A DNA stretch of 64,000 nucleotides, from the NCBI RefSeq assembly GCF_023151555.2, contig NZ_CP100425.1:1736001-1800000 (forward strand). The letters are read 5' to 3'. Source of the DNA: Photobacterium sp. CCB-ST2H9. Lineage in GTDB: Bacteria; Pseudomonadota; Gammaproteobacteria; Enterobacterales; Vibrionaceae. The position numbers were made by a program, and so were the translations under genes. The notes under the pieces were generated by a model that was not told the origin of the DNA, did no database searches, and was given only the letters and a program-made list of their open reading frames with translations. Shown here piece after piece: positions 1-64,000 of the stretch. The stretch's first letter is position 1; every line of letters begins with the position of its first letter.

Positions 1-70
1 CCGGCTGTGGTTGCTGCGGGCCGACAGGCGGACCAAACGGAGACTGTGGAGGGTAGTTATTTTTTGTCAT
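1..70 (-). CDS. letB: LetB (YebT) MCE-domain lipid transport protein, N-terminal fragment
   Basis: Reading leftward from an ATG at 70, an open frame continues past the window edge. Only about 23 residues are visible: a short polar start, then a proline/glutamine-rich stretch. Nothing in the visible part identifies the family. The call rests on position, because letB follows letA in E. coli and Vibrio. The start overlaps the letA stop by 14 bp, so the two are translationally coupled. LetB forms a stacked-ring tunnel for lipids between inner and outer membrane. The assignment is an inference from synteny. Confidence 0.6.
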   Translation of the reverse strand, partial: MTKNNYPPQSPFGPPVGPQQPQP

Positions 71-1247
71 AGTTATCCCAAATCAGACGAGGATCCAGAC
101 TTTCTGCGGCTAACATGGTCAGTACCACAACCGTAGCAAAGGCAATCGCGCCAGGGCCTGGCGTGAAATCAAGAATTTGGCCACGGTCAATCAGTGCGAC
201 CATGATGGAAATGACGAACAGGTCCATCATGGACCATTTACCAATCCATTGAATAATACGGTACATCCTCATTCGGTAAATATGATTGATATTTCTTTTG
301 AAATGAATACACAGAAGGATGAATGCCAGTCCGAGTATTTTCGCGATCGGAACAACGATACTGGCAAAGAATATCAGCGCGGCAATGCCTTCCATGCCGG
401 TATTAATCAGGGTGGCAACTCCGGACAGAATCGTATCTTCGAGACGTTTGCCATTATTGAGGAAAATCGAAATCGGGTAGACGTTGGCCGGGATGATAAA
501 AATTGCACCCGTGATGAGAAATGCCCAGGTCTTCTGAATGGAATGAGGGGCGCGATAGTGAATCGGGCTGTGACAGCGCTGACAATATTCACCTTCGGCC
601 TGACTCATGTGGCAAGTGTGACAATGTAACTTTAGTCTGGTTCCCCGGTGTTCGGTTTCCGGCTGCCAGAGTTCCCAGTACCGTTTCACGTGGATGCGGG
701 TCAGCATGATGACCATGAGCAGCTGCATGCTCACCAGACAAAACAGTCCGGGGCCAGCATAAATGTCGGCGTAATCTTTGACTTTGAAACAGGCAATCCC
801 GAGGCTGACGAGATAAACATCAAACATGGCCCAGTGTTTCAGTTTTTCGATACACCACAATGAACGTTTAAAGAGTGTGAGCTGCCTTTTCGCCAGACCC
901 AGCTGGACGCCGAGTACAGCGAGAAAGACCAAAAAAGGCGCGATTGTACTGCAAAACAGGATCAGAGCTGCCACAGCAGGAAAGTCAGCCGCAAGCGTGA
1001 AAGTGCCTGAAGGAATGGTTGCCGGAATCATCACACCGAACAGGCGTATTGTAATCAAGGGATACAGATGGGCTGGCAGAAACAATATCAGCCCAGTGAC
1101 GGCAATTGCCAGGTCGCCACGCAGGGAGGGCATGCCTCCCCGGTACAGGCGTGATTCGCAGCGAGGACAGAATGCACTTTGGCCCCGGGGGGTCACCATC
1201 GGGGTTAAAGGCAAATCACAGCAAGGGCAGAGTCTTACTGTCGACAT
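57..1247 (-). CDS. letA: LetA (YebS/PqiA family) inner-membrane lipid transport protein
   Basis: This 396-residue protein has the PqiA-family plan of two similar halves, each with a Cys4 zinc ribbon followed by membrane segments. The first ribbon uses Cys7, Cys10, Cys27 and Cys30; the second lies near residues 208-227 (CHTC then CQRC). Each half carries about four hydrophobic helices. LetA partners LetB in moving phospholipid across the envelope. It sits between an ABC exporter gene upstream and letB downstream, all on the minus strand, and close to msrC, proQ and prc as in E. coli (prc-proQ-yebR-yebS-yebT). That synteny favours LetA over PqiA. Confidence 0.9.
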   Translation of the reverse strand: MSTVRLCPCCDLPLTPMVTPRGQSAFCPRCESRLYRGGMPSLRGDLAIAVTGLILFLPAHLYPLITIRLFGVMIPATIPSGTFTLAADFPAVAALILFCSTIAPFLVFLAVLGVQLGLAKRQLTLFKRSLWCIEKLKHWAMFDVYLVSLGIACFKVKDYADIYAGPGLFCLVSMQLLMVIMLTRIHVKRYWELWQPETEHRGTRLKLHCHTCHMSQAEGEYCQRCHSPIHYRAPHSIQKTWAFLITGAIFIIPANVYPISIFLNNGKRLEDTILSGVATLINTGMEGIAALIFFASIVVPIAKILGLAFILLCIHFKRNINHIYRMRMYRIIQWIGKWSMMDLFVISIMVALIDRGQILDFTPGPGAIAFATVVVLTMLAAESLDPRLIWDNYDKK

Positions 1248-1300
1248 GGATGGTTCCGTCCTCTTTATTCCGGTTAACTGCTTGAACTGGCGACACTATA

Positions 1301-3154
1301 TTATTTTGTATTGATCCTGGCTACTGTCAGGCCCGCGTTATTCAACGGTTGTTCAGCCTCGCTGGATTGGGCTGAGCCGTACAGGGTCTGATATAGACCG
1401 GCTGTATTGACCAGTTCGGAATGCGTACCGGTCTGACTGACCTGTCCGTCTTCCAGAACATAAATGATATCAGCCTGCTTTACTGCCGACAGACGGTGCG
1501 CCACGATCAATGTGGTTTTGTCATACAAGAAATCGTTCAGGGCTGTATGCAGGGCAGCTTCTGTGGCCGTATCCAGTGCAGACGTTGCTTCATCCAGAAT
1601 CACGAAATCCGGGTTGGTCAGGATCATCCGCGCGATTGCCAGACGCTGACGTTGTCCGCCGGATAAGCGAATTCCCTGACGTCCGATCTGAGTTTCCAGT
1701 CCTTCACTCAGACGTTGTGTCACATCCGTTAACTGCGCGATTTCAAGCGCCTGCCACAATTGTTCATCTTTGTAATCAGCGCCCAGAGACAGGTTGTTCC
1801 GCAGTGTGTCATTGAACAAAACCGGTTGTTGTAACACAACAGCCATTTTTTCCCGCAGCGCTTCATAGCTGACGTCTTCTACCGGATGGCCGTTAATCAG
1901 AATATCGCCACTGTCTTTCTGATAGATGCCAAGCAGCAACTGAATCAGCGTCGATTTACCACCACCGGATGCGCCCACCAAAGCAACTCGTTTCCCAGCC
2001 GGCAAAGACAAGTTCAGACCATTCAAAACCTTCTTATCTTCATCATAGGAGAAATCAAGGTTATTGATCTCTATGGCAATGTGTTCACCTGCGCTGAACG
2101 GGTCTACTTTCGCAACCGGACGTACTTCTTCTTCGAGAGCAATCAGATGATTCAGCCGTTGCATCGCCGCAGAAGCACCGTACCAGGCAAATTGGATCCC
2201 CAATAATTCCTGCACCGGACTCAGCATAAACCAGAGGTAGCCAAAGACGGCGAACATCTGGCCGACGGTTAAATCACTGAACAGGACCATCAGCATCGCA
2301 GCGGCCCGAAACAGTTCGAAACCAATCAGAAACAGCAGGAAAGAGACGCGTCCGGCGGCTTCAGACTGCCAGGCATACTTGTCAGCATTGTGGCGGATAC
2401 TGTTGGCATGTTCTTTCAGATTGGCCAGAAAGTCCCGTTCACGGTTTGCTGCCCGCAGCTGATAAATCCCATCGAGGGTCTCGACCAGTCGTTGCTGAAA
2501 TTTTTCAAACGCCTGGTTTTCTTTGCGTTTCAGGTGTTTGACCCGGTTCCCCATTTTCCGTGATGTATATATGACCACCGGATTGACCAGAAGGATGAAC
2601 AGCCCGAGTTCCCAGTTCAGCCAGAGCAGCACAACGGCTGTACCGATGACGGTCAGGATACCAATCAGGAATCGGCTGAGTGTGTCGCCGACAAACTTAT
2701 CAATTGTTTCGACATCGGTGACCAGATGAGACGTGATCCCGCCGCTTCCTCGTTCTTCATACTGGCGCATACTGATCCGGCCCAGCTTATCAATCAGATG
2801 GCGTCGCATCTGATAAGTGATATTTTTCGCGACCAGGGTGAATTGCCGGCTCTGCAAAATGTTCAGTGCCTGGCTTGCGGAACGCATCAGCACGACCATC
2901 AGCAGGACCAGTACAATGTAGGCCGCTGATGTTTGCCAGGCTTCAGGAAGAAAGTTGTTGAGGAGAGCGACACCTTTGCCGGGTTGTTGCAGGAGAACTT
3001 CATCCACCATCAGCGGCATGAGCAGTGGAATCGGGACGCTGATCAGCGTGGCAACAACTGCGATGATATTGGCAGCGATTAACCTGTTTTTATGATGTTT
3101 TGCTTGCTTTATCAGCCATGACCAGTTAATCATTTGATTCGTTGAGTCTTTCAC
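1301..3154 (-). CDS. ABC exporter, fused membrane and ATPase domains
   Basis: This 617-residue half-transporter has a type IV (MsbA-like) membrane domain with six predicted helices in residues about 20-330, then an ATPase domain from about 355. Walker A is GASGGGKST at residues 394-402, followed by an LSGGQRQR signature and a Walker B ending LDEATSALD, with the switch histidine in AHRLS. It probably works as a homodimer exporting a lipid, peptide or drug; the substrate cannot be read from the sequence. It lies 53 bp upstream of letA on the same strand, so the two may be co-transcribed. The start is a GTG with AGGA upstream; an ATG seven codons later is possible. Confidence 0.85.
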   Translation of the reverse strand: MKDSTNQMINWSWLIKQAKHHKNRLIAANIIAVVATLISVPIPLLMPLMVDEVLLQQPGKGVALLNNFLPEAWQTSAAYIVLVLLMVVLMRSASQALNILQSRQFTLVAKNITYQMRRHLIDKLGRISMRQYEERGSGGITSHLVTDVETIDKFVGDTLSRFLIGILTVIGTAVVLLWLNWELGLFILLVNPVVIYTSRKMGNRVKHLKRKENQAFEKFQQRLVETLDGIYQLRAANRERDFLANLKEHANSIRHNADKYAWQSEAAGRVSFLLFLIGFELFRAAAMLMVLFSDLTVGQMFAVFGYLWFMLSPVQELLGIQFAWYGASAAMQRLNHLIALEEEVRPVAKVDPFSAGEHIAIEINNLDFSYDEDKKVLNGLNLSLPAGKRVALVGASGGGKSTLIQLLLGIYQKDSGDILINGHPVEDVSYEALREKMAVVLQQPVLFNDTLRNNLSLGADYKDEQLWQALEIAQLTDVTQRLSEGLETQIGRQGIRLSGGQRQRLAIARMILTNPDFVILDEATSALDTATEAALHTALNDFLYDKTTLIVAHRLSAVKQADIIYVLEDGQVSQTGTHSELVNTAGLYQTLYGSAQSSEAEQPLNNAGLTVARINTK

Positions 3155-3217
3155 TGTGATAATGATTCCTATTTCTATGAAAGGGTGCCATTTTAGCGGC
3201 TATATAAGGAGTAAGCC

Positions 3218-3676
3218 ATGGAAAATAAATCTGCATTCTACCGGCGTTTAACCCAACAGGCAGTGGCACTGGTTGATGGGGAAACCGATATCATTGCTAA
3301 TATTTCTAATATTAGTGCCTTACTCAACATGGAGTTAGAGGATATTAACTGGGTAGGTTTCTATTTACTGAAAGATAATGAATTGGTGCTGGGCCCATTC
3401 CAGGGCAATCCTGCTTGTGTACGTATACCTGTGGGGCGGGGTGTTTGTGGTACCGCAATCGCTGAGAATAAAGTGCTGCGAGTGAGTGATGTTCATCAAT
3501 TTGAAGGTCACATTGCATGCGATGCGGCCAGTAATTCTGAGATCGTGATTCCATTCTCTGTGAAGGGCCAGTTGTACGGCGTGTTGGATATTGATAGCCC
3601 AAGTCTGTCAAGATTTGACCAGGAAGATGAAGACGGACTAGTTTCATTCATTGAGGAACTACAAATTAAGCTCTAA
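3218..3676 (+). CDS. msrC: Free methionine-(R)-sulfoxide reductase MsrC (GAF domain)
   Basis: The 152-residue product is one GAF domain very like E. coli YebR/MsrC. It reduces free methionine-R-sulfoxide to methionine with thioredoxin. The three family cysteines are present: Cys67, Cys77 in the GRGVCGT motif, and Cys101 in the ACDAASNSE motif. It is about 13 residues shorter at the C-terminus than the E. coli protein, which removes no conserved motif. It is transcribed divergently from the ABC exporter and precedes proQ. TAAGGAG lies 7 bp before the ATG. Family certainty is high. Confidence 0.93.
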   Translation: MENKSAFYRRLTQQAVALVDGETDIIANISNISALLNMELEDINWVGFYLLKDNELVLGPFQGNPACVRIPVGRGVCGTAIAENKVLRVSDVHQFEGHIACDAASNSEIVIPFSVKGQLYGVLDIDSPSLSRFDQEDEDGLVSFIEELQIKL

Positions 3677-3712
3677 TTGTATGCTTTCGGTGGTTTTTCA
3701 GTATTAGGTAAT

Positions 3713-3718
3713 TATAAT
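3713..3718 (+). promoter_or_regulatory. Putative -10 element upstream of proQ
   Basis: A perfect TATAAT lies in the 111-bp gap between msrC and proQ, 70 bp before the proQ ATG. No good -35 hexamer is visible at 16-18 bp, so this is a weak call. Confidence 0.3.
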
Positions 3719-3787
3719 AGCCCGCACTTATTGGTTTTAATTAAAAAGCACTAACAGCGAGATACTCTCGCTTTGTCAGGAAATTCC

Positions 3788-4426
3788 ATGGAAAACTCTG
3801 AAAAGTTAACGAACAGTAAAGAAGTGATTGCCTATATTGCTGAGCAATTTCCAAAGTGTTTTACTGTTGAAGGTGAAGCTAAACCATTAAAAATTGGTAT
3901 CTTCCAAGACCTCGCTGAACGACTGAGTGACGATCCTAAAGTCAGCAAAACTCAGCTGCGAGCAGCGCTTCGTCAGTACACTTCTTCCTGGCGTTATCTT
4001 CATGGTGTCAAAGCCGGTGCTAGCCGTATTGACCTTGATGGCAATGAGTGTGGTGTGTTAGAACAGGAACATGTCGAGCACGCACAGAAAGCGCTTGAAG
4101 AAAGCAAAGCTAAAGTTCGTGCCCGTCGTAAAGAACAGGCAGCAGCGAAAGCCGCCTCAGAAGGTGACGCTAAGCCAAAGAAAGTTCGAGCAAAATCGCC
4201 TAAAGCTAGAAACGTGAAGCCAAAAACGTCTAAGCTAGATAAGAAGCCGGTAGAAACAACTCGCGCTTTGTCTTCTGATGAAGTGAAAGTTGGTAAGGAT
4301 GTCAGTGTCAATATGGGCAATGGCAACATGCCGGCAACAATTGTGGAAATTAATAAGGACGATGTGCGTGTCCGTCTGACTAATGGCCTGACCATGGTTG
4401 TGAAAGCGGAGCACCTTCGTTCGTAA
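3788..4426 (+). CDS. proQ: RNA chaperone ProQ
   Basis: The 212-residue protein has the ProQ layout. A FinO-like RNA-binding domain (about 1-120) is followed by a Lys/Ala-rich basic linker (about 110-165) and a C-terminal Tudor/SH3-like domain (about 165-212). ProQ binds structured sRNAs and mRNA 3' ends and affects expression of osmotic-stress genes. I chose the ATG at 3788, preceded by AGGAA at a good distance, over a TTG 15 bp upstream. The stop is 17 bp before prc, the same proQ-prc order as in E. coli, so they are probably one operon. Confidence 0.95.
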
Positions 4427-4443
4427 AGGAGAATGCTCGACGT

Positions 4444-6447
4444 ATGAAATGTCGATTCCGTTTCTCACTGATCGCTGCCGGCATCGTGCTGGCAGCATCA
4501 GCCCAGGCCCTGGAAGCCACACATACTCAAAGTGAATTGCCTGTTTTAACACCTGAAAAACAGCATGCGACCGCCAGTAAGCGAGTAGCCTCACGGTTTA
4601 CTCGATCTCACTATCGCCAATTCTCACTTGATGACCAATTCTCAGCCCACATTTTCGATCGTTATCTGGAAATGCTGGACTACAACAAAAGCTTTCTGAC
4701 AAAGTCTGATATTCAGCAGTTTGACCAATGGAAGTTTCAGCTGGATGATCAACTGAAGCGGGGGGAAACCACCGCAGCCTACGATATCTTCAACACTGTC
4801 CTCAAACGCCGTTTTGATCGTTATCAATATGCATTAAGTCTGTTGGATAAACCCATGTCTTTTAGTGTGAACGAAGATATGGTGATTGATCGTTCTGAAC
4901 TGGCATGGCCAAAGGACCGGGCTGAGCTGAATGAGATTTGGCGCGAGCGGGTTAAATCGGATGAACTGAATCTCAAACTGGCGGGCAAAGACTGGAAAGA
5001 CATCCAGGAGACATTGAGTAAGCGTTATAACAACGCACTGAAGCGTCTGACTCAAAGCCACAGTGAAGACGTATTCCAGCTTTACATGAACGCTTTCGCG
5101 CGTGAAGTTGATCCGCATACCAGTTATCTTTCACCTCGCAGCGCTGAACAATTCCAGTCTGAAATGAACTTGTCTCTTGAAGGGATTGGTGCGGTTCTGC
5201 AAGTCGATGACGAATATACAGTGATTCGTTCACTGGTTGCTGGTGGCCCGGCGTCCAACTCGAAAAAACTTGCTGCCGGAGACCGGATTATCGGTGTGGG
5301 TCAGGAAGGGAAAGAGATGATCGACGTTGTAGGCTGGCGCCTGGATGACGTTGTGCAGCTGATCAAGGGTCCGAAAGGCAGTAAAGTTCGTCTGGAGATA
5401 TTGCCTGAGGGTAGTAACGCCAAGAGTTACAGTGTCACAATTGTTCGCGATAAAATTCGCCTTGAAGACAGAGCAGCGAAATCTTCAGTCGAAGTTTATC
5501 AGGGACGCAAGATCGGCATTCTTGAAATCCCAAGTTTCTACGTGGGACTTTCCGAAGATACCAAGAAAGAACTGGCCAAGCTGAACAAGCAGCAAGTTGA
5601 CGGGATCGTGATTGATCTGCGAAATAATGGTGGTGGTGCACTGACTGAAGCCACAGCATTAACCGGACTGTTTATTGACAGTGGTCCTGTGGTGCAGGTT
5701 CGCGATAGTTACGGCCGGGTCAAAGTGAATGGCGATTCTGACGATCGCGTGTATTTCGATAGTCCGCTGACGGTTCTGATTAACCGTTACAGTGCTTCTG
5801 CATCTGAGATTTTTGCAGCAGCAATGCAGGATTATGGCCGTGCCGTCATTATTGGTGAGCAGTCCTTTGGTAAAGGAACCGTTCAGCAACACCGTTCTCT
5901 GAATCATATCTACGATCTGTTTGATAAGCCGCTGGGTCATGTTCAGTACACGATTCAAAAGTTCTATCGCATTAATGGCGGTAGTACTCAGAATCTTGGT
6001 GTTGTCCCGGATATCAGCTTCCCGACTGCAGTTGATCCTGCGGATACAGGTGAAAGCGTAGAAGACAATGCTTTACCTTGGGATAGCATTAAGCCTGCGG
6101 GCTATCAGAAGATGTATGACTTCTCGCCATTACTGCCTTCTTTGCGTGCGAAGCACATGCAACGCATTAAAAGCGACAGAGAGTTTGGCTTTATCTTTGA
6201 CGATATTGCGAAGTATAAAGCTGAAAAAGACAACAATACTTTATCGTTGAATGAGAGCAAACGGCGAGCAGAGCAGGATAAAGAAGAAAGAGAACGTCTG
6301 GATCGTTTGAATGTCCGTCAAAAAGCACTGGGCAAAAAACCATTCCTGGCACTCAAAGATGTACCGAAGGATTATGAAGCACCTGATGCTTACCTGGACG
6401 AAGCAGTTGCCATTACTGCTGACTTAGTCAAGGCTGAGCAGAGTTAA
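4444..6447 (+). CDS. prc: Tail-specific periplasmic protease Prc (Tsp), S41A family
   Basis: The 667-residue product starts with a signal peptide (about 1-22, ending AQA). An N-terminal helical region precedes a PDZ domain at roughly 230-325 and the S41 catalytic core. The catalytic serine and lysine fall at Ser452 (in SASASEIF) and Lys477 (in FGKGTVQQ), the same positions as in the E. coli precursor. The charged C-terminal domain fits the family. Prc trims penicillin-binding protein 3 and degrades proteins with nonpolar C-termini, and with NlpI controls peptidoglycan hydrolases. It follows proQ, and a terminator lies 33 bp after the stop. Confidence 0.96.
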   Translation: MKCRFRFSLIAAGIVLAASAQALEATHTQSELPVLTPEKQHATASKRVASRFTRSHYRQFSLDDQFSAHIFDRYLEMLDYNKSFLTKSDIQQFDQWKFQLDDQLKRGETTAAYDIFNTVLKRRFDRYQYALSLLDKPMSFSVNEDMVIDRSELAWPKDRAELNEIWRERVKSDELNLKLAGKDWKDIQETLSKRYNNALKRLTQSHSEDVFQLYMNAFAREVDPHTSYLSPRSAEQFQSEMNLSLEGIGAVLQVDDEYTVIRSLVAGGPASNSKKLAAGDRIIGVGQEGKEMIDVVGWRLDDVVQLIKGPKGSKVRLEILPEGSNAKSYSVTIVRDKIRLEDRAAKSSVEVYQGRKIGILEIPSFYVGLSEDTKKELAKLNKQQVDGIVIDLRNNGGGALTEATALTGLFIDSGPVVQVRDSYGRVKVNGDSDDRVYFDSPLTVLINRYSASASEIFAAAMQDYGRAVIIGEQSFGKGTVQQHRSLNHIYDLFDKPLGHVQYTIQKFYRINGGSTQNLGVVPDISFPTAVDPADTGESVEDNALPWDSIKPAGYQKMYDFSPLLPSLRAKHMQRIKSDREFGFIFDDIAKYKAEKDNNTLSLNESKRRAEQDKEERERLDRLNVRQKALGKKPFLALKDVPKDYEAPDAYLDEAVAITADLVKAEQS

Positions 6448-6479
6448 TGCTTCTCTGATCCGACGCAACATCCTATCAA

Positions 6480-6508
6480 CGGCACACATCAGTTGTGCCG
6501 TTTTTTTT
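6480..6508 (+). terminator. Rho-independent terminator after prc
   Basis: A 7-bp stem (CGGCACA with TGTGCCG) and 7-nt loop are followed by eight T residues. It ends the proQ-prc transcript. Confidence 0.85.
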
Positions 6509-6695
6509 GTCTTCTGAAAAGACGAGACATCCATCAACACTTTCTTTCCTGTCAAGGCCTTGTCATCCGCATGCTGTCGTCTCAGATTTGAAACAGGGTG
6601 AGGAATACTTGTGACGCTTGTCATATTCTTGCGCGAGAAGCAAAAACGAGGGCTAGTTTGAATAGTAGGGGCTGGTATTTGTCAGGGGTACTATC

Positions 6696-7361
6696 ATGCT
6701 GCGTTCCATCTTTTTGTCATTCATATTGAGTCTGTTTACATGGAGTTACACTGTCGCTGCGGATGATCTGACAGAGTTTGACTATCCGCTGTTATTGGGA
6801 GACTGGTACTGGTTCAGTACCACAGATGAAGGCGTCGAAAGTGAGGGGATTCATTATCGTGCAATGAATATCAAGTTCAATTCTGCATACCATTTTAAGG
6901 TGCGGCTGCTCCGTACAGACGGACGTATTGATGAGTGGGAAGGGAAGTACGATATTGACGAAACAACACTGACAATGAACTCAGCCGGCCAGCCTGCACA
7001 GCAGCATGAATATGTACTCAGTTATAACCAGTTCCTGCTGGATGGGGCCCGTTTTACAAAATTAGCCCCCGAAAATCTGCCGGGCCGTTGGCGCTCGTCC
7101 ATGATTAAAGGCCAGGATGTCGATAAACGGGTATCGGAACTGAAGTTATCGTTACGTCCTGACTTTCTGTTTTCGGCTCAGGTGATTGGTAAAGACGGGA
7201 AGCAAATCGAGCACAAAGGTATCTATTATCTTGAGGACGATCGGATCGTCCTGATTTATGAAGATGGTCAGCACGACAGTCATTTCAAGTTAGGGGGAGA
7301 TAATACGCTCACCCTGACGAATAAACAGTTTGGTATGGAAGCAGTCATGCAACGTCAGTAA
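6696..7361 (+). CDS. Exported protein with two lipocalin-like repeats, function unknown
   Basis: The 221-residue product has a signal peptide (about 1-21, ending VAA). The mature part looks like two copies of one beta-rich unit. Both begin with a Gly-x-Trp motif (GDWYW near 34, GRWRS near 130), continue with strand patterns such as MNIKF and LKLSL, and then share a DG-x-EHKG/DEWEGKY-like segment. This suggests a duplicated lipocalin-type fold in the periplasm, which is my inference. I do not recognise a named family. It is a single gene between the prc terminator and a hairpin shared with convergent pncB. Confidence 0.75.
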   Translation: MLRSIFLSFILSLFTWSYTVAADDLTEFDYPLLLGDWYWFSTTDEGVESEGIHYRAMNIKFNSAYHFKVRLLRTDGRIDEWEGKYDIDETTLTMNSAGQPAQQHEYVLSYNQFLLDGARFTKLAPENLPGRWRSSMIKGQDVDKRVSELKLSLRPDFLFSAQVIGKDGKQIEHKGIYYLEDDRIVLIYEDGQHDSHFKLGGDNTLTLTNKQFGMEAVMQRQ

Positions 7362-7387
7362 GTCAACTTCATTTATCAGAAAGCAAA

Positions 7388-7414
7388 GAGAGGCTGAAAT
7401 AGCCTCTCTTTTTT
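7388..7414 (+). terminator. Terminator after the two-repeat exported protein, facing pncB
   Basis: An 8-bp perfect stem (GAGAGGCT with AGCCTCTC) and a 5-nt loop are followed by six T residues on the plus strand. It lies between convergent genes. The minus strand lacks a clean U tract, so it is only a partial terminator for pncB. Confidence 0.85.
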
Positions 7415-7433
7415 GGGAACGATTTAAGTGCAG

Positions 7434-8630
7434 TTAATCGTTGGCAATTTTAAATGCTTGTCTCAGCTGATCAAGATAGGCTTCATCATGACAAATGCTT
7501 TTACCCGGCTCATCTGAAATTTTGGCCACCGGCCGTCCTTCACATTCAGTCAGCTTCAATACAATGTTCAAGGTTTTCACACCCGGTAAATCACACGTCA
7601 TGCTGGTGCCAATCCCAAAGCTGACGTTGATACGCTCATAGAAATGCTGGTAAATGGTCAGTGCGCGTTCCAGTGTCAGGCTGTCTGAGAACACCAGCGT
7701 TTTGCTCTTCGGATCCAGCCCCAGTGCTTCATAGTGGGCTATGGCTTTTTCACCCCAGGCGATCGGATCGCCACTGTCGTGACGAAGTCCGGTAAATCGC
7801 TGGGATAAACGCAGGTCAAAATCGCGCAGGAAAGCATCCATGTTGATGCAGTCGGTGAGGGCAATGCCCAGACTATCCGGGTATTCCTGTAACCAGCGGT
7901 TGAGGGCCAGCTGTTGTGAATCTGCAAGTTCACCCGCCAGTTGCTGATGTGCCTGGAACCATTCATGGGCCTGTGTACCAATGGGTGTCAGGTTGAGTGT
8001 CCGGGCAAGATGGTAGTTTGACGTGCCGCTCAGGTGAGGAAAATGCTGTTTCAGGTAATTCACGACTGCGTAGTGCACATCTTTTGAAAAACGGCGCCGG
8101 GTACCAAAGTCAACCAGTGAAAAATGACTGGTATCTGTATCACGGCCAAGCTCATCAAAATGGGCCAGTTTATGTTTCAACTGCTCAATGGCATCAGTAA
8201 CTGACAATTGAGGATAATGGTGATGACAGCGGAGCTCGCAGATGATGGCAAGTAAAGGAACTTCCCACAAAATCAGATCCAGCCATTTACCCTGAATGCG
8301 TACCGTGAGTTGTTCATCGTCTTCCCCAACTTCAACCTGCGAAGGATTCAGACGAAAGTCTTTCAGGTAATCCAGATAGTCCTGTTTGAAGAAAGGCAGT
8401 GAAGCAAGGTATTCAATTTCTTCCTGGGTAAATTTCAGCTCACCCATATGTTCGATTTGTCTTTTGATTTCAGCCTTGAATGGCCGGAGGTCCTCGCCAC
8501 TGCGACAACGAAACTCGGCGGCGGCGTCTACATCGGGATAAAGGTGGAAGATTGCCTGCTGCATATGGAGTTTGTAGGCATCGGTATCAAGCAGTGAATC
8601 AATGATCCAAGGTTGCATAATGTGGTTCAT
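7434..8630 (-). CDS. pncB: Nicotinate phosphoribosyltransferase
   Basis: The 398-residue product matches E. coli PncB over its length (about 400). It joins nicotinate and PRPP, with ATP hydrolysis, in NAD salvage. Family motifs seen are [14 protein letters not shown] near the N-terminus, [43 protein letters not shown] and VFSDSL. The histidine phosphorylated in this family should be in or near the FGTRRRF-to-TQAHEW block. A second ATG four codons in is an alternative start. It is divergent from pepN across 460 bp. Confidence 0.96.
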
Positions 8631-9090
8631 ATTGCAGAGTAATTCCTGTTAAAACGGCTAAAATCAATCTATTTGGGCAGTGTGTATAGGTTGGAATTTT
8701 TCAGACTTGCCATTGTTACGCGACATGAGATGGGTAACAAGTAAAAAGATAAGATTTTCAGCTCAAGTGCTATCTGCTAACATTTTGTCTTAATTCAGAG
8801 AAAAGACCAAATGTGATCATGCTTAGCTATTACTATTAAGTATAGTTGACGCATTTTTAAGCAAACTTGTCTGCCTTTTTTGTATCACAGGCAGTAAGGA
8901 TGCAATGAGACTTGTCTTTATCCGCTGAATGACCAGCTATCATCATCATGAGCTGGTTTTTGTAATGTTTCAGTTTCGCTGCTGGTGTTTCAATGACTGA
9001 AACGCATCAGGGCTGATGGCCTTGCATGATTTTGGAAGGCTTCCCCCTGACGGCGAGACTGCCAATATGGATGACTAAGGAAGAATAGAA
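8631..9090. other. Intergenic region between pncB and pepN with two hairpins
   Basis: This 460-bp gap holds no gene. It must contain the promoters of divergent pncB and pepN. Two inverted repeats lie in what would be the pepN leader. ACCAGCT (8932-8938) pairs with AGCTGGT (8951-8957) and runs into five Ts. GTTTCAGT (8967-8974) pairs with ACTGAAAC (8996-9003). The first resembles a weak terminator. I found no -35/-10 pair I would defend. Confidence 0.5.
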
Positions 9091-11715
9091 ATGGCTGATC
9101 AACCAACTGCCGCACAACCGACTGCAAAATATCGTGCAGATTATCAGGCGCCGGATTTCACAATCACGGATATCGACCTGACATTTGACCTGCACGACAC
9201 TGCCACCCGCGTGATTGCTGTCAGTCAAGTGAAGCAACAAACAGAAGGGGTGACTTCGCTGGAGCTGGACGGTGATGAGCTCGTGTTGCATCGGCTGGAA
9301 ATTAACGGCGAAAGCTGGCAGCACTTTGAGCAGACCGAAAGTGGTCTGATTCTTCGCGAACTGCCCGCCGCATTTGAACTGACCATTGAGACCGAGATAA
9401 ATCCGGAAGCGAATACCTCATTGGAAGGCTTGTACAAATCGGGTGGCGGCTTCTGTACTCAGTGTGAAGCTGAGGGTTTCCGCAGAATTACGTATTACCA
9501 GGATCGTCCGGATGTACTGGCCCGTTTTACAACCAAAGTCATCGCCGATAAAGCCAGTTTCCCTTATCTGCTGAGCAACGGAAACAAAGTTGGTCATGGT
9601 GATCTGGACAATGGCCGCCACTGGGTTCAGTGGCAGGATCCGTTCCTGAAGCCTTGCTACCTGTTTGCGTTGGTTGCAGGTGATTTCGACGTGCTTCGGG
9701 ACAGCTATCAAACGGTTAGTGGCCGGGACGTCGCGCTGGAAATTTTTGTCGATAAAGGCAATCTGGATCGCGCAGAGCATGCCATGCAGTCGTTGATCAA
9801 TTCCATGAAATGGGATGAAGAGCGATTTGGTCTGGAGTATGACCTGGATATCTACATGATTGTTGCCGTTGATTTCTTCAACATGGGCGCCATGGAAAAC
9901 AAGGGGCTGAATATCTTCAACTCCAAATTCGTTCTGGCGAACCCGGCAACAGCGACAGATACCGATTACCTGGGTATTGAGGCCGTGATTGGTCACGAAT
10001 ACTTCCATAACTGGACCGGGAACCGTGTGACCTGCCGCGACTGGTTCCAGCTGAGCCTGAAAGAAGGTCTGACGGTCTTCCGTGATCAGGAGTTCTCTTC
10101 AGATCTGGGTTCTCGTCCGGTGAACCGAATCAACAATGTTCGTATCATGCGTGGTCCCCAGTTTGCTGAAGACCGTGGCCCGATGTCTCATCCAATCCGT
10201 CCTGAAAAAGTGATTGAGATGAATAACTTCTATACCCTGACTGTTTATGAGAAGGGAAGTGAAGTGATTCGGATGATGCATACGTTGCTGGGCGAAGACG
10301 GCTTCCAGGCGGGAATGAAATTATACTTCGAGCGTCACGACGGCACGGCTGCAACCTGTGATGATTTCGTTCAGGCAATGGAAGATGCTTCCGGAGTTGA
10401 TCTTGGCCAGTTCCGACTGTGGTACAGCCAGTCAGGCACACCGGTGTTGAGCGTCAGCACAGAGTATGACGCCAATGGAAACCGTTACCTTGTCACGGTG
10501 AAGCAGCAGACTGCGCCGACACCGGGTCAGAAAGAGAAGCTGCCGCTACACATTCCGTTTGATATTGAGCTTTACGATAGCAAAGGTGATGTGATTGAGT
10601 TACAGCGTAACGGTGAGAAGGTGCACCATGTCCTGAACGTTACTCAGGCTGAGCAAACCTTCGAGTTCGAGCAGGTCAGCGAAAAGCCAGTCATTTCAAT
10701 GCTGCGTGAGTTCTCTGCGCCGGTTGTGCTGGAATATGATTACAGCGATGAAGAGCTGGTCTTCCTGATGACACATGCCCGCAACGAATTTGCCCGCTGG
10801 GATGCTGGTCAGATGCTGCTTGCGAAGTATATCCGCAGCAATGTCCTGGCCGTTCAGGCAGGTAATGCCATAGTCTTCCCGGAAAATGTGGTTGATGCAT
10901 TCCGTGGTGCACTGCTGGATGAAAAACTGGATCCGGCTTTCATTGCTGAAATGCTGACACTGCCGAGTGAAAATGAAGTCGCCGGCTGGTATGAGCGGGT
11001 AGATGTCGATGCGATCCACACAGTGCTGGCTCAGATCGAAAAGATCCTTGCCTCAGCGCTGGAAGATGAGTTGTCTGCTATCTATCACTCTCTGTCACAA
11101 AGCGGGTACAGCATTACTCATGATGCGATAGCAAAACGTTCGCTGCGCAATCGCTGCCTGGCTTATCTGGCTTATACCGAGCAGGGTGAAAAACTGGTGT
11201 CAGCTCAGTACGCTCAAGCCGACAATATGACGGACACAATTGCTGCGATGAGTGCTGCGAATGAAGCGCAACTGGCTTGCCGTGAAGCTCAGATGGCCGA
11301 TTTCAGCAGCAAATGGAGTCATGATGGTCTGGTCATGGATAAGTGGTTTATTCTGCAGGGTAAAAATCCAGCGGCTGATTCACTGGCCAATGTTCGTGAA
11401 ACGATGAAGCACCCGGCATTTAGCCTGAAGAACCCGAACCGGACGCGTAGTCTGGTTGCAAGCTTCTGTGCGAATAACCCGGTTCGTTTCCATGCGAAAG
11501 ACGGCAGCGGTTATCGTTTCCTGACTGAGATTCTGACGGCACTGAACAGTTCGAATCCTCAGGTGGCTTCCCGACTGATTGAACCTTTCCTGAAGTATCG
11601 TCTGTACGACGAGGCTCGTCAGGCGCTGATGCGTGCCGAGCTGGAACAACTGGCGAAACTGGAAAATCTGGCGAGAGATTTGTTCGAGAAAGTGGAAAAA
11701 GCTCTTGAACAATAA
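9091..11715 (+). CDS. pepN: Aminopeptidase N (M1 family)
   Basis: The 874-residue enzyme removes N-terminal residues from peptides in the cytoplasm. The zinc site is HEYFH at residues 302-306 with the third ligand Glu325, which fits E. coli PepN (297-301, Glu320) with an offset of five. The substrate motif GAMEN lies about 30 residues before the zinc site. Length and C-terminal helical domain match the family. The ATG follows AAGGAAGA. A strong terminator follows the stop. Confidence 0.97.
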   Translation: MADQPTAAQPTAKYRADYQAPDFTITDIDLTFDLHDTATRVIAVSQVKQQTEGVTSLELDGDELVLHRLEINGESWQHFEQTESGLILRELPAAFELTIETEINPEANTSLEGLYKSGGGFCTQCEAEGFRRITYYQDRPDVLARFTTKVIADKASFPYLLSNGNKVGHGDLDNGRHWVQWQDPFLKPCYLFALVAGDFDVLRDSYQTVSGRDVALEIFVDKGNLDRAEHAMQSLINSMKWDEERFGLEYDLDIYMIVAVDFFNMGAMENKGLNIFNSKFVLANPATATDTDYLGIEAVIGHEYFHNWTGNRVTCRDWFQLSLKEGLTVFRDQEFSSDLGSRPVNRINNVRIMRGPQFAEDRGPMSHPIRPEKVIEMNNFYTLTVYEKGSEVIRMMHTLLGEDGFQAGMKLYFERHDGTAATCDDFVQAMEDASGVDLGQFRLWYSQSGTPVLSVSTEYDANGNRYLVTVKQQTAPTPGQKEKLPLHIPFDIELYDSKGDVIELQRNGEKVHHVLNVTQAEQTFEFEQVSEKPVISMLREFSAPVVLEYDYSDEELVFLMTHARNEFARWDAGQMLLAKYIRSNVLAVQAGNAIVFPENVVDAFRGALLDEKLDPAFIAEMLTLPSENEVAGWYERVDVDAIHTVLAQIEKILASALEDELSAIYHSLSQSGYSITHDAIAKRSLRNRCLAYLAYTEQGEKLVSAQYAQADNMTDTIAAMSAANEAQLACREAQMADFSSKWSHDGLVMDKWFILQGKNPAADSLANVRETMKHPAFSLKNPNRTRSLVASFCANNPVRFHAKDGSGYRFLTEILTALNSSNPQVASRLIEPFLKYRLYDEARQALMRAELEQLAKLENLARDLFEKVEKALEQ

Positions 11716-11734
11716 GCCTGATTTGCTTTAATCA

Positions 11735-11765
11735 GAAAGCTCCCCCAAAAAGGGAGCTTTCTTTT
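11735..11765 (+). terminator. Terminator after pepN
   Basis: A 9-bp stem (AAAGCTCCC with GGGAGCTTT), extended by a closing G-C pair, is followed by a T-rich tract. Confidence 0.88.
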
Positions 11766-11788
11766 TATCTGTCTGATGGCCTGTTTAC

Positions 11789-12010
11789 ATGAAGAGATAC
11801 ACCTTTTCAGTCAACATTCCTTACCAAACCTTCCTTCAGCATTACTCTGGTGCTGCCAGTGCTGTGCTGGTGTATACGGATGAAGGCCTTCGTCTTCAGC
11901 TTCCAGCCAGCAGACTGCGACCGTTTCTGAGTCAGCTTGGGGTTCGGGGGCGTTTCAGAGTGAGTGTCAGCCTGGAAAATCGCTTGGAAAAATTGGAGAA
12001 AATCGCTTAG
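11789..12010 (+). CDS. DUF2835 family small protein
   Basis: The 73-residue product matches the DUF2835 family of small gamma-proteobacterial proteins as I remember it, with KRYTFS at the start, HYSGAAS in the middle and RPFLSQLGVRGRF near the end. It has no signal peptide or membrane segment. The function is unknown. It lies between the pepN terminator and the long leader of the glutamate dehydrogenase gene. No good Shine-Dalgarno precedes the ATG. Confidence 0.8.
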   Translation: MKRYTFSVNIPYQTFLQHYSGAASAVLVYTDEGLRLQLPASRLRPFLSQLGVRGRFRVSVSLENRLEKLEKIA

Positions 12011-12429
12011 AACCTTGCTTTAGTCAGAAATTAACAAAAACACTACATAATTATGCGAATGTAGATTATTTATCTGTTTTGAATAAAGCATATTCTGACG
12101 GGAATTCAGTTTTGCTATTTAGTTTTTTTGCTGTGAAAAACCATTGATTTCTAGATGGTTAGACCAGATTAAAGGGTTAACAGCAACAGAGTGCGTCATA
12201 TTATCCCTTGGCCGTGTCCCCCCGAGCTAAAACATCTACCTTAGTCACATATTCGATTTTTTCTTCTGATTACAGAGTAATTATCGTAACCATTTGGCAA
12301 CAAAACGCCCTACAATAGCTTCCGAATCAACTATACCTCGCCAGAGAGAAGTTTTTAGTGCTGAACTCGGGGCGTCGTTATCAAACCCTATACTAGATTG
12401 ATAAAAGTAATAACGATGGAGCATCTGCT
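12011..12429. other. Non-coding leader upstream of NAD-GDH
   Basis: This 419-bp AT-rich gap contains the promoter of the large dehydrogenase gene. I see -10-like hexamers (TACAAT near 12312, TATACT near 12390) but no convincing -35 partners, and no terminator for the small upstream gene. Confidence 0.4.
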
Positions 12430-15400
12430 ATGACCGCACCTGACCCAATAGTGCCGGTACTACTTGAAAAAGTGTATGGCTTAATCCAGGACAAGATAGA
12501 AACCCCTCAGCAGTCATTAGTCGAAGTGTTTGCTCAACGATTGTTAGGACAACTGGCAGAAGACGATCTGCTTCAACGGAATGAATCTGATTTGTATGGT
12601 GCTGTTCTGAGCCTCTGGCACCATCTCGTGCAAAACCAACCGGACCAGACTTCTGTTCGTGTTTATAACCCGACATTAAGCCGCTATGGCTGGCAGTCAA
12701 CCCACACGGTTGTGGAAATTGTGACGCCAGACCATCCGTTCCTGGTCGACTCAGTACGTATGACACTCAATCGTCAGGGGATTAACAGTCACCTGATGTT
12801 TAATGGTCCTTATTATTTCAAGCGCGATGAACAAGGCACGATCATCGAAGCCTGTGGCGAAGATGGCGACTTACAGACGCTGTTCCACATTGAAGTGGAT
12901 CGTTTGTCCAGCAAAGAAGAAATGGAAGCGCTGAAAGTTGAACTTGAGCAAGTCTTGCAGGACATTGAGCTGGTTGTGAATGACTGGCAGGCAATGCAGA
13001 GCAAGATGATTGCAATTGCTGAAGAATTAAAAACGGCCAGCCTGCCGGTAGAACAGAGTCATTGTGATGAAGCGATTGAATTCCTGGAGTGGGTCACTCG
13101 TCACAACTTCACCTTCATGGGTTACCATCAGTATGATCTGATTCCTGTGGAAGGGGACTTTGAACTGCGTCCTTGTGATGAACAAGGTCTGGGTCTGCTG
13201 AGTAAGCCGGGTAAAGCCCGCACATTAATGTTGTCCGAATTACCTGAATCAGCTCGGGTTGAAGCAAGAAAACCAAATCTGCTGATTCTGACGAAGAGTA
13301 ATGCGAGATCAAAAATCCACCGTCCGGCTTATACCGATTACATTGGTATTAAACGCTTTGATAAAGACGGTAATGTCATCGGCGAGCATCGTTTTACCGG
13401 TTTGTATGCTGCAACCGCTTATCATCAGACGGCGATGAACATCCCATTGATCCGCAATAAAGTCGTTCGTATTCTCAAGAGCAGCGGTTATTCCGAAGGC
13501 TCTCATTCTTGGAAAGCGATGAACAACATCCTGGAAACTTATCCGCGGGATGAGCTGATCCAGGCCAGCGAAAAAGAAATGCAGGAAGTGGCCAGCGGCG
13601 TTGTACGTATGCAGGATCGAGATCTGCTGCGTTTGTTTGTCCGCCGGGATCCTTTTGGCCGATTCTTCTCTTGCATGGTGTATGTAACCCGCGAGCGTTA
13701 CAACACCGAACTGCGTATTAAAACGCAGCAAATTTTCAAGGAGTACTTTGGCTCCGACCAGAACGTGGATTTCACCACTTCTTTCTCTGAAGGCCCACTA
13801 GCGAGAACTCATTATATTGTGCGTGTAGATAACAATAACTTTGATGTAGATGTAAAAGCGATCGAACGTAATCTGGTTGAAGCAGCTGTTTCCTGGGAAG
13901 ATCGTCTGAGTGATTCATTGATCTCCAACTTTGGTGAGAATAAGGGAACGCCACTGGCGAAGAATTATGCTCGTGCATTCCCGCGTTCATACAAAGAGCA
14001 AATGCTGCCAGGTTCTGCAGTTGCAGACATCGAATTGCTGGAAGGCCTGAGTGAAGATAACAAGCTGGGCATGCTGTTCTATCGTCCGCAGGAAGTTGCG
14101 ACCGATTCACGTTTTGTGAAGCTGAAACTTTATCATCGTGATGAGCCCATCCATCTGTCTGATGTGATGCCAATGCTGGAAAACCTGGGTCTGCGCGTGA
14201 TTGGTGAATCACCGTATGAGGTTGTTACAGCGAACGGTACGGTTTACTGGATCCTGGACTTCGCTATGCTGGTTACCGGCACTCGCGAGATTGATCTGAG
14301 TGATGCACGTGATCGTTTCCAGGACGCATTTGCTGCAATCTGGCACGGTGGACTGGAAAGTGACGGATTTAACCGTCTGCTGCTGTGTGCAGGACTGACC
14401 GGCCGTGAAATCACGATTGTCCGGAGTTATGCACGCTACATGCGTCAGGTTGGTTTCCCGTTCAGTCAGCAATACATTGAAGATACGCTGGCAAATCATA
14501 CGGATCTGGCCCGTGATCTGGTTGAGCTGTTCGCACTGCGCTTTGATCCTGCACGTAATTTCAGCAATAAAGCAGAAGAAGCGCTGATTGCAGACATGCA
14601 TGCCAAGCTTGAAGAAGTTGAAAGCCTGGATGACGACCGTATCATCCGCCGTTACATGGAAATGATTCAGGCGACACAACGCACGAACTTCTATCAGCTC
14701 GATGATAGTGGTCTGCCAAAACCATGGCTGTCTCTGAAACTGCGTCCGTCTGAGATCCCAGAAATTCCTGCACCAGTGCCATTCTTCGAAATTTTCGTGT
14801 ACGCACCGGATATCGAAGGTGTTCACCTGCGTGGTGGTAAGGTCGCCCGTGGTGGTCTGCGTTGGTCTGATCGCCAGGAAGATTTCCGGACTGAGATCCT
14901 GGGTCTGGTGAAAGCGCAACAGGTGAAGAACACCGTGATCGTCCCTGTGGGTGCGAAAGGTGGTTTTGTCTGTAAGCGTCAGCCACAAATGACCACTCGT
15001 GAGGAAATTCTGGCTGAAGGTCAGCGTTGCTACAAACGCTTCATCCGTGCGCTGCTGGATGTGACAGATAACATTCATGAAGGTGAGATTATTCCGCCTG
15101 CCAGCGTGGTTCGTCATGATGAAGATGACCCGTATCTGGTTGTTGCTGCCGATAAAGGAACGGCAACGTTCTCTGATCTGGCAAACTCAGTATCAGCAGA
15201 TTACAACTTCTGGCTGGGGGATGCATTTGCTTCTGGCGGTTCGAACGGTTATGACCACAAAGCCATGGGTATCACCGCGAAAGGCGGCTGGGAATCAGTG
15301 AAACGTCACTTCCGTGAGCTGGGTATTGACTGTCAGACCACAGATTTCACGTGTGCCGGTGTGGGTGACATGGCTGGTGACGTATTCGGTAATGGTATGT

Positions 15401-17259
15401 TGCTGTCGAAGCACACCCGACTGGTTGCAGCATTTAACCACATGCACATCTTCCTGGATCCGACGCCGGATGCGGCATCGAGCTGGGAAGAGCGTAACCG
15501 CCTGTTTAATCTGCCTCGTTCAAGCTGGGAAGATTACGACAGCAGTCTGATTTCTGAGGGTGGCGGTATTTTCTCCCGTCGCAGTAAGTCAATCAAACTG
15601 AGTCCTCAGATCCAGAAACTGCTGGGCACCCGCAAACAGACGCTGACTCCGAATGAAGTGATCAAACTGATCCTGACCATGGACGTGGATCTTCTGTGGA
15701 ACGGTGGTATCGGAACATATGTGAAGTCCGGAACTGAAACTCACACGGATGTTGGTGACCGTGCGAACGATGCACTGCGTGTGAACGGTAGTGAACTTCG
15801 CGCCAAGATTGTTGGTGAAGGCGGTAACCTGGGTATGACTCAGCTGGGCCGTGTTGAGTATGCGAAGAACGGCGGACGCGTAAACACCGACTTCATTGAT
15901 AACGTGGGTGGTGTTGACTGTTCAGATAACGAAGTAAACATCAAGATCCTGCTGAATGGCTTGGTTGCTGCCGGCGATCTGACCTACAAGCAACGTAATG
16001 AACTGCTGGAGCAGATGGAAGATGAAGTGGGTGAGATCGTCCTTGATGATGCGTACACCCAGAGTGAATCTATCTCTGTGACTCAGCACCAGAATGTACA
16101 GTTGCTGAAAGAGCAGATCCGCTTTATCCATCACCTGGAGAAAGAAGGCAAACTTGATCGTGCGCTGGAATATCTGCCGGATGATGAAACACTTGCTGAG
16201 CGTGAAAAAGACGGTATTGGCCTGACGCGTCCTGAACTGGCGGTACTGGTTGCGTACGGTAAGATGGTTCTGAAAGAAGAGCTGGTGACTGAAGAGATCA
16301 CTGAAGATCCTTATCATAACCGCTTGCTGCCAGCATATTTCCCGAAAGCACTGCAAGAGAAGTATCGTGCACAGATGGAAAATCACCCGCTGAAAGGTGA
16401 GCTGATTGCAACTTCTCTGGCAAACCAGATGTCGAACGAAATGGGCTGCAACTTCGTGACCCGTCTGATGGAAGAAACCGGCTCTACTGTAGCGGAAATC
16501 TCTTCTGCATACTCTGTTGGCCGTGCTGTGTTTGGTTTTGAGCAATTCTTCGAGCAGATTCGTGAACTGGATAATCAGGTTCCGGCTCATATCCAGTACG
16601 AAATGATGTACCGCTGCCGTCGTATGCTGCGCCGTATCACTCGTTGGTTCCTGCGCAACCGCGACCGTAAGATGGGCATTGAAGAGCAAATTGCTTTCTA
16701 TCAGCCTACGCTGAACATCCTGCGTGACAACCTGGAGAAATACCTGGTTGCAGAGGAAGTGAAGGAACATGATGATCAGGCGAACAGCATGATCAAAGAG
16801 GGTGTTCCGGCTCAACTGGCACACAACATCGCACGCCTGAGCAGCCTGTATTCAGCAATGGATATTGCTCAGATTGCGAAAGAGCTGAACAAAGAGGTTG
16901 GTTTCATTGCCCGCGTTTACTTTGTTCTGGGTGCTCAGCTGTCTCTGCACTGGTTCCTGCAGCAGGTACATAACCAGCCTGTAGAAAACCATTGGCAGGC
17001 ACTGGCTCGTGCTTCTTTCCGTGAAGATCTGGACTGGCAGCAACGTCAGCTGACTTCAGCGGTGATTGGTGCAGGTCAGGGCAGTGAAGCGCCGGAAGCA
17101 TTGATTGACCTGTGGGTTGATCACCATCATCCTGCGATTCAGCGCTGGGAAAGCGTTCTGACCGAATTCAAAGTGGGGACGACCCATGAATTCGCGAAAT
17201 TCTCAGTCGCAATGCGTGAATTAGTGCTATTAAATTTGAATTGCAAACCAAATCAGTGA
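12430..17259 (+). CDS. gdhB: NAD-specific glutamate dehydrogenase, large (180 kDa) class
   Basis: The 1609-residue product is the L-GDH180 type, which converts glutamate to 2-oxoglutarate and ammonia with NAD. The first ~700 residues are regulatory ACT-like segments, including an HNFTFMGYHQYDL motif near 225. The catalytic core follows, with RGGLRWSDR near 808-816 and PVGAKGGF near 839-846, whose Lys843 is the likely active lysine. A helical C-terminal domain ends the protein. Length equals the family norm. GGAG lies 8 bp before the ATG. It is monocistronic, bounded by a strong terminator. Confidence 0.96.
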   Translation: MTAPDPIVPVLLEKVYGLIQDKIETPQQSLVEVFAQRLLGQLAEDDLLQRNESDLYGAVLSLWHHLVQNQPDQTSVRVYNPTLSRYGWQSTHTVVEIVTPDHPFLVDSVRMTLNRQGINSHLMFNGPYYFKRDEQGTIIEACGEDGDLQTLFHIEVDRLSSKEEMEALKVELEQVLQDIELVVNDWQAMQSKMIAIAEELKTASLPVEQSHCDEAIEFLEWVTRHNFTFMGYHQYDLIPVEGDFELRPCDEQGLGLLSKPGKARTLMLSELPESARVEARKPNLLILTKSNARSKIHRPAYTDYIGIKRFDKDGNVIGEHRFTGLYAATAYHQTAMNIPLIRNKVVRILKSSGYSEGSHSWKAMNNILETYPRDELIQASEKEMQEVASGVVRMQDRDLLRLFVRRDPFGRFFSCMVYVTRERYNTELRIKTQQIFKEYFGSDQNVDFTTSFSEGPLARTHYIVRVDNNNFDVDVKAIERNLVEAAVSWEDRLSDSLISNFGENKGTPLAKNYARAFPRSYKEQMLPGSAVADIELLEGLSEDNKLGMLFYRPQEVATDSRFVKLKLYHRDEPIHLSDVMPMLENLGLRVIGESPYEVVTANGTVYWILDFAMLVTGTREIDLSDARDRFQDAFAAIWHGGLESDGFNRLLLCAGLTGREITIVRSYARYMRQVGFPFSQQYIEDTLANHTDLARDLVELFALRFDPARNFSNKAEEALIADMHAKLEEVESLDDDRIIRRYMEMIQATQRTNFYQLDDSGLPKPWLSLKLRPSEIPEIPAPVPFFEIFVYAPDIEGVHLRGGKVARGGLRWSDRQEDFRTEILGLVKAQQVKNTVIVPVGAKGGFVCKRQPQMTTREEILAEGQRCYKRFIRALLDVTDNIHEGEIIPPASVVRHDEDDPYLVVAADKGTATFSDLANSVSADYNFWLGDAFASGGSNGYDHKAMGITAKGGWESVKRHFRELGIDCQTTDFTCAGVGDMAGDVFGNGMLLSKHTRLVAAFNHMHIFLDPTPDAASSWEERNRLFNLPRSSWEDYDSSLISEGGGIFSRRSKSIKLSPQIQKLLGTRKQTLTPNEVIKLILTMDVDLLWNGGIGTYVKSGTETHTDVGDRANDALRVNGSELRAKIVGEGGNLGMTQLGRVEYAKNGGRVNTDFIDNVGGVDCSDNEVNIKILLNGLVAAGDLTYKQRNELLEQMEDEVGEIVLDDAYTQSESISVTQHQNVQLLKEQIRFIHHLEKEGKLDRALEYLPDDETLAEREKDGIGLTRPELAVLVAYGKMVLKEELVTEEITEDPYHNRLLPAYFPKALQEKYRAQMENHPLKGELIATSLANQMSNEMGCNFVTRLMEETGSTVAEISSAYSVGRAVFGFEQFFEQIRELDNQVPAHIQYEMMYRCRRMLRRITRWFLRNRDRKMGIEEQIAFYQPTLNILRDNLEKYLVAEEVKEHDDQANSMIKEGVPAQLAHNIARLSSLYSAMDIAQIAKELNKEVGFIARVYFVLGAQLSLHWFLQQVHNQPVENHWQALARASFREDLDWQQRQLTSAVIGAGQGSEAPEALIDLWVDHHHPAIQRWESVLTEFKVGTTHEFAKFSVAMRELVLLNLNCKPNQ

Positions 17260-17267
17260 ATAATGTG

Positions 17268-17293
17268 GCCCCGTTTATACGGGGCTTTTTTTT
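17268..17293 (+). terminator. Terminator after NAD-GDH
   Basis: A 7-bp GC-rich stem (GCCCCGT with ACGGGGC), a TTAT loop and eight Ts. It ends one base before the pyrD Shine-Dalgarno, so pyrD must be served by read-through or by a promoter inside the gdh 3' end. Confidence 0.92.
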
Positions 17294-17304
17294 AAGGAGG
17301 TATA

Positions 17305-18324
17305 ATGTTTTACCGCCTCGCGCGTTCGGCCATGTTTCAGCTCGATCCTGAAAAAGCGCATGATTTGGCTATTAAGAACTTCTCTCGCATCACCGGTACT
17401 CCTCTCGATATTTTTTACCGTCAACACCTCCCGGAACGTCCTGTTGAAGTCATGGGACTTCGCTTTAAAAACCCTGTAGGTCTGGCCGCCGGCCTTGATA
17501 AAAACGGCGAATGTATCGATGCTTTTGGTGCAATGGGCTTTGGCTTCGTTGAAGTCGGGACCGTGACTCCAAAACCTCAGCCAGGTAACGATAAGCCGCG
17601 TTTATTTCGGGTAAAGCCGGCTGAAGGCATCATCAACCGCTTTGGCTTTAATAATAAAGGGGTTGATCAACTGGTTGAAAACGTCAAGAAAGCCAAGTTC
17701 GATGGCATTATTGGTATCAACATTGGTAAGAACAAAGACACGCCACTGGAAAAAGGGGTAGACGATTATCTGATTTGTATGGATAAGGTCTATGAGCATG
17801 CGGGTTATGTTGTTGTCAATATCTCTTCTCCCAACACACCAGGGCTGCGTAACCTGCAGTATGGTGAAGCACTGGATGATCTTCTGACTCAGTTGAAACA
17901 CAAGCAGAAAGCTCTGGCGGAGAAATTTGGCAAATATGTACCGTTGACACTCAAGATCGCGCCGGATCTTGAGGATCACGAATTGATCCAGATTGCCGAC
18001 TCTTTGATCCGAAATGAGATCGATGGTGTGATAGGTACCAATACAACCCTGGATCGCACTTTGGTTCAAGGGATGCCGCATTGTGATGAAGCTGGTGGCT
18101 TGAGCGGCCGGCCACTGCAGCATCGCAGTACAGAGGTGATTCGAATGCTGAACCACGAGCTGAAAGGGCAGATTCCGATCATTGGTGTCGGTGGTATTGA
18201 TTCAGCGATTGCAGCGCGTGAGAAGCTGCTGGCTGGTGCGAGTCTTGTACAGATATACTCAGGCTTCATTTACCATGGTCCGCAACTGGTGAAAGACATC
18301 GTGATGAACTGCGATCTGCGCTAG
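17305..18324 (+). CDS. pyrD: Dihydroorotate dehydrogenase (quinone), class 2
   Basis: The 339-residue enzyme oxidises dihydroorotate to orotate in pyrimidine synthesis and passes electrons to quinone at the inner membrane. The amphipathic N-terminal membrane helix is at about 1-30. AAGLDKNGE and [10 protein letters not shown] are FMN-site motifs. The class 2 catalytic base is Ser175 within [16 protein letters not shown] near 298 binds phosphate. AAGGAGG precedes the ATG. The gene is followed by a matS site and a terminator. Confidence 0.97.
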
Positions 18325-18327
18325 TGG

Positions 18328-18340
18328 GTGACACTGTCAC
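18328..18340. other. matS site 1 (MatP-binding)
   Basis: GTGACACTGTCAC matches the consensus GTGACRNYGTCAC exactly. It is the only perfect copy here outside a coding region, between the pyrD stop and its terminator. Confidence 0.85.
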
Positions 18341-18365
18341 TTATCAGTAAACGGCTTCCAATCTG

Positions 18366-18394
18366 AACGCTCACATTTTATGTGAGCGTTTTTT
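18366..18394 (+). terminator. Terminator after pyrD
   Basis: A 10-bp perfect stem (AACGCTCACA with TGTGAGCGTT), a 5-nt loop and a T tract. Confidence 0.92.
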
Positions 18395-18416
18395 CATAGA
18401 TAAGCGTGATAAAAGC

Positions 18417-18442
18417 AGGAATGTTGTCAAAATTACATTCCT
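18417..18442. repeat. Inverted repeat upstream of zapC
   Basis: AGGAATGT and ACATTCCT are a perfect 8-bp inverted repeat with a 10-bp spacer, 120 bp before the zapC start. The geometry suits a dimeric regulator, but no protein is known to me for this sequence. Confidence 0.4.
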
Positions 18443-18562
18443 TAAGCGCATGATCTTCTGAGTCTTTTCCCCTTTTAATTTATCACTTGATTAGTACAAT
18501 TCATTGTGCGTACTCAATTTCTTGCTTTGATGACTGTCCATAGAAGGACATTGGAGCTTATC

Positions 18563-19102
18563 GTGTTAAAACCAAATAATTCATGGACGTGGTATTACGA
18601 CCAGAAGAATGACTCTTTGATGCTCGATTTGGGCGAAGAGATGGTTTTCCGCGTTTCCATTCCATGTAAACACCTCATCACCTGTGCGTTCAACCGCAGT
18701 GAATTCACTGTGGATGATGCAAGTACCTATCAAACATTCCTGGAAAACATCGCGACGCTGGAGCTGTCAGCCCCACGCAAAGTCGAGTTGGCACTGAATG
18801 CGGTCGCTGCAAGCCGGTTTCATAAGCCAATGATGCCGAAAAGTTGGTTCTTCACTCAACAAGATGGGGGATATGAGCCACGAAACGGTGAAATTATTGC
18901 TCTGGACACTGAACTGGCCACTGGGAAATACCTGGTGATTGAAAATAGCGGCTGCGCAAGTCTGTGTATGCTGGCCGATGTTGAGCCACACCAGCTGGCA
19001 ATCGGTAAGGATATCGACTTTTGTGGTGTTATTAAGGTCATGAATGACAGAATGCAGTCTGTCCATATTGATGATGAATTAGGCTTTGCCCTGGTCGGTT
19101 AA
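18563..19102 (+). CDS. zapC: Cell division protein ZapC
   Basis: The 179-residue product is like E. coli ZapC, which binds and bundles FtsZ at midcell. Shared features are the start LKPNNSWTWYYD, the MPKSW motif near residue 92 and the IKVMNDR motif near the C-terminus. I chose the GTG at 18563 because GGAG lies 6 bp before it and the length then equals the family norm (180). An in-frame GTG 57 bp upstream would add 19 unmatched residues. The gene stands alone within the terminus region. Confidence 0.9.
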   Translation: MLKPNNSWTWYYDQKNDSLMLDLGEEMVFRVSIPCKHLITCAFNRSEFTVDDASTYQTFLENIATLELSAPRKVELALNAVAASRFHKPMMPKSWFFTQQDGGYEPRNGEIIALDTELATGKYLVIENSGCASLCMLADVEPHQLAIGKDIDFCGVIKVMNDRMQSVHIDDELGFALVG

Positions 19103-20098
19103 ACCGGGGTTGAACCTTCCTTTACTTCCTTCGTAATCCTCGCTCCAGATTCTCTATTTTTCGAAGCTATCACTGCTCGCGTTTTCGACTGAACAGCAGC
19201 AGTTTGATGTCTGTTTCTGATTCACACTGACGCATAGGATTGTGAAAGCAATTCGTGTTATCAGGCCTGAACAATCGTTGAGCAGGGGTAGTGTTCTGCT
19301 GCGCCCAACGGGACAGTTTACTTCCGCAAAATGTTAAAGATGCTGAACCTCGCCACTGCAATGACCGATTTTTCGACGTATGGCTCATTTTCAGGGCATA
19401 TCGGCGAATCTAAAAATCGGTACCAAGGTCAAAAGACCGTAAAAATTTGCATTTTTTCGTGCCTCTTTTTGTCTTTTTACAGCAAAAAAATACAAGCTTC
19501 ATCACAATAAATATCGTTCACTCTCATCAATATTTCCCCATTTTCCTCCATTATGAAAGTCCGTAACAGTGATGAAAATTACTCTGCGGCAAGTGTTTCC
19601 TGTTGGGAAATAATGATGGTTTCCTTTCCGGAAAGAATGAATCCTATGTTGAATGAGCCTTGCGGAGAGAGCGAGTATTCACCTGCAAATAATGACTAAG
19701 TTGTAGCAAAAGAGAGTGCCTGTAGTTGATTTAAATTAATTAAGCTTCTGATTTATTTGCATTTATTATGGTTGTTTCCATGGGGAAACAAGCGGTATGT
19801 GTGAATGTTAGCGCTTCAATACAGTCAAAATCCATCGAGGTTTCAGATGGATATGCATTTTTGTTTCCCCTGGGAAACGGTCTTTTGGTCTGAACATTAG
19901 AGGAGCATTGAATATGCAATGCGGTCAGCTCACTTTTGAGCTGGTGAATGAAGGCAACTGAGCAGCAACTGAACATGAACGATTGTGGTCGCCTGACAGG
20001 GAAAATGTGTAAAAAAAGGGCGTCTGATACCCGGGATACAGGTGTTTAGCGATGATTTCAGGTATAATCGCCCGCAACATTTGTATGAAAAGAACCTC
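19103..20098. other. About 1 kb non-coding region between zapC and rlmL
   Basis: No convincing gene is visible on either strand. Short open frames (for example minus 19170-19388 and 19740-19976) have no start signals and no recognisable product. The right half contains four TTTCC/GGAAA inverted repeats, described separately. The last 40 bp hold a TATAAT at 20063-20068, the likely rlmL -10, with a poor -35. Confidence 0.55.
19596..19878. repeat. Array of four TTTCC-N-GGAAA inverted repeats
   Basis: Four short dyads share one core: TTTCC/GGAAA at 19596-19610 (5-bp spacer), TTTCC/GGAAA at 19625-19634 (no spacer, preceded by an extra TTTCC), GTTTCC/GGAAAC at 19774-19789 (4-bp spacer) and GTTTCCC/GGGAAAC at 19863-19878 (2-bp spacer). 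They look like repeated operator sites or decayed copies of one element. Nothing similar stands out elsewhere in the window. Confidence 0.5.
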
Positions 20099-22243
20099 AT
20101 GAATCAATATCTCGCTATTACTTCCCGTGGCCTGGAAAATCTCCTAGCCGATGAACTGTCACAATTGGGTGCCTCACAAGTGAAAGTGGTGCATGCTGGC
20201 GTGCGTTTTTCAGCTGATCAGCACACTGCTTATCGTTGTTGCCTCTGGACTCGAGTAGCATCGCGCATCATTCAGATTCTGAGTGAATTCAACGTCAGAA
20301 ATGATTTGGATCTTTATCTGGGTGCAACGGCTATCAACTGGGACCAGTATTTCAGTTCCAGTACACGCATTGTTGTGGATTTCAACGGTACGAACCGAGA
20401 AATACGAAATAGCCAGTACGGTGCCATGAAGGTCAAAGACGCCATTGTTGATCGTTTCGTCAAAGGTAATCAGCCTCGTCCTACCATTGACCGTGAACGC
20501 CCTGATTTGCGTATTCATGTTCGTCTGTCCAATGACAGAGCCATTGTGGGTCTGGATATGGCGGGAAGCGGCCTGCATCAGCGTGGCTACCGGACTGAAG
20601 CCGGTCAAGCACCATTACGTGAAACACATGCTGCGGCTCTGGTGATGAAAAGTGGCTGGACGCCTGAACAACCATTGCTCGATCCCATGTGTGGTTCAGG
20701 TACGTTATTGATTGAAGCCGCCATGATTGCTGCGGAGATTGCTCCCGGCCTGAAGCGTAAGCACTGGGGCTTTGAAGCACTGAAAGATTTCGATGAGCCG
20801 GCCTGGCAGGAAATCCATGCTGAAGCATCCGTGAAGGCTCGTCGTGGCGTGAGTAAAGTTACGGCTAAGTTTTATGGCCGTGAAATGGACAGACGTGTCC
20901 TGAGTATTGCCAGAGATAATGCCGGCCGCGCAGGTGTAGTTGAGCTGATGGATTTTGAATACGGTGATGCAGCGCAACTGGTTCGCCCGAAAGATTTCGA
21001 AACCGGGGTGATTTTGTGTAATCCACCGTATGGTGAACGTCTGGGAACGACATCGGAGCTGATTGAACTTTATACCGAGCTGGGTAATCGCCTGAAATTA
21101 GCATTTGCCGGTTCCACTGCCTCGATTTATTCATCTTCAAACGAATTGTTAAGCTGTATGCGAATGCGCGCAGATAAACAGTTTAAACTGCGCAATGGTG
21201 CGCTGGACTGTGTCCTGAAGACCTACAAGATCACCGCTGGTGGTGTGAAGCAGGTGGAAGGTGCTCAGGAAGGTGAGTTGGTAGAGCAGCAGGTTGCCCC
21301 GGATTTTGCGAACCGTTTAAAGAAAAACCTCTCGAAGCTGGATAAATGGGCGAAGAAGGAAAAGCTGGATTGCTATCGCGTCTATGATGCTGATTTGCCG
21401 GAATACAACGCTGCGGTCGATAAATACAAAGACTATATCGTGATTCAGGAATATGCGGCGCCGAAATCCGTTCCTGAAGAAAAGGCCCGTCGCCGTCTAA
21501 TGGATATCATGCGTGCAACGATTCAGGTGACTGGTGTAGACAGCGATAAAGTCGTGCTGAAAGTACGTGAGCGTCAGAAAGGCAAAAGTCAGTACCAGAA
21601 GCTGTCCAGTGCTGCCCGTTACATGACCGTCGATGAATACGGTGTGAAACTTCAGATCAATCTTTTTGATTACCTTGATACCGGTCTGTTCCTGGATCAT
21701 AAAATCACCCGCCGCCGTTTAGGTCAGATGGCCAAGGGCAAAGATTTCCTTAATCTGTTTGCGTATACCGGTTCAGCGACCGTCCATGCGGCTTGTGGGG
21801 GGGCTAAATCGACCACGACAGTGGATATGTCGAATACCTATCTGCGCTGGGCTCAGGAAAACATGGCGCTGAACGGACAGGTGGGTCAGCAGCATGAGTA
21901 CATTCAGGCAGACTGCCTGCAGTGGCTGCAGGAAGTGGATGACACTTTTGATCTGATCTTCATTGATCCGCCTACGTTCTCTAACTCAAAGCGCATGAAG
22001 CAAAGTTTTGATGTTCAGCGTGATCACATCATGCTGATGGAGAACCTGAAGCGTATGTTGCGTCCGGGCGGCCAGATTGTTTTCTCCAACAACAAGCGCC
22101 ATTTCAAAATGGATGAAGCAGGGCTGCTGGCGTTAGGCCTGCAAGCGAAGAATATTTCGTCTGAGACATTACCTCAGGATTTTGCACGGAATAAACACAT
22201 TCATAACTGCTGGATTATCACGCATAAGGAAGGCGGCCTCTGA
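20099..22243 (+). CDS. rlmL: Bifunctional 23S rRNA methyltransferase RlmL/RlmK
   Basis: The 714-residue fused enzyme makes m2G2445 (RlmL half) and m7G2069 (RlmK half) in 23S rRNA. A THUMP RNA-binding domain covers about 45-155. The first methyltransferase holds DPMCGSGT near 198 and the NPPYGER catalytic motif near 310. The second holds [11 protein letters not shown] near 558 and DPPTFSNS near 624. The ATG at 20099 gives the conserved [13 protein letters not shown] start; earlier in-frame starts are not needed. It heads an operon with a glutaredoxin-like gene, uup and a DUF3466 gene. Confidence 0.95.
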
Positions 22244-22275
22244 GCCGCCCATAACATTGAACTAAGGATTGTTAC

Positions 22276-22524
22276 TTGCCTATCATCCTCTACAGTACGG
22301 AAGGGTGCCACCTCTGCGCACAGGCTTATGCGCTGCTTGCAGAGGCGGGTGTTGCCGGACAGGTTGACGTTGTTGATATTGCTTTTGATGACGGCCTGTT
22401 TTCTCGTTACGGTGTCACTATTCCTGTGGTGTCCATTGAAGCGAATGGATCTGTTTCTGAGCTTGGCTGGCCGTTCGATGCCAGCCAACTGACTAATTGG
22501 TTAAAGAGTCATGGCGTTAATTAA
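22276..22524 (+). CDS. Glutaredoxin-like protein (DUF836 type)
   Basis: The 82-residue thioredoxin-fold protein carries a CxxC site (Cys11-His-Leu-Cys14) and the cis-proline motif TIPVV near residue 48. It probably reduces or exchanges disulfides; the partner is unknown. The start is TTG, supported by AAGGA 7 bp upstream and by the position of the fold's first strand. It overlaps uup by 14 bp, showing translational coupling. Confidence 0.8.
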   Translation: MPIILYSTEGCHLCAQAYALLAEAGVAGQVDVVDIAFDDGLFSRYGVTIPVVSIEANGSVSELGWPFDASQLTNWLKSHGVN

Positions 22525-24439
22525 AATTAGTAATGCGCAGCTGGCCTATGGCGATCATCCTCTGCTGGATAACGCTGAGTTTTTGCTGCAACCGAATGAG
22601 CGGGTGTGTCTGGTTGGCCGGAACGGTGCCGGCAAATCTACTCTGATGAAAGTCATCGCCGGTGATGTGCTGCTGGATGACGGAAGCATTCAGCGGATGA
22701 GCGAGCTGAAAGTATCGCGTCTCGAACAGGATCCGCCACGCGATGCAGACGGCACTGTGTTTGATTATGTTGCGGAAGGGCTGTCGGATGTCGGTGGTCT
22801 GCTCCGTGAATATCATCATCTGCTGGACAGTATTACCACGGACCCAAGTGAGTCGAACTTCGCAAGACTGGCCAAGGTGCAGGAGAAGCTGGATCACGCA
22901 GATGCATGGCAGTTCGATAATAAGATCACGTCGGTGCTTGAACATCTGGAGCTGAAACCGGAAATTTTGCTGACCGATTTGTCGGGTGGTTGGCAACGGA
23001 AAGCAGCACTGGCGAGAGCTCTGGTGAGTGATCCTGATATCCTGCAGCTTGATGAGCCGACGAACCACCTGGACGTCTCCACGATTGAATGGCTGGAAGG
23101 GTTTCTGAAAGACTTCCGCGGTTCCATTATCTTTATTTCGCATGACCGTGCCTTTATCCGTTCCATGTCGACCCGGATTGTGGATTTGGATCGGGGGCAG
23201 CTGAATTCTTTCCCTGGGGATTACGATAAGTACTTGGACGCGAAAGAAGAACTGCTGCGTGTTGAGAGCGAACAAAATGCTGAGTTTGATAAAAAGCTGG
23301 CTCAGGAAGAAGCCTGGATACGTCAGGGGATTAAAGCCCGTCGTACCCGTAATGAGGGGCGTGTTCGCGCGCTGAAGCAGCTTCGTGTTGAGCGAAGCGA
23401 GCGTCGCGAAGTGACGGGTAAGGCTGATATGCAGCTCCAGGAAGCACGCCGTTCTGGAAAAGTGGTCTTCGAAGCTGAAAACATCAGTTATCGCTATGAT
23501 GAAAACCCAATTATCCAGGATTTCAGTTTCAATGTGATGCGTGGTGACAGAATTGCACTGATTGGTCCGAATGGTTGCGGTAAGAGTACATTACTCAAGT
23601 TATTGTTGGGTGAACTCCAGCCGACAGAGGGACATTTCCACTGCGGTACGAAACTCGAAGTTGCTTATTTTGATCAGTATCGTGAAATTCTGGATCCGGA
23701 AAAGACGGTTCTGGATAACCTGGCTGAGGGTAAGCAGGAAGTCGTGGTCAACGGTCGTAGCCGGCATGCGCTGGGCTATTTGCAGGATTTCCTGTTTCAT
23801 CCCAAGCGTGCCCGCACACCGGTGAAGGCACTTTCCGGAGGTGAGAAAAACAGGCTGCTGCTGGCTAAATTGTTCCTCAAACCAAATAATTTGCTGGTGC
23901 TTGATGAACCAACAAACGATTTGGACATCGAAACTCTGGAACTTTTAGAAGATATTCTTGCCAATTATCAGGGCACTTTGCTCTTAGTCAGCCACGATCG
24001 ACAGTTTGTTGATAATACTGTGACCACAAGCTGGATTTTTGAAGGTCAGGGTGTCATTAATGAGTACGTTGGTGGTTACCATGATGCTCAGGCCCAGAGA
24101 GAAAATTCTGCATCTCAAAGAGCAAAAGCGCAGGCTGAAGCCATTGAGGCAGAAAAGAAAAAAGCTGAAAACAAACAGCGGCAGCAGGCAAACCGTGAGA
24201 AACCGGGTAAAAAACTGTCTTATAAGCTCCAGAAGGAACTTGAAGAGCTGCCTGCTCGTTTAGAAAATTTGGAAAATGAGATTGCCGGTCTGCAGGAGAA
24301 AATTAATGATCCTGCCTTCTTCCAGAGTGCACCCGATGATACTCAAGTGACGCTGTCACGCCTTGCTGAGGCTGAACAGGCACTTGAAGAAGCATTTGAG
24401 CGCTGGGAAGAGCTAGAAGCAATGCAAAAGGAATCCTAA
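22511..24439 (+). CDS. uup: ABC-F ATPase Uup
   Basis: The 642-residue protein has two ATPase domains in tandem and no membrane segments, the ABC-F plan. Walker A motifs are GRNGAGKST (36-44) and GPNGCGKST (352-360). Both LSGG signatures and both LDEPTN(H/D)LD motifs are present. The C-terminal ~90 residues form a charged coiled coil that binds DNA or ribosome in Uup. E. coli Uup limits transposon excision and replication-fork defects and acts on ribosomes. The stop shares a base with the next ATG. Confidence 0.94.
   Translation: MALIKISNAQLAYGDHPLLDNAEFLLQPNERVCLVGRNGAGKSTLMKVIAGDVLLDDGSIQRMSELKVSRLEQDPPRDADGTVFDYVAEGLSDVGGLLREYHHLLDSITTDPSESNFARLAKVQEKLDHADAWQFDNKITSVLEHLELKPEILLTDLSGGWQRKAALARALVSDPDILQLDEPTNHLDVSTIEWLEGFLKDFRGSIIFISHDRAFIRSMSTRIVDLDRGQLNSFPGDYDKYLDAKEELLRVESEQNAEFDKKLAQEEAWIRQGIKARRTRNEGRVRALKQLRVERSERREVTGKADMQLQEARRSGKVVFEAENISYRYDENPIIQDFSFNVMRGDRIALIGPNGCGKSTLLKLLLGELQPTEGHFHCGTKLEVAYFDQYREILDPEKTVLDNLAEGKQEVVVNGRSRHALGYLQDFLFHPKRARTPVKALSGGEKNRLLLAKLFLKPNNLLVLDEPTNDLDIETLELLEDILANYQGTLLLVSHDRQFVDNTVTTSWIFEGQGVINEYVGGYHDAQAQRENSASQRAKAQAEAIEAEKKKAENKQRQQANREKPGKKLSYKLQKELEELPARLENLENEIAGLQEKINDPAFFQSAPDDTQVTLSRLAEAEQALEEAFERWEELEAMQKES
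24347..24359. other. matS site 2 (in uup)
   Basis: GTGACGCTGTCAC is a perfect consensus match near the 3' end of uup. Confidence 0.83.
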
Positions 24440-26463
24440 TGCGACATAAGACGTTCACGTTTTCTGCACTGGCGGTGTTCATCGCCAGTGCTACACAGGC
24501 TCAAGCGGCGGTTTATGATGTCATCGAAATTACGGGTGACGCGAGCGGTGTAGAGACACTGCAGTACTATGATAAAAACACGAGTACGCTGGCTGAGAAG
24601 GTACAGTTTTACGGTCAGGGGATTGAACCGTCGGCAAGCGGTGTGAACTGTTTTGAAACCAGTTGTGCTTCTACGGATCACAAACTCTACGGTGAAAGCC
24701 GTTTTGGCAGTGATGGTGTCGATATTCGTGATGAAGTCCCATTCCAGTTGGATAACTTTCAGCAGATTAACGATCAGTGGTCTCTGGAAAGGTATTGTAA
24801 TTCAGCATTAGGTTTCAACACATGTGATACCTGGGCGAAGATCCGTTACTTCGGCAAGGATTACAATTCAGATAATCCGGAAAACGGAGAAAGCTTTGGC
24901 GGTTTACGTCGTGAGCAGTTTGCATGGCAGAACAACTATTACGCGAATACCTTACCATTGCTTGATAATGGGTCAGATAACCTTGAACGGGTAACGACCT
25001 TTGCCAATACGGCTGCTGGATATGACTCTAGCGTGACACCGTCACTGGGTTCGCTGGTGGACAGCAGTGATCATGTCACGACGAACGCTGCCGTGAATGC
25101 GTTAGGAAGCTCGACACTGGGTGATTTTACCCTTGGTGTCACGAGCTCTGCCTATTTCGCCAACAATAATCACTACGCACGCCAGTTTAACAAGCGTGGC
25201 TTCGTGAATGTTAATGGCAATCAGGTGTCTTTGTTGCCTGTCACCGGAAACGATCTGGTGAAGAATATGGGCCAGACGTTAGCCTGGGATGCCGTGGAAT
25301 ATCCTGAAAACAGCGGTAATCTGCTGGTGGTTGGCAGCGCAGCATTTTCGCCTTCTGAACTGAATAACAACATGAAGGTGCCAGATGATGTGTCTGTGAG
25401 TCGAAGCGATCTGACGAATTGTAAAACGAATGGTGCCGACCCGAGTCAGATCTTCAACTCTTGGGCATGTCAGTTTGTTGTGTTTGCGAATGATGCCGTG
25501 TTCTGGAACGTTGACGGCAGCGCAACGAATCCAGAGGCACAGCTGTTGTCTGAAAGGGCTTCGAACCGTCCTGCACTTGATCCGGATGATAAGAACCGTT
25601 CTTTCCAGGCTTCAGCTCGGGCTGTTGCTTTAGTGAACCAAAAGCCTGTGATGGTGGGTTATACAACCGACTCTGTCGGCAATGACTATTATGCAATGCG
25701 CGCCGCTGTCTACAAGCTGAAAGACGGCGTCACAGGAACACCAACAGCTAAAGACTGGGCAGTATCCTATATCCCGAATCTGAATATTGAATCAGGGGAT
25801 GAGCGTGTCTATCGCTATACGCTCGCGACGGACATTAATGAAAACGGCAAGGTTATTGGTGTTGCGAAGTCAGCACGCTCAGAAGAGCGTTCATTTGCTG
25901 AAAAATTGTATGTATACGACGTCAACACACAAAAGTTCTCCTGGCTGGATTCTTCCGTAAGCAGCTTATTTTTTAAAGGTGCGAATGGTTTTGCCAGTGA
26001 GATTAATAACAATGACCAAATCGTTGGGTGGGTTGATACGGAAACCGTGAACCAGGTGAATGGTCGTCAACGTCGTCAACGCGCATTCACTTATCTGGCT
26101 GGTAATGACATTGTCACTGATGCATTGCCAGCGAAGTCCGCATGGTTGCTTGATGATCTGACGAACGATGATGTCCTTAGCGGTAATGCCAATAAATTCC
26201 GTATTGCGCAGGCGACTGGGATCAATGATGCCGGAGTGATTTCTGCAACGGCACTTAAATGCGAGAACGGTTTTCAAAGCCTCAGCAAAGATGCCAAGTG
26301 TGAAGGCGAAGAGCGTTTGGTCGCGGTACAGCTTGTTCCAAAAACGGATGCAAAAGTACAAGCACGTTTGGATGAAAAAGAGAAGGTCACCCGGAAAGGT
26401 GGATCTCTTGGCCTGGTGACGTTGTCACTTCTGGCTTTTTTTGGGTTACGCCGGAAACAGTAA
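24439..26463 (+). CDS. DUF3466 exported protein with GlyGly-CTERM tail
   Basis: The 674-residue protein has a signal peptide (about 1-23, ending AQA). It matches the DUF3466 family seen after uup in Vibrio. At the C-terminus a GGS motif is followed by about 14 hydrophobic residues and RRK. This is the GlyGly-CTERM pattern cut by rhombosortase in type II-secreting bacteria, so the mature protein is probably released at the cell surface (inference). Several cysteines suggest disulfides. The ATG overlaps the uup stop (TAATG). It contains two matS sites. The function is unknown. Confidence 0.85.
   Translation: MRHKTFTFSALAVFIASATQAQAAVYDVIEITGDASGVETLQYYDKNTSTLAEKVQFYGQGIEPSASGVNCFETSCASTDHKLYGESRFGSDGVDIRDEVPFQLDNFQQINDQWSLERYCNSALGFNTCDTWAKIRYFGKDYNSDNPENGESFGGLRREQFAWQNNYYANTLPLLDNGSDNLERVTTFANTAAGYDSSVTPSLGSLVDSSDHVTTNAAVNALGSSTLGDFTLGVTSSAYFANNNHYARQFNKRGFVNVNGNQVSLLPVTGNDLVKNMGQTLAWDAVEYPENSGNLLVVGSAAFSPSELNNNMKVPDDVSVSRSDLTNCKTNGADPSQIFNSWACQFVVFANDAVFWNVDGSATNPEAQLLSERASNRPALDPDDKNRSFQASARAVALVNQKPVMVGYTTDSVGNDYYAMRAAVYKLKDGVTGTPTAKDWAVSYIPNLNIESGDERVYRYTLATDINENGKVIGVAKSARSEERSFAEKLYVYDVNTQKFSWLDSSVSSLFFKGANGFASEINNNDQIVGWVDTETVNQVNGRQRRQRAFTYLAGNDIVTDALPAKSAWLLDDLTNDDVLSGNANKFRIAQATGINDAGVISATALKCENGFQSLSKDAKCEGEERLVAVQLVPKTDAKVQARLDEKEKVTRKGGSLGLVTLSLLAFFGLRRKQ
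25033..25045. other. matS site 3 (in DUF3466 gene)
   Basis: GTGACACCGTCAC, a perfect match. Confidence 0.83.
26416..26428. other. matS site 4 (in DUF3466 gene)
   Basis: GTGACGTTGTCAC, a perfect match. It overlaps the codons of the GlyGly-CTERM hydrophobic helix. Confidence 0.83.
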
Positions 26464-26488
26464 TCTTGCAAACTTTGTTTAAATTTTA

Positions 26489-26521
26489 ATCAGGCTCACA
26501 AGTTGTGAGCCTGATTTTTTA
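26489..26521 (+). terminator. Terminator of the rlmL-uup operon
   Basis: Near-continuous 13-bp complementarity (ATCAGGCTCACAA with TTGTGAGCCTGAT) is followed by six or more Ts. Confidence 0.9.
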
Positions 26522-26630
26522 TGAAGGTTGATATCTTTCTCTAAATATCCAATCCTTAGAAGTGGAGTCACAAAAGCTCCATCATTATGTAATGGTAATG
26601 ATGAATATGAATAAGGATGAGGATCGAACT

Positions 26631-26804
26631 ATGAAGAGACAAAAGCGGGATCGTATGGAACGCGCACAATCTCGAGGCTATCAGGCTGGTTTAAATGGTC
26701 GTTCCAGTGATTCATGTCCATATCAAACAATGGACGCCCGTATGAATTGGCTAGGTGGCTGGCGTGATGCAAGAGAAGAGGTGCAATCTGGCCGCGCGAA
26801 ATAA
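26631..26804 (+). CDS. rmf: Ribosome modulation factor
   Basis: The 57-residue basic protein is close to E. coli Rmf (55 residues), with MKRQKRDR at the start, the GYQAG motif, CPYQT and WLGGWR. Rmf pairs 70S ribosomes into inactive 100S dimers in stationary phase. I start at the ATG at 26631, preceded by GAGG; an earlier in-frame GTG would add 23 residues absent from the family. Its neighbours, convergent fabA and then lonH and matP, follow the E. coli order. Confidence 0.95.
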   Translation: MKRQKRDRMERAQSRGYQAGLNGRSSDSCPYQTMDARMNWLGGWRDAREEVQSGRAK

Positions 26805-26841
26805 ATAATAGTCTTTCACCCTCATATCCACAACCATGCAG

Positions 26842-26865
26842 AGCCCCTTTGGAGTAGGGGCTTTT
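26842..26865 (+). terminator. Terminator after rmf
   Basis: A 6-bp stem (AGCCCC with GGGGCT), a 9-nt loop and a short T run. Confidence 0.75.
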
Positions 26866-26886
26866 CCTTTTCTGGATGCTGAAACG

Positions 26887-26912
26887 TAAAAAAGCCGCAT
26901 GAATGCGGCTTT
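26887..26912 (-). terminator. Terminator after fabA
   Basis: AAAGCCGCAT and ATGCGGCTTT form a hairpin. On the minus strand it is followed by a six-T run, as expected for leftward fabA transcription. Confidence 0.88.
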
Positions 26913-26937
26913 AGAAAGATAAATAACTGAATCAGAC

Positions 26938-27453
26938 TCAGAAATTAGAAGTGTCCTGGAACAGACCAACTTTCAGGTCTTTGGCGACATAAATTTCTTT
27001 ACCGTCAACCAATACACGGCCATCTGCAACACCCATGATCAATTTACGGTTGATGACACGCTTCATCTGAATTTCGTAAGTGACTTTTTTAGCCGTCGGC
27101 AGGATCTGTCCGGTAAATTTCACTTCACCCACACCCAGTGCGCGGCCTTTACCTTCGCCGCCAATCCAGCCCAGGAAGAAACCTACCAGCTGCCACATTG
27201 CATCTAAGCCCAGGCAGCCAGGCATGACTGGGTCACCAGGGAAGTGGCAGTCAAAAAACCAAAGATCCGGATTGATATCCAGTTCAGCAGTAATCAGACC
27301 TTTACCAAACTCACCACCTTGATCGGTGATTTCGGTAATCCGATCCATCATCAGCATGTTTGGTGCTGGTAATTGAGGACGGCCAGGACCAAACAGTTTG
27401 CCCTGGCTAGATTCGAGGAGATCGTCACGGTTATAAGAATTGCACTTCTTCAT
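26938..27453 (-). CDS. fabA: 3-hydroxydecanoyl-ACP dehydratase/isomerase FabA
   Basis: The 171-residue enzyme dehydrates 3-hydroxydecanoyl-ACP and isomerises the product, starting unsaturated fatty acid synthesis. The catalytic pair His70 (in [13 protein letters not shown]) and Asp84 (in LGLDAMWQ) is at the exact E. coli positions. It is convergent with rmf. A FabR-like palindrome covers its promoter. Confidence 0.97.
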
Positions 27454-27491
27454 TGGATGCTTATTTCTCTTTGAAATTATTGGGGCAATTT

Positions 27492-27509
27492 AGCTTACAC
27501 CTGTACGCT
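27492..27509 (-). promoter_or_regulatory. Putative FabR operator at the fabA promoter
   Basis: AGCTTACACCTGTACGCT is a near-perfect palindrome close to the FabR site core AGCGTACA-N2-TGTNCGCT, with one arm off by one base. It ends 39 bp upstream of the fabA ATG. On the minus strand it lies between TTGTTA and TAAATT, which could be -35 and -10. FabR represses unsaturated fatty acid genes. The match is to a remembered consensus. Confidence 0.6.
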
Positions 27510-27522
27510 ATAACAACTCGGA

Positions 27523-29232
27523 TCAGTGGTGGCCCAACCAGTTCCTGAAAAATGGCAGCCAGCCGCGGTCATCACTGTGTCCGCTATGTACATGCTCAAT
27601 ACGATCTGCAATGACGTCCAGCAACGTGTCTTCCTGACCGTCTTCTTTGCTTGCATCACGACTGAAAGCTTTACCCGTCAGCAGAGGCAGGGCGTCGTTC
27701 ACGCTCTCTACAGCCCAGATATGGAAACGACCTTGCTGAATCGATTCCAGTACCTCATCGGAAAGACACAGATTACTGAGGTTTGTTTTCGGTAATATGA
27801 CACCTTGCTGACCAGTTAACCCGCGGTACGCACAAACCTTGTAAAAACCTTCGATTTTTTCATTAATGCCACCCACGGCCTGGACACGTCCGAACTGATC
27901 GACGGCGCCGGTAACTGCAATTTGCTGATTGATCGGTTGCTGAGACAGTGCTGAAACCAATGCGCAAAGCTCCGCCAGAGAAGCGCTGTCACCATCTACT
28001 TCACTATAGGATTGTTCAAAAACAATCGAGGCAGCATAAGGCAGCGGTTGGTCCAAATTCAAAGCAGCACTTAAAAATGCCTGCATGATCATCATCCCTT
28101 TGGCATGGATATTACCGGCGAGCTCTGCTTTACGTTCGACATCGGAAATATCGCCGTCACCGAAATGCACGACACAAGAGATACGGGCGGGTTCACCGTA
28201 GGCTGTTGGATGGCCTGGCATCTCAACGACGGTTAAACCGTTCACCTGGCCGACTTCCTGGCCCTGGCAGTCAATGATCACCTGGCCATGATGAATATCT
28301 TCAATAGCCCGTTCAGGCAAATAAGCGCTGCGATATTCTTTGGCTTTGAGCGAACGTTGAATGTGCTCAGCATGAATTGACTGGCCTTCGGACTCGATGG
28401 CTGCTTCGCAAAGCAAACTTAAATACCAGATTGGGCAAAGGGGCAGGCGATTCTGATCTTCTTCATGGCGAGCACCTGTTCTCATCAGCAGTTTCAGTGC
28501 TTCGGTGTCTGCAATATCGGGAAGCTTTGCTTTTTGAATCATCGATTTCAGATAACCCAGATAATCCGGCAGGTTATCCTGCGCCAGGCGCATATCCTGT
28601 TCGAATTCCCCGTACATACTGAATCCGGAAGCAATATCAGGCTCAGCATTTTCAAGCTCAGCCATCAGGTATCTGTCACCAATCAATACGAGTTTTACAT
28701 TCAGCGATTCTGGCGCAGGAAGTGGGTATAATTTCTTCTGAGTTACTGGTTGCCACTCAAGCTGACCATTCATCAATACGGCTTTTAATCTTGGCCACAG
28801 GCTTGGATTCGCCAGGATACTCGCCACAGAGAGGACCAGATAACCGTTGTTGGCTTGATGAAGTAACCCGTGTTTGACCTGAGGTTTGGTCAGTTTTCCG
28901 TCTTCAAGCGGCGGGTAAACTGCACCAAATAAGTTGATTTCAGTGACGTTGTCACCTGCAATGATGACGGAGGATTCTTCAGCTGACGTTTGAGGTGCGC
29001 TGTGGAAGTGATGAATTAAATCAATCACATAATCACGGTAAATTTTGTTGTCCGGAGCTGTAACCCGAAGAACTCTGGGTTGAATAGTAACTGCTGTGAA
29101 TCGGCGTACAGCATCGCACAGGCGATCTTGTAAAATGCCTGTCGGTGCAGGGGGGAGTTGTGCATATTGCGCCAGAACTGATTCATACTGCGAATAGTCT
29201 GGAAGCATGGTACGCCAGGATTCTTCTTGCAT
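27523..29232 (-). CDS. lonH: LonH/YcbZ-type Lon protease-like protein (S16)
   Basis: The 569-residue protein resembles E. coli YcbZ (586). The C-terminal S16 protease domain holds the Lon Ser-Lys dyad: Ser416 in EVDGDSAS and Lys459 in GGINEKIEG. Their 43-residue spacing is that of Lon. The N-terminal half corresponds to an AAA-like domain but I see no intact Walker A, so it may not hydrolyse ATP. Substrates are unknown. The start MQEESWRTMLPD lines up with the YcbZ N-terminus. It is divergent from matP and contains a matS site. Confidence 0.9.
   Translation of the reverse strand: MQEESWRTMLPDYSQYESVLAQYAQLPPAPTGILQDRLCDAVRRFTAVTIQPRVLRVTAPDNKIYRDYVIDLIHHFHSAPQTSAEESSVIIAGDNVTEINLFGAVYPPLEDGKLTKPQVKHGLLHQANNGYLVLSVASILANPSLWPRLKAVLMNGQLEWQPVTQKKLYPLPAPESLNVKLVLIGDRYLMAELENAEPDIASGFSMYGEFEQDMRLAQDNLPDYLGYLKSMIQKAKLPDIADTEALKLLMRTGARHEEDQNRLPLCPIWYLSLLCEAAIESEGQSIHAEHIQRSLKAKEYRSAYLPERAIEDIHHGQVIIDCQGQEVGQVNGLTVVEMPGHPTAYGEPARISCVVHFGDGDISDVERKAELAGNIHAKGMMIMQAFLSAALNLDQPLPYAASIVFEQSYSEVDGDSASLAELCALVSALSQQPINQQIAVTGAVDQFGRVQAVGGINEKIEGFYKVCAYRGLTGQQGVILPKTNLSNLCLSDEVLESIQQGRFHIWAVESVNDALPLLTGKAFSRDASKEDGQEDTLLDVIADRIEHVHSGHSDDRGWLPFFRNWLGHH
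28943..28955. other. matS site 5 (in lonH)
   Basis: GTGACGTTGTCAC, a perfect match, 516 bp left of matP. Confidence 0.83.
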
Positions 29233-29411
29233 ATCTCGATGTAAATTCCGTTACTGTGAAAAAGACAGCAGTATAAAGGAATCGCTGTCCGCATAATAGA
29301 AGACGTTTGGATTTTGCTGGTCAGGTGAAAACGGTCAGCCAGGATTTGTGTTAGCTGGGCCTAAAAAACAAAAGGTTACTCATTGCATCATTGTGCTTCA
29401 TGGGCAACTTG

Positions 29412-29424
29412 GTTACACTGTCAC
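29412..29424. promoter_or_regulatory. Degenerate matS in the matP promoter region
   Basis: GTTACACTGTCAC differs from the matS consensus at one base. It lies 47 bp upstream of the matP ATG in the lonH-matP divergent gap, where bound MatP could affect its own transcription. Function is inferred. Confidence 0.4.
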
Positions 29425-29470
29425 TCTATACTAATTGTAGTCTTTCACAAACTCAGATAAGCAGCGGATT

Positions 29471-29923
29471 ATGAAATATCAGCAATTGGAAAACCTGGAA
29501 GCTGGCTGGAAGTGGGGTTATCTCGCAAAGAAATATAAGGAAGGAGAAGCTATCACTCGATACATTGACACGAGTGAAGCAGAAGCGGCTGTGCAGTCTT
29601 TCCTTGCGCTGGAACACGAGCCAACAAAAGTGCTGGAATGGATTCAAAACCATATGTCTCCGGCATTGGATAACAAAATTAAGCAGGCGATTCGTGCAAA
29701 ACGAAAACGTCACTTCAATGCTGAACAGGTCCACACCCGGAAGAAATCGATTGATCTGGATTATCGGGTTTGGGAAAAGCTGTCTGATAAATCCAGAGAG
29801 CTAGACTGTACGCTATCCGATACGATTGAGTATCTGCTGAGTGAGAGTAGTAAGTCGCTGGAAGCCAATAAAAAAGTTCAGGACATCAAACAAGACTTAA
29901 GTAAATTGCTTCAGCTTGATTGA
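29471..29923 (+). CDS. matP: Macrodomain Ter protein MatP
   Basis: The 150-residue DNA-binding protein organises the terminus macrodomain by binding matS and links it to the divisome through ZapB. It shows the family layout: an N-terminal helical domain with LEAGWKWGYL, a ribbon-helix-helix core near 90-125 (RKKSIDLDYRVWEKLSD) and a C-terminal coiled coil. At least eight perfect matS sites lie within 15 kb. The stop is 46 bp from the next gene, a possible operon partner. Confidence 0.96.
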   Translation: MKYQQLENLEAGWKWGYLAKKYKEGEAITRYIDTSEAEAAVQSFLALEHEPTKVLEWIQNHMSPALDNKIKQAIRAKRKRHFNAEQVHTRKKSIDLDYRVWEKLSDKSRELDCTLSDTIEYLLSESSKSLEANKKVQDIKQDLSKLLQLD

Positions 29924-29969
29924 TTCGCTATACCTAATATCAGGCGCTGTTTGTTAGAGGATGGAAACA

Positions 29970-30278
29970 ATGGAATATGTGTTTTTACTTGCAATCGCAG
30001 TACTTATCCTGGTTTTTAAAGATCGTCCGGTGATGGTGTTAACCTTTGAGCAAGGGGAGTTGGTCAAAACGAAAGGGAATATCCCAGCTGGCTTTTTAAA
30101 TAGCTGCAAAGACATTGCTCATAGAGAGCCTTTTAATGGAAAAGTCAAGGTGTATAAAAACCGTTTTACGACGAAGTTGATTTTTTCCAGAGATGTACCG
30201 GCCAAAGTAAAACAGAAAATCCGTAACGTGTTCCCGTTTACAAACAGTAATAAAAAGATGGGGCATAAACGCGCATGA
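29970..30278 (+). CDS. DUF3634 family membrane-anchored small protein
   Basis: The 102-residue product has one hydrophobic N-terminal segment (about 2-16) and a basic, soluble remainder, as in Vibrio DUF3634 proteins. Its function is unknown. I use the second ATG (29970) because AGAGG lies 9 bp before it but directly abuts the ATG at 29961. It follows matP closely and ends at a terminator. Confidence 0.8.
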   Translation: MEYVFLLAIAVLILVFKDRPVMVLTFEQGELVKTKGNIPAGFLNSCKDIAHREPFNGKVKVYKNRFTTKLIFSRDVPAKVKQKIRNVFPFTNSNKKMGHKRA

Positions 30279-30287
30279 AATGAATCT

Positions 30288-30317
30288 AAGGTCTGAATAC
30301 CCAACAGACCTTTTTTT
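30288..30317 (+). terminator. Terminator after matP-DUF3634
   Basis: An 8-bp stem (AAGGTCTG with CAGACCTT), a 9-nt loop and a run of seven Ts. Confidence 0.88.
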
Positions 30318-30384
30318 GTTTTATCTTAGCGCACTATAACTTTGTTTTCTATTTAACAATATAAATGACATTCACACTGAACCG

Positions 30385-30789
30385 CTAGCCTTGAGCACTC
30401 ATTTGGCGACTTTGATGTACTTTCTCTAGGCATTGGTTCAGTTTCTTCATTGAAAGTGGTTTTACAATATAGCCGTCAGGCTTATGGGATATCACTTTTT
30501 TCACGGTCTCTATTTCACTTTCTCCTGTAACAATGATCACCGGTAAATGAGGGAAGTCCTGTTTAATTTGTGTCAGCAGGGAAATGCCGTCGAGGGGAAC
30601 GTTAAGATTCAGGTCAAGAAATACACAGTCGAGTGAATGACCAACCAGTTTGGATTTAGCAAAGATGGCTTCGGCCTGGCTAGTTGAACCTGCATAAAGA
30701 AGCGTTTTGGGTTGGGCGCTGTTTCTCAGAAGTTGTGCTAAAATCTGCGCCATCACTTTGTTATCTTCAATAATCAGCACATTCTTCAT
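30385..30789 (-). CDS. Stand-alone response-regulator receiver protein
   Basis: The 134-residue protein is a single CheY-like receiver domain with no output domain. The acidic pair Glu8/Asp9, phosphoacceptor Asp59, Thr88 and Lys110 are all present. It probably relays or titrates phosphate for a histidine kinase. The closest kinase in the window is the VpsS-type hybrid 4 kb away, but nothing shows they pair. It is transcribed alone and faces the DUF3634 terminator. Confidence 0.85.
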   Translation of the reverse strand: MKNVLIIEDNKVMAQILAQLLRNSAQPKTLLYAGSTSQAEAIFAKSKLVGHSLDCVFLDLNLNVPLDGISLLTQIKQDFPHLPVIIVTGESEIETVKKVISHKPDGYIVKPLSMKKLNQCLEKVHQSRQMSAQG

Positions 30790-31142
30790 CCACAGCCATC
30801 CTTTTCTTTTTATGGGTTTTTATTTACTTAGATACTAGAAAAGATTTCATCGACAATCTAGGAAATTTAGGCATTACTTATTGCATCTAATGCACCATAA
30901 CTTATTTTTTAGCAAAAATATAAACAATTTCACATTACAAAATGATACAAACATTAATTACATCATTATCTAGCTTAAACAGGGAACATCTCTGCTGAAC
31001 TGAATGATTGCTGAAAGTTTAGATATTCCTCACGATATCTATCAACCCAAGAGAGGGGCATCCCAGTAAAATGGTATGTTTGTCATAAACATGGTTTCAA
31101 ACTCAGCCATCATCACTCAATGTATCAGGTGTGACCTTGTCA
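30790..31142. other. AT-rich divergent gap between receiver and helicase genes
   Basis: This gap of about 350 bp has no gene and must hold the divergent promoters. I see no strong -35/-10 pair, repeat or terminator. Confidence 0.4.
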
Positions 31143-33860
31143 ATGCAGGCTTCTCCACTCGCTTATTTGAAATATTATCGGCGCTGTTATCGTGAAGACA
31201 GTCATGATCTCTCTTTGTCGAATGTCTTAAAAATTCGGCAGGATCGAAGGCTATGGATTCGAGAAGAAGAAAACCTGCTCAGCGGTAAATTACCCAGGCA
31301 ACCTGTCGTCGATAAAGTTGCGGAAGAGATGGCGAAGCAGGTCGATTTGTATCGAAGAGAAAAGCGTTTGATCTACGGTAGTCTGATGATCAAAGGGCAG
31401 ATAAATATTACGAATGGTATTGCTGCACAACGACAGCTGTTTTCGCCATTACTTTATTTGCCGGCTGAACTGGTTCTTGATGATGCCGAACACAGATGTG
31501 TTCAGGTTGATGTGACTGACATTCGATTAAACAACGCGCTCCTGAGGCAAATACTTAACCCTGAGATTGATCCGCAGGTGATTGATACATTTCCAGAACC
31601 AGTGTTTCCGCTGACCGACATTTATATTGCCCAAGTCGGACACTGGTTGGGGACACATTGTCAGGTACAACGCCTTGAAAGTTTAGCCAGATGGCCGGTT
31701 TTAGAATGCGCATCAGAGACAATGAAAATTTCCGGCACGGATAACATTGAGCTGGTGTGTGCCAGCGGACTCTTTCTTGCAGACAGAAGCCGAGGGAGTC
31801 GGGGCGTTTTACATGAATTGAATCTGATGCAACAACGGCAATCGCTTTCTCAGCCATTAATGCAATTGTTTCATTTAGAAAGCCATCGTGAGAAGCAACA
31901 AAGAAAAACAACATCTCACGCATGCCATTTACCATATCAGTTGAGTTTGCCTCAGCAACAGGCCTTGAAAAATGCTGCGCACCAACCTTTAAGCATCCTG
32001 GCCGGACCTCCAGGCACTGGGAAAAGTTTTACCATTGCTGCGATGGCTATCGACCGTATGATGCATGGTGAATCTGTTTTAATCGTAGCTAAAACAGATC
32101 AGGCCATTGATGTGATTGCGGAAAAACTCCGGGATGGTTTTGGTCTTGAAGGTGGCTTTGTTCATGCTAACAGCACATCCTTTAATAAAACGATGCGCCA
32201 GTATCTGGAGAGTATTCTGCTGTCCGGTCTAAGAGTGACGGTGTCACATGATGATAACTCTGCACAGCAGCTGAAACAGACAGGTGCTGAACTCGCAAAG
32301 GCTGAAAAAGAGTTTTCACGAGCTTTATGGATTGCTCGTTACGCAAGCGGACATAACTCCGGAACCTGGTTACAAAAACTCAAAGCAAATTTTCTGAGTC
32401 GTTTTATTAGAGAAAGTGCGTTATGGGAAACACAAGAGACACTGCAACGTGCCACACAAGTTTACAACAGCCTGACGATGTCAGAAATTAACCGGATCAG
32501 GAATGAACAACTGGCTGATGTGCTTCAGACACAGCGCAGGACAATGCATCAGTTCTGGGATGCATTGAAAGCAAGGAACTCGAAGACTCAGGAAGAACGT
32601 TTCAGGGATACCGATTTTACAACGATAACGACAGCATTACCGATTTGGCTGGTTACAGTAGATGAATTGAGCCAGTCTTTACCGTTGCACGAATCCTTAT
32701 TTGATGTGGTCATTTTTGACGAAGCGACCCAATGCGATATCGCAAGCGCGCTGCCGGCACTTTATCGTGCCAAGCGGGCGGTTGTTGCAGGTGATGTGAA
32801 GCAACTCCGTCATGTTTCTTTTCTTTCTCGCGGCCAACAGAACAAATTCTGGCATGAAGAAGGCTTACCAGAACATTTGTTAGAGAACTTCGCTTATCGT
32901 GATAAGTCACTGCTGGATTGTGTGTCTGCCAGTTTATCCAATCAAAGTGCTGTGACGTTTCTGGATGAGCACTACCGGAGCCAAGCCGATCTGATCAGAT
33001 TCAGCAATCAATACTTCTATGGTAATCGTCTGAAAATCATGCAGGCACGCCCGGGGGGCTCACAGCAACCTGCATTAGAATTTATTTATTTGCCAGAAGG
33101 CCAACGTACTAAAACAGGGCGTAACTCAGCAGAAAAAGAAGCTGTGATTACTTTAATTCAATCTTATCTTGATGCTTTTCGTAACGCGGCGTACCCACCA
33201 AAAATCGGAGTCATCTCTCCGTTCAGAGAACAGGCTGCTTTTATTGAGAAAGCGGTAGAGAAAGAGTTTTCGTATGAAGTAATACAACGGTATGCGCTGC
33301 GGGTCTCAACGCCTTATGGATTTCAAGGTGAAGAGCGTGACATCATGATTCTGTCGATGGCTGTAGATGAAAACAGTGCTCGGGCTGCAGCATACTTAAA
33401 TCGGGAGGATATGTTTAATGTCATGGTGACTCGCGCAAGGAAGTCACAGGTTATCTTTCATTCGTTCATTCCCGAAGTGTTGAGTCATCAGAATTTGCTC
33501 CGCCAGTATCTTGGCTTTTCTCATAACGATAAAGCTACGACGACGCAGCAAAACGCGGAATCATTTATTTGTGATTTCACTGACCAGATCAAACAAGCGC
33601 TGGAACGGGCAGGGGTTCAGTATTGGGTCGGCGCTTTTGTTGCAGGAGAAAATATTGACGTGATTTGTCAGCATGGAGAAAGCACGCTAGGCCTCGATTT
33701 AATCGGTTACAGTGGCGATTTTGAAGGATACTTTGACCTCAATACTCACAGAACCTTCCAGCGCGCCGGACTGCAAGTACTCCCGGTACCATTCCAGCTA
33801 TGGCAATCTGACCCTGAACGTGTCCTTCGTGAAATTAAAAATCGCTTAAGTATAAGCTAG
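31143..33860 (+). CDS. SF1 (UPF1-like) helicase with C-terminal nuclease-like domain
   Basis: The ~905-residue protein carries all SF1B motifs: Walker A GPPGTGKS at 288-295, motif II DEATQ, motif III GDVKQL, a SPFREQ motif, TPYGFQGEERD (V) and NVMVTRARK (VI). A helical insertion lies between motifs Ia and II. The last ~100 residues resemble the Vsr/MTES_1575 nuclease fold often fused to such helicases, with IDVIC, LGLDLIGY and a QLWQSDPERVL tail. It may process DNA or RNA. I start at the ATG at 31143; a GTG 12 bp earlier is possible and neither has a good ribosome site. The gene ends 550 bp from dif. Confidence 0.82.
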   Translation: MQASPLAYLKYYRRCYREDSHDLSLSNVLKIRQDRRLWIREEENLLSGKLPRQPVVDKVAEEMAKQVDLYRREKRLIYGSLMIKGQINITNGIAAQRQLFSPLLYLPAELVLDDAEHRCVQVDVTDIRLNNALLRQILNPEIDPQVIDTFPEPVFPLTDIYIAQVGHWLGTHCQVQRLESLARWPVLECASETMKISGTDNIELVCASGLFLADRSRGSRGVLHELNLMQQRQSLSQPLMQLFHLESHREKQQRKTTSHACHLPYQLSLPQQQALKNAAHQPLSILAGPPGTGKSFTIAAMAIDRMMHGESVLIVAKTDQAIDVIAEKLRDGFGLEGGFVHANSTSFNKTMRQYLESILLSGLRVTVSHDDNSAQQLKQTGAELAKAEKEFSRALWIARYASGHNSGTWLQKLKANFLSRFIRESALWETQETLQRATQVYNSLTMSEINRIRNEQLADVLQTQRRTMHQFWDALKARNSKTQEERFRDTDFTTITTALPIWLVTVDELSQSLPLHESLFDVVIFDEATQCDIASALPALYRAKRAVVAGDVKQLRHVSFLSRGQQNKFWHEEGLPEHLLENFAYRDKSLLDCVSASLSNQSAVTFLDEHYRSQADLIRFSNQYFYGNRLKIMQARPGGSQQPALEFIYLPEGQRTKTGRNSAEKEAVITLIQSYLDAFRNAAYPPKIGVISPFREQAAFIEKAVEKEFSYEVIQRYALRVSTPYGFQGEERDIMILSMAVDENSARAAAYLNREDMFNVMVTRARKSQVIFHSFIPEVLSHQNLLRQYLGFSHNDKATTTQQNAESFICDFTDQIKQALERAGVQYWVGAFVAGENIDVICQHGESTLGLDLIGYSGDFEGYFDLNTHRTFQRAGLQVLPVPFQLWQSDPERVLREIKNRLSIS
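32235..32247. other. matS site 6 (in helicase gene)
   Basis: GTGACGGTGTCAC, a perfect match, the nearest matS to dif (about 2.2 kb). Confidence 0.83.
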
Positions 33861-34129
33861 CTAGGTTACCGCGTAACTTTTTGTGTAAGGTTCCGTCCAG
33901 TATTGGCTGATGCTGATAATATTGGAAATGATCGCGTTATTTCCTGAGAAATCATTTATCAATGAGTTTGATTCTTTGCTTGGACAGACATCAGATTATT
34001 GCCTCTGGTCAGAAATAATGGTCATCATCTAAGTGAGCCAACCCGATAAATCCATGAAGCTCTGAAACTGTCAGTCATTCGTATCTAACACATTTACCTG
34101 GTCATACATTTGGATTCCTTGGAGCATAA

Positions 34130-34306
34130 TTAGGATATACGCTGGTAAGCAGCACCTAATTCAATGAAGCGTTTGACCAAACGATAAACTTGGCGCGGAC
34201 TCAGTTTAAGTAAACCGGCAGCCTCAACACCGGTGAGCCGTTTGTCACAGATGTCTTGGATAAGCTCGATTCTCAATAATTCATTATCAGTCATGGTTAA
34301 TAGCAT
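34130..34306 (-). pseudogene. Truncated transposase, N-terminal helix-turn-helix piece (ISNCY-like)
   Basis: The minus-strand frame from an ATG at 34306 encodes about 59 residues. MTDNELLRIELIQ, RLTGVEAAGLLKLS and RQVYRLVKRF form the helix-turn-helix start of ISNCY-type transposases as I remember them. The family continues for several hundred residues, but here the match stops after IELGAA and a stop follows within a few codons. The IS has therefore lost most of its body. The right end of the remnant is probably near 34390, about 20 bp from dif; exact ends are not resolved. Confidence 0.7.
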
Positions 34307-34411
34307 CCACGGGCTCCAAACACGGTTAAAGAAAGCGTGTTTTGAAGCTAGAACAACATGACATTTCAATCTGGCTCAAACCTGACACTTCTAACTAGAT
34401 CTTACACGCTC

Positions 34412-34439
34412 AGTGCGCATAACATAGATTATGTTAAAT
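34412..34439 (+). other. dif: dif, XerC/XerD chromosome dimer resolution site
   Basis: The 28 bp fit the dif plan. The left arm is AGTGCGCATAA (XerC side), the centre CATAGA, and the right arm TTATGTTAAAT (XerD side). The right arm equals the E. coli arm exactly. The left arm differs from E. coli only in its first base, where A is also found in V. cholerae dif1 (from memory). matS sites on both sides and nearby matP support the call. FtsK activates XerCD here to resolve dimers before division. Confidence 0.93.
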
Positions 34440-34631
34440 GATGTGTCCGGAGGAAGTTATACTTTTTATATCCTGCCTACTCCTATTCTCAGATGGTCTT
34501 GGTTCTGACATGTTTGAGCAGCAATTTAACCATAATTGGATTTACCATAAAATAGGTAATTCACACTATGATTTAAGCTCTGCTGCAAATGTTAGTTTGC
34601 CTGGTCCTTCAATCTTAAGTGGAATAACCTG

Positions 34632-34658
34632 ACAGACAAACGCCTAGCGTTTGTCTGT
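34632..34658. repeat. 12-bp perfect palindrome between dif and vpsS
   Basis: ACAGACAAACGC and GCGTTTGTCTGT are separated by 3 bp. There is no T tract on either strand, so a normal Rho-independent terminator is unlikely, though it lies 13 bp past the vpsS stop and may shape that mRNA end. Confidence 0.6.
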
Positions 34659-34671
34659 GGAAAGATGAGAA

Positions 34672-36768
34672 TTATTCTGTCACCGAGACAATTTCAGCAT
34701 ACTCACTTAACATTTTATCAAGTTCCGGAACGCGGATTGGTTTTGCTAAAAATCCATCCATTCCAGCTTCCCGGTACTCGACCTGATCAGAATGCATGGC
34801 GTTTGCCGTCAAAGCGATAATCGGAAGCTCGCACTGTTTTTCTCTGAGCTTTCGGGTTGCTTCCATACCATCCATAACAGGCATGGAAATATCCATCAGA
34901 ATCAAATCGAATTGCGTTGGCGATGCCATAACCATATCCAAAGCCATCTGGCCATGATCGGCAACCTGTACTTTGTGTCCTCGCTTCTCGAGCATTAGTT
35001 TTGCAACCATCTGGTTTGTCTTGCTGTCTTCGGCTAACAAAATAGAAAGCGATCGACTCTGAGTGGTTTTGGGCTTCAGTGTCTGTTCTTCTTGCTGTGT
35101 TTCAACCACAGTGATCGGCAAGAAAACAGTAAAGCAGCTTCCTTGCCCGAGCTGACTTTGAAGTGAAATTCTTCCCTGCATTTTCTCAATGAGATGCCGG
35201 CTAATTGCCAAACCAAGACCCGTGCCGCCATAACGCCGAGTGATGCTGCCATCTGCTTGCACAAATGGATTGAACAGATTCTTCTGTGCTTCTGCAGAAA
35301 TACCAATGCCCGTATCAATCACTTTTACCGTGACTTCATTATTCTCTGTTGCGACAGCAACTTTGACTGAACCCTGATCCGTAAATTTAATGGCGTTCCC
35401 GATCAAATTGAACATGACTTGGGTGACACGGTTTTTATCACCAAGCATCCTTGCCGGCACAGCTGGATCAACACTGACACTCAGAGTGATATCTTTCTTC
35501 ATGGCCTGATCTTCAAGCTGCTCAACCACAAGACTGACGCAATCCGTAACAGACATCGGCTCCAGATATAAATCGAATTTACCAGATTCAATACGGGACA
35601 AATCCAGAATGTCATTAATAATAGTCAGAAGAAGCTGGGCAGACTGCTCCATCTGATTGATCCATTTCAATTGATTGGCATCGAGGCCTGAATCAGCCAG
35701 TGTATCCATCAAACCAAGAACCGCATTCAACGGAGTACGTATCTCATGGCTCATCATCGCCAGAAATTGTGACTTGGCTGCGTTCGCTGATTCCGCTTGT
35801 TGCCGGGCCTGTTGTAACTCAACCAGCCGTTGCTTCTTGTTGGTAATGTCTTTCGCCGTACCCCGGTAGCCTCTTAACTCACCATGCTTATTGAAATATG
35901 GACTGGCACTGAAACTAATCCATGCCCCACCCTCAATGCCTGGTAACTGCCATTCAAGATCTTCAAAATCTTCATTTTTAAGCAGCTTGTGCCGCAGCTT
36001 AGTCTGAAAATCTTTGTCGTCATCAAATAAATCCAAAAGGCTTTTTTTATCAATCACGTGGTTGGACAGATCAGGAGCCGAAATGTAGGTAAAACGAAAT
36101 TCTGTGTCGATCTCCCAAAACCAGTCACCAACTGTATTCGCAAAGTCTTTGAATCGTTGCTGGCTGTGTAGCAGTTCTTGTGTTCTGACCGTGACCAGAG
36201 TTTGCAGTCTTTCCCGGTAATCGATATCAATGATGGCACGCTCAAGTAACGGTCTGAAACGCGCGAGAACCCGTTTACAGGCGGAACCAAATTGTCCTGG
36301 TTCAGAATGAATAAACAGGAGTAACGCGTCTCCGGAGCTGACTTTGACGCCGGTCATCAAAACGGAACGACATAAGGCAAGTTTATCTTTAGATAACCTC
36401 TTGAATTCAGAAACCTGTGCAGGATCAAACAGCGCGATACTTTCACCATTAATCGCCCGGATAAAGGTTTGATTGACTTCCCAGTTGCAGCCTTCGAAAT
36501 GAACACAGGTCGTAACAAGCTCTTCAAGTTGAGAGGATTCATCTTCCCGAGTCAGTACCAGGGCGTGTTCAAAACCAATATACTTACGCAAAACGGCCAG
36601 CAGACTGTTAAATACCTGACGCTTATTATTTGCGCCAGCCATTGCAGACATGCCAGCCAGAATTGCCGAGTATTCGTCTCTGAGTTGTTTTTCCCGTTCC
36701 TGGCTTCTCAGCAATGCAAGCAGGGTTTCCTGTAAAGTCTCTGTTTCTTTCCCTGTCATGCTTTTCAT
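34672..36768 (-). CDS. vpsS: Hybrid histidine kinase, VpsS type (partner of FIST sensor)
   Basis: The 698-residue cytosolic protein has a GAF-like region (about 45-190), a PAS domain (about 205-315), HisKA with His341 in MMSHEIRTPLNA, an ATPase with NLIGNAIKF, DTGIGI and GGTGLGLA, and a receiver with Asp626. In V. cholerae the VpsS kinase (VC1445) feeds the LuxU phosphorelay and promotes biofilm genes, and in Pseudomonas the matching kinase NahK answers NO through NosP. Its ATG overlaps the stop of the FIST gene (ATGA). Synteny with ccoN supports the name. Confidence 0.87.
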   Translation of the reverse strand: MKSMTGKETETLQETLLALLRSQEREKQLRDEYSAILAGMSAMAGANNKRQVFNSLLAVLRKYIGFEHALVLTREDESSQLEELVTTCVHFEGCNWEVNQTFIRAINGESIALFDPAQVSEFKRLSKDKLALCRSVLMTGVKVSSGDALLLFIHSEPGQFGSACKRVLARFRPLLERAIIDIDYRERLQTLVTVRTQELLHSQQRFKDFANTVGDWFWEIDTEFRFTYISAPDLSNHVIDKKSLLDLFDDDKDFQTKLRHKLLKNEDFEDLEWQLPGIEGGAWISFSASPYFNKHGELRGYRGTAKDITNKKQRLVELQQARQQAESANAAKSQFLAMMSHEIRTPLNAVLGLMDTLADSGLDANQLKWINQMEQSAQLLLTIINDILDLSRIESGKFDLYLEPMSVTDCVSLVVEQLEDQAMKKDITLSVSVDPAVPARMLGDKNRVTQVMFNLIGNAIKFTDQGSVKVAVATENNEVTVKVIDTGIGISAEAQKNLFNPFVQADGSITRRYGGTGLGLAISRHLIEKMQGRISLQSQLGQGSCFTVFLPITVVETQQEEQTLKPKTTQSRSLSILLAEDSKTNQMVAKLMLEKRGHKVQVADHGQMALDMVMASPTQFDLILMDISMPVMDGMEATRKLREKQCELPIIALTANAMHSDQVEYREAGMDGFLAKPIRVPELDKMLSEYAEIVSVTE

Positions 36769-37934
36769 TCCCGGTAAAATAAAACTTTAGATATCATCAA
36801 ATTGCCGTGCTCATTCTCACCACCGACAAACTGCCCCTGCTCGCCGAAGGTAAATGGACAAATGTATGGCGCGTCACACATAGCCTGCCGCATTTTTTCA
36901 GCAACCTGCGCCATTCTTGGCTTCACCTGAAGCATACAGCCTGCACAATAAATACTGATGCCACCAATCGCCTCAATTTGGTGATGACTTTCTACCAGTC
37001 CGCCAACATCACGACCAGCACGATTTACCAAATTGTCTTCTGTGCCCGTCATCAGATAAAAACGTTCTCCTTCCTTTATAGAAGCAAATAACGTAATTCC
37101 GCCACGTTCAGTAACTGAATTGGGATGAGCCAGTTTAAAATAAGGTAAATCATGTAAGATTCCGGCAACCCGCCCCAACGGGTACAAGGCTGAAAGAGAC
37201 ATGATCGATTCGTTGTAGTTTAACGAATGCTCTATCCATTCCTCATAGACTTCTTTAGCGGGCCGGTGATCAAGTTCGATCAGTTCCCTGCCGTCAACCT
37301 TAGTCGCAACCGCAGACAGCCCTGTTTTCGCATACCCGGAATGAAATGAAAAACTGACTTCGCAAGTTGGATAGAAGACACTGACTGCGACCCCTTCAGA
37401 AGAGGTATGGTCCTGAGTAAAAAGCTGCCATTGACCTGCAACATTTGCATCGGCTGCACTGCCGCCGATAATGGGAACCGGCGTACCGAACTCCTGAGAG
37501 ATTGCTTCGATCGCTTCTTCTTCTGCGCCAGGGCTGGCGTGCAATAAAATCATTGAAGGCAGCTCGCCTAAACGGCCCGTGTTTTGGATTGCTTTTAATA
37601 CGGCTTGCCGGGCCATTTGCCCTGGCCTTTGGTGTGTGGAAACCAATGCCGAGCCATAAGCGCCGTTAAAATCAAAAACGGCCCAAAGACCAATCACGGT
37701 ATCAGGAAAATATCCTAATTCTGTCAAAATGCCCTGGCAGGATGAACACCCTAAGATCTGAGTATCAGGGAAGTCGGCAACGAGCTGCTGCCTGATGAGA
37801 TTGGCATCTTCATGTCCGGAAAAGTAAACCAGCAGAAGGCTGGGACGAACCAGCCTGGCTTTGAGTTTTTCAACGGCTTCGCCAATTGCTGACTCTGTAT
37901 CACCCAAGGTGGAGTAACTGGTAAGGATTTCCAT
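36765..37934 (-). CDS. vpsV: FIST-domain sensor protein, NosP/VpsV type
   Basis: The 389-residue protein has FIST_N (about 30-220) and FIST_C (about 225-370) domains with GCSSCQG, IIGGSAAD, AGCM and CPFTFGEQGQ motifs. Proteins of this kind (NosP in Pseudomonas, VpsV/VC1444 in Vibrio) bind heme, sense NO and inhibit the co-encoded kinase. It lies directly upstream of the kinase with a 4-bp overlap. The heme ligand is not assigned here. It is divergent from a short-chain dehydrogenase gene across 154 bp. Confidence 0.85.
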   Translation of the reverse strand: MEILTSYSTLGDTESAIGEAVEKLKARLVRPSLLLVYFSGHEDANLIRQQLVADFPDTQILGCSSCQGILTELGYFPDTVIGLWAVFDFNGAYGSALVSTHQRPGQMARQAVLKAIQNTGRLGELPSMILLHASPGAEEEAIEAISQEFGTPVPIIGGSAADANVAGQWQLFTQDHTSSEGVAVSVFYPTCEVSFSFHSGYAKTGLSAVATKVDGRELIELDHRPAKEVYEEWIEHSLNYNESIMSLSALYPLGRVAGILHDLPYFKLAHPNSVTERGGITLFASIKEGERFYLMTGTEDNLVNRAGRDVGGLVESHHQIEAIGGISIYCAGCMLQVKPRMAQVAEKMRQAMCDAPYICPFTFGEQGQFVGGENEHGNLMISKVLFYRE

Positions 37935-38088
37935 GCTTCATTCGCGGCTGTTAGTGTATCTTCCTCATGATAGACAGTTTCAATTTGAGGATCAGCAGAC
38001 GATTGAATTTTTATTAAAAAATCTCTTAAGTCTGCGGACAAGCTACCGTTATTACTAGGTAGCAATTCTTCACAGAGCAGATACGGAC

Positions 38089-38778
38089 ATGACAAAGCAA
38101 CCAGTAATCATCGTAACAGAAGGAACAACAGCGTTAGGCAAACGTATCTGTAAAGAGATCGCTGCGACGCAGTCGATTGTCATCGCGTTAAGTAATGATG
38201 AAAATGCAGGTTATGACCTCGTGGCAGAGGATCCGAGAGTGCGGTTCCGAAAGGCTGATTGCTACAAAGAGTCTGACATTCAATCTGTGGTGCAAGAAAT
38301 TCAGTCGCAGTTTGGTCGACTGGATGCATTAGTAAATAACCCGCCACTGACTCCGCCTGGTCATGATATCTCGTTCACAGAGCTGGATCTGCTCGACTGG
38401 AATCAGGCCTTACATCAACAGATAACTGCCCCCCTATTTACAGCCAGACTGTGTTTCCCCTTACTCAAAACAACCCAGGGTGTAATTGTCCATGTCGTTC
38501 CTACCCCGCAGGACACAGCAGTGAACAATGAAGTACTCTCCGTCTGCAGTCATGGTTTGATCGGCCTGACTGAGTCGATGGCGAACAGTTTGTCGCCAGA
38601 TGTCAGGGTACATGCTGCATGTTACTCTCTGAACAGTAAAAACGATGATAAAACTGATGCAAATCAATTTAGTGATGTCGCGGCTATGGTACGTTTTTTA
38701 GTTAGCAAAGAAACTGCTCACATGAATGGTCAGGTCTTTAAAGTATCAAATCGAGTTTTTGATAAAAAAGCCATTTAA
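38089..38778 (+). CDS. Degenerate short-chain dehydrogenase (FolM-like)
   Basis: The 229-residue protein has the SDR fold order and resembles FolM-type dihydromonapterin reductases and the V. cholerae protein at the same locus (VC1443). The usual Gly-rich TGxxxGIG loop reads EGTTALGK. The NNAS-like motif reads NNPP. The catalytic YxxxK block reads CSHGLIGL, without the Tyr and Lys. It may therefore be non-catalytic or use other residues. It lies between vpsV and the cbb3 operon. Confidence 0.75.
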   Translation: MTKQPVIIVTEGTTALGKRICKEIAATQSIVIALSNDENAGYDLVAEDPRVRFRKADCYKESDIQSVVQEIQSQFGRLDALVNNPPLTPPGHDISFTELDLLDWNQALHQQITAPLFTARLCFPLLKTTQGVIVHVVPTPQDTAVNNEVLSVCSHGLIGLTESMANSLSPDVRVHAACYSLNSKNDDKTDANQFSDVAAMVRFLVSKETAHMNGQVFKVSNRVFDKKAI

Positions 38779-38855
38779 ACTCATCATCAGAAATCAAATC
38801 ATGAAAAGTTGATTAAAATAATCATATCTACATGTTTAATATGAATTATTTTGAT

Positions 38856-39287
38856 CTAAAAAATCAATATATAAACACCTTCGTCAGACTCAATTCTGAC
38901 TTTCCATCCTGAGGTCATCGCAGAGCTTTCAGGCAGAGAAAAGTTACCTTGTATGAAATACTTAGTAACATTTAAAACAATAGTCTCTGCCTGAGTGACA
39001 TTTGCGGGGGAAATCAGCACCGCATGAGACACAACAAAGTCCAAAGGCAACTGCAACTGGTATTGATTCCCCCCTTTTTCAGGAAGCTGAATTAAGCGAA
39101 TTTCCATCTTCCTTTTTGATATATCTTCAACACATTCTCCCGACTCCTTTTGGCACAAAACAGAGACTTCCTCTGCAGGCCTCACCTCTTTATATGTAAT
39201 TGTTCTCCATACAAATGCTGTGATCAGCACAGCAAGTAAGACCAGAATTTGAATCAGTCGGGCTTTTGTTAATTTTTGAGCTGCCAT
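38856..39287 (-). CDS. Small membrane-anchored protein, function unknown
   Basis: From the ATG at 39287 the product is 143 residues: a short basic start, one membrane helix (about 12-30) and a ~110-residue part predicted to face the periplasm, with two cysteines. In-frame starts at 39299 (ATG) and 39329 (GTG) are also possible; none has a good ribosome site. It is divergent from ccoN. That position suggests a role near the oxidase, but I do not recognise the family. Confidence 0.6.
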   Translation of the reverse strand: MAAQKLTKARLIQILVLLAVLITAFVWRTITYKEVRPAEEVSVLCQKESGECVEDISKRKMEIRLIQLPEKGGNQYQLQLPLDFVVSHAVLISPANVTQAETIVLNVTKYFIQGNFSLPESSAMTSGWKVRIESDEGVYILIF

Positions 39288-39448
39288 GATTGTATACATT
39301 TCCCATGTTACAGAGTTCAAACTTTTCACATAAAAATAGTGAGCGATAACAAGTGCGTTGCCATCGCACTGTCATTCATTTCTCATCTCAAGTATTATGC
39401 GTGCTGAAAATGCCACTTTTACAACAAAATAGCAATTTCTGTGTCGAA

Positions 39449-39477
39449 TTGGTTATAAAAACAACACAGCATATAGC
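39449..39477 (+). promoter_or_regulatory. Putative promoter of the cbb3 operon
   Basis: TTGGTT and TATAGC are separated by exactly 17 bp, 84 bp before the ccoN ATG. No FNR box (TTGAT-N4-ATCAA) is visible nearby. A modest match. Confidence 0.35.
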
Positions 39478-39560
39478 TAAGCTTTGGGTGGCATTGCGAA
39501 ATGAAGTTGTTCGCAAAGAAACAAGAGTGTAGTTGAAAATTTTTAGTGGAAGCATGCAAC

Positions 39561-40988
39561 ATGAGCCAAGTAAAGCAGCTTGATCAAAACTACAACTATA
39601 CGGTCGTTCGTCAATTCACTATAGCCACCATACTGTGGGGAATTGTCGGAATGAGCGTTGGTGTATTTATTGCCGCTCAGTTGGTATGGCCGGCACTTAA
39701 CTTTGACACCCCTTGGTTGACATACAGCCGTCTGCGTCCGCTGCATACCAATGCAGTGATTTTCGCATTCGGTACCAGTGCGCTGTTCGCGACATCCTAT
39801 TATGTCGTTCAACGTACATGTCAAACCACGTTGTTTGGTGGCAAGTTAGCGTCGTTTACCTTCTGGGGCTGGCAAGCCGTCATCCTGTCAGCAGCGATTT
39901 CGCTGCCAATGGGATTCACAACCAGTAAAGAATATGCTGAGCTGGAGTGGCCAATCGATGTGCTGATTGCTGTCGTATGGGTTGCTTACGCTGTCGTATT
40001 CTTCGGGACCATGATTAAACGAAAGACCTCCCACATTTATGTGGCAAACTGGTTCTTCGGTGCCTTCATCCTGACAGTGGCTGTGCTGCACATTGTAAAT
40101 AGTATGGCAATTCCGGTCTCTATGACGAAGTCATACTCGGTTTACTCTGGTGCTGTCGATGCCATGGTTCAGTGGTGGTACGGTCACAACGCAGTAGGTT
40201 TCCTCCTTACTGCCGGCTTCCTGGGAATGATGTACTACTTCGTTCCTAAGCAAGCTGGTCGTCCTGTTTATTCCTACCGCTTGTCTATCGTGCACTTCTG
40301 GGCACTGATTTCTCTGTACATCTGGGCAGGCCCTCACCACCTGCACTACACCGCTTTGCCAGACTGGACTCAGTCTCTGGGTATGGTGATGTCTCTGGTA
40401 CTGTTTGCACCATCCTGGGGTGGTATGATCAACGGTATCATGACGCTGTCAGGCGCATGGCATAAACTGCGTTATGACCCAATCCTGCGCTTCCTGGTTG
40501 TTTCTCTGTCGTTCTACGGCATGTCAACCTTCGAAGGCCCAATGATGGCAATTAAGACAGTCAACGCCCTGTCCCACTATACCGACTGGACAATCGGCCA
40601 TGTACACTCCGGTGCATTAGGCTGGGTTGCAATGGTTTCCATTGGTTCGGTTTATCACCTGATTCCAAAACTCTTTGGCCAAGAACGTATGTACTCAATC
40701 AAACTGATTAACGTGCATTTCTGGCTGGCAACTATTGGTACAGTTCTGTACATCGTTGCAATGTGGATCTCTGGTGTGATGCAAGGTCTGATGTGGCGTG
40801 CGGTGAATACTGACGGTACGTTGACTTATAGCTTTGTTGAAGCCCTACAAGCATCTTATCCGTTCTACTTCGTGCGTTTCTGCGGTGGTTTGGTCTTTGT
40901 AACAGGCATGCTCTTAATGGCTTACAACGCATATAAGACGATTGTCGCACCCAAAGACAGCCTGAAAGCCGTAGAGCAACCAGCTTAA
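39561..40988 (+). CDS. ccoN: cbb3-type cytochrome c oxidase subunit I (CcoN)
   Basis: The 475-residue subunit holds about 12 membrane helices and the low-spin heme b and heme b3-CuB centre that reduces O2 to water with high affinity. Expected histidine-bearing helices are seen, including [26 protein letters not shown] and [10 protein letters not shown] use the ATG at 39561, with GGAAG 8 bp upstream, over a GTG 15 bp earlier. It heads ccoNOQP. Confidence 0.96.
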
Positions 40989-41000
40989 GGAGTACAACAG

Positions 41001-41609
41001 ATGAGCTTTCGTCACGAACTTGTAGAAAAAAATGCTGGTTTGCTGGCCATTCTGATTGTCATTGCAATCAGCTTTGGTGCCCTGGTTGAAATCACACCGC
41101 TGATTTATCAGGAGCAAACCACTGAGCCTGTTGAAAACCTGCGCCCATATACCGCCCTGGAAATGGAAGGCCGTGATATTTACATCCGTGAAGGTTGTAC
41201 CGTATGTCACAGCCAGATGGTTCGTCCGTTCCGTTCAGAAACAGAACGTTACGGCCATTATTCCGTTGCCGGTGAAAGTGTTTGGGAACACCCATTCCTG
41301 TGGGGTTCAAAACGTACAGGTCCTGACCTGGCGCGTGTTGGTGGTCGTTATTCAGATGAATGGCATCGAGTCCACCTTCGTAACCCACGCGATGTCGTTC
41401 CTGAATCTAACATGCCTGGTTTCCCTTGGCTGGAAACGAACACGTTAGATGGAAAAATCACCTCTAAAAAGCTGGCATTATTCCGTGATAAGTTCGGTGT
41501 TCCCTACACTGATGAGCAAATCGCAAAAGCTGGTGATGATGTGAAAGGCAAGACTGAAATGGACGCACTTATTGCTTACCTTCAGTCGTTAGGTCACGCG
41601 ATGAAATAA
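41001..41609 (+). CDS. ccoO: cbb3 oxidase monoheme cytochrome c subunit (CcoO)
   Basis: The 202-residue protein has one N-terminal membrane anchor (about 15-38) and a periplasmic cytochrome c domain with heme motif CTVCH (Cys66, Cys69, His70). A later Met in [10 protein letters not shown] is the likely sixth ligand. It passes electrons from CcoP to CcoN. It starts 12 bp after ccoN with AAGGAG upstream. Confidence 0.96.
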
Positions 41610-41618
41610 GGAGGCACC

Positions 41619-41795
41619 ATGGATATTGGAACCATTCATAGCATTTGGACAGTCATCCTGTTCGCTAGCTTTATTGGTATTGTCCTTTGGGCCTACAGTA
41701 AACGCCGTAAATCTCAATTCGACGAAGCTGCAAACCTTGTGTTTGCCGACGAAGAACTGGATATGGCCACGCGTGAAAAAGACAGGAGCAAATAA
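41619..41795 (+). CDS. ccoQ: cbb3 oxidase small subunit CcoQ
   Basis: This 58-residue frame has one membrane helix (about 9-26), then a basic turn (YSKRRK) and an acidic tail, typical of CcoQ/FixQ, which stabilises the CcoP-complex interaction. AAGGAGG precedes the ATG. It lies 9 bp after ccoO and ends 2 bp before ccoP. Confidence 0.92.
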   Translation: MDIGTIHSIWTVILFASFIGIVLWAYSKRRKSQFDEAANLVFADEELDMATREKDRSK

Positions 41796-41797
41796 GA

Positions 41798-42775
41798 ATG
41801 TCTACGTTTTGGAGTATATGGGTCTCAGTCATCACGCTTGGCACCTTAGCCGCGATGGCAGGTCTTCTGATCTGGTGTAGCCGCGACAAAATGGGTGTAG
41901 AAGAAGGTGAAGACATGGGACACGAATACGATGGTATTCGTGAAATTAACAACCCACTGCCTAAGTGGTGGTCTTACATGTTTTGGGGGACCATCATTTT
42001 CTCACTGGTTTATCTGGCGCTTTATCCGGGCTTAGGTAATTTCAAAGGTTTGTTTGGTTGGCAGAGTTCAGATCAAACAGTTCGTACTGTCGCTGAGTCA
42101 AAAGCTTCTATTGCAAACGCCCAGCAACAACAAGAACTGAACCAGTATGCCAAAGAGCTGGGTGATGCTGAGCAATCCTACGGTGAGCTGTTTAAGACAC
42201 TGGCTTATGATGAGTCTGGTAATCATCTTCGTCCAATCGAAGCGATTGCAGCAGATTCAGAAGCCCGTCGTGTTGGCCAGCGTCTGTTCCTGCAGAACTG
42301 TGCTCAGTGCCATGGCTCTGATGCTCGTGGTCAGCAAGGATTCCCGAATCTGACAGACAACGACTGGCTGTACGGTGGTGAACCTGAGACGATCAAGACA
42401 ACCATCATGCATGGCCGTCAAGGTGCAATGCCTGCGTGGATTGACACTTTAGGTGAAGACGGTGTACAAGAAGTAGCCAGCTATGTTCTGAGCCTGTCTG
42501 GACGTAAAGTAAATGCCAAAGAAGCTGCTGCAGGTAAACAACGCTTTGTTGTCTGTGCTGCCTGCCATGGTACTGACGGTAAAGGTAACCCGGCTTTCGG
42601 TGCACCTGACCTGACAGATAACACCTGGCTGTTTGGCGGTTCACGTCGTGCGGTTGTTGAGACGATCACTCACGGTCGTCAAGGTGTTATGCCAGCATGG
42701 GAGCATATTCTGGGTGAAGAAAAAATCCAGCTTATCTCTGCATATGTCTGGGGTCTGAGCAACAGCGAACAGTAA
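41798..42775 (+). CDS. ccoP: cbb3 oxidase diheme cytochrome c subunit (CcoP)
   Basis: The 325-residue protein has two membrane helices (about 5-27 and 55-77) and two cytochrome c domains with heme motifs CAQCH (168-172) and CAACH (253-257). Each domain ends in a W-L-(Y/F)-GG loop and an MPAW motif supplying the axial Met. It takes electrons from soluble cytochromes. A strong terminator separates it from fixH. Confidence 0.96.
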   Translation: MSTFWSIWVSVITLGTLAAMAGLLIWCSRDKMGVEEGEDMGHEYDGIREINNPLPKWWSYMFWGTIIFSLVYLALYPGLGNFKGLFGWQSSDQTVRTVAESKASIANAQQQQELNQYAKELGDAEQSYGELFKTLAYDESGNHLRPIEAIAADSEARRVGQRLFLQNCAQCHGSDARGQQGFPNLTDNDWLYGGEPETIKTTIMHGRQGAMPAWIDTLGEDGVQEVASYVLSLSGRKVNAKEAAAGKQRFVVCAACHGTDGKGNPAFGAPDLTDNTWLFGGSRRAVVETITHGRQGVMPAWEHILGEEKIQLISAYVWGLSNSEQ

Positions 42776-42843
42776 TTCATATTTCTGTTACGAATCAGTT
42801 GATTGTTGACGTTTGCTGACAATTTCACTGAAGATATGCCACT

Positions 42844-42874
42844 GAGCCCCTGCTAAAATCAGGGGCTCTTTTTA
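42844..42874 (+). terminator. Terminator after ccoNOQP
   Basis: A 9-bp perfect stem (GAGCCCCTG with CAGGGGCTC), a 7-nt loop and five Ts. Confidence 0.92.
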
Positions 42875-42896
42875 TAGATTCGATAAAGGATTCACA

Positions 42897-43388
42897 ATGC
42901 AAAAACCATGGTATAAGCAGTTTTGGCCTTGGTTCATAATTGCGATCCCAACCATCTCTGTCGTCTACAGTATGACGGCACTGTATGTCTTCTCGCAGAA
43001 CAAGGTCGATTTAGTTGCTGAGGATTATTACAAGAAAGGAAAAGGAATCAATCAGGACTTTTCCCGACTTCGTGTTTCTGACGCTCTGAAAATCCAGGCG
43101 AATATCAGCGTGAGCGACACCGATATCGTTCTCCGTCTGAACAAGGGTGAATTGAAGTCCTTCCCGACTTTACGTGTGATGTTTACGCACCGAACGCTGG
43201 CTGAAAAAGACTTCACTCAAATGATCAGCCCGGATATGCAAGGGAATTATCGTTTCTCCGCTCCGGAGTCAATTGACGGTCCCTGGTTTGTTGAAGTTGA
43301 GCCTTTCAAAGGCGACTGGATGCTGAATGGTCGTTTGAATCTCCCCTCATCTGACCCGATTCCACTTTATGGACAGAAGCAAAGATGA
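42897..43388 (+). CDS. fixH: FixH/CcoH-family oxidase assembly protein
   Basis: The 163-residue protein has one N-terminal membrane helix (about 10-33) and a periplasmic domain, like FixH. It starts with the W-x-x-FWPWF pattern and has EDYYKKGK after the helix, both family traits. It helps mature the cbb3 complex. The stop overlaps the ccoI start by 4 bp. No ccoG gene is present between ccoP and fixH, unlike the rhizobial fixGHIS order. Confidence 0.85.
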   Translation: MQKPWYKQFWPWFIIAIPTISVVYSMTALYVFSQNKVDLVAEDYYKKGKGINQDFSRLRVSDALKIQANISVSDTDIVLRLNKGELKSFPTLRVMFTHRTLAEKDFTQMISPDMQGNYRFSAPESIDGPWFVEVEPFKGDWMLNGRLNLPSSDPIPLYGQKQR

Positions 43389-45763
43389 GTGAATCTTGCT
43401 ACCACTGTGGTGATCCGGTTCCACAAGATACTCATTTGAATGTCGAGATCCTGGGAGAGGCACGAAGTATGTGCTGCCCGGGATGCGAAGCTGTTGCACA
43501 GACTATCGTCGATAGTGGTTTAACATCTTATTACGAGTATCGTACAGTCACAGCAGATAAAGCCGATTTGGTGCCTCAACAACTACAATCTTTGTCTCTC
43601 TACGATAACGAAGATATTCAGCAGGATTTTGTCCGATCCAGTGAGAATGCAAACGAAGTGACATTGTCACTCGAAGGTGTCTCTTGCGCGGCCTGTGCAT
43701 GGTTGATTGAAAAGCAGCTCAAACGTGAACATGGGGTGCTCAATATTCGGGTAAACACAACGACGCATCGTGCCTTGCTCAGTTGGGATCCTGCTCAAGC
43801 AAAACTCAGCCAACTCTTATCTGCGATACATCGTCTCGGGTACAAAGCGGCTCCTTTTGAAGCTGATAATCAGGAACAGCATTACCATCAGACAATGAAG
43901 AACTACCTGTACCGGCTGGGCATTGCTGGTCTGGCAACGATGCAAGTCATGATGCTGGCGGTAGCGCTGTACTTTGAAGTTTTCGGTGATCTTGATGAAA
44001 GCTTCAGAAATTATTTCCGCTGGGTAAGCCTTTTATTTGCAACCCCTGTCCTGCTCTATTCCGCATTACCCTTTTATCTCAATGCCTGGCGGAATCTGAG
44101 AGCCAGAGCACTGGGTATGGACGTTCCCGTCTCTATCGCTCTGATTTTTGCTTACGTAGCCAGTTTTTATGCAACAGTCACAGAGAAAGGTGAAGTCTTC
44201 TTTGAATCTATTTCGATGTTCACTTTCTTCTTATTGATTGGGCGTTACCTGGAAATGCGAGCAAGGCGTAAAGCTGCTGCTGCCAGTGCGAATCTGCTCA
44301 AACTTATCCCGGCCATGGCCAATCTCGCCGATGGCAGTCAGATTGCAGCAAAAAGTCTGAAAGTAGGTGACGTTGTCACCATTCTGCCCGGAGAGAGCCT
44401 ACCTGCAGACGGCGTGATTGTTTCAGGAAGCAGCGTGATTGATGAATCCATGCTGACAGGCGAGCCATTACCTGTTCGCAGAATCAGTGGTGAAGATGTC
44501 TACGCAGGTACGATAAATGGTGATGGCAACCTGAATATTCAAGTGACCCAGGATCGCCAGCATTCTCTGATCTCGTATATCATTCGCCTCCAGGACGAAG
44601 CTCAGGCATCAAAACCCAAGATTGCTGAATTAGCCGATGTTGTCGCGCGATATTTTGTCGCCACAATTCTGATGATTGCAGCCGGCACCTGGCTATACTG
44701 GCATCAGACCAGGCCCGACGATGCCCTTTGGATTACACTGGCTGTTTTGGTCGCCACCTGCCCTTGTGCCTTATCGCTGGCAACACCGACAGCGCTGACG
44801 TGTGCAACGTCCCGTATTGGACGTCTCGGTATTTTGTTAAGACGCGGCCATGTTCTGGAAACCTTATGTAATATCAATCAGCTTGTGATTGATAAAACCG
44901 GGACCCTCACAGAAGGCAATGTCCGAATTGTAACAACGGCGTGTTTCTCTCACCAGAGTGAAGCTGAAGTTCTTTCAATCTCAGCCGAACTTGAACGCTT
45001 TGCGAATCACCCGATTGCCAGAGCATTTTCATCTCACCGAAACTCCGATTTTTCGTTTGATGAGGTGATCAATGAAGTCGGTTTTGGGCTGAAAGGATAT
45101 CGCAATGGCCAGGAGTGGCGAATTGGTAAAGCATCATTTGCGCTTTTTAATCAAGCCCAGATGCCAAACGAAGAGGATTTTCAGGTCTGGCTGACTTGTG
45201 ATGGACAGGCAATCGCCGCTTTCAAACTGGATGATCCGATTCGCCCTGACAGTAAAGCATTAATCAGTGCCTTTCAGTCGGAAGGAATTCAGGTCACCAT
45301 GCTGACAGGTGATCATTCAGACAACGCTACACGCGTCGCTGAACAACTCGCTGTCGATAAGCTGGTAAGCGGGGCGACACCACAAGGCAAACTGAATTAT
45401 CTGCAGGAACTGGATAAGCATCAGATTACTCTGATGATTGGTGATGGTGTCAATGATGCGCCTGTGTTGGCTGGAGCGCATTTGTCACTGGCGATGGGCA
45501 GCGGTACTGACATTGCAAAATCGTCTGCAGACATGGTGCTCTTAGGAGACCACCTCAGCCGGATACTGGAAGCACGCAAACTTGCGATGAAAACACGCAA
45601 GATCATACGCGAGAATCTGTCATGGGCGTTAGGCTATAACCTTGTTATTCTACCCCTGGCGGTTGCAGGTCTGGTTGCCCCTTACATTGCGGTTTTGGGC
45701 ATGTCGGCCAGTTCCATCATTGTTGTGTCCAATTCACTGAGGTTATTAAAAGAAGATGGCTAG
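43385..45763 (+). CDS. ccoI: Copper-transporting P1B ATPase for cbb3 assembly (CcoI/FixI)
   Basis: The 792-residue pump exports Cu for cbb3 oxidase assembly. An N-terminal cysteine-rich part (CYHCGD, CCPGC) precedes a heavy-metal domain with CAAC near 100-103. Eight membrane helices follow, the sixth holding the metal motif CPC (Cys459, Cys461). The phosphorylated Asp503 lies in DKTGT, and TGEP and GDGVNDAP motifs are intact. It contains two matS sites and overlaps ccoS. Confidence 0.93.
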   Translation: MSESCYHCGDPVPQDTHLNVEILGEARSMCCPGCEAVAQTIVDSGLTSYYEYRTVTADKADLVPQQLQSLSLYDNEDIQQDFVRSSENANEVTLSLEGVSCAACAWLIEKQLKREHGVLNIRVNTTTHRALLSWDPAQAKLSQLLSAIHRLGYKAAPFEADNQEQHYHQTMKNYLYRLGIAGLATMQVMMLAVALYFEVFGDLDESFRNYFRWVSLLFATPVLLYSALPFYLNAWRNLRARALGMDVPVSIALIFAYVASFYATVTEKGEVFFESISMFTFFLLIGRYLEMRARRKAAAASANLLKLIPAMANLADGSQIAAKSLKVGDVVTILPGESLPADGVIVSGSSVIDESMLTGEPLPVRRISGEDVYAGTINGDGNLNIQVTQDRQHSLISYIIRLQDEAQASKPKIAELADVVARYFVATILMIAAGTWLYWHQTRPDDALWITLAVLVATCPCALSLATPTALTCATSRIGRLGILLRRGHVLETLCNINQLVIDKTGTLTEGNVRIVTTACFSHQSEAEVLSISAELERFANHPIARAFSSHRNSDFSFDEVINEVGFGLKGYRNGQEWRIGKASFALFNQAQMPNEEDFQVWLTCDGQAIAAFKLDDPIRPDSKALISAFQSEGIQVTMLTGDHSDNATRVAEQLAVDKLVSGATPQGKLNYLQELDKHQITLMIGDGVNDAPVLAGAHLSLAMGSGTDIAKSSADMVLLGDHLSRILEARKLAMKTRKIIRENLSWALGYNLVILPLAVAGLVAPYIAVLGMSASSIIVVSNSLRLLKEDG
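43658..43670. other. matS site 7 (in ccoI)
   Basis: GTGACATTGTCAC, a perfect match, right of dif. Confidence 0.83.
44367..44379. other. matS site 8 (in ccoI)
   Basis: GTGACGTTGTCAC, a perfect match, 709 bp from site 7. No further perfect site was seen to the right end. Confidence 0.83.
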
Positions 45764-45953
45764 CCTTTATCTGCTGATTCCAATTGCAATCATTTTCGTC
45801 TGTATTGCGGTTGCTGTGTTTATCTGGGCAGTGAAATCAGAACAGTTTGAAGACCTCGAAAGACAGGGGTATGACATTCTGTTTGATGAAAATGATGACA
45901 ATTCAAAGCCTGATCATCTTTCCAAAGCGTCTGAAGCAGAGAAAAAACAGTGA
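45756..45953 (+). CDS. ccoS: cbb3 oxidase maturation protein CcoS
   Basis: The 65-residue protein has one membrane helix (about 4-26) followed by the CcoS hallmark of an aromatic, acidic stretch (EQFEDLERQGYDILFDE). CcoS is needed for heme insertion into CcoN. It overlaps ccoI by 8 bp and the next gene by 4 bp. Confidence 0.92.
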   Translation: MASLYLLIPIAIIFVCIAVAVFIWAVKSEQFEDLERQGYDILFDENDDNSKPDHLSKASEAEKKQ

Positions 45954-46627
45954 CAACAGATTTCTTTGCCGCTTTTGCGATTGGCCTGCTGGGTGCAGGC
46001 CATTGTCTTGGCATGTGCGGCGGTATTGCTGCTGCCATCACGCTTGGTATGCCAGGTCAGCAACAAGGCCAGCGCTTTCCTTTCCTGTTGTTGTATAACG
46101 CTGGTCGTCTGGCTTCTTATGCGACCGCAGGTGCGCTCATTGGCGGCGCCGTCGCTGGCATGGCATCGTTCAGTGGTATCAGCTCCGCCCTTCTCTATCT
46201 GCGTCTGTGCGCGGCTCTGATGATGATCCTGCTGGCGCTTTATATTGGCCAATGGTGGCAAGGCATAACTAAAATCGAATTTTTAGGGCAATCGCTGTGG
46301 CGTCGCATTTCACCTTTTGCGAAATCGATGTTGCCGCTGAAATCCCCCATTGCTGCTTTTCCATTTGGTCTCATTTGGGGCTGGCTCCCCTGTGGTTTGG
46401 TTTATTCGACCCTCAGTTGGGCAGCTGTCGCCGGGAATGCCGTTTCGGGTGCGATGGTTATGCTGGCATTCGGACTGGGAACCCTGCCCGCAATGCTACT
46501 GGTTGGCGCCATGGCGGAAAGGCTCAACCATTGGCTGTCGAATCATATATTTAAAAAAACCAGTGCGTTTATATTAATGAGCTATGGAATTCACACAGGT
46601 TATGTAGCAATCACACAGTTTTCGTGA
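45950..46627 (+). CDS. Sulfite exporter TauE/SafE (UreH-like) family membrane protein
   Basis: The 225-residue protein has about six membrane helices. GHCLGMCGG near residues 17-25 and WGWLPCGLVY near 142-151 are marks of the UreH/DsbD-like branch found after ccoS in many gamma-proteobacteria, often tied to metal or oxidase maturation. It starts at a GTG that overlaps the ccoS stop (GTGA), so it belongs to the fixH-ccoI-ccoS operon. The substrate is not known. Confidence 0.85.
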   Translation: MTTDFFAAFAIGLLGAGHCLGMCGGIAAAITLGMPGQQQGQRFPFLLLYNAGRLASYATAGALIGGAVAGMASFSGISSALLYLRLCAALMMILLALYIGQWWQGITKIEFLGQSLWRRISPFAKSMLPLKSPIAAFPFGLIWGWLPCGLVYSTLSWAAVAGNAVSGAMVMLAFGLGTLPAMLLVGAMAERLNHWLSNHIFKKTSAFILMSYGIHTGYVAITQFS

Positions 46628-46702
46628 TGTTTTATACTCGTCATCGTGAATAAGAGTATGTTAAAGTGAGTCCAGTATCCGAACTTGGTTAGGCCACAGT
46701 TT

Positions 46703-47452
46703 ATGAATTCAGATAAAATCCCTACAAAACGTGTGCAGTCTGGTGGATGTGCAATCCATTGCCAGGATTGTAGTATCAGCCAATTATGTATTCCCTTCAC
46801 ACTCAATGACACTGAGCTTGATCAACTCGACAGCATCATTGAGCGTAAGAAGCCAATTCAGAAGGGACAGGAACTGTTCAAAGCCGGGGATGAACTTAAA
46901 TCGCTGTATGCGATCCGTTCAGGCACAATCAAAACTTACACAATCACAGAACAAGGTGATGAACAGATTACTGCTTTCCATCTTGCAGGTGATCTCGTGG
47001 GCTTTGATGCAATTAACAACAATAAGCATCAGAGTTTTGCGCAATCGCTTGAAACATCCATGGTCTGTGAAATTCCTTTTGAAATCCTGGATGATCTCGC
47101 CGGCCAGATGCCTAAGCTCAGACAACAAATCATGCGTCTGATGAGCAGTGAGATTAAAAGTGACCAAAACATGATTCTGCTTCTTTCTAAGAAAAATGCA
47201 GAAGAACGTCTTGCAGCTTTCCTCTACGATCTGTCTTGCCGCTTCTCTGAGCGAGGCTTCTCCGCCCGCGAGTTCCGTTTAACCATGACGCGGGGTGATA
47301 TCGGTAATTACCTGGGCCTGACGGTTGAGACAATCAGCCGCCTGCTGGGACGATTCCAGAAAGCCGATATTATTGGTGTTAAAGGTAAGTACATTACGAT
47401 ACTTGACCGCGAGCAGTTAGCCGAACTCGCCGGTGCCAATTTGTGTAAATGA
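46703..47452 (+). CDS. fnr: Fumarate/nitrate reduction regulator Fnr
   Basis: The 249-residue oxygen sensor is very close to E. coli Fnr. The [4Fe-4S] ligands Cys20, Cys23, Cys29 and Cys122 are at the same numbers. The cyclic-nucleotide-like core, the dimer helix and the C-terminal helix-turn-helix with EVE-type recognition ([12 protein letters not shown]) are intact. It activates anaerobic genes and often cbb3 genes. The ATG at 46703 gives the family length; a TTG 18 bp earlier is not needed. A strong terminator follows. Confidence 0.96.
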
Positions 47453-47463
47453 TTTTTCTATAA

Positions 47464-47494
47464 ATTGATGGGCTTGATGCCCATCAATTTTTTC
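47464..47494 (+). terminator. Terminator after fnr
   Basis: A 9-10-bp stem (ATTGATGGGC with GCCCATCAAT), a 5-nt loop and six Ts. Confidence 0.92.
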
Positions 47495-47617
47495 TCCAAT
47501 TCCCTTCCAAACCGCTCCACTAATTCGCAGCAATCCATTACAGTGAATATACTAATCTGAATAAAAACAGTTTTTCAGGTCAGGTCGATTGCTATTCTGT
47601 TGAAGAAGGGGGCAGTT

Positions 47618-48568
47618 ATGAACGTATACAAGAATATCCTTGTGGTGGCGGATCCACTTCAGGATCATCAACCAGCCTTATCACGTGCCATACATCTTGC
47701 TGAGAAAGCCGACAACGCCCGCATCACCGTTTTTCTCGCTATCTACGATTTTTCATACGAAATGACATCGATGCTCTCTTCGGAAGAGCGACAGGCAATG
47801 CGTCGAGGCGTTGTTCAACAAAGAGAAGAGTGGCTAAAAGACATCGTTCGCCCTCATACCAGTACAGGTTTGGACATTGATATTATTGTTGTCTGGCATA
47901 ACAGACCCTACGAGGCAATTATCGCGGAAGTCTACAGTCAGCATCATGATTTGCTGATTAAAGCGACGCATCAGCACGATAAAATTGGTTCCGTAATATT
48001 TACACCGACTGACTGGCACTTATTACGCAAATGCCCCTGCCCTGTGCTTCTTGTGAAAGAACACAGCTGGCCTGAGAACGGGAAAATCCTGGCCTGTGTG
48101 AATCTGGCAGCGGAAAACGACACCCATGATGCCCTGAACGAAAAGATCATACATGAAGCGAAATCTTTGGCTGAACTGCTTTGTGCAGAGGTCAATCTGG
48201 TCAATGCATACCCTGCGACGCCTGTGAACATTACCATTGAGCTCCCCGAGTTTGATCCGGCAACCTATACTGATGCGGTCCGAGGTCACCACCTCACCAC
48301 AATGAAAGCCCTCAGACAACAGCATGGAATTGAAGAAGATAAAACCCATGTCGTCGAAGGCTTACCTGAAGACGTCATTCCAAAAGTCGCAGAAGAGTTA
48401 GATGCAGAACTCGTGATTTTGGGAACAACCGGTCGAACCGGTCTTTCTGCTGTGTTCATTGGCAATACAGCTGAGCACACGATTGACAGCCTCAATTGCG
48501 ACTTACTGGCACTCAAACCCGACGGCTATATCAGTCCATTAGACCCGAATCAGTCAAGCGGGCGCTAG
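47618..48568 (+). CDS. uspE: Universal stress protein UspE (tandem Usp domains)
   Basis: The 316-residue protein, the same length as E. coli UspE, has two Usp domains (about 3-145 and 155-305). The second ends in the GTTGRTGLSAVFIGNTAE ATP-type motif. UspE supports stress survival and cell aggregation. I start at the ATG at 47618 rather than a TTG 18 bp upstream. fnr-uspE order is conserved in enterics and vibrios. Confidence 0.94.
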   Translation: MNVYKNILVVADPLQDHQPALSRAIHLAEKADNARITVFLAIYDFSYEMTSMLSSEERQAMRRGVVQQREEWLKDIVRPHTSTGLDIDIIVVWHNRPYEAIIAEVYSQHHDLLIKATHQHDKIGSVIFTPTDWHLLRKCPCPVLLVKEHSWPENGKILACVNLAAENDTHDALNEKIIHEAKSLAELLCAEVNLVNAYPATPVNITIELPEFDPATYTDAVRGHHLTTMKALRQQHGIEEDKTHVVEGLPEDVIPKVAEELDAELVILGTTGRTGLSAVFIGNTAEHTIDSLNCDLLALKPDGYISPLDPNQSSGR

Positions 48569-49216
48569 CATTTCAATAGCTGCAATGATGATCAGACGCC
48601 CGGACTAAATGCCGGGCTGTCAGTTCGATGAATATGTATCGTATCATCATCTTACTCCTATCCAGCGACATTCATGGTTTATTCCTGCGTAGATACCAAT
48701 AGAAACTAAATAAGAGAAAACAACAACCTCTGTAATTCAACGAGATTCATTATTGATATTAATCCTTCCCATAAAACCAGCACAGTCATGATACTTACAC
48801 CCTCATCAAAGCAATTTAAATTCATCAAAAAAAGATCTATAGCAAAATATATGAAAAATCATAGATTCAAACACATGCTCATAAAAACAACAGGTTAAAA
48901 TGAAATATCACAAGCCACCTCTAAAAATTACATATAAATCAACCATCTGTATTGGTTTTGAATAATCATCTTAATTTCATTGAAAACGTGATGTAAACCT
49001 TTATTTATAAAAACAGATTATTCAATAAGAAAAACCAGAAAATCATTCATCAACCGAAAACAGAATCTGTAATTCACACGGATATTAACCACCTTAAAAC
49101 ATTAATTTGCCATGGTGTTTAAGTTGAACTAAAGTACCAGAACCTGATGTATTGAACTGATAAAGTTCAAATGGTGCTCGTTAATAATTTGAATCTATTT
49201 AATTGAGGAAATAACA
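48569..49216. promoter_or_regulatory. Long AT-rich leader upstream of the paralogous pair
   Basis: These 648 bp contain no gene. Near the right end TTGAACT occurs at 49124-49130 and again at 49152-49158, and the second copy forms a perfect 7-bp hairpin with AGTTCAA at 49164-49170 (5-nt loop). This could be an operator or an mRNA structure about 50 bp before the ATG. No terminator follows uspE that I can defend. The base composition is visibly more AT-rich than the flanks. Confidence 0.45.
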
Positions 49217-49924
49217 ATGAGTACTATAGTTTGGAATGACGGTCGTAGCATTGCCTTAACAAAAGGCGACACAGCAACATGTGAAGCACTGAAAAGCGGT
49301 CAGCTTTATGCTGTATTTTTATATAATGCAGCTGGAGAGGATCAGGATATTCCGGTAAACGTCAATATCGGTAATGGCTTCCCACCAAAAACTGTCACTG
49401 TACCCGGAACCACAGGCAACAATGGCTTAGCTGCTCTGGCATTGATCTCAGGTACCGATACACAAACAGTTTCTATCTCAATCACCAGTCAACAGTCAGG
49501 AGCGAAAGTTGATGCATGGATCGGTAGTGTTGGTATGCCAACAAACACTTCTGGTATCGAAAACATGCAATTACCTTTCAATGGTGAGACTCGTTCGTAT
49601 GGCAGCCGTGATCGTTACTACGCAGTGCCTGAAAGCCGCTGGTACCAGCTGACGATTAATAGTCCGCAAAATCAGTTCATTTCAGTTCAATTCACCGAAA
49701 ACCAAGCGAAAGTATTTATCAATAACCCTGTGGGTGATCCCGGTAATGTGATTGTGCCAACCGGTACAGTTGCTGAAGGTTCAAGCTACGAAATCGTAAA
49801 ACCTAAAGGACAACCACAAACAATTACTTATGATGACCAGGGTAATGGCAGACAAAAAGTATGGATGAATGCTGATAGTCAGCAAAACTCATCTGACTCA
49901 ACAATTGTTGCTCAATATCTGTAA
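49217..49924 (+). CDS. Unknown protein A of a tandem paralogous pair, no export signal
   Basis: The 235-residue protein has no signal peptide, membrane helix or motif I recognise. It is rich in short alternating hydrophobic/polar stretches, as in beta-sandwich proteins. It looks like two beta-rich halves, about 1-115 and 125-235. It shares with the next gene WN/DDGR near the N-terminus, TATC, (L/V)YNA, a PGTT turn, SG-D-T-T--SIS, WYQLT and NPV motifs, at perhaps one third identity. GAGGAA precedes the ATG. Protein B is 23 bp downstream. It sits in an insert between uspE and ttcA. The function is unknown. Confidence 0.8.
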   Translation: MSTIVWNDGRSIALTKGDTATCEALKSGQLYAVFLYNAAGEDQDIPVNVNIGNGFPPKTVTVPGTTGNNGLAALALISGTDTQTVSISITSQQSGAKVDAWIGSVGMPTNTSGIENMQLPFNGETRSYGSRDRYYAVPESRWYQLTINSPQNQFISVQFTENQAKVFINNPVGDPGNVIVPTGTVAEGSSYEIVKPKGQPQTITYDDQGNGRQKVWMNADSQQNSSDSTIVAQYL

Positions 49925-49947
49925 AAAATAATGAGAGGTTGCGTGAA

Positions 49948-50811
49948 ATGGAAAAACCAAAGCAACCTTCTCATAATCAAACCGCTATAATGAATGTGCC
50001 CAGGCGTCAATTTCTGATTTCAACGGTTGGAATTGTATGCTTGGGCTTTTCATTCCTTACCAGCTTTCCTGTTATTTCTTCTGAATCGCTGCAAAAAAGT
50101 CAAAGCATTATCAATTGGGATGATGGACGACTCATTTATTTGCAGGAAAGTCAAACTGCAACCTGCTCCTCTTTATTAAAAAATCATATATATTGTGTTG
50201 TCGTCTATAACGCTTCAGAAAACGATAACGATATTGAATTAACGGTCACTTGGAGCAATCAATACCAACCTGAGATTTTCACCATTCCAGGCACAACAGA
50301 ACGTCAAGGAAACGCGTCTTTAATTATTGTTTCCGGTGATGATACTTCAACCCTTTCAATCTCTTTATCACAAGGCAATGGAGAACCACTGGAATGTTGG
50401 CTGGTGAGCACCGAAATGCCTAAAAACTTAACTCAATTATCAAAAACCGAACTACCCGCGGACGGAAAAATGTACCCGCTGCCAAAACGGAAAATATACA
50501 ATGTTCAAACAAGCCAGAACTGGTATCAGTTAACGCTGGAGAACGTACAAACCCAATCCGTCATTGCTCAAATTCAGCAACAGAAAATTGTACTTTATAT
50601 CGTCAACCCGGTTGAGCACCCAAATGTAAATATACTTGCACTGGGCACAGTGAAATCTGGTGATCAATATGTCATTCAGATGCCCCCTTCTGATGAACAG
50701 CCACAACGGTTAGAGACATTTGTTCAAGGAGACGGTGAGCAATTGGTTTGGCTTGGCGTGTCTAGTCAGCAGGACCTTGAAAATGCAAAAATTTCATTAC
50801 AAACCCTGTAG
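49948..50811 (+). CDS. Unknown protein B of the pair, with Tat-like signal
   Basis: The 287-residue protein is a paralog of protein A with an extra N-terminal export segment. PRRQFLIS near residues 18-25 followed by about 17 hydrophobic residues fits a twin-arginine signal; a membrane anchor is the alternative. The mature part shares the WDDGR, TATC, VYNAS, PGTT, WYQLT and NPV motifs with A. I start at the ATG at 49948 with AGAGG upstream. A TTG 9 bp earlier is less likely. It probably acts with A across the membrane or arose by duplication. The function is unknown. Confidence 0.8.
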   Translation: MEKPKQPSHNQTAIMNVPRRQFLISTVGIVCLGFSFLTSFPVISSESLQKSQSIINWDDGRLIYLQESQTATCSSLLKNHIYCVVVYNASENDNDIELTVTWSNQYQPEIFTIPGTTERQGNASLIIVSGDDTSTLSISLSQGNGEPLECWLVSTEMPKNLTQLSKTELPADGKMYPLPKRKIYNVQTSQNWYQLTLENVQTQSVIAQIQQQKIVLYIVNPVEHPNVNILALGTVKSGDQYVIQMPPSDEQPQRLETFVQGDGEQLVWLGVSSQQDLENAKISLQTL

Positions 50812-50840
50812 TAAATGCCAATCGGCATAGTCACCAATCT

Positions 50841-51134
50841 TCATGTTCTCCTGATAATTTCTTCATTAACGGTGAAAACCCCGCTCAGCTTAACTTCGTC
50901 TTCCCAGGGATTGGTCGTGTAAACAAACACTTTTTCAGATCATAGGCTTCTGCGCGTTTACGCAAAACATACTGGAATCCATCGCAGGAATCCGTATCAT
51001 ACCCGCCATAATTTTTGCTAAAGGCCAGCAAGTCCGACTTGCGCCTCGAAAGCATGCATTTTTACGATGGCGAACTGTCGATTTAGCAGTTCATCACGCT
51101 CAGTGAAATAACCGCCAATAGGTTGAAAGCAATA
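50841..51134 (-). pseudogene. Frameshifted remnant of an unknown gene
   Basis: Read leftward, three open stretches join into one protein-like sequence. The first (51134 to about 51038) includes GGYFTERDELLNRQFAIVK. The second (about 51037 to 50935) includes LLAFSKNYGGYDTDSCDG and RKRAEAYDLKK. The third (about 50935 to 50841) includes VYTTNPWEDEVKLSGVF. The breaks look like one extra base near 51038 and one missing A in a run at 50931-50935. No start codon precedes the first part. This is a decayed gene, or a gene with sequencing errors. I do not recognise the family. Confidence 0.5.
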
Positions 51135-51158
51135 CTATTGGTGTGAAAGAGAGAAACA

Positions 51159-52088
51159 ATGATTCAAGATCAAGAGCTTACAAAATCACAGAAGTATGGT
51201 TTTGACAAATTAGCGAAAAAACTGCGCCGCAATACCGGACAGGCCATTGCTGATTTCAACATGATCGAAGATGGCGATCGGATTATGGTCTGCCTGTCTG
51301 GTGGTAAAGACAGTTATACCATGCTGGAAATGTTGAGCAGTTTGCAACGCAGTGCGCCTGTTAGTTTTGAATTGATCGCAGTCAACCTTGATCAGAAACA
51401 ACCTGGTTTCCCTGAGCACATTCTGCCTGAGTACCTGGAGTCAATTGGTGTTCAGTACAAGATTGTCAATGAAGATACCTACTCCATTGTGAAAGAGAAG
51501 GTTCCTGAAGGGAAAACAACCTGCTCTCTTTGCTCACGTCTGCGCCGGGGAATTCTGTACCGCACCGCCAAAGAGCTGGGTGCAACCAAGATTGCTCTTG
51601 GACACCACCGTGATGACATGCTGGAAACCCTGTTCCTGAATATGTTCTACGGCGGCAAGATGAAAGGTATGCCCCCCAAACTGGTTTCGGATAATGGCGA
51701 ACACGTTGTGATCCGTCCTTTAGCGTACTGCCGTGAAAAAGACATTGAACGTTACTCGGAAATGAAGGAATTCCCAATCATTCCATGTAACCTTTGCGGT
51801 TCACAACCGAATCTTCAGCGTCAGGTGATCAAAGAGATGCTGCGTGACTGGGATAAACGTTATCCGGGCCGGATAGAGACCATGTTTACAGCCATGCAAA
51901 ATGTGGTGCCATCACATCTGGCAGACTTTAATCTGTTCGATTTCAAATCGATCGACAAAGATTCAGGTGCAATCAACGGTGGCGATATCGCATTTGACCG
52001 AGAAGAAATGCCCGCCTCTCCCGCTGCTGCGGATGATGTCAGTGAATTTGATCCGGGTGAAAAACTGAATATCCTTCAGGTCAATTAA
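51159..52088 (+). CDS. ttcA: tRNA 2-thiocytidine synthetase TtcA
   Basis: The 309-residue enzyme thiolates C32 of certain tRNAs. It has the PP-loop SGGKDS near residue 46 for ATP activation and the Fe-S cysteines Cys122 and Cys125 in [12 protein letters not shown], with a third in PCNLCGSQ near residue 213. Positions match E. coli TtcA. GAGAGAAACA precedes the ATG. In V. cholerae it directly follows uspE; here 2.6 kb separates them. Confidence 0.96.
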
Positions 52089-52105
52089 CCCAAAGTACTC
52101 CCTGA

Positions 52106-52129
52106 GCCGCAGACACTGCGGCTTTTTTA
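52106..52129 (+). terminator. Terminator after ttcA
   Basis: An 8-bp GC-rich stem (AGCCGCAG with CTGCGGCT), a 3-nt loop and six Ts. Confidence 0.9.
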
Positions 52130-52525
52130 ATGTCTGCAGTCATCAGTTTCTCTGAGATTCCATACTTCAATTAAAAGATGATAGCTACAGCATCTATATT
52201 TACAGTCAGTCACACTGCATTTTGTAGAAAACATTTAACAAAACACCAAAGTTTTTGTTAAAAACGGACTGGTATATGGTTGTATTATCCGTATCATACT
52301 AAGGTACGTTAGATACTTGTCATCATTTGAAGCCGTCTGTTCGCCCGCTGCGCAGATCGTTAAGAACCAGATCGAAACCCAGGGGTTTCTTCCCTGAACA
52401 TCATTTCATCGATTGAACAAAGTGGCCTTTGGCTGGGTTCTTTATCGCTAGACGCGTTTCAGACAAGTAAGGTTCAAAGTCTGCAGTAGTCCTGCACGCT
52501 GCCAAGTCACTATAAAGGATTAAAA
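52130..52525. other. Non-coding gap before the M32 carboxypeptidase
   Basis: This ~400-bp gap has no gene. Small dyads are present (AACAAAA with TTTTTGTT near 52240-52262, and GAAACCC with GGGTTTC near 52374-52390). I see no clear promoter. Confidence 0.4.
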
Positions 52526-54013
52526 ATGACTTATTACCAAAAATTGGAGCAACACACTAAGAAGCTCTCAAGAATTCATCATTTATCCTCAATCTGCAGC
52601 TGGGATCAAGCTGCAAAAATGCCTGAAGGCGGGAACACTGCGCGCTCAGAAGCCATGGCTGAGCTGGCTTTAATTCACCATGAACTCTCTACCGCTCCTC
52701 ACCTGAGTGAATGGTTTGAAAAAGCTGAATCTGAGTCTCTGTCCGCTGAACAAAAAATCAGCCTGAAAGAAATGAAGCGCCAGTGGAAAATGGACAACGT
52801 CCTTCCCGCAACATTAGTCGAGCAAAAATCTCTGGCCGGCTCAAAATGTGAGCATGCGTGGCGCTCTCAGCGTAAAGAAAACAACTGGCATGAATTCAGC
52901 CAGAATCTGGAAAAAGTGGTTCAGCTTGCGCGTGAAGAAGCGCAGATTCGGGCAGAAGCCACAGGATTAAGCCGCTATGACGCGATGCTGGATTTATACG
53001 AACCCGGAATGACCTGTGACAAAATTGATCAGATTTTTGGCCAGGTTAAAACCTGGTTACCTTCTCTGATTCAGGATGTCCGGACAAAACAAAGCCATGA
53101 CGAAGTGTTAGTGCCAAAAGGCCCATTCCCGGTTGAACAGCAAAAGACGCTTAGTCTGGATATCATGGGCAAACTTGGTTTCGACTTCAGGCATGGCCGC
53201 CTTGATGTCAGCACCCACCCGTTTTGTGGCGGTGTGCCAACTGATGTTCGCATCACGACGCGTTATGATGAAGACGACTTCACCAGTGCATTAATGGGTG
53301 TCATTCATGAAACCGGACATGCTCGTTATGAGCAAGGTCTGCCTGAGCAATGGCTGGACTTCCCTGTCGGCCAGGCACGATCAATGGGAATTCACGAATC
53401 TCAGAGCCTGTTCTTCGAAATGCAGCTTTCCCGCTGTAAGCCTTTTATCGAAATTCTGGCGCCTCTCGCGCGTGAAGTATTTGGCCGCAATAACGATAAA
53501 GCCCTCAGCACAGAAAACATGGCACTCTTCAATACCCGCGTTGAGCCGGGCTATATTCGTGTCGATGCCGATGAGGTGACCTATCCTGCCCATATTATTC
53601 TTCGTTATGAAATTGAGCGTGATTTGATGGAAGGCAAGATTGAAGTCGCTGATATTCCTGAGCTTTGGGATAAGAAAATGACGGAATACCTAGGCCTGTC
53701 AACAAAAGGAAACTTCACCGACGGTTGCATGCAGGATATTCACTGGACAGACGGTAGTTTTGGCTACTTCCCTTCCTACACGCTTGGTGCCATGTATGCC
53801 GCGCAATTCATGGCCGCTATGCGCCGCGAGATGAATGTTGATAACCTGATCCGCGAACGGAACCTGCAACCTATTTTCAATTGGCTGGACCGACACATCT
53901 GGAAAAAAGCCAGCTTCCTCTCTACCGAGGACATCCTGAAAGAGGCGACAGGTGAAACATTGAATCCGGATTACTTCAAGGAACATCTGGTCAGCCGTTA
54001 CCTTGAAGGTTAA
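52526..54013 (+). CDS. Metallocarboxypeptidase, M32 (Taq) family
   Basis: The 495-residue cytoplasmic enzyme removes C-terminal residues with broad specificity. The zinc motif HETGH is at residues 261-265, followed by the family motifs GIHESQSLFFE near 291 and DEVTYPAHIILRYEIE near 352. A Shine-Dalgarno AAAGGA precedes the ATG. Length equals the bacterial norm of about 500. It is monocistronic, with a terminator that also lies between convergent genes. Confidence 0.95.
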   Translation: MTYYQKLEQHTKKLSRIHHLSSICSWDQAAKMPEGGNTARSEAMAELALIHHELSTAPHLSEWFEKAESESLSAEQKISLKEMKRQWKMDNVLPATLVEQKSLAGSKCEHAWRSQRKENNWHEFSQNLEKVVQLAREEAQIRAEATGLSRYDAMLDLYEPGMTCDKIDQIFGQVKTWLPSLIQDVRTKQSHDEVLVPKGPFPVEQQKTLSLDIMGKLGFDFRHGRLDVSTHPFCGGVPTDVRITTRYDEDDFTSALMGVIHETGHARYEQGLPEQWLDFPVGQARSMGIHESQSLFFEMQLSRCKPFIEILAPLAREVFGRNNDKALSTENMALFNTRVEPGYIRVDADEVTYPAHIILRYEIERDLMEGKIEVADIPELWDKKMTEYLGLSTKGNFTDGCMQDIHWTDGSFGYFPSYTLGAMYAAQFMAAMRREMNVDNLIRERNLQPIFNWLDRHIWKKASFLSTEDILKEATGETLNPDYFKEHLVSRYLEG

Positions 54014-54033
54014 ATGAGCTGAATCACTGAAAT

Positions 54034-54057
54034 AAAGGGCCGTTGAGGCCCTTTTTC
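54034..54057 (+). terminator. Terminator after M32 carboxypeptidase
   Basis: An 8-bp stem (AAAGGGCC with GGCCCTTT), a 5-nt loop and five Ts. Confidence 0.88.
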
Positions 54058-54060
54058 ATT

Positions 54061-54747
54061 TCAGACCATACTCATTTCAAGCACGGTGTTAATCGCAGTA
54101 CCATTCCATTTATAGACATAGTGTGCAGACTGGCAGACTTTATGGACCAGATTTGGCTTATAAAGTGCGTAACAATCATGCCCCCGATGACGCACAGATT
54201 CATACACAACGCCATCGCTTTTATTTTCTTTCAATGAAACAGCCAGCGCCTGTGAATGGGCATAATGCGTTGGGTGGTACAAATTAGAATCCAAATGAAC
54301 CTGTGTTGTCAGGTCAGTGAGATCGGCGGTAAACCAAGCCTGAATGCTCCGCATTTGGATATCTTGTGCAGGTTCCCGGGTATATCCGAGAATTCGTTCC
54401 ATGTGATAGATCGTTTCCTTAATGGAGGTATTCACATCTCGTGACGCATAGTAAGCACCAAAATCAGACGTGTTAAACCGGCCACCGTCAGGGTTCACAT
54501 GAGTAAAAGCTGCCATCACAAAACTACAGTGCGGGATACCGACTAACCTTTCTTTCGGCGGAACCCTTGAAAAGTCCCCCGTCTCTTCAGATAACCGGGG
54601 ATTCGTTAAAGCCTCAACTGCAAAAACGGCTTCTAATTGTTCGGGATCGGCAACATCTTCATATAGATTGATCGGAGGATACTTTGAAGGGATCAGCCTG
54701 AAACAGACCTGATCATTAAAATGCTGAATATTGTCATCATTCGGCAT
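54061..54747 (-). CDS. RES-domain toxin (NAD phosphorylase type)
   Basis: The 228-residue protein carries the RES fold. Motifs seen are CFRLIPSKYPP at the start, GGRFNTSDFGAYYAS with the catalytic Arg, IKETIYHMER with a Glu, and a C-terminal Ser region. RES toxins break down cellular NAD and arrest growth. I start at the ATG at 54747, one base past the antitoxin stop (TGATATG), with GAGGAGGA about 10 bp upstream; a further ATG at 54774 lies inside the antitoxin frame. It is the second gene of a toxin-antitoxin pair. Confidence 0.85.
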   Translation of the reverse strand: MPNDDNIQHFNDQVCFRLIPSKYPPINLYEDVADPEQLEAVFAVEALTNPRLSEETGDFSRVPPKERLVGIPHCSFVMAAFTHVNPDGGRFNTSDFGAYYASRDVNTSIKETIYHMERILGYTREPAQDIQMRSIQAWFTADLTDLTTQVHLDSNLYHPTHYAHSQALAVSLKENKSDGVVYESVRHRGHDCYALYKPNLVHKVCQSAHYVYKWNGTAINTVLEMSMV

Positions 54748-54748
54748 A

Positions 54749-55153
54749 TCAGGATCGTCCTCCTCGCCAGGCATTCAATCGCGATGCAACTTCGTACAAG
54801 TCTGCCACCCGGCCCTGAGACATCACATCCATTGCACTTCGGCCAGCGAAGAATGGGTGACTGTTTGGCTTTTGAACCCATCGATAGACACTGTCTTCAC
54901 TGGTGAACAAAATTCTCAGACATTTATGAATGTTCAGCAGATAACTCATTCTTTCCAGCAGATCCTTCGAGACTTTGGCTGACTCAGGATTTGAACGGTA
55001 TTTATTCAGTGTTGAGCGACTGGATAAACCCAGCAACGCCATCTGTTGGTTCTGATTACAGTCCCATTTGTCCAGAATGTTGAAGACAACGGGTAGCACT
55101 TTGTTACCCGCATTCTCAATCGGCTCATTGGCAGCAACGGAATGCGTACTCAT
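54749..55153 (-). CDS. Xre/MbcA/ParS-type antitoxin (DUF2384)
   Basis: The 134-residue protein has a helix-turn-helix-like N-terminal part (LGLSSRSTLNKYRS near 42-55) and the C-terminal DUF2384 toxin-binding part with NSHPFFAGRSAMDVMSQG near 97-114. Such antitoxins cap the RES active site and repress their own operon. Its stop is one base from the toxin ATG. Confidence 0.85.
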   Translation of the reverse strand: MSTHSVAANEPIENAGNKVLPVVFNILDKWDCNQNQQMALLGLSSRSTLNKYRSNPESAKVSKDLLERMSYLLNIHKCLRILFTSEDSVYRWVQKPNSHPFFAGRSAMDVMSQGRVADLYEVASRLNAWRGGRS

Positions 55154-55185
55154 GATCCTCTCCCACCATGCTTATTAATAGACAT

Positions 55186-55194
55186 ATTATAGCA
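55186..55194 (-). promoter_or_regulatory. Extended -10 promoter of the RES/Xre operon
   Basis: On the minus strand TGCTATAAT is a perfect extended -10, 33 bp before the antitoxin ATG. The -35 region is poor, as is common with extended -10 promoters. Confidence 0.6.
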
Positions 55195-55302
55195 CAATGT
55201 TTATGAATGGACATTCATCCGCATATTGGGAAGAAGGGAAACTCAGCAGAATTGTGGAAGGCGGGCCCGAAGCACAGTCGCTCAAGCCCGGACCTGAATT
55301 GA

Positions 55303-55968
55303 CTAGGAAGAGGATTTTGCCAGCCAAGGCGTCACCTTATCCGCAGGGTAAGGTAAGGTTAAAACAGCATTTTCAGGAAGATCTTTAACGTGAACGACAG
55401 CTTTACCATCTTGAATCGCAATCGTGCTCTTGTCTGAAACTTCAATCAGCCCTGATTGGGTCTGCTCAAAATGCATGACAACACCACTGACCTCTGGCAT
55501 AAACCAGGAAGAGAACATACCACCAAGATCACTCAGCATTGTGTCCATTTGTGGCAGAAGTCCAGCAAGCTCAGCCTTTGTCACAGACTTTCCAAATGAG
55601 TGGGTCGCAATCACTTGCATGGACAGATCGCAGACGATGTCATCGTCAATGACAAATGTGACATCCGGATTCGCCTGACGGAGATTGTTATCCAGCGGAA
55701 TCACCAAGGCATTATCTGCGGGAATCACAAGCTCCTCATAATGCTCTTCTTTCTGCATCCAGCCTTTATGGACAACACAGGTTTTACCCGTTTGCTGTTC
55801 AATCAAATAAAGGGCGATCTTTACATCAGGATGGGAAGATTCAACATTGTGCTTCAATTTGCCAAAAAGGTTGCTGTAGCGCATCTCAATATTCTGCGCC
55901 AAGGTTTGTGTTGAAGCACTGAGTAATGCTGCAGCGCATGCTGCCAGTAAAAAAGTGTTTTTAGCCAT
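55303..55968 (-). CDS. DUF2987 family exported protein
   Basis: The 221-residue protein has a signal peptide (about 1-24, ending LAQ) and no further membrane helix. It resembles the DUF2987 proteins of Vibrio and Shewanella, of unknown function, with MRYSNLFGKLKHN after the signal. Two cysteines in the mature part (near 58 and 112) may pair. It is 3 bp downstream of the Bax-like gene and ends the operon. Confidence 0.75.
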   Translation of the reverse strand: MAKNTFLLAACAAALLSASTQTLAQNIEMRYSNLFGKLKHNVESSHPDVKIALYLIEQQTGKTCVVHKGWMQKEEHYEELVIPADNALVIPLDNNLRQANPDVTFVIDDDIVCDLSMQVIATHSFGKSVTKAELAGLLPQMDTMLSDLGGMFSSWFMPEVSGVVMHFEQTQSGLIEVSDKSTIAIQDGKAVVHVKDLPENAVLTLPYPADKVTPWLAKSSS

Positions 55969-55971
55969 CGG

Positions 55972-56736
55972 TCAGCCCTGTTGCCAATACTGTCTGTTAT
56001 GCCGAATCATTCCCTGAATTTCATCAACATAATCCTGCCCGCGCTCAGAGTAACGATGCAGGCCTTCCGCAAGTTTCAGTCCTGTAATTTTGTGGCCGGA
56101 AGCTCTTTCCTGAGCCCGGATTTCTCTCAGTTCTGCATAAGCCCGATTACGGTTCACATTCATGAAATAAGCGTGAACCGATTGCTGCGCATCGGAGAAC
56201 ACCGCGACTTCATGAGTTGCACCTTCGTTTCTTGCGCTCGGTACAAGGCCACAACCCGGTGTATAACACCATTGTCCAAAATAATTGTTGCCTTCTTTAG
56301 CGAAGCGGGAGGTTCCCCAGCCGGACTCGTTGGCGGCCTGGCTCAACACAAGCGTTTCCGGGATTTCATCGACGCGTACCAGCATCTCATCCAGCCATTG
56401 TTCGGTAATTTTGTCATCTGTGAGTTCAACTTTGTAAGCATCTCCAAGCTGCCGGGCTTCATCCAAGTCGTTTTCCTGAATTGCCTGTCCCACTTTAAAC
56501 TGAGCCTGAATTGCCAATAAGAAAGAGCGTTCCTGGCTCACTCTGGCATTTTCCTGCGAGACTGCAGGACGGAGAAAGTTGAAAAAAGTTTGTTTCTTGT
56601 GAGTCACGTCTTCCATGACGTTGAAATCCGGCCGGGTCACTCGTTTCGTCTCTTCAGCTGGCTTTTCAGGTTCAGCACAGCCAAAAATCACCAACGTGCA
56701 CCCTGCAACGGCAGTTTGTTTTATATTTTTTATCAC
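55972..56736 (-). CDS. Bax-like glucosaminidase lipoprotein
   Basis: The 254-residue protein has a lipoprotein signal with lipobox VIFGC, the Cys at about residue 20. Residues about 120-250 form a glucosaminidase (GH73-like) domain with SQAANESGWGTSRF, which holds the catalytic Glu, and NNYFGQWC. It resembles E. coli Bax and should cut peptidoglycan glycan chains in the envelope. Its start overlaps the stop of the upstream membrane gene by 4 bp. Confidence 0.85.
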   Translation of the reverse strand: MIKNIKQTAVAGCTLVIFGCAEPEKPAEETKRVTRPDFNVMEDVTHKKQTFFNFLRPAVSQENARVSQERSFLLAIQAQFKVGQAIQENDLDEARQLGDAYKVELTDDKITEQWLDEMLVRVDEIPETLVLSQAANESGWGTSRFAKEGNNYFGQWCYTPGCGLVPSARNEGATHEVAVFSDAQQSVHAYFMNVNRNRAYAELREIRAQERASGHKITGLKLAEGLHRYSERGQDYVDEIQGMIRHNRQYWQQG

Positions 56737-57542
56737 GCGTCGAATACCTTCGTCTCTTCTTCTTTTCCTTGGTTATTGTTGTCGTCGCCATTGTCCCCTT
56801 TACGCACTGTGGTCACCTGAAGAGTGATACCAAACAGATTTCTGTACACAATCGCTTTTACATTAAAGAAAAACGGAATTGTCCAGATCAGACCAATACC
56901 TGCTGTCGCAAAGGAAAGGAAAAACAGGATCAGTACGGCCAGGAAAATGGCAGACATCGGCAGAATTTTACGGAATGTGGCGACAACCGAATATTGAATC
57001 GCCTTCATTGGTGTCACACGCTTTTCGCATACCAGAGTGATCGTCATGCTGAAAGCCATCGTCAGGAACAGGCCAATCAATGGGAACAACGCACTACCGA
57101 TCCCCTGCAGCGAAGATGTCAGCAGCATTGTCACAACAGACACCACAGCAAAAGGAAAACCTTTCACCAGATATCGCGGTTTTGTAGGTAAACCGACCGC
57201 ATGGTTCAATGCCATCAGGCTGACACCGGCATATAATGGCGCGCTGAGTACATCAGACCAGAAATTCGCCATAAATCCGGCTTCGAGAATATCCGGGGTC
57301 AGGCCTTCACCTGTGATAAAAGCGTCAAAGAAGATGCCCGGGTTACCCAGTTGCACTTTCAGCGCAACCAGCAGCAGTGCCAGCTGCGCCAGAAACAACC
57401 CTGCAATCGCGGGAAAAAATGTCAGAAAGTGCTTTGCAGTCACTTTCCAGGCTTCCTGAAGAACAGCGATAGCCTGCAAATCTGCTGTACCAGATGTTGC
57501 TTTTTCGATTGAGCCGCCAACCTGAAGACTTTTGTTATTCAT
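56733..57542 (-). CDS. Multi-pass inner-membrane protein, function unknown
   Basis: The 269-residue protein shows five or six membrane helices between about 38 and 235. The N-terminus is soluble, and the C-terminal tail is highly charged with Asn/Asp and Glu runs. It heads an operon with the Bax-like enzyme and the DUF2987 protein, which suggests a role in the cell envelope. I do not recognise a named family. Confidence 0.7.
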   Translation of the reverse strand: MNNKSLQVGGSIEKATSGTADLQAIAVLQEAWKVTAKHFLTFFPAIAGLFLAQLALLLVALKVQLGNPGIFFDAFITGEGLTPDILEAGFMANFWSDVLSAPLYAGVSLMALNHAVGLPTKPRYLVKGFPFAVVSVVTMLLTSSLQGIGSALFPLIGLFLTMAFSMTITLVCEKRVTPMKAIQYSVVATFRKILPMSAIFLAVLILFFLSFATAGIGLIWTIPFFFNVKAIVYRNLFGITLQVTTVRKGDNGDDNNNQGKEEETKVFDA

Positions 57543-57929
57543 ACAGATATAAGATTCACAGTAAATTCAAAACAGTGCTGTCGATTGTACGCTACCCCTT
57601 TCGGTAAACAAATCGCGCGATGGTTAAAAAATGCTTCAATACCTCAAAATGAGCGCAAAAGTATCGTCTTGATTCGGGTTTTGTTCAGATTAACACTGGG
57701 CCCAGTCGTCAGATTGCAATCTAAAAGCTGCATGATAAAGCTGGAAAACCGACAGATTTTGTTCAGAAACATTCAAAAACCTTTCGCAAAATCAATTGGC
57801 AAAAAAGTCATGTTCATGGGTCAAAAAAAACTTTGAATTCAACCGGTGGAAGACTATTATCCGCCTCCTGAAATAGACCTTATTTATGCTGCATGTAGTT
57901 GCATGAAATGATGTGGAGACAAGGTAGAG
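57543..57929. other. Divergent non-coding gap upstream of potA
   Basis: These 387 bp have no gene and must hold the promoters of potABC and the leftward membrane-protein operon. TTTTGTTCAGA is repeated directly at 57679-57689 and 57757-57767. No clear -35/-10 pair is seen. Confidence 0.4.
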
Positions 57930-59048
57930 TTGAACACAAACATCACATCCAAAGAATCGGTTATTCAACTGAAAGAGCTCAGTAAGAGCTTTGACGGTAA
58001 ACAAATTATTACCGGGTTAAATCTCAATGTTAACGACGGCGAGTTCTTAACTATTCTTGGACCATCCGGCTGTGGAAAAACCACGGTCCTGCGTCTGATT
58101 GCAGGCTTCGAAGATGCTGACGAGGGCCAGATTCTGATTGCAGGACAAGATGTGACACAGGTTCAAGCCGAACAGCGTCATGTCAACACGGTATTTCAGA
58201 GTTACGCCCTGTTTCCACATATGACTGTGTTTGACAACGTTGCATTTGGCCTGCGGATGCAGAAAGTACCTGAAAAAGACATCAAGCCACGTGTGATGGA
58301 AGCGTTGCAGATGGTCCAGCTGGATCAATTTGCCCCGCGTAAACCGCATCAGTTATCTGGCGGACAACAACAGCGGGTTGCTATCGCCCGTGCTGTGGTC
58401 AATAAGCCGAAGGTACTGCTGCTGGATGAATCGCTTTCTGCTCTGGATTATAAACTCCGGAAACAGATGCAGCTGGAACTGAAACAACTTCAGCGTCGTT
58501 TGGGAATCACCTTCATTTTCGTGACTCACGATCAGGAAGAAGCCCTGTCGATGTCTGACCGCATTATTGTGATGCGTGACGGTAAGATCGAACAAGACGG
58601 CACTCCCCGTGAAATCTATGAAGAGCCGAGCAACCTGTTTGTTGCCCGCTTCATCGGTGAAATTAACGTCTTTGATGCAACGGTCATTGAGCGTATTGAT
58701 GAGAAGCGCATCAAAGCAACCGTCGAAGGTCGTGAAGCCGTGATTCATTGTGACCTGAGCGTCAACAAAGACGATGCACTGAAAGTTTTGCTTCGTCCGG
58801 AAGATATTCGCCTGGAAGAAATCAACGAGAACGAAGAATCCTGGGGCCTGATGGGTCACGTTCGTGAACGTACCTATAAAGGGATGACTCTGGATTCAGT
58901 GGTTGAAATCGAAACCGGCAAATCGGTCATGGTCAGTGAATTCTTTAACGAAGATGATCCGGATGTAGACCACTCCTTGGATCAGAAAGTCGCGATCACC
59001 TGGGTTGAAAGTTGGGAAGTGGTACTGACTGATGACGAAAAAGCTTAA
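57930..59048 (+). CDS. potA: Spermidine/putrescine ABC transporter ATPase PotA
   Basis: The 372-residue subunit powers polyamine uptake. Walker A is GPSGCGKTT, the signature is LSGGQQQR, Walker B ends [11 protein letters not shown], and a C-terminal TOBE domain covers about 245-365. The start is TTG: AAGG lies 6 bp before it, and an in-frame stop 19 bp upstream rules out an earlier start. The 3' end overlaps potB by 17 bp. Confidence 0.95.
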
Positions 59049-59889
59049 TCTGCAAAACATCATCATTTCGGTGATTGTCGGATGGCTACTGCTGTTCGTT
59101 TTCATTCCGAACCTGATGATTATCAGCACCAGTTTTCTGACCCGTGACGATGCCAATCTGATTGATCTGACCTTCACGCTGGAAAACTATGTCCGTTTGT
59201 TTGATCCCCTGTATGCACAGGTGATGCTGCATTCGTTCTACATGGCCGGCATGGCAACAATTCTCTGCCTGCTGGTGGGCTATCCGTTTGCGTACTGCAT
59301 TGCGAAAATGCCGCAGAAATGGCGTCCTGTCATGCTGTTTCTGGTCATTGTCCCCTTTTGGACAAACTCGCTGATCCGAACGTACGGCCTGAAGCTCATG
59401 TTAGGAACTCAGGGCGTGTTCAACAGCAGCCTGATGGCTATCGGAATCATCGATAAGCCACTTCGCATTATGTACACAGAGTATGCGGTCATGGTTGGCC
59501 TGGTCTATATCCTGTTACCTTTCATGGTGTTGCCCCTGTATTCTGCAATCGAAAAGCTGGATCACACCTATATTGAAGCGGCGCGGGATCTGGGCGCGAA
59601 TAAAGTTCAAACCTTCATCAAAGTCATCGCACCTTTGACAATGCCGGGCGTGATTGCAGGCTGCCTGCTGGTATTCCTGCCGGCAATGGGAATGTTCTAT
59701 ATTTCCGATCTGCTGGGCGGCGCGAAAAACCTGCTGATTGGTAACGTGATTAAGAGCCAGGTACTGAATGCCCGTGACTGGCCATTTGGTGCAGCGACAA
59801 GCATTGCCCTCACCTTGTCCATGGCCGTCTTGCTGTATGCCTACTATCGTGCTGGTAAGCTACTCAACCGTAAAGTGGAGCTGGAATAA
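59032..59889 (+). CDS. potB: Polyamine ABC transporter permease PotB
   Basis: The 285-residue permease has six membrane helices and the EAARDLGA coupling loop near residues 182-189 that contacts PotA. Order and overlap follow the E. coli potABCD operon. Confidence 0.95.
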
Positions 59890-59891
59890 TC

Positions 59892-60662
59892 GTGGGACGT
59901 ATTTTTAAATTCAGCTTGATGTCTGTGGTATACGCCTTCTTGTATATCCCGATCATTATTCTGATCGTGAACTCATTCAATGCCAGCAAGTTTGGGATGA
60001 AATGGGGCGGCTTTACGACGAAATGGTATGAGCAGCTGGTCAATAACGACAGTCTGATGCAAGCAGCCTGGCACTCGCTCAATATCGCGGTGTTTTCTGC
60101 AACGGCTGCAGCGATCATCGGCAGTCTGACTGCCGTTGCCCTGTTCCGCTACCAGTTCAAAGGCAAAGGTTTCGTCAATGGCATGCTCTTTGTGGTGATG
60201 ATGTCACCAGATATCGTGATGGCCATTTCCCTGCTGGCACTTTTTATCCTGATGGGTGCGAAGCTGGGTTTCCTCACGCTGTTGCTCTCCCACATCACCT
60301 TCTGTCTGCCATTTGTGGTGGTTACTGTATACAGCCGCCTGAAGGGCTTTGATGTCAAGATGCTGGAAGCGGCGCGTGATTTGGGAGCCAGTGAATGGGT
60401 CATCCTGAAGCAAATTATTTTGCCGTTAGCAAAACCGGCTGTATTGGCCGGGTGGTTGCTGAGCTTTACCCTGTCACTCGATGATGTCATTGTCAGTTCG
60501 TTTGTGACCGGCCCGACTTATGAAATTCTGCCATTGAAAATTTATTCAATGGTTAAAGTTGGAATTTCCCCTGAAGTCAATGCGTTAGCAACTGTCATGC
60601 TAATCATTTCGCTGAGCATGGTTGTACTTTCACAGGTCATTACCCGCGATAAATTAAAATAA
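59892..60662 (+). CDS. potC: Polyamine ABC transporter permease PotC
   Basis: The 256-residue permease has six membrane helices and the matching EAARDLGA loop near residues 159-166. It starts at a GTG two bases after the potB stop. Length matches E. coli PotC (264). Confidence 0.95.
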   Translation: MGRIFKFSLMSVVYAFLYIPIIILIVNSFNASKFGMKWGGFTTKWYEQLVNNDSLMQAAWHSLNIAVFSATAAAIIGSLTAVALFRYQFKGKGFVNGMLFVVMMSPDIVMAISLLALFILMGAKLGFLTLLLSHITFCLPFVVVTVYSRLKGFDVKMLEAARDLGASEWVILKQIILPLAKPAVLAGWLLSFTLSLDDVIVSSFVTGPTYEILPLKIYSMVKVGISPEVNALATVMLIISLSMVVLSQVITRDKLK

Positions 60663-60805
60663 GTTGCGTTTCTTCTTTTCTGCCCGATAATCAGGCAAGA
60701 AACACGGCCAGGTAGATTTCTGCCTGGCTGTTTACGCAGAGAGTCAGTCGATTGATTCTCTGTTTTATTAACCATCCCATCAGGGATTTTGGAGTTATCA
60801 CATCA

Positions 60806-61837
60806 ATGAAGAAGTGGTCCGCGTTTCTGGCCAGCGCCGCATGTGCCGCTACACTGGTATCCGGTAGTGTCAATGCAGCCAATGAAGAATTAGTCTTTAT
60901 GAACTGGGGTCCGTATATCTCAACGGAATTACGTGAACAGTTCACTAAAGAAACGGGCATTAAAGTCATCTATTCGACTTATGAGTCGAACGAAACCATG
61001 TATGCCAAACTGAAAGCACACCCGGAAGGTTACGATCTGGTGGTGCCATCAACTTACTTCGTTGCCAAAATGCGCGATGAAGGCATGCTGCAGAAGATCG
61101 ACAAATCGAAACTGACGAACTTCAAAAACCTTGATAAGAACTATCTGAACAAGCCATTTGACCCGAACAATGAGTACTCTATCCCTCATGTTCTGGGGAT
61201 CACTGGCCTTGCGGTTAACACTGAAATGTATAACCCTGCTGATTTTGACAGCTGGGAAGACCTGTGGGATCCGAAATACCGTGGTCAGCTGATGCTGATG
61301 GATGACACCCGTGAAGTGCATCACATCGCATTGAAGATTCTAGGTTACTCAGGCAATACAACCGATCCTAAACAGATCAACGAAGCTTACGAAAAACTGA
61401 AAGAGCTGATGCCAAATGTTCTGGTCTTCAACTCTGACAACCCAGCTGCGCCATATATGGCCGGTGAAGTTGGCTTAGGCATGCTTTGGAATGGTTCAGC
61501 GGCGGCTGCGCAGCGTGAAGGACTGCCAATTCAATTAGTATGGCCAAAAGAAGGTGGTATTTACTGGGTAGACAACCTGTCGATTACCAGCAACGCGAAA
61601 AACGTGGACGCTGCGCACAAGATGATCGACTTCCTGCTGCGCCCGGATGTTGCCGCAAAAATTTCAGAAGAAACCGGTTACCTGACGGGTGTTGCTGCTT
61701 CGAATGCGAAGTATAAAGACAACCCGACATTATTCCCGCCACAGGAAGAACTGGATCGCGGCGAGTTCCAAAACGCCGTCGGCGATGCCAATATTCTGTA
61801 CGAGGAAAACTTCCTGAAACTGAAAGCTGGCCAATAA
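60806..61837 (+). CDS. potD: Periplasmic spermidine/putrescine-binding protein PotD, copy 1
   Basis: The 343-residue protein has a signal peptide (about 1-24, ending VNA). The mature part has the PotD motifs FMNWGPYIS, IKVIYSTYESNE, YDLVVPST, MLWNGSAAAA and IYWVDN, the last two regions contributing polyamine ligands. I start at the ATG at 60806; the longer frame from 60752 would hide the signal peptide. A terminator separates it from copy 2. Confidence 0.93.
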   Translation: MKKWSAFLASAACAATLVSGSVNAANEELVFMNWGPYISTELREQFTKETGIKVIYSTYESNETMYAKLKAHPEGYDLVVPSTYFVAKMRDEGMLQKIDKSKLTNFKNLDKNYLNKPFDPNNEYSIPHVLGITGLAVNTEMYNPADFDSWEDLWDPKYRGQLMLMDDTREVHHIALKILGYSGNTTDPKQINEAYEKLKELMPNVLVFNSDNPAAPYMAGEVGLGMLWNGSAAAAQREGLPIQLVWPKEGGIYWVDNLSITSNAKNVDAAHKMIDFLLRPDVAAKISEETGYLTGVAASNAKYKDNPTLFPPQEELDRGEFQNAVGDANILYEENFLKLKAGQ

Positions 61838-61849
61838 GTACTTTCTTTA

Positions 61850-61878
61850 GGCAACCAAACCACATTGGTTGCCTTTTT
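61850..61878 (+). terminator. Terminator between the two potD genes
   Basis: A 9-bp perfect stem (GGCAACCAA with TTGGTTGCC), a 6-nt loop and five Ts. Confidence 0.9.
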
Positions 61879-62062
61879 CCGCCCCCCCTCTGCTATACTC
61901 TCCCACTGATTCTTGAATGAATTCCACACGTTAGAAACGGCACCCGTGCCCTTCTGACATGCACCCGTCAACGTATTTGACATCACTTGTCCGCAAGAGA
62001 GGTGGGCATTGCTATAGCGACCGGATAGCCTCAGCAAGGCTTCTGAAGTTAGGAGTAAAAAA

Positions 62063-63106
62063 ATGAATAAATGGTCTTCAATGATGACCGGCGGTGTGTT
62101 CGCCATGTCGCTTGTTTCCAGTGCGGCGCTGGCAGCAGACAATGAACTGTATTTCTATAATTGGTCTGAGTATATCCCGGCTGACGTGCTGGAAGACTTT
62201 ACCAAAGAAACCGGTATCAAAGTGATTTACTCGACCTACGAGTCGAATGAATCAATGTACGCAAAATTGAAGACCTATGGTTCTGGCTATGATCTGGTTG
62301 TGCCTTCAACTTATTACGTCTCTAAGATGCGTGATGAAGGCATGCTGCACAAGATTGACAAATCAAAGCTGAGTCATTTTAAAGACCTGGATTCAAACTT
62401 CCTGAATAAGCCTTTTGATCCGAATAACGACTACTCTATCCCCTACATTTGGGGTGCAACCGGCATCGGTGTGAATACTGATACGGTCAATAAGGACGAA
62501 ATCAAAGGCTGGAGTAATTTCTGGGACAGCAAATGGCAAGGCCAGCTGATGATGATGGACGATGCGCGTGAGTTCTTCCATATCGCATTACGTAAGCTGG
62601 GCTACTCAGCCAATACCAAGAATCCGGAAGAAATTAAAGCAGCATATGAAGAGTTGAAAAAGCTGATGCCAAACGTATTGCTTTTTAACTCAGATTTTCC
62701 GGCAAACCCATATATGGCTGGCGAAACCTCTCTGGGTATGCTGTGGAATGGTTCAGCCTATATGGCTCGCCAGGAAGGTGCACCCATTGAAATCATCTGG
62801 CCGAAAGAAGGTGCGATCTTCTGGATGGACAGCCTGGCGATTCCGGCTGGTGCGAAGAATGTTGAAGCAGCCCATAAAATGATCGACTTTCTGCTCAAGC
62901 CAGAAAATGCAGCGAAAATTGCGCTTGAAATCGGTTATCCGACCCCGGTCGCAGCAGCAAAAGACAAACTGCCCAAATCCTTTGTCGACAACCCTAGTGT
63001 TTACCCGCCACAGGAAGTGCTGGATGCCGGTGAATGGCAAGACAGTGTCGGTGATGCTGTCACCCTCTATGAAGAATACTTCCAGAAGCTGAAAGCTGGT
63101 CAGTAA
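62063..63106 (+). CDS. potD: Periplasmic polyamine-binding protein PotD, copy 2
   Basis: The 347-residue paralog of the gene before it has a signal peptide (about 1-24, ending ALA). It shares the IKVIYSTYESNE, YDLVVPST and MLWNGSA motifs but has YNWSEYIP at the first site and IFWMDS at the last, so its ligand preference may differ. It has its own 184-bp leader after the terminator, a TTAGGAG ribosome site, and its own terminator, so it can be expressed separately. V. cholerae also has two potD genes here. Confidence 0.93.
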   Translation: MNKWSSMMTGGVFAMSLVSSAALAADNELYFYNWSEYIPADVLEDFTKETGIKVIYSTYESNESMYAKLKTYGSGYDLVVPSTYYVSKMRDEGMLHKIDKSKLSHFKDLDSNFLNKPFDPNNDYSIPYIWGATGIGVNTDTVNKDEIKGWSNFWDSKWQGQLMMMDDAREFFHIALRKLGYSANTKNPEEIKAAYEELKKLMPNVLLFNSDFPANPYMAGETSLGMLWNGSAYMARQEGAPIEIIWPKEGAIFWMDSLAIPAGAKNVEAAHKMIDFLLKPENAAKIALEIGYPTPVAAAKDKLPKSFVDNPSVYPPQEVLDAGEWQDSVGDAVTLYEEYFQKLKAGQ

Positions 63107-63111
63107 GGTTT

Positions 63112-63137
63112 AAGGCGCCGAAAACGGCGCCTTTTTT
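63112..63137 (+). terminator. Terminator after potD copy 2
   Basis: A 9-bp stem (AAGGCGCCG with CGGCGCCTT), a 4-nt loop and six Ts, between convergent potD and cobB. Confidence 0.92.
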
Positions 63138-63143
63138 GTCAGG

Positions 63144-63866
63144 TTAAACAGAATCAGCTGCCAGTAACTCTTCAACCAGCTGCGGCACAATTTGAGATGC
63201 GGGCCCGTAGCGCTTTTCCTCAAACTCACTCTCGATAATACTCGGTTCCAGATTTAACTCGATGGTATGAGCACCATGCATTGCAGCCTCATGTACAAAT
63301 CCGGCTGCCGGATATACAGAGCCAGATGTTCCGATGGCAATAAAGAGATCAGCTTCAGTCAACGCGGCATAAATCTTATCCATGCCTTGCGGCATTTCAC
63401 CAAACCAAACCACATTTGGTCGTAAAGGTGCCGGAATCTGACAACAGTGGCAGCAATCATCCAAAGAAATATCGCCGCTCCAGTCAATCGTCTGCCCACT
63501 CTGACTGCACTGTGCTTTCAGTAATTCACCATGCATGTGAATGACTTGATGACTGCCAGCCAATTCATGCAGATTATCAATATTTTGCGTCACAACCGTA
63601 ACCTTGCCATCCAGCTCTTGTTCCAGACGTGCAAGCGCGATATGAGCCGCATTCGGCTTTACCGTTCCGCTTTCTAACTGCCTGCGGCGTTGGTTATAAA
63701 ATGACTGAACTAAAACCGGGTCTTTCTGGTAACCTTCCGGAGTTGCAACATCTTCAATACGGTGGTTTTCCCAAAGTCCGTCCTGATCCCGAAAAGTTTT
63801 GATGCCAGACTCAGCCGAAATCCCTGCTCCAGTGAGAATGACAATGTTTCGATAGGGAAAATGCAT
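63144..63866 (-). CDS. cobB: NAD-dependent protein deacylase CobB (sirtuin)
   Basis: The 240-residue sirtuin removes acetyl and succinyl groups from lysines. Motifs are [10 protein letters not shown] and FRD at the NAD site, TQNIDNLHE, the catalytic His in HMHGE, and zinc cysteines in AQC and [13 protein letters not shown] carries the Tyr-x-x-Arg pair of desuccinylases. It is nearest to E. coli CobB. The ATG at 63866 gives the short bacterial form. Nothing recognisable follows to the window end. Confidence 0.94.
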
Positions 63867-64000
63867 CTTACCTTGCCTTTGTTCATTTTTCTTTCAGTTA
63901 TACCATCGACTGACAACGAATATAATGCCCTTCCTATCAGACCATGGTCTTATAGTGAGAGCATATTGTATGAATGCAATGTTTTAGTGTGTTGAATTTT
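63867..64000. other. Window end upstream of cobB
   Basis: The last 134 bp hold the probable cobB promoter region. No gene start or hairpin can be supported. Confidence 0.4.

Follow-up and report, generated by a model that had tools for sequence, protein, structure and literature searches.

A dense cluster of matS sites beside dif on chromosome 1 of a Photobacterium genome encloses matP and a candidate MatP operator

The DNA analysed here (the window, a 64-kb stretch corresponding to C1:1736001-1800000) comes from a two-chromosome Photobacterium relative whose genome is assembled in contigs C1 (3583075 bp), C2 (1505213 bp) and C3 (79850 bp). Eight perfect copies of the matS sequence GTGACRNYGTCAC, all on the forward strand, lie within 26 kb of it; we recovered exactly the starts listed in a preliminary description of this DNA, and no other perfect copy occurs in the 64-kb window. 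The leftmost (18328-18340) is intergenic: it starts 4 bases past the final base of a dihydroorotate dehydrogenase ORF (17305-18324) and is followed by a zapC-like ORF, and P. halotolerans and P. salinisoli have a perfect counterpart at a similar location. The other seven fall within long ORFs, as had been described, namely a uup-like ORF (24347-24359), a DUF3466 ORF (25033-25045 and 26416-26428), a lonH-like ORF (28943-28955), an AAA_11/AAA_12 helicase ORF (32235-32247) and a ccoI-like P-type ATPase ORF (43658-43670 and 44367-44379, with a 709-bp spacing that is identical in both relatives compared). Pfam matches (ABC-F with C-terminal domain, DUF3466, LonB-like protease, AAA_11/AAA_12 helicase, P-type ATPase) fit the gene names given earlier; uup, lonH and ccoI are putative names resting on this fit. 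The zapC-like cell-division gene that adjoins the intergenic site occupies 18506-19102 (PF21083, PF07126).

A dif-like 28-mer at 34412-34439 (forward strand) is presumably dif1, the chromosome dimer resolution site, and all four KOPS-like octamers in the window are oriented toward it. At 33865-33877 on the same strand, 547 bp to its left, lies a broad-motif site (GTTACCGCGTAAC), a candidate MatP site whose binding is uncertain. The matP gene (29471-29923, forward strand), overlooked in the preliminary description, is located within the cluster, at 4.5 kb from dif. It encodes 150 amino acids with N-terminal and ribbon-helix-helix domains (PF06303, E 4.1e-43; PF17414, E 9.6e-26), and Photobacterium galatheae has the closest named MatP found (95% identity, in a search that may omit records very near the window's own). 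The 13-mer GTTACACTGTCAC (29412-29424, forward strand), one base off the matS consensus, begins 59 bp ahead of the start codon of matP.

In dinucleotide shuffles of the window, perfect copies of GTGACRNYGTCAC numbered 0.02 on average and one at most, versus the eight in the real sequence, and 15 matches with up to one mismatch were present where 0.44 were expected. Genome-wide we counted 42 perfect sites, 19 on C1, 22 on C2 and one on C3. All 19 of those on C1 fall between 1391989 and 2090232 of 3583075, or -378/+320 kb of dif1, at a mean spacing of 38.8 kb that is close to E. coli's. They are densest near dif: seven of the 19 lie within 10.5 kb of dif1 (all seven within 10.1 kb) and eight within 25 kb, and if the sites were uniform over their span, eight of 19 within 26 kb would have a probability of 3e-5. 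For dif2 (C2:512457), the corresponding numbers are three and seven of 22. An equal density of the motif chromosome-wide, the outcome that the preliminary description had set against its own reading, was not what we found: the 400 kb around dif1 contain 16 perfect and 14 one-mismatch sites, compared with no perfect and one one-mismatch site in a control stretch (C1:400001-800000). The reversed pattern gave six one-mismatch matches around dif1 and one in the control over the same 400-kb stretches, so that part of the one-mismatch excess may reflect composition. The sites were also said to bracket dif unevenly, six left and two right; the count stands, but an asymmetry does not, the left/right ratio being 13:6 on C1 (two-sided binomial P 0.17, not significant) and 11:11 on C2. 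The consensus sequence, the confinement to the terminus and the presence of a MatP gene in the genome together support the identification of the cluster sites as matS.

In E. coli, 23 matS sites over 800 kb (PMC3330122) or 28 by ChIP-seq (PMC10945525) are reported. The Photobacterium sites resemble the E. coli Ter macrodomain in the 13-bp site, the protein family, the confinement to the terminus around dif and the similar mean spacing (PMC3330122, PMC10945525), but they are far more concentrated at dif and occupy two replicons, and the distance from matP to dif is 4.5 kb as opposed to about 572 kb in K-12. The earlier statement that the sites are far denser than in E. coli is thus correct near dif (seven within 10.5 kb compared to one in K-12, where the 100 kb around dif contain four perfect sites, and to none even within 25 kb in two closed, presumably enteric genomes from family f19) and not for the domain average; a closed Vibrio-like genome (G206) has three within 25 kb. 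A density culminating at dif has been described for 16 gamma-proteobacteria in a 2024 eLife paper (PMC10945525), and C1 conforms to that description. Akin to the matS domains of Vibrionales, with their density peak at dif and sites on both chromosomes (PMC10945525, PMC4177673), including TerI and TerII of V. cholerae (PMC4177673), the present cluster is a well-supported further instance of known matS domains, whose concentration at dif is already published. The accessible text of PMC10945525 and PMC4177673 on Vibrionales domains mentions neither codon-level conservation nor a site at the matP promoter.

For Photobacterium angustum, 77 matS in 409 kb (18.8 per 100 kb) are given (PMC10945525), a count that is not directly comparable with ours because it used a ChIP-derived consensus and we used a strict pattern. 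By the strict pattern, 40 genomes of the genus (the window's own included) contain 12 to 42 sites, the window's genome having the most, a ranking that leans on the pattern since the P. angustum group uses mostly GTTAC/GTAAC arms; we therefore rejected the strict pattern as a misleading cross-species measure. Four P. angustum-like loci (L036, L042, L044, L049) are nearly devoid of perfect matS around matP and have several GTTAC/GTAAC-armed sites, showing that the consensus has drifted in this genus.

MatP is known to bind matS, to limit MukBEF and to contact the division machinery (PMC4738335, PMC10945525), and densely placed matS have a larger effect on MukBEF, with stronger exclusion (PMC10945525). 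We consider the cluster to be the dif-proximal core of the MatP/matS terminus domain of chromosome 1, with a probability of about 0.85. Each site would then be a 13-bp landing place for MatP, the seven sites within about 10 kb of dif would keep the condensin MukBEF off, and their density would hold sister termini close to the septum, the place at which FtsK and XerCD work. These functions of MatP are published for other systems, and we infer that they operate in this Photobacterium cluster.

The site upstream of matP is widely kept. GTTAC-N3-GT[C/A]AC was present within 100 bp upstream of matP at all 80 Vibrionaceae loci compared (the best 80 of 552 confirmed relatives), with GTCAC as right arm in 64 and GTAAC in 16. 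MatP occurs in 56 of 197 sampled genomes of the order, and leaving aside the window's own genome and two f20 genomes in which the start was not located, 45 of the remaining 53 orthologs are preceded by a site that fits GTKACNNNGTMAC with no more than one mismatch, for which the chance per 100 bp is 0.0068. By family, these are 13/13 in f1, 9/10 in f19, 12/12 in f27, 1/1 in f5, 10/14 in f9 and 0/1 in each of f11, f22 and f26; f1 overlaps with the 80 loci, some of its genomes being identical records, and the count without f1 is 32/40. Exact matches to GTKACNNNGTMAC make up 44 of the 45, the left arm being GTTAC in 42 and GTGAC in two. In K-12 the site (GTTACACGGTAAC) starts 25 bp before matP. 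Two orthologs carry a fully perfect matS at this place, as if the two site forms were interchangeable.

Since a near-copy of matS before matP is kept in so many relatives, MatP may control its own production. We give about even odds to 29412-29424 being an autoregulatory operator, a reading drawn from sequence conservation, in which MatP would bind the site more weakly than the consensus sites and repress matP. Were this weak operator filled only once the matS of both chromosomes are occupied, it would fill last and the amount of MatP would be matched to the number of sites; this titration detail, with the operator reading free MatP, is more doubtful than autoregulation as such. The chances seem similarly balanced for the broader proposal that matP controls itself through the conserved GTTAC-N3-GT[C/A]AC in Vibrionaceae and much of the order, at a level set by the matS total on all replicons. 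In Vibrionaceae such a sensor would be part of the matS core next to dif, where copy number is the last to double during a cell cycle. A true MatP operator would explain how MatP is matched to site numbers that range, by the strict pattern, from 12 to 42 among the 40 genomes of the genus.

Regulation of its own gene by a chromosome protein with sites elsewhere has parallels in DnaA, Tus and H-NS/StpA (PMC4585315, PMC8347550, PMC6936261, PMC5742627), and tus, like matP, is the gene of a terminus protein; the families and mechanisms differ, and for MatP the regulation is proposed from sequence conservation. Among the matches listed in our searches of the openly licensed literature, no paper deals with MatP self-regulation, which may have been mentioned elsewhere; autoregulation in the accessible parts of related openly licensed papers concerns StpA, Tus, DnaA, ParAB or H-NS, not MatP. 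A consensus promoter scan revealed no good sigma-70-like site overlapping the proposed operator; a TATACT 2 bp downstream of the operator was spotted by eye.

Alternatively, the site could be a further structural matS without any part in regulation, kept owing to the location of matP in the terminus. Wherever dif was found, in 36 of the 80 Vibrionaceae loci, it lies 0.86 to 10.4 kb right of matP (the other 44 have no dif match at two mismatches in the available stretch, and the right flank is incomplete in 19 of the 80), and sites of the broad motif GTKACNNNGTMAC are common around matP, where every one of eight Vibrionaceae groups has about 2 to 4 of them per 10 kb; both observations agree with a structural role. 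We nevertheless regard it as unlikely, because the position is tied to the start codon and the GTTAC left arm is found in 80/80 loci, whereas nearby perfect sites turn over, and because two closed genomes (G216 and G194) with matP about 0.66-0.71 Mb from dif have the site right at matP, with the nearest perfect matS 143 and 161 kb away.

The arms depart fixedly from the matS consensus (GTTAC in 80/80 loci and in 42 of the 44 exact matches across the order), as might be expected if the promoter site were bound by another regulator with a matS-like motif. We know of no such regulator and think this explanation improbable: the perfect matS at this place in two orthologs argues against it, as does the distribution of GTTACRNYGTCAC, whose five copies on C1 are all found less than 200 kb from dif1, where a MatP target would be expected. 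On C2, 3/5 copies are more than 300 kb from dif2; GTTACNNNGTMAC is found within 200 kb of dif1 in 10/13 cases on C1, and GTTAC-armed sites are, then, terminus-biased on C1 and less so on C2. Genome-wide, GTTAC-N3-GTMAC is not enriched, with 27 strand matches versus 32 for the reversed control.

The operator-like site is absent in 8/53 orthologs, and we found no clean rule of co-loss of operator and matS among the operator-less genomes: four of them, all in f9, have 0 to 3 matS-like sites, and the other four (G057, G049, G061 and G065) hold 24, 21, 13 and 10. Two f9 genomes that do have the operator, G179 and G224, contain one and no matS-like sites genome-wide. In six f9 orthologs (L186, L187, L189, L191, L210, L211) the site before matP is GTTACCACGTCAC, in which C replaces the usual purine. 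Given this type of site and the one and zero matS-like sites of G179 and G224, the specificity of MatP may have shifted in f9. As a second MatP operator we had considered GTTACGGTGTCAC (22406-22418, upstream of the uup-like ORF), a like site being present in 75 of the 76 loci examined (of 80). We set this candidate aside as doubtful: the site lies inside a short ORF with an apparently conserved RYGVT (judged by eye), so its conservation may be protein-driven.

The sites within genes bear traces of constraint at the codon level. When synonymous codons of 43 window ORFs (taken from a mechanical ORF list, not all of them verified genes) were shuffled 1000 times, the mean was 1.198 perfect sites and the maximum three, against the real eight, each count including the intergenic site, which was never shuffled. 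In codon alignments, the coding matS were kept in P. salinisoli at 6/6 comparable sites, in P. halotolerans at 5/6 and in P. arenosum at 3/4, while other 13-mers of the same genes with conserved amino acids were kept at 10-11%. The binomial values are 1.4e-6, 6e-5 and 0.0045, respectively, and are not independent because the relatives share history. Both DUF3466 sites were kept in the three relatives compared and both ccoI-like sites in the two compared; the uup-like site was kept in P. salinisoli, and P. halotolerans and P. arenosum each have it with a single mismatch. Judged one at a time, by how their same-codon rate compares with that of windows across their own gene, the sites do not stand out: the fractions are 0.03 to 0.14, and 0.68 at the helicase site. 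At this last site, P. galatheae, the sole ortholog compared, has a different peptide and one mismatch, and the proposal that codons have been kept compatible with MatP binding consequently has support at six of the seven coding sites and none at 32235. Among more distant Vibrionaceae, the lonH-like site is perfect at the homologous codons in only 8 of the 69 loci examined (of 80), indicating that sites turn over.

These data support the view that selection on synonymous codons maintains the matS that lie within genes, and the cluster offers codon-level evidence for selection keeping intragenic matS in a genome with strong matS concentration at dif. The like peptides encoded at several sites (VTLS, GDxVT) might suggest that codon usage or peptide composition produced the cluster as a side effect; this is already contradicted by the protein-preserving codon shuffles, by the 400-kb control without a perfect site and by the codons kept in relatives. 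The one perfect matS on the 80-kb third contig (L209 726-738) lies outside the listed ORFs of at least 150 amino acids.
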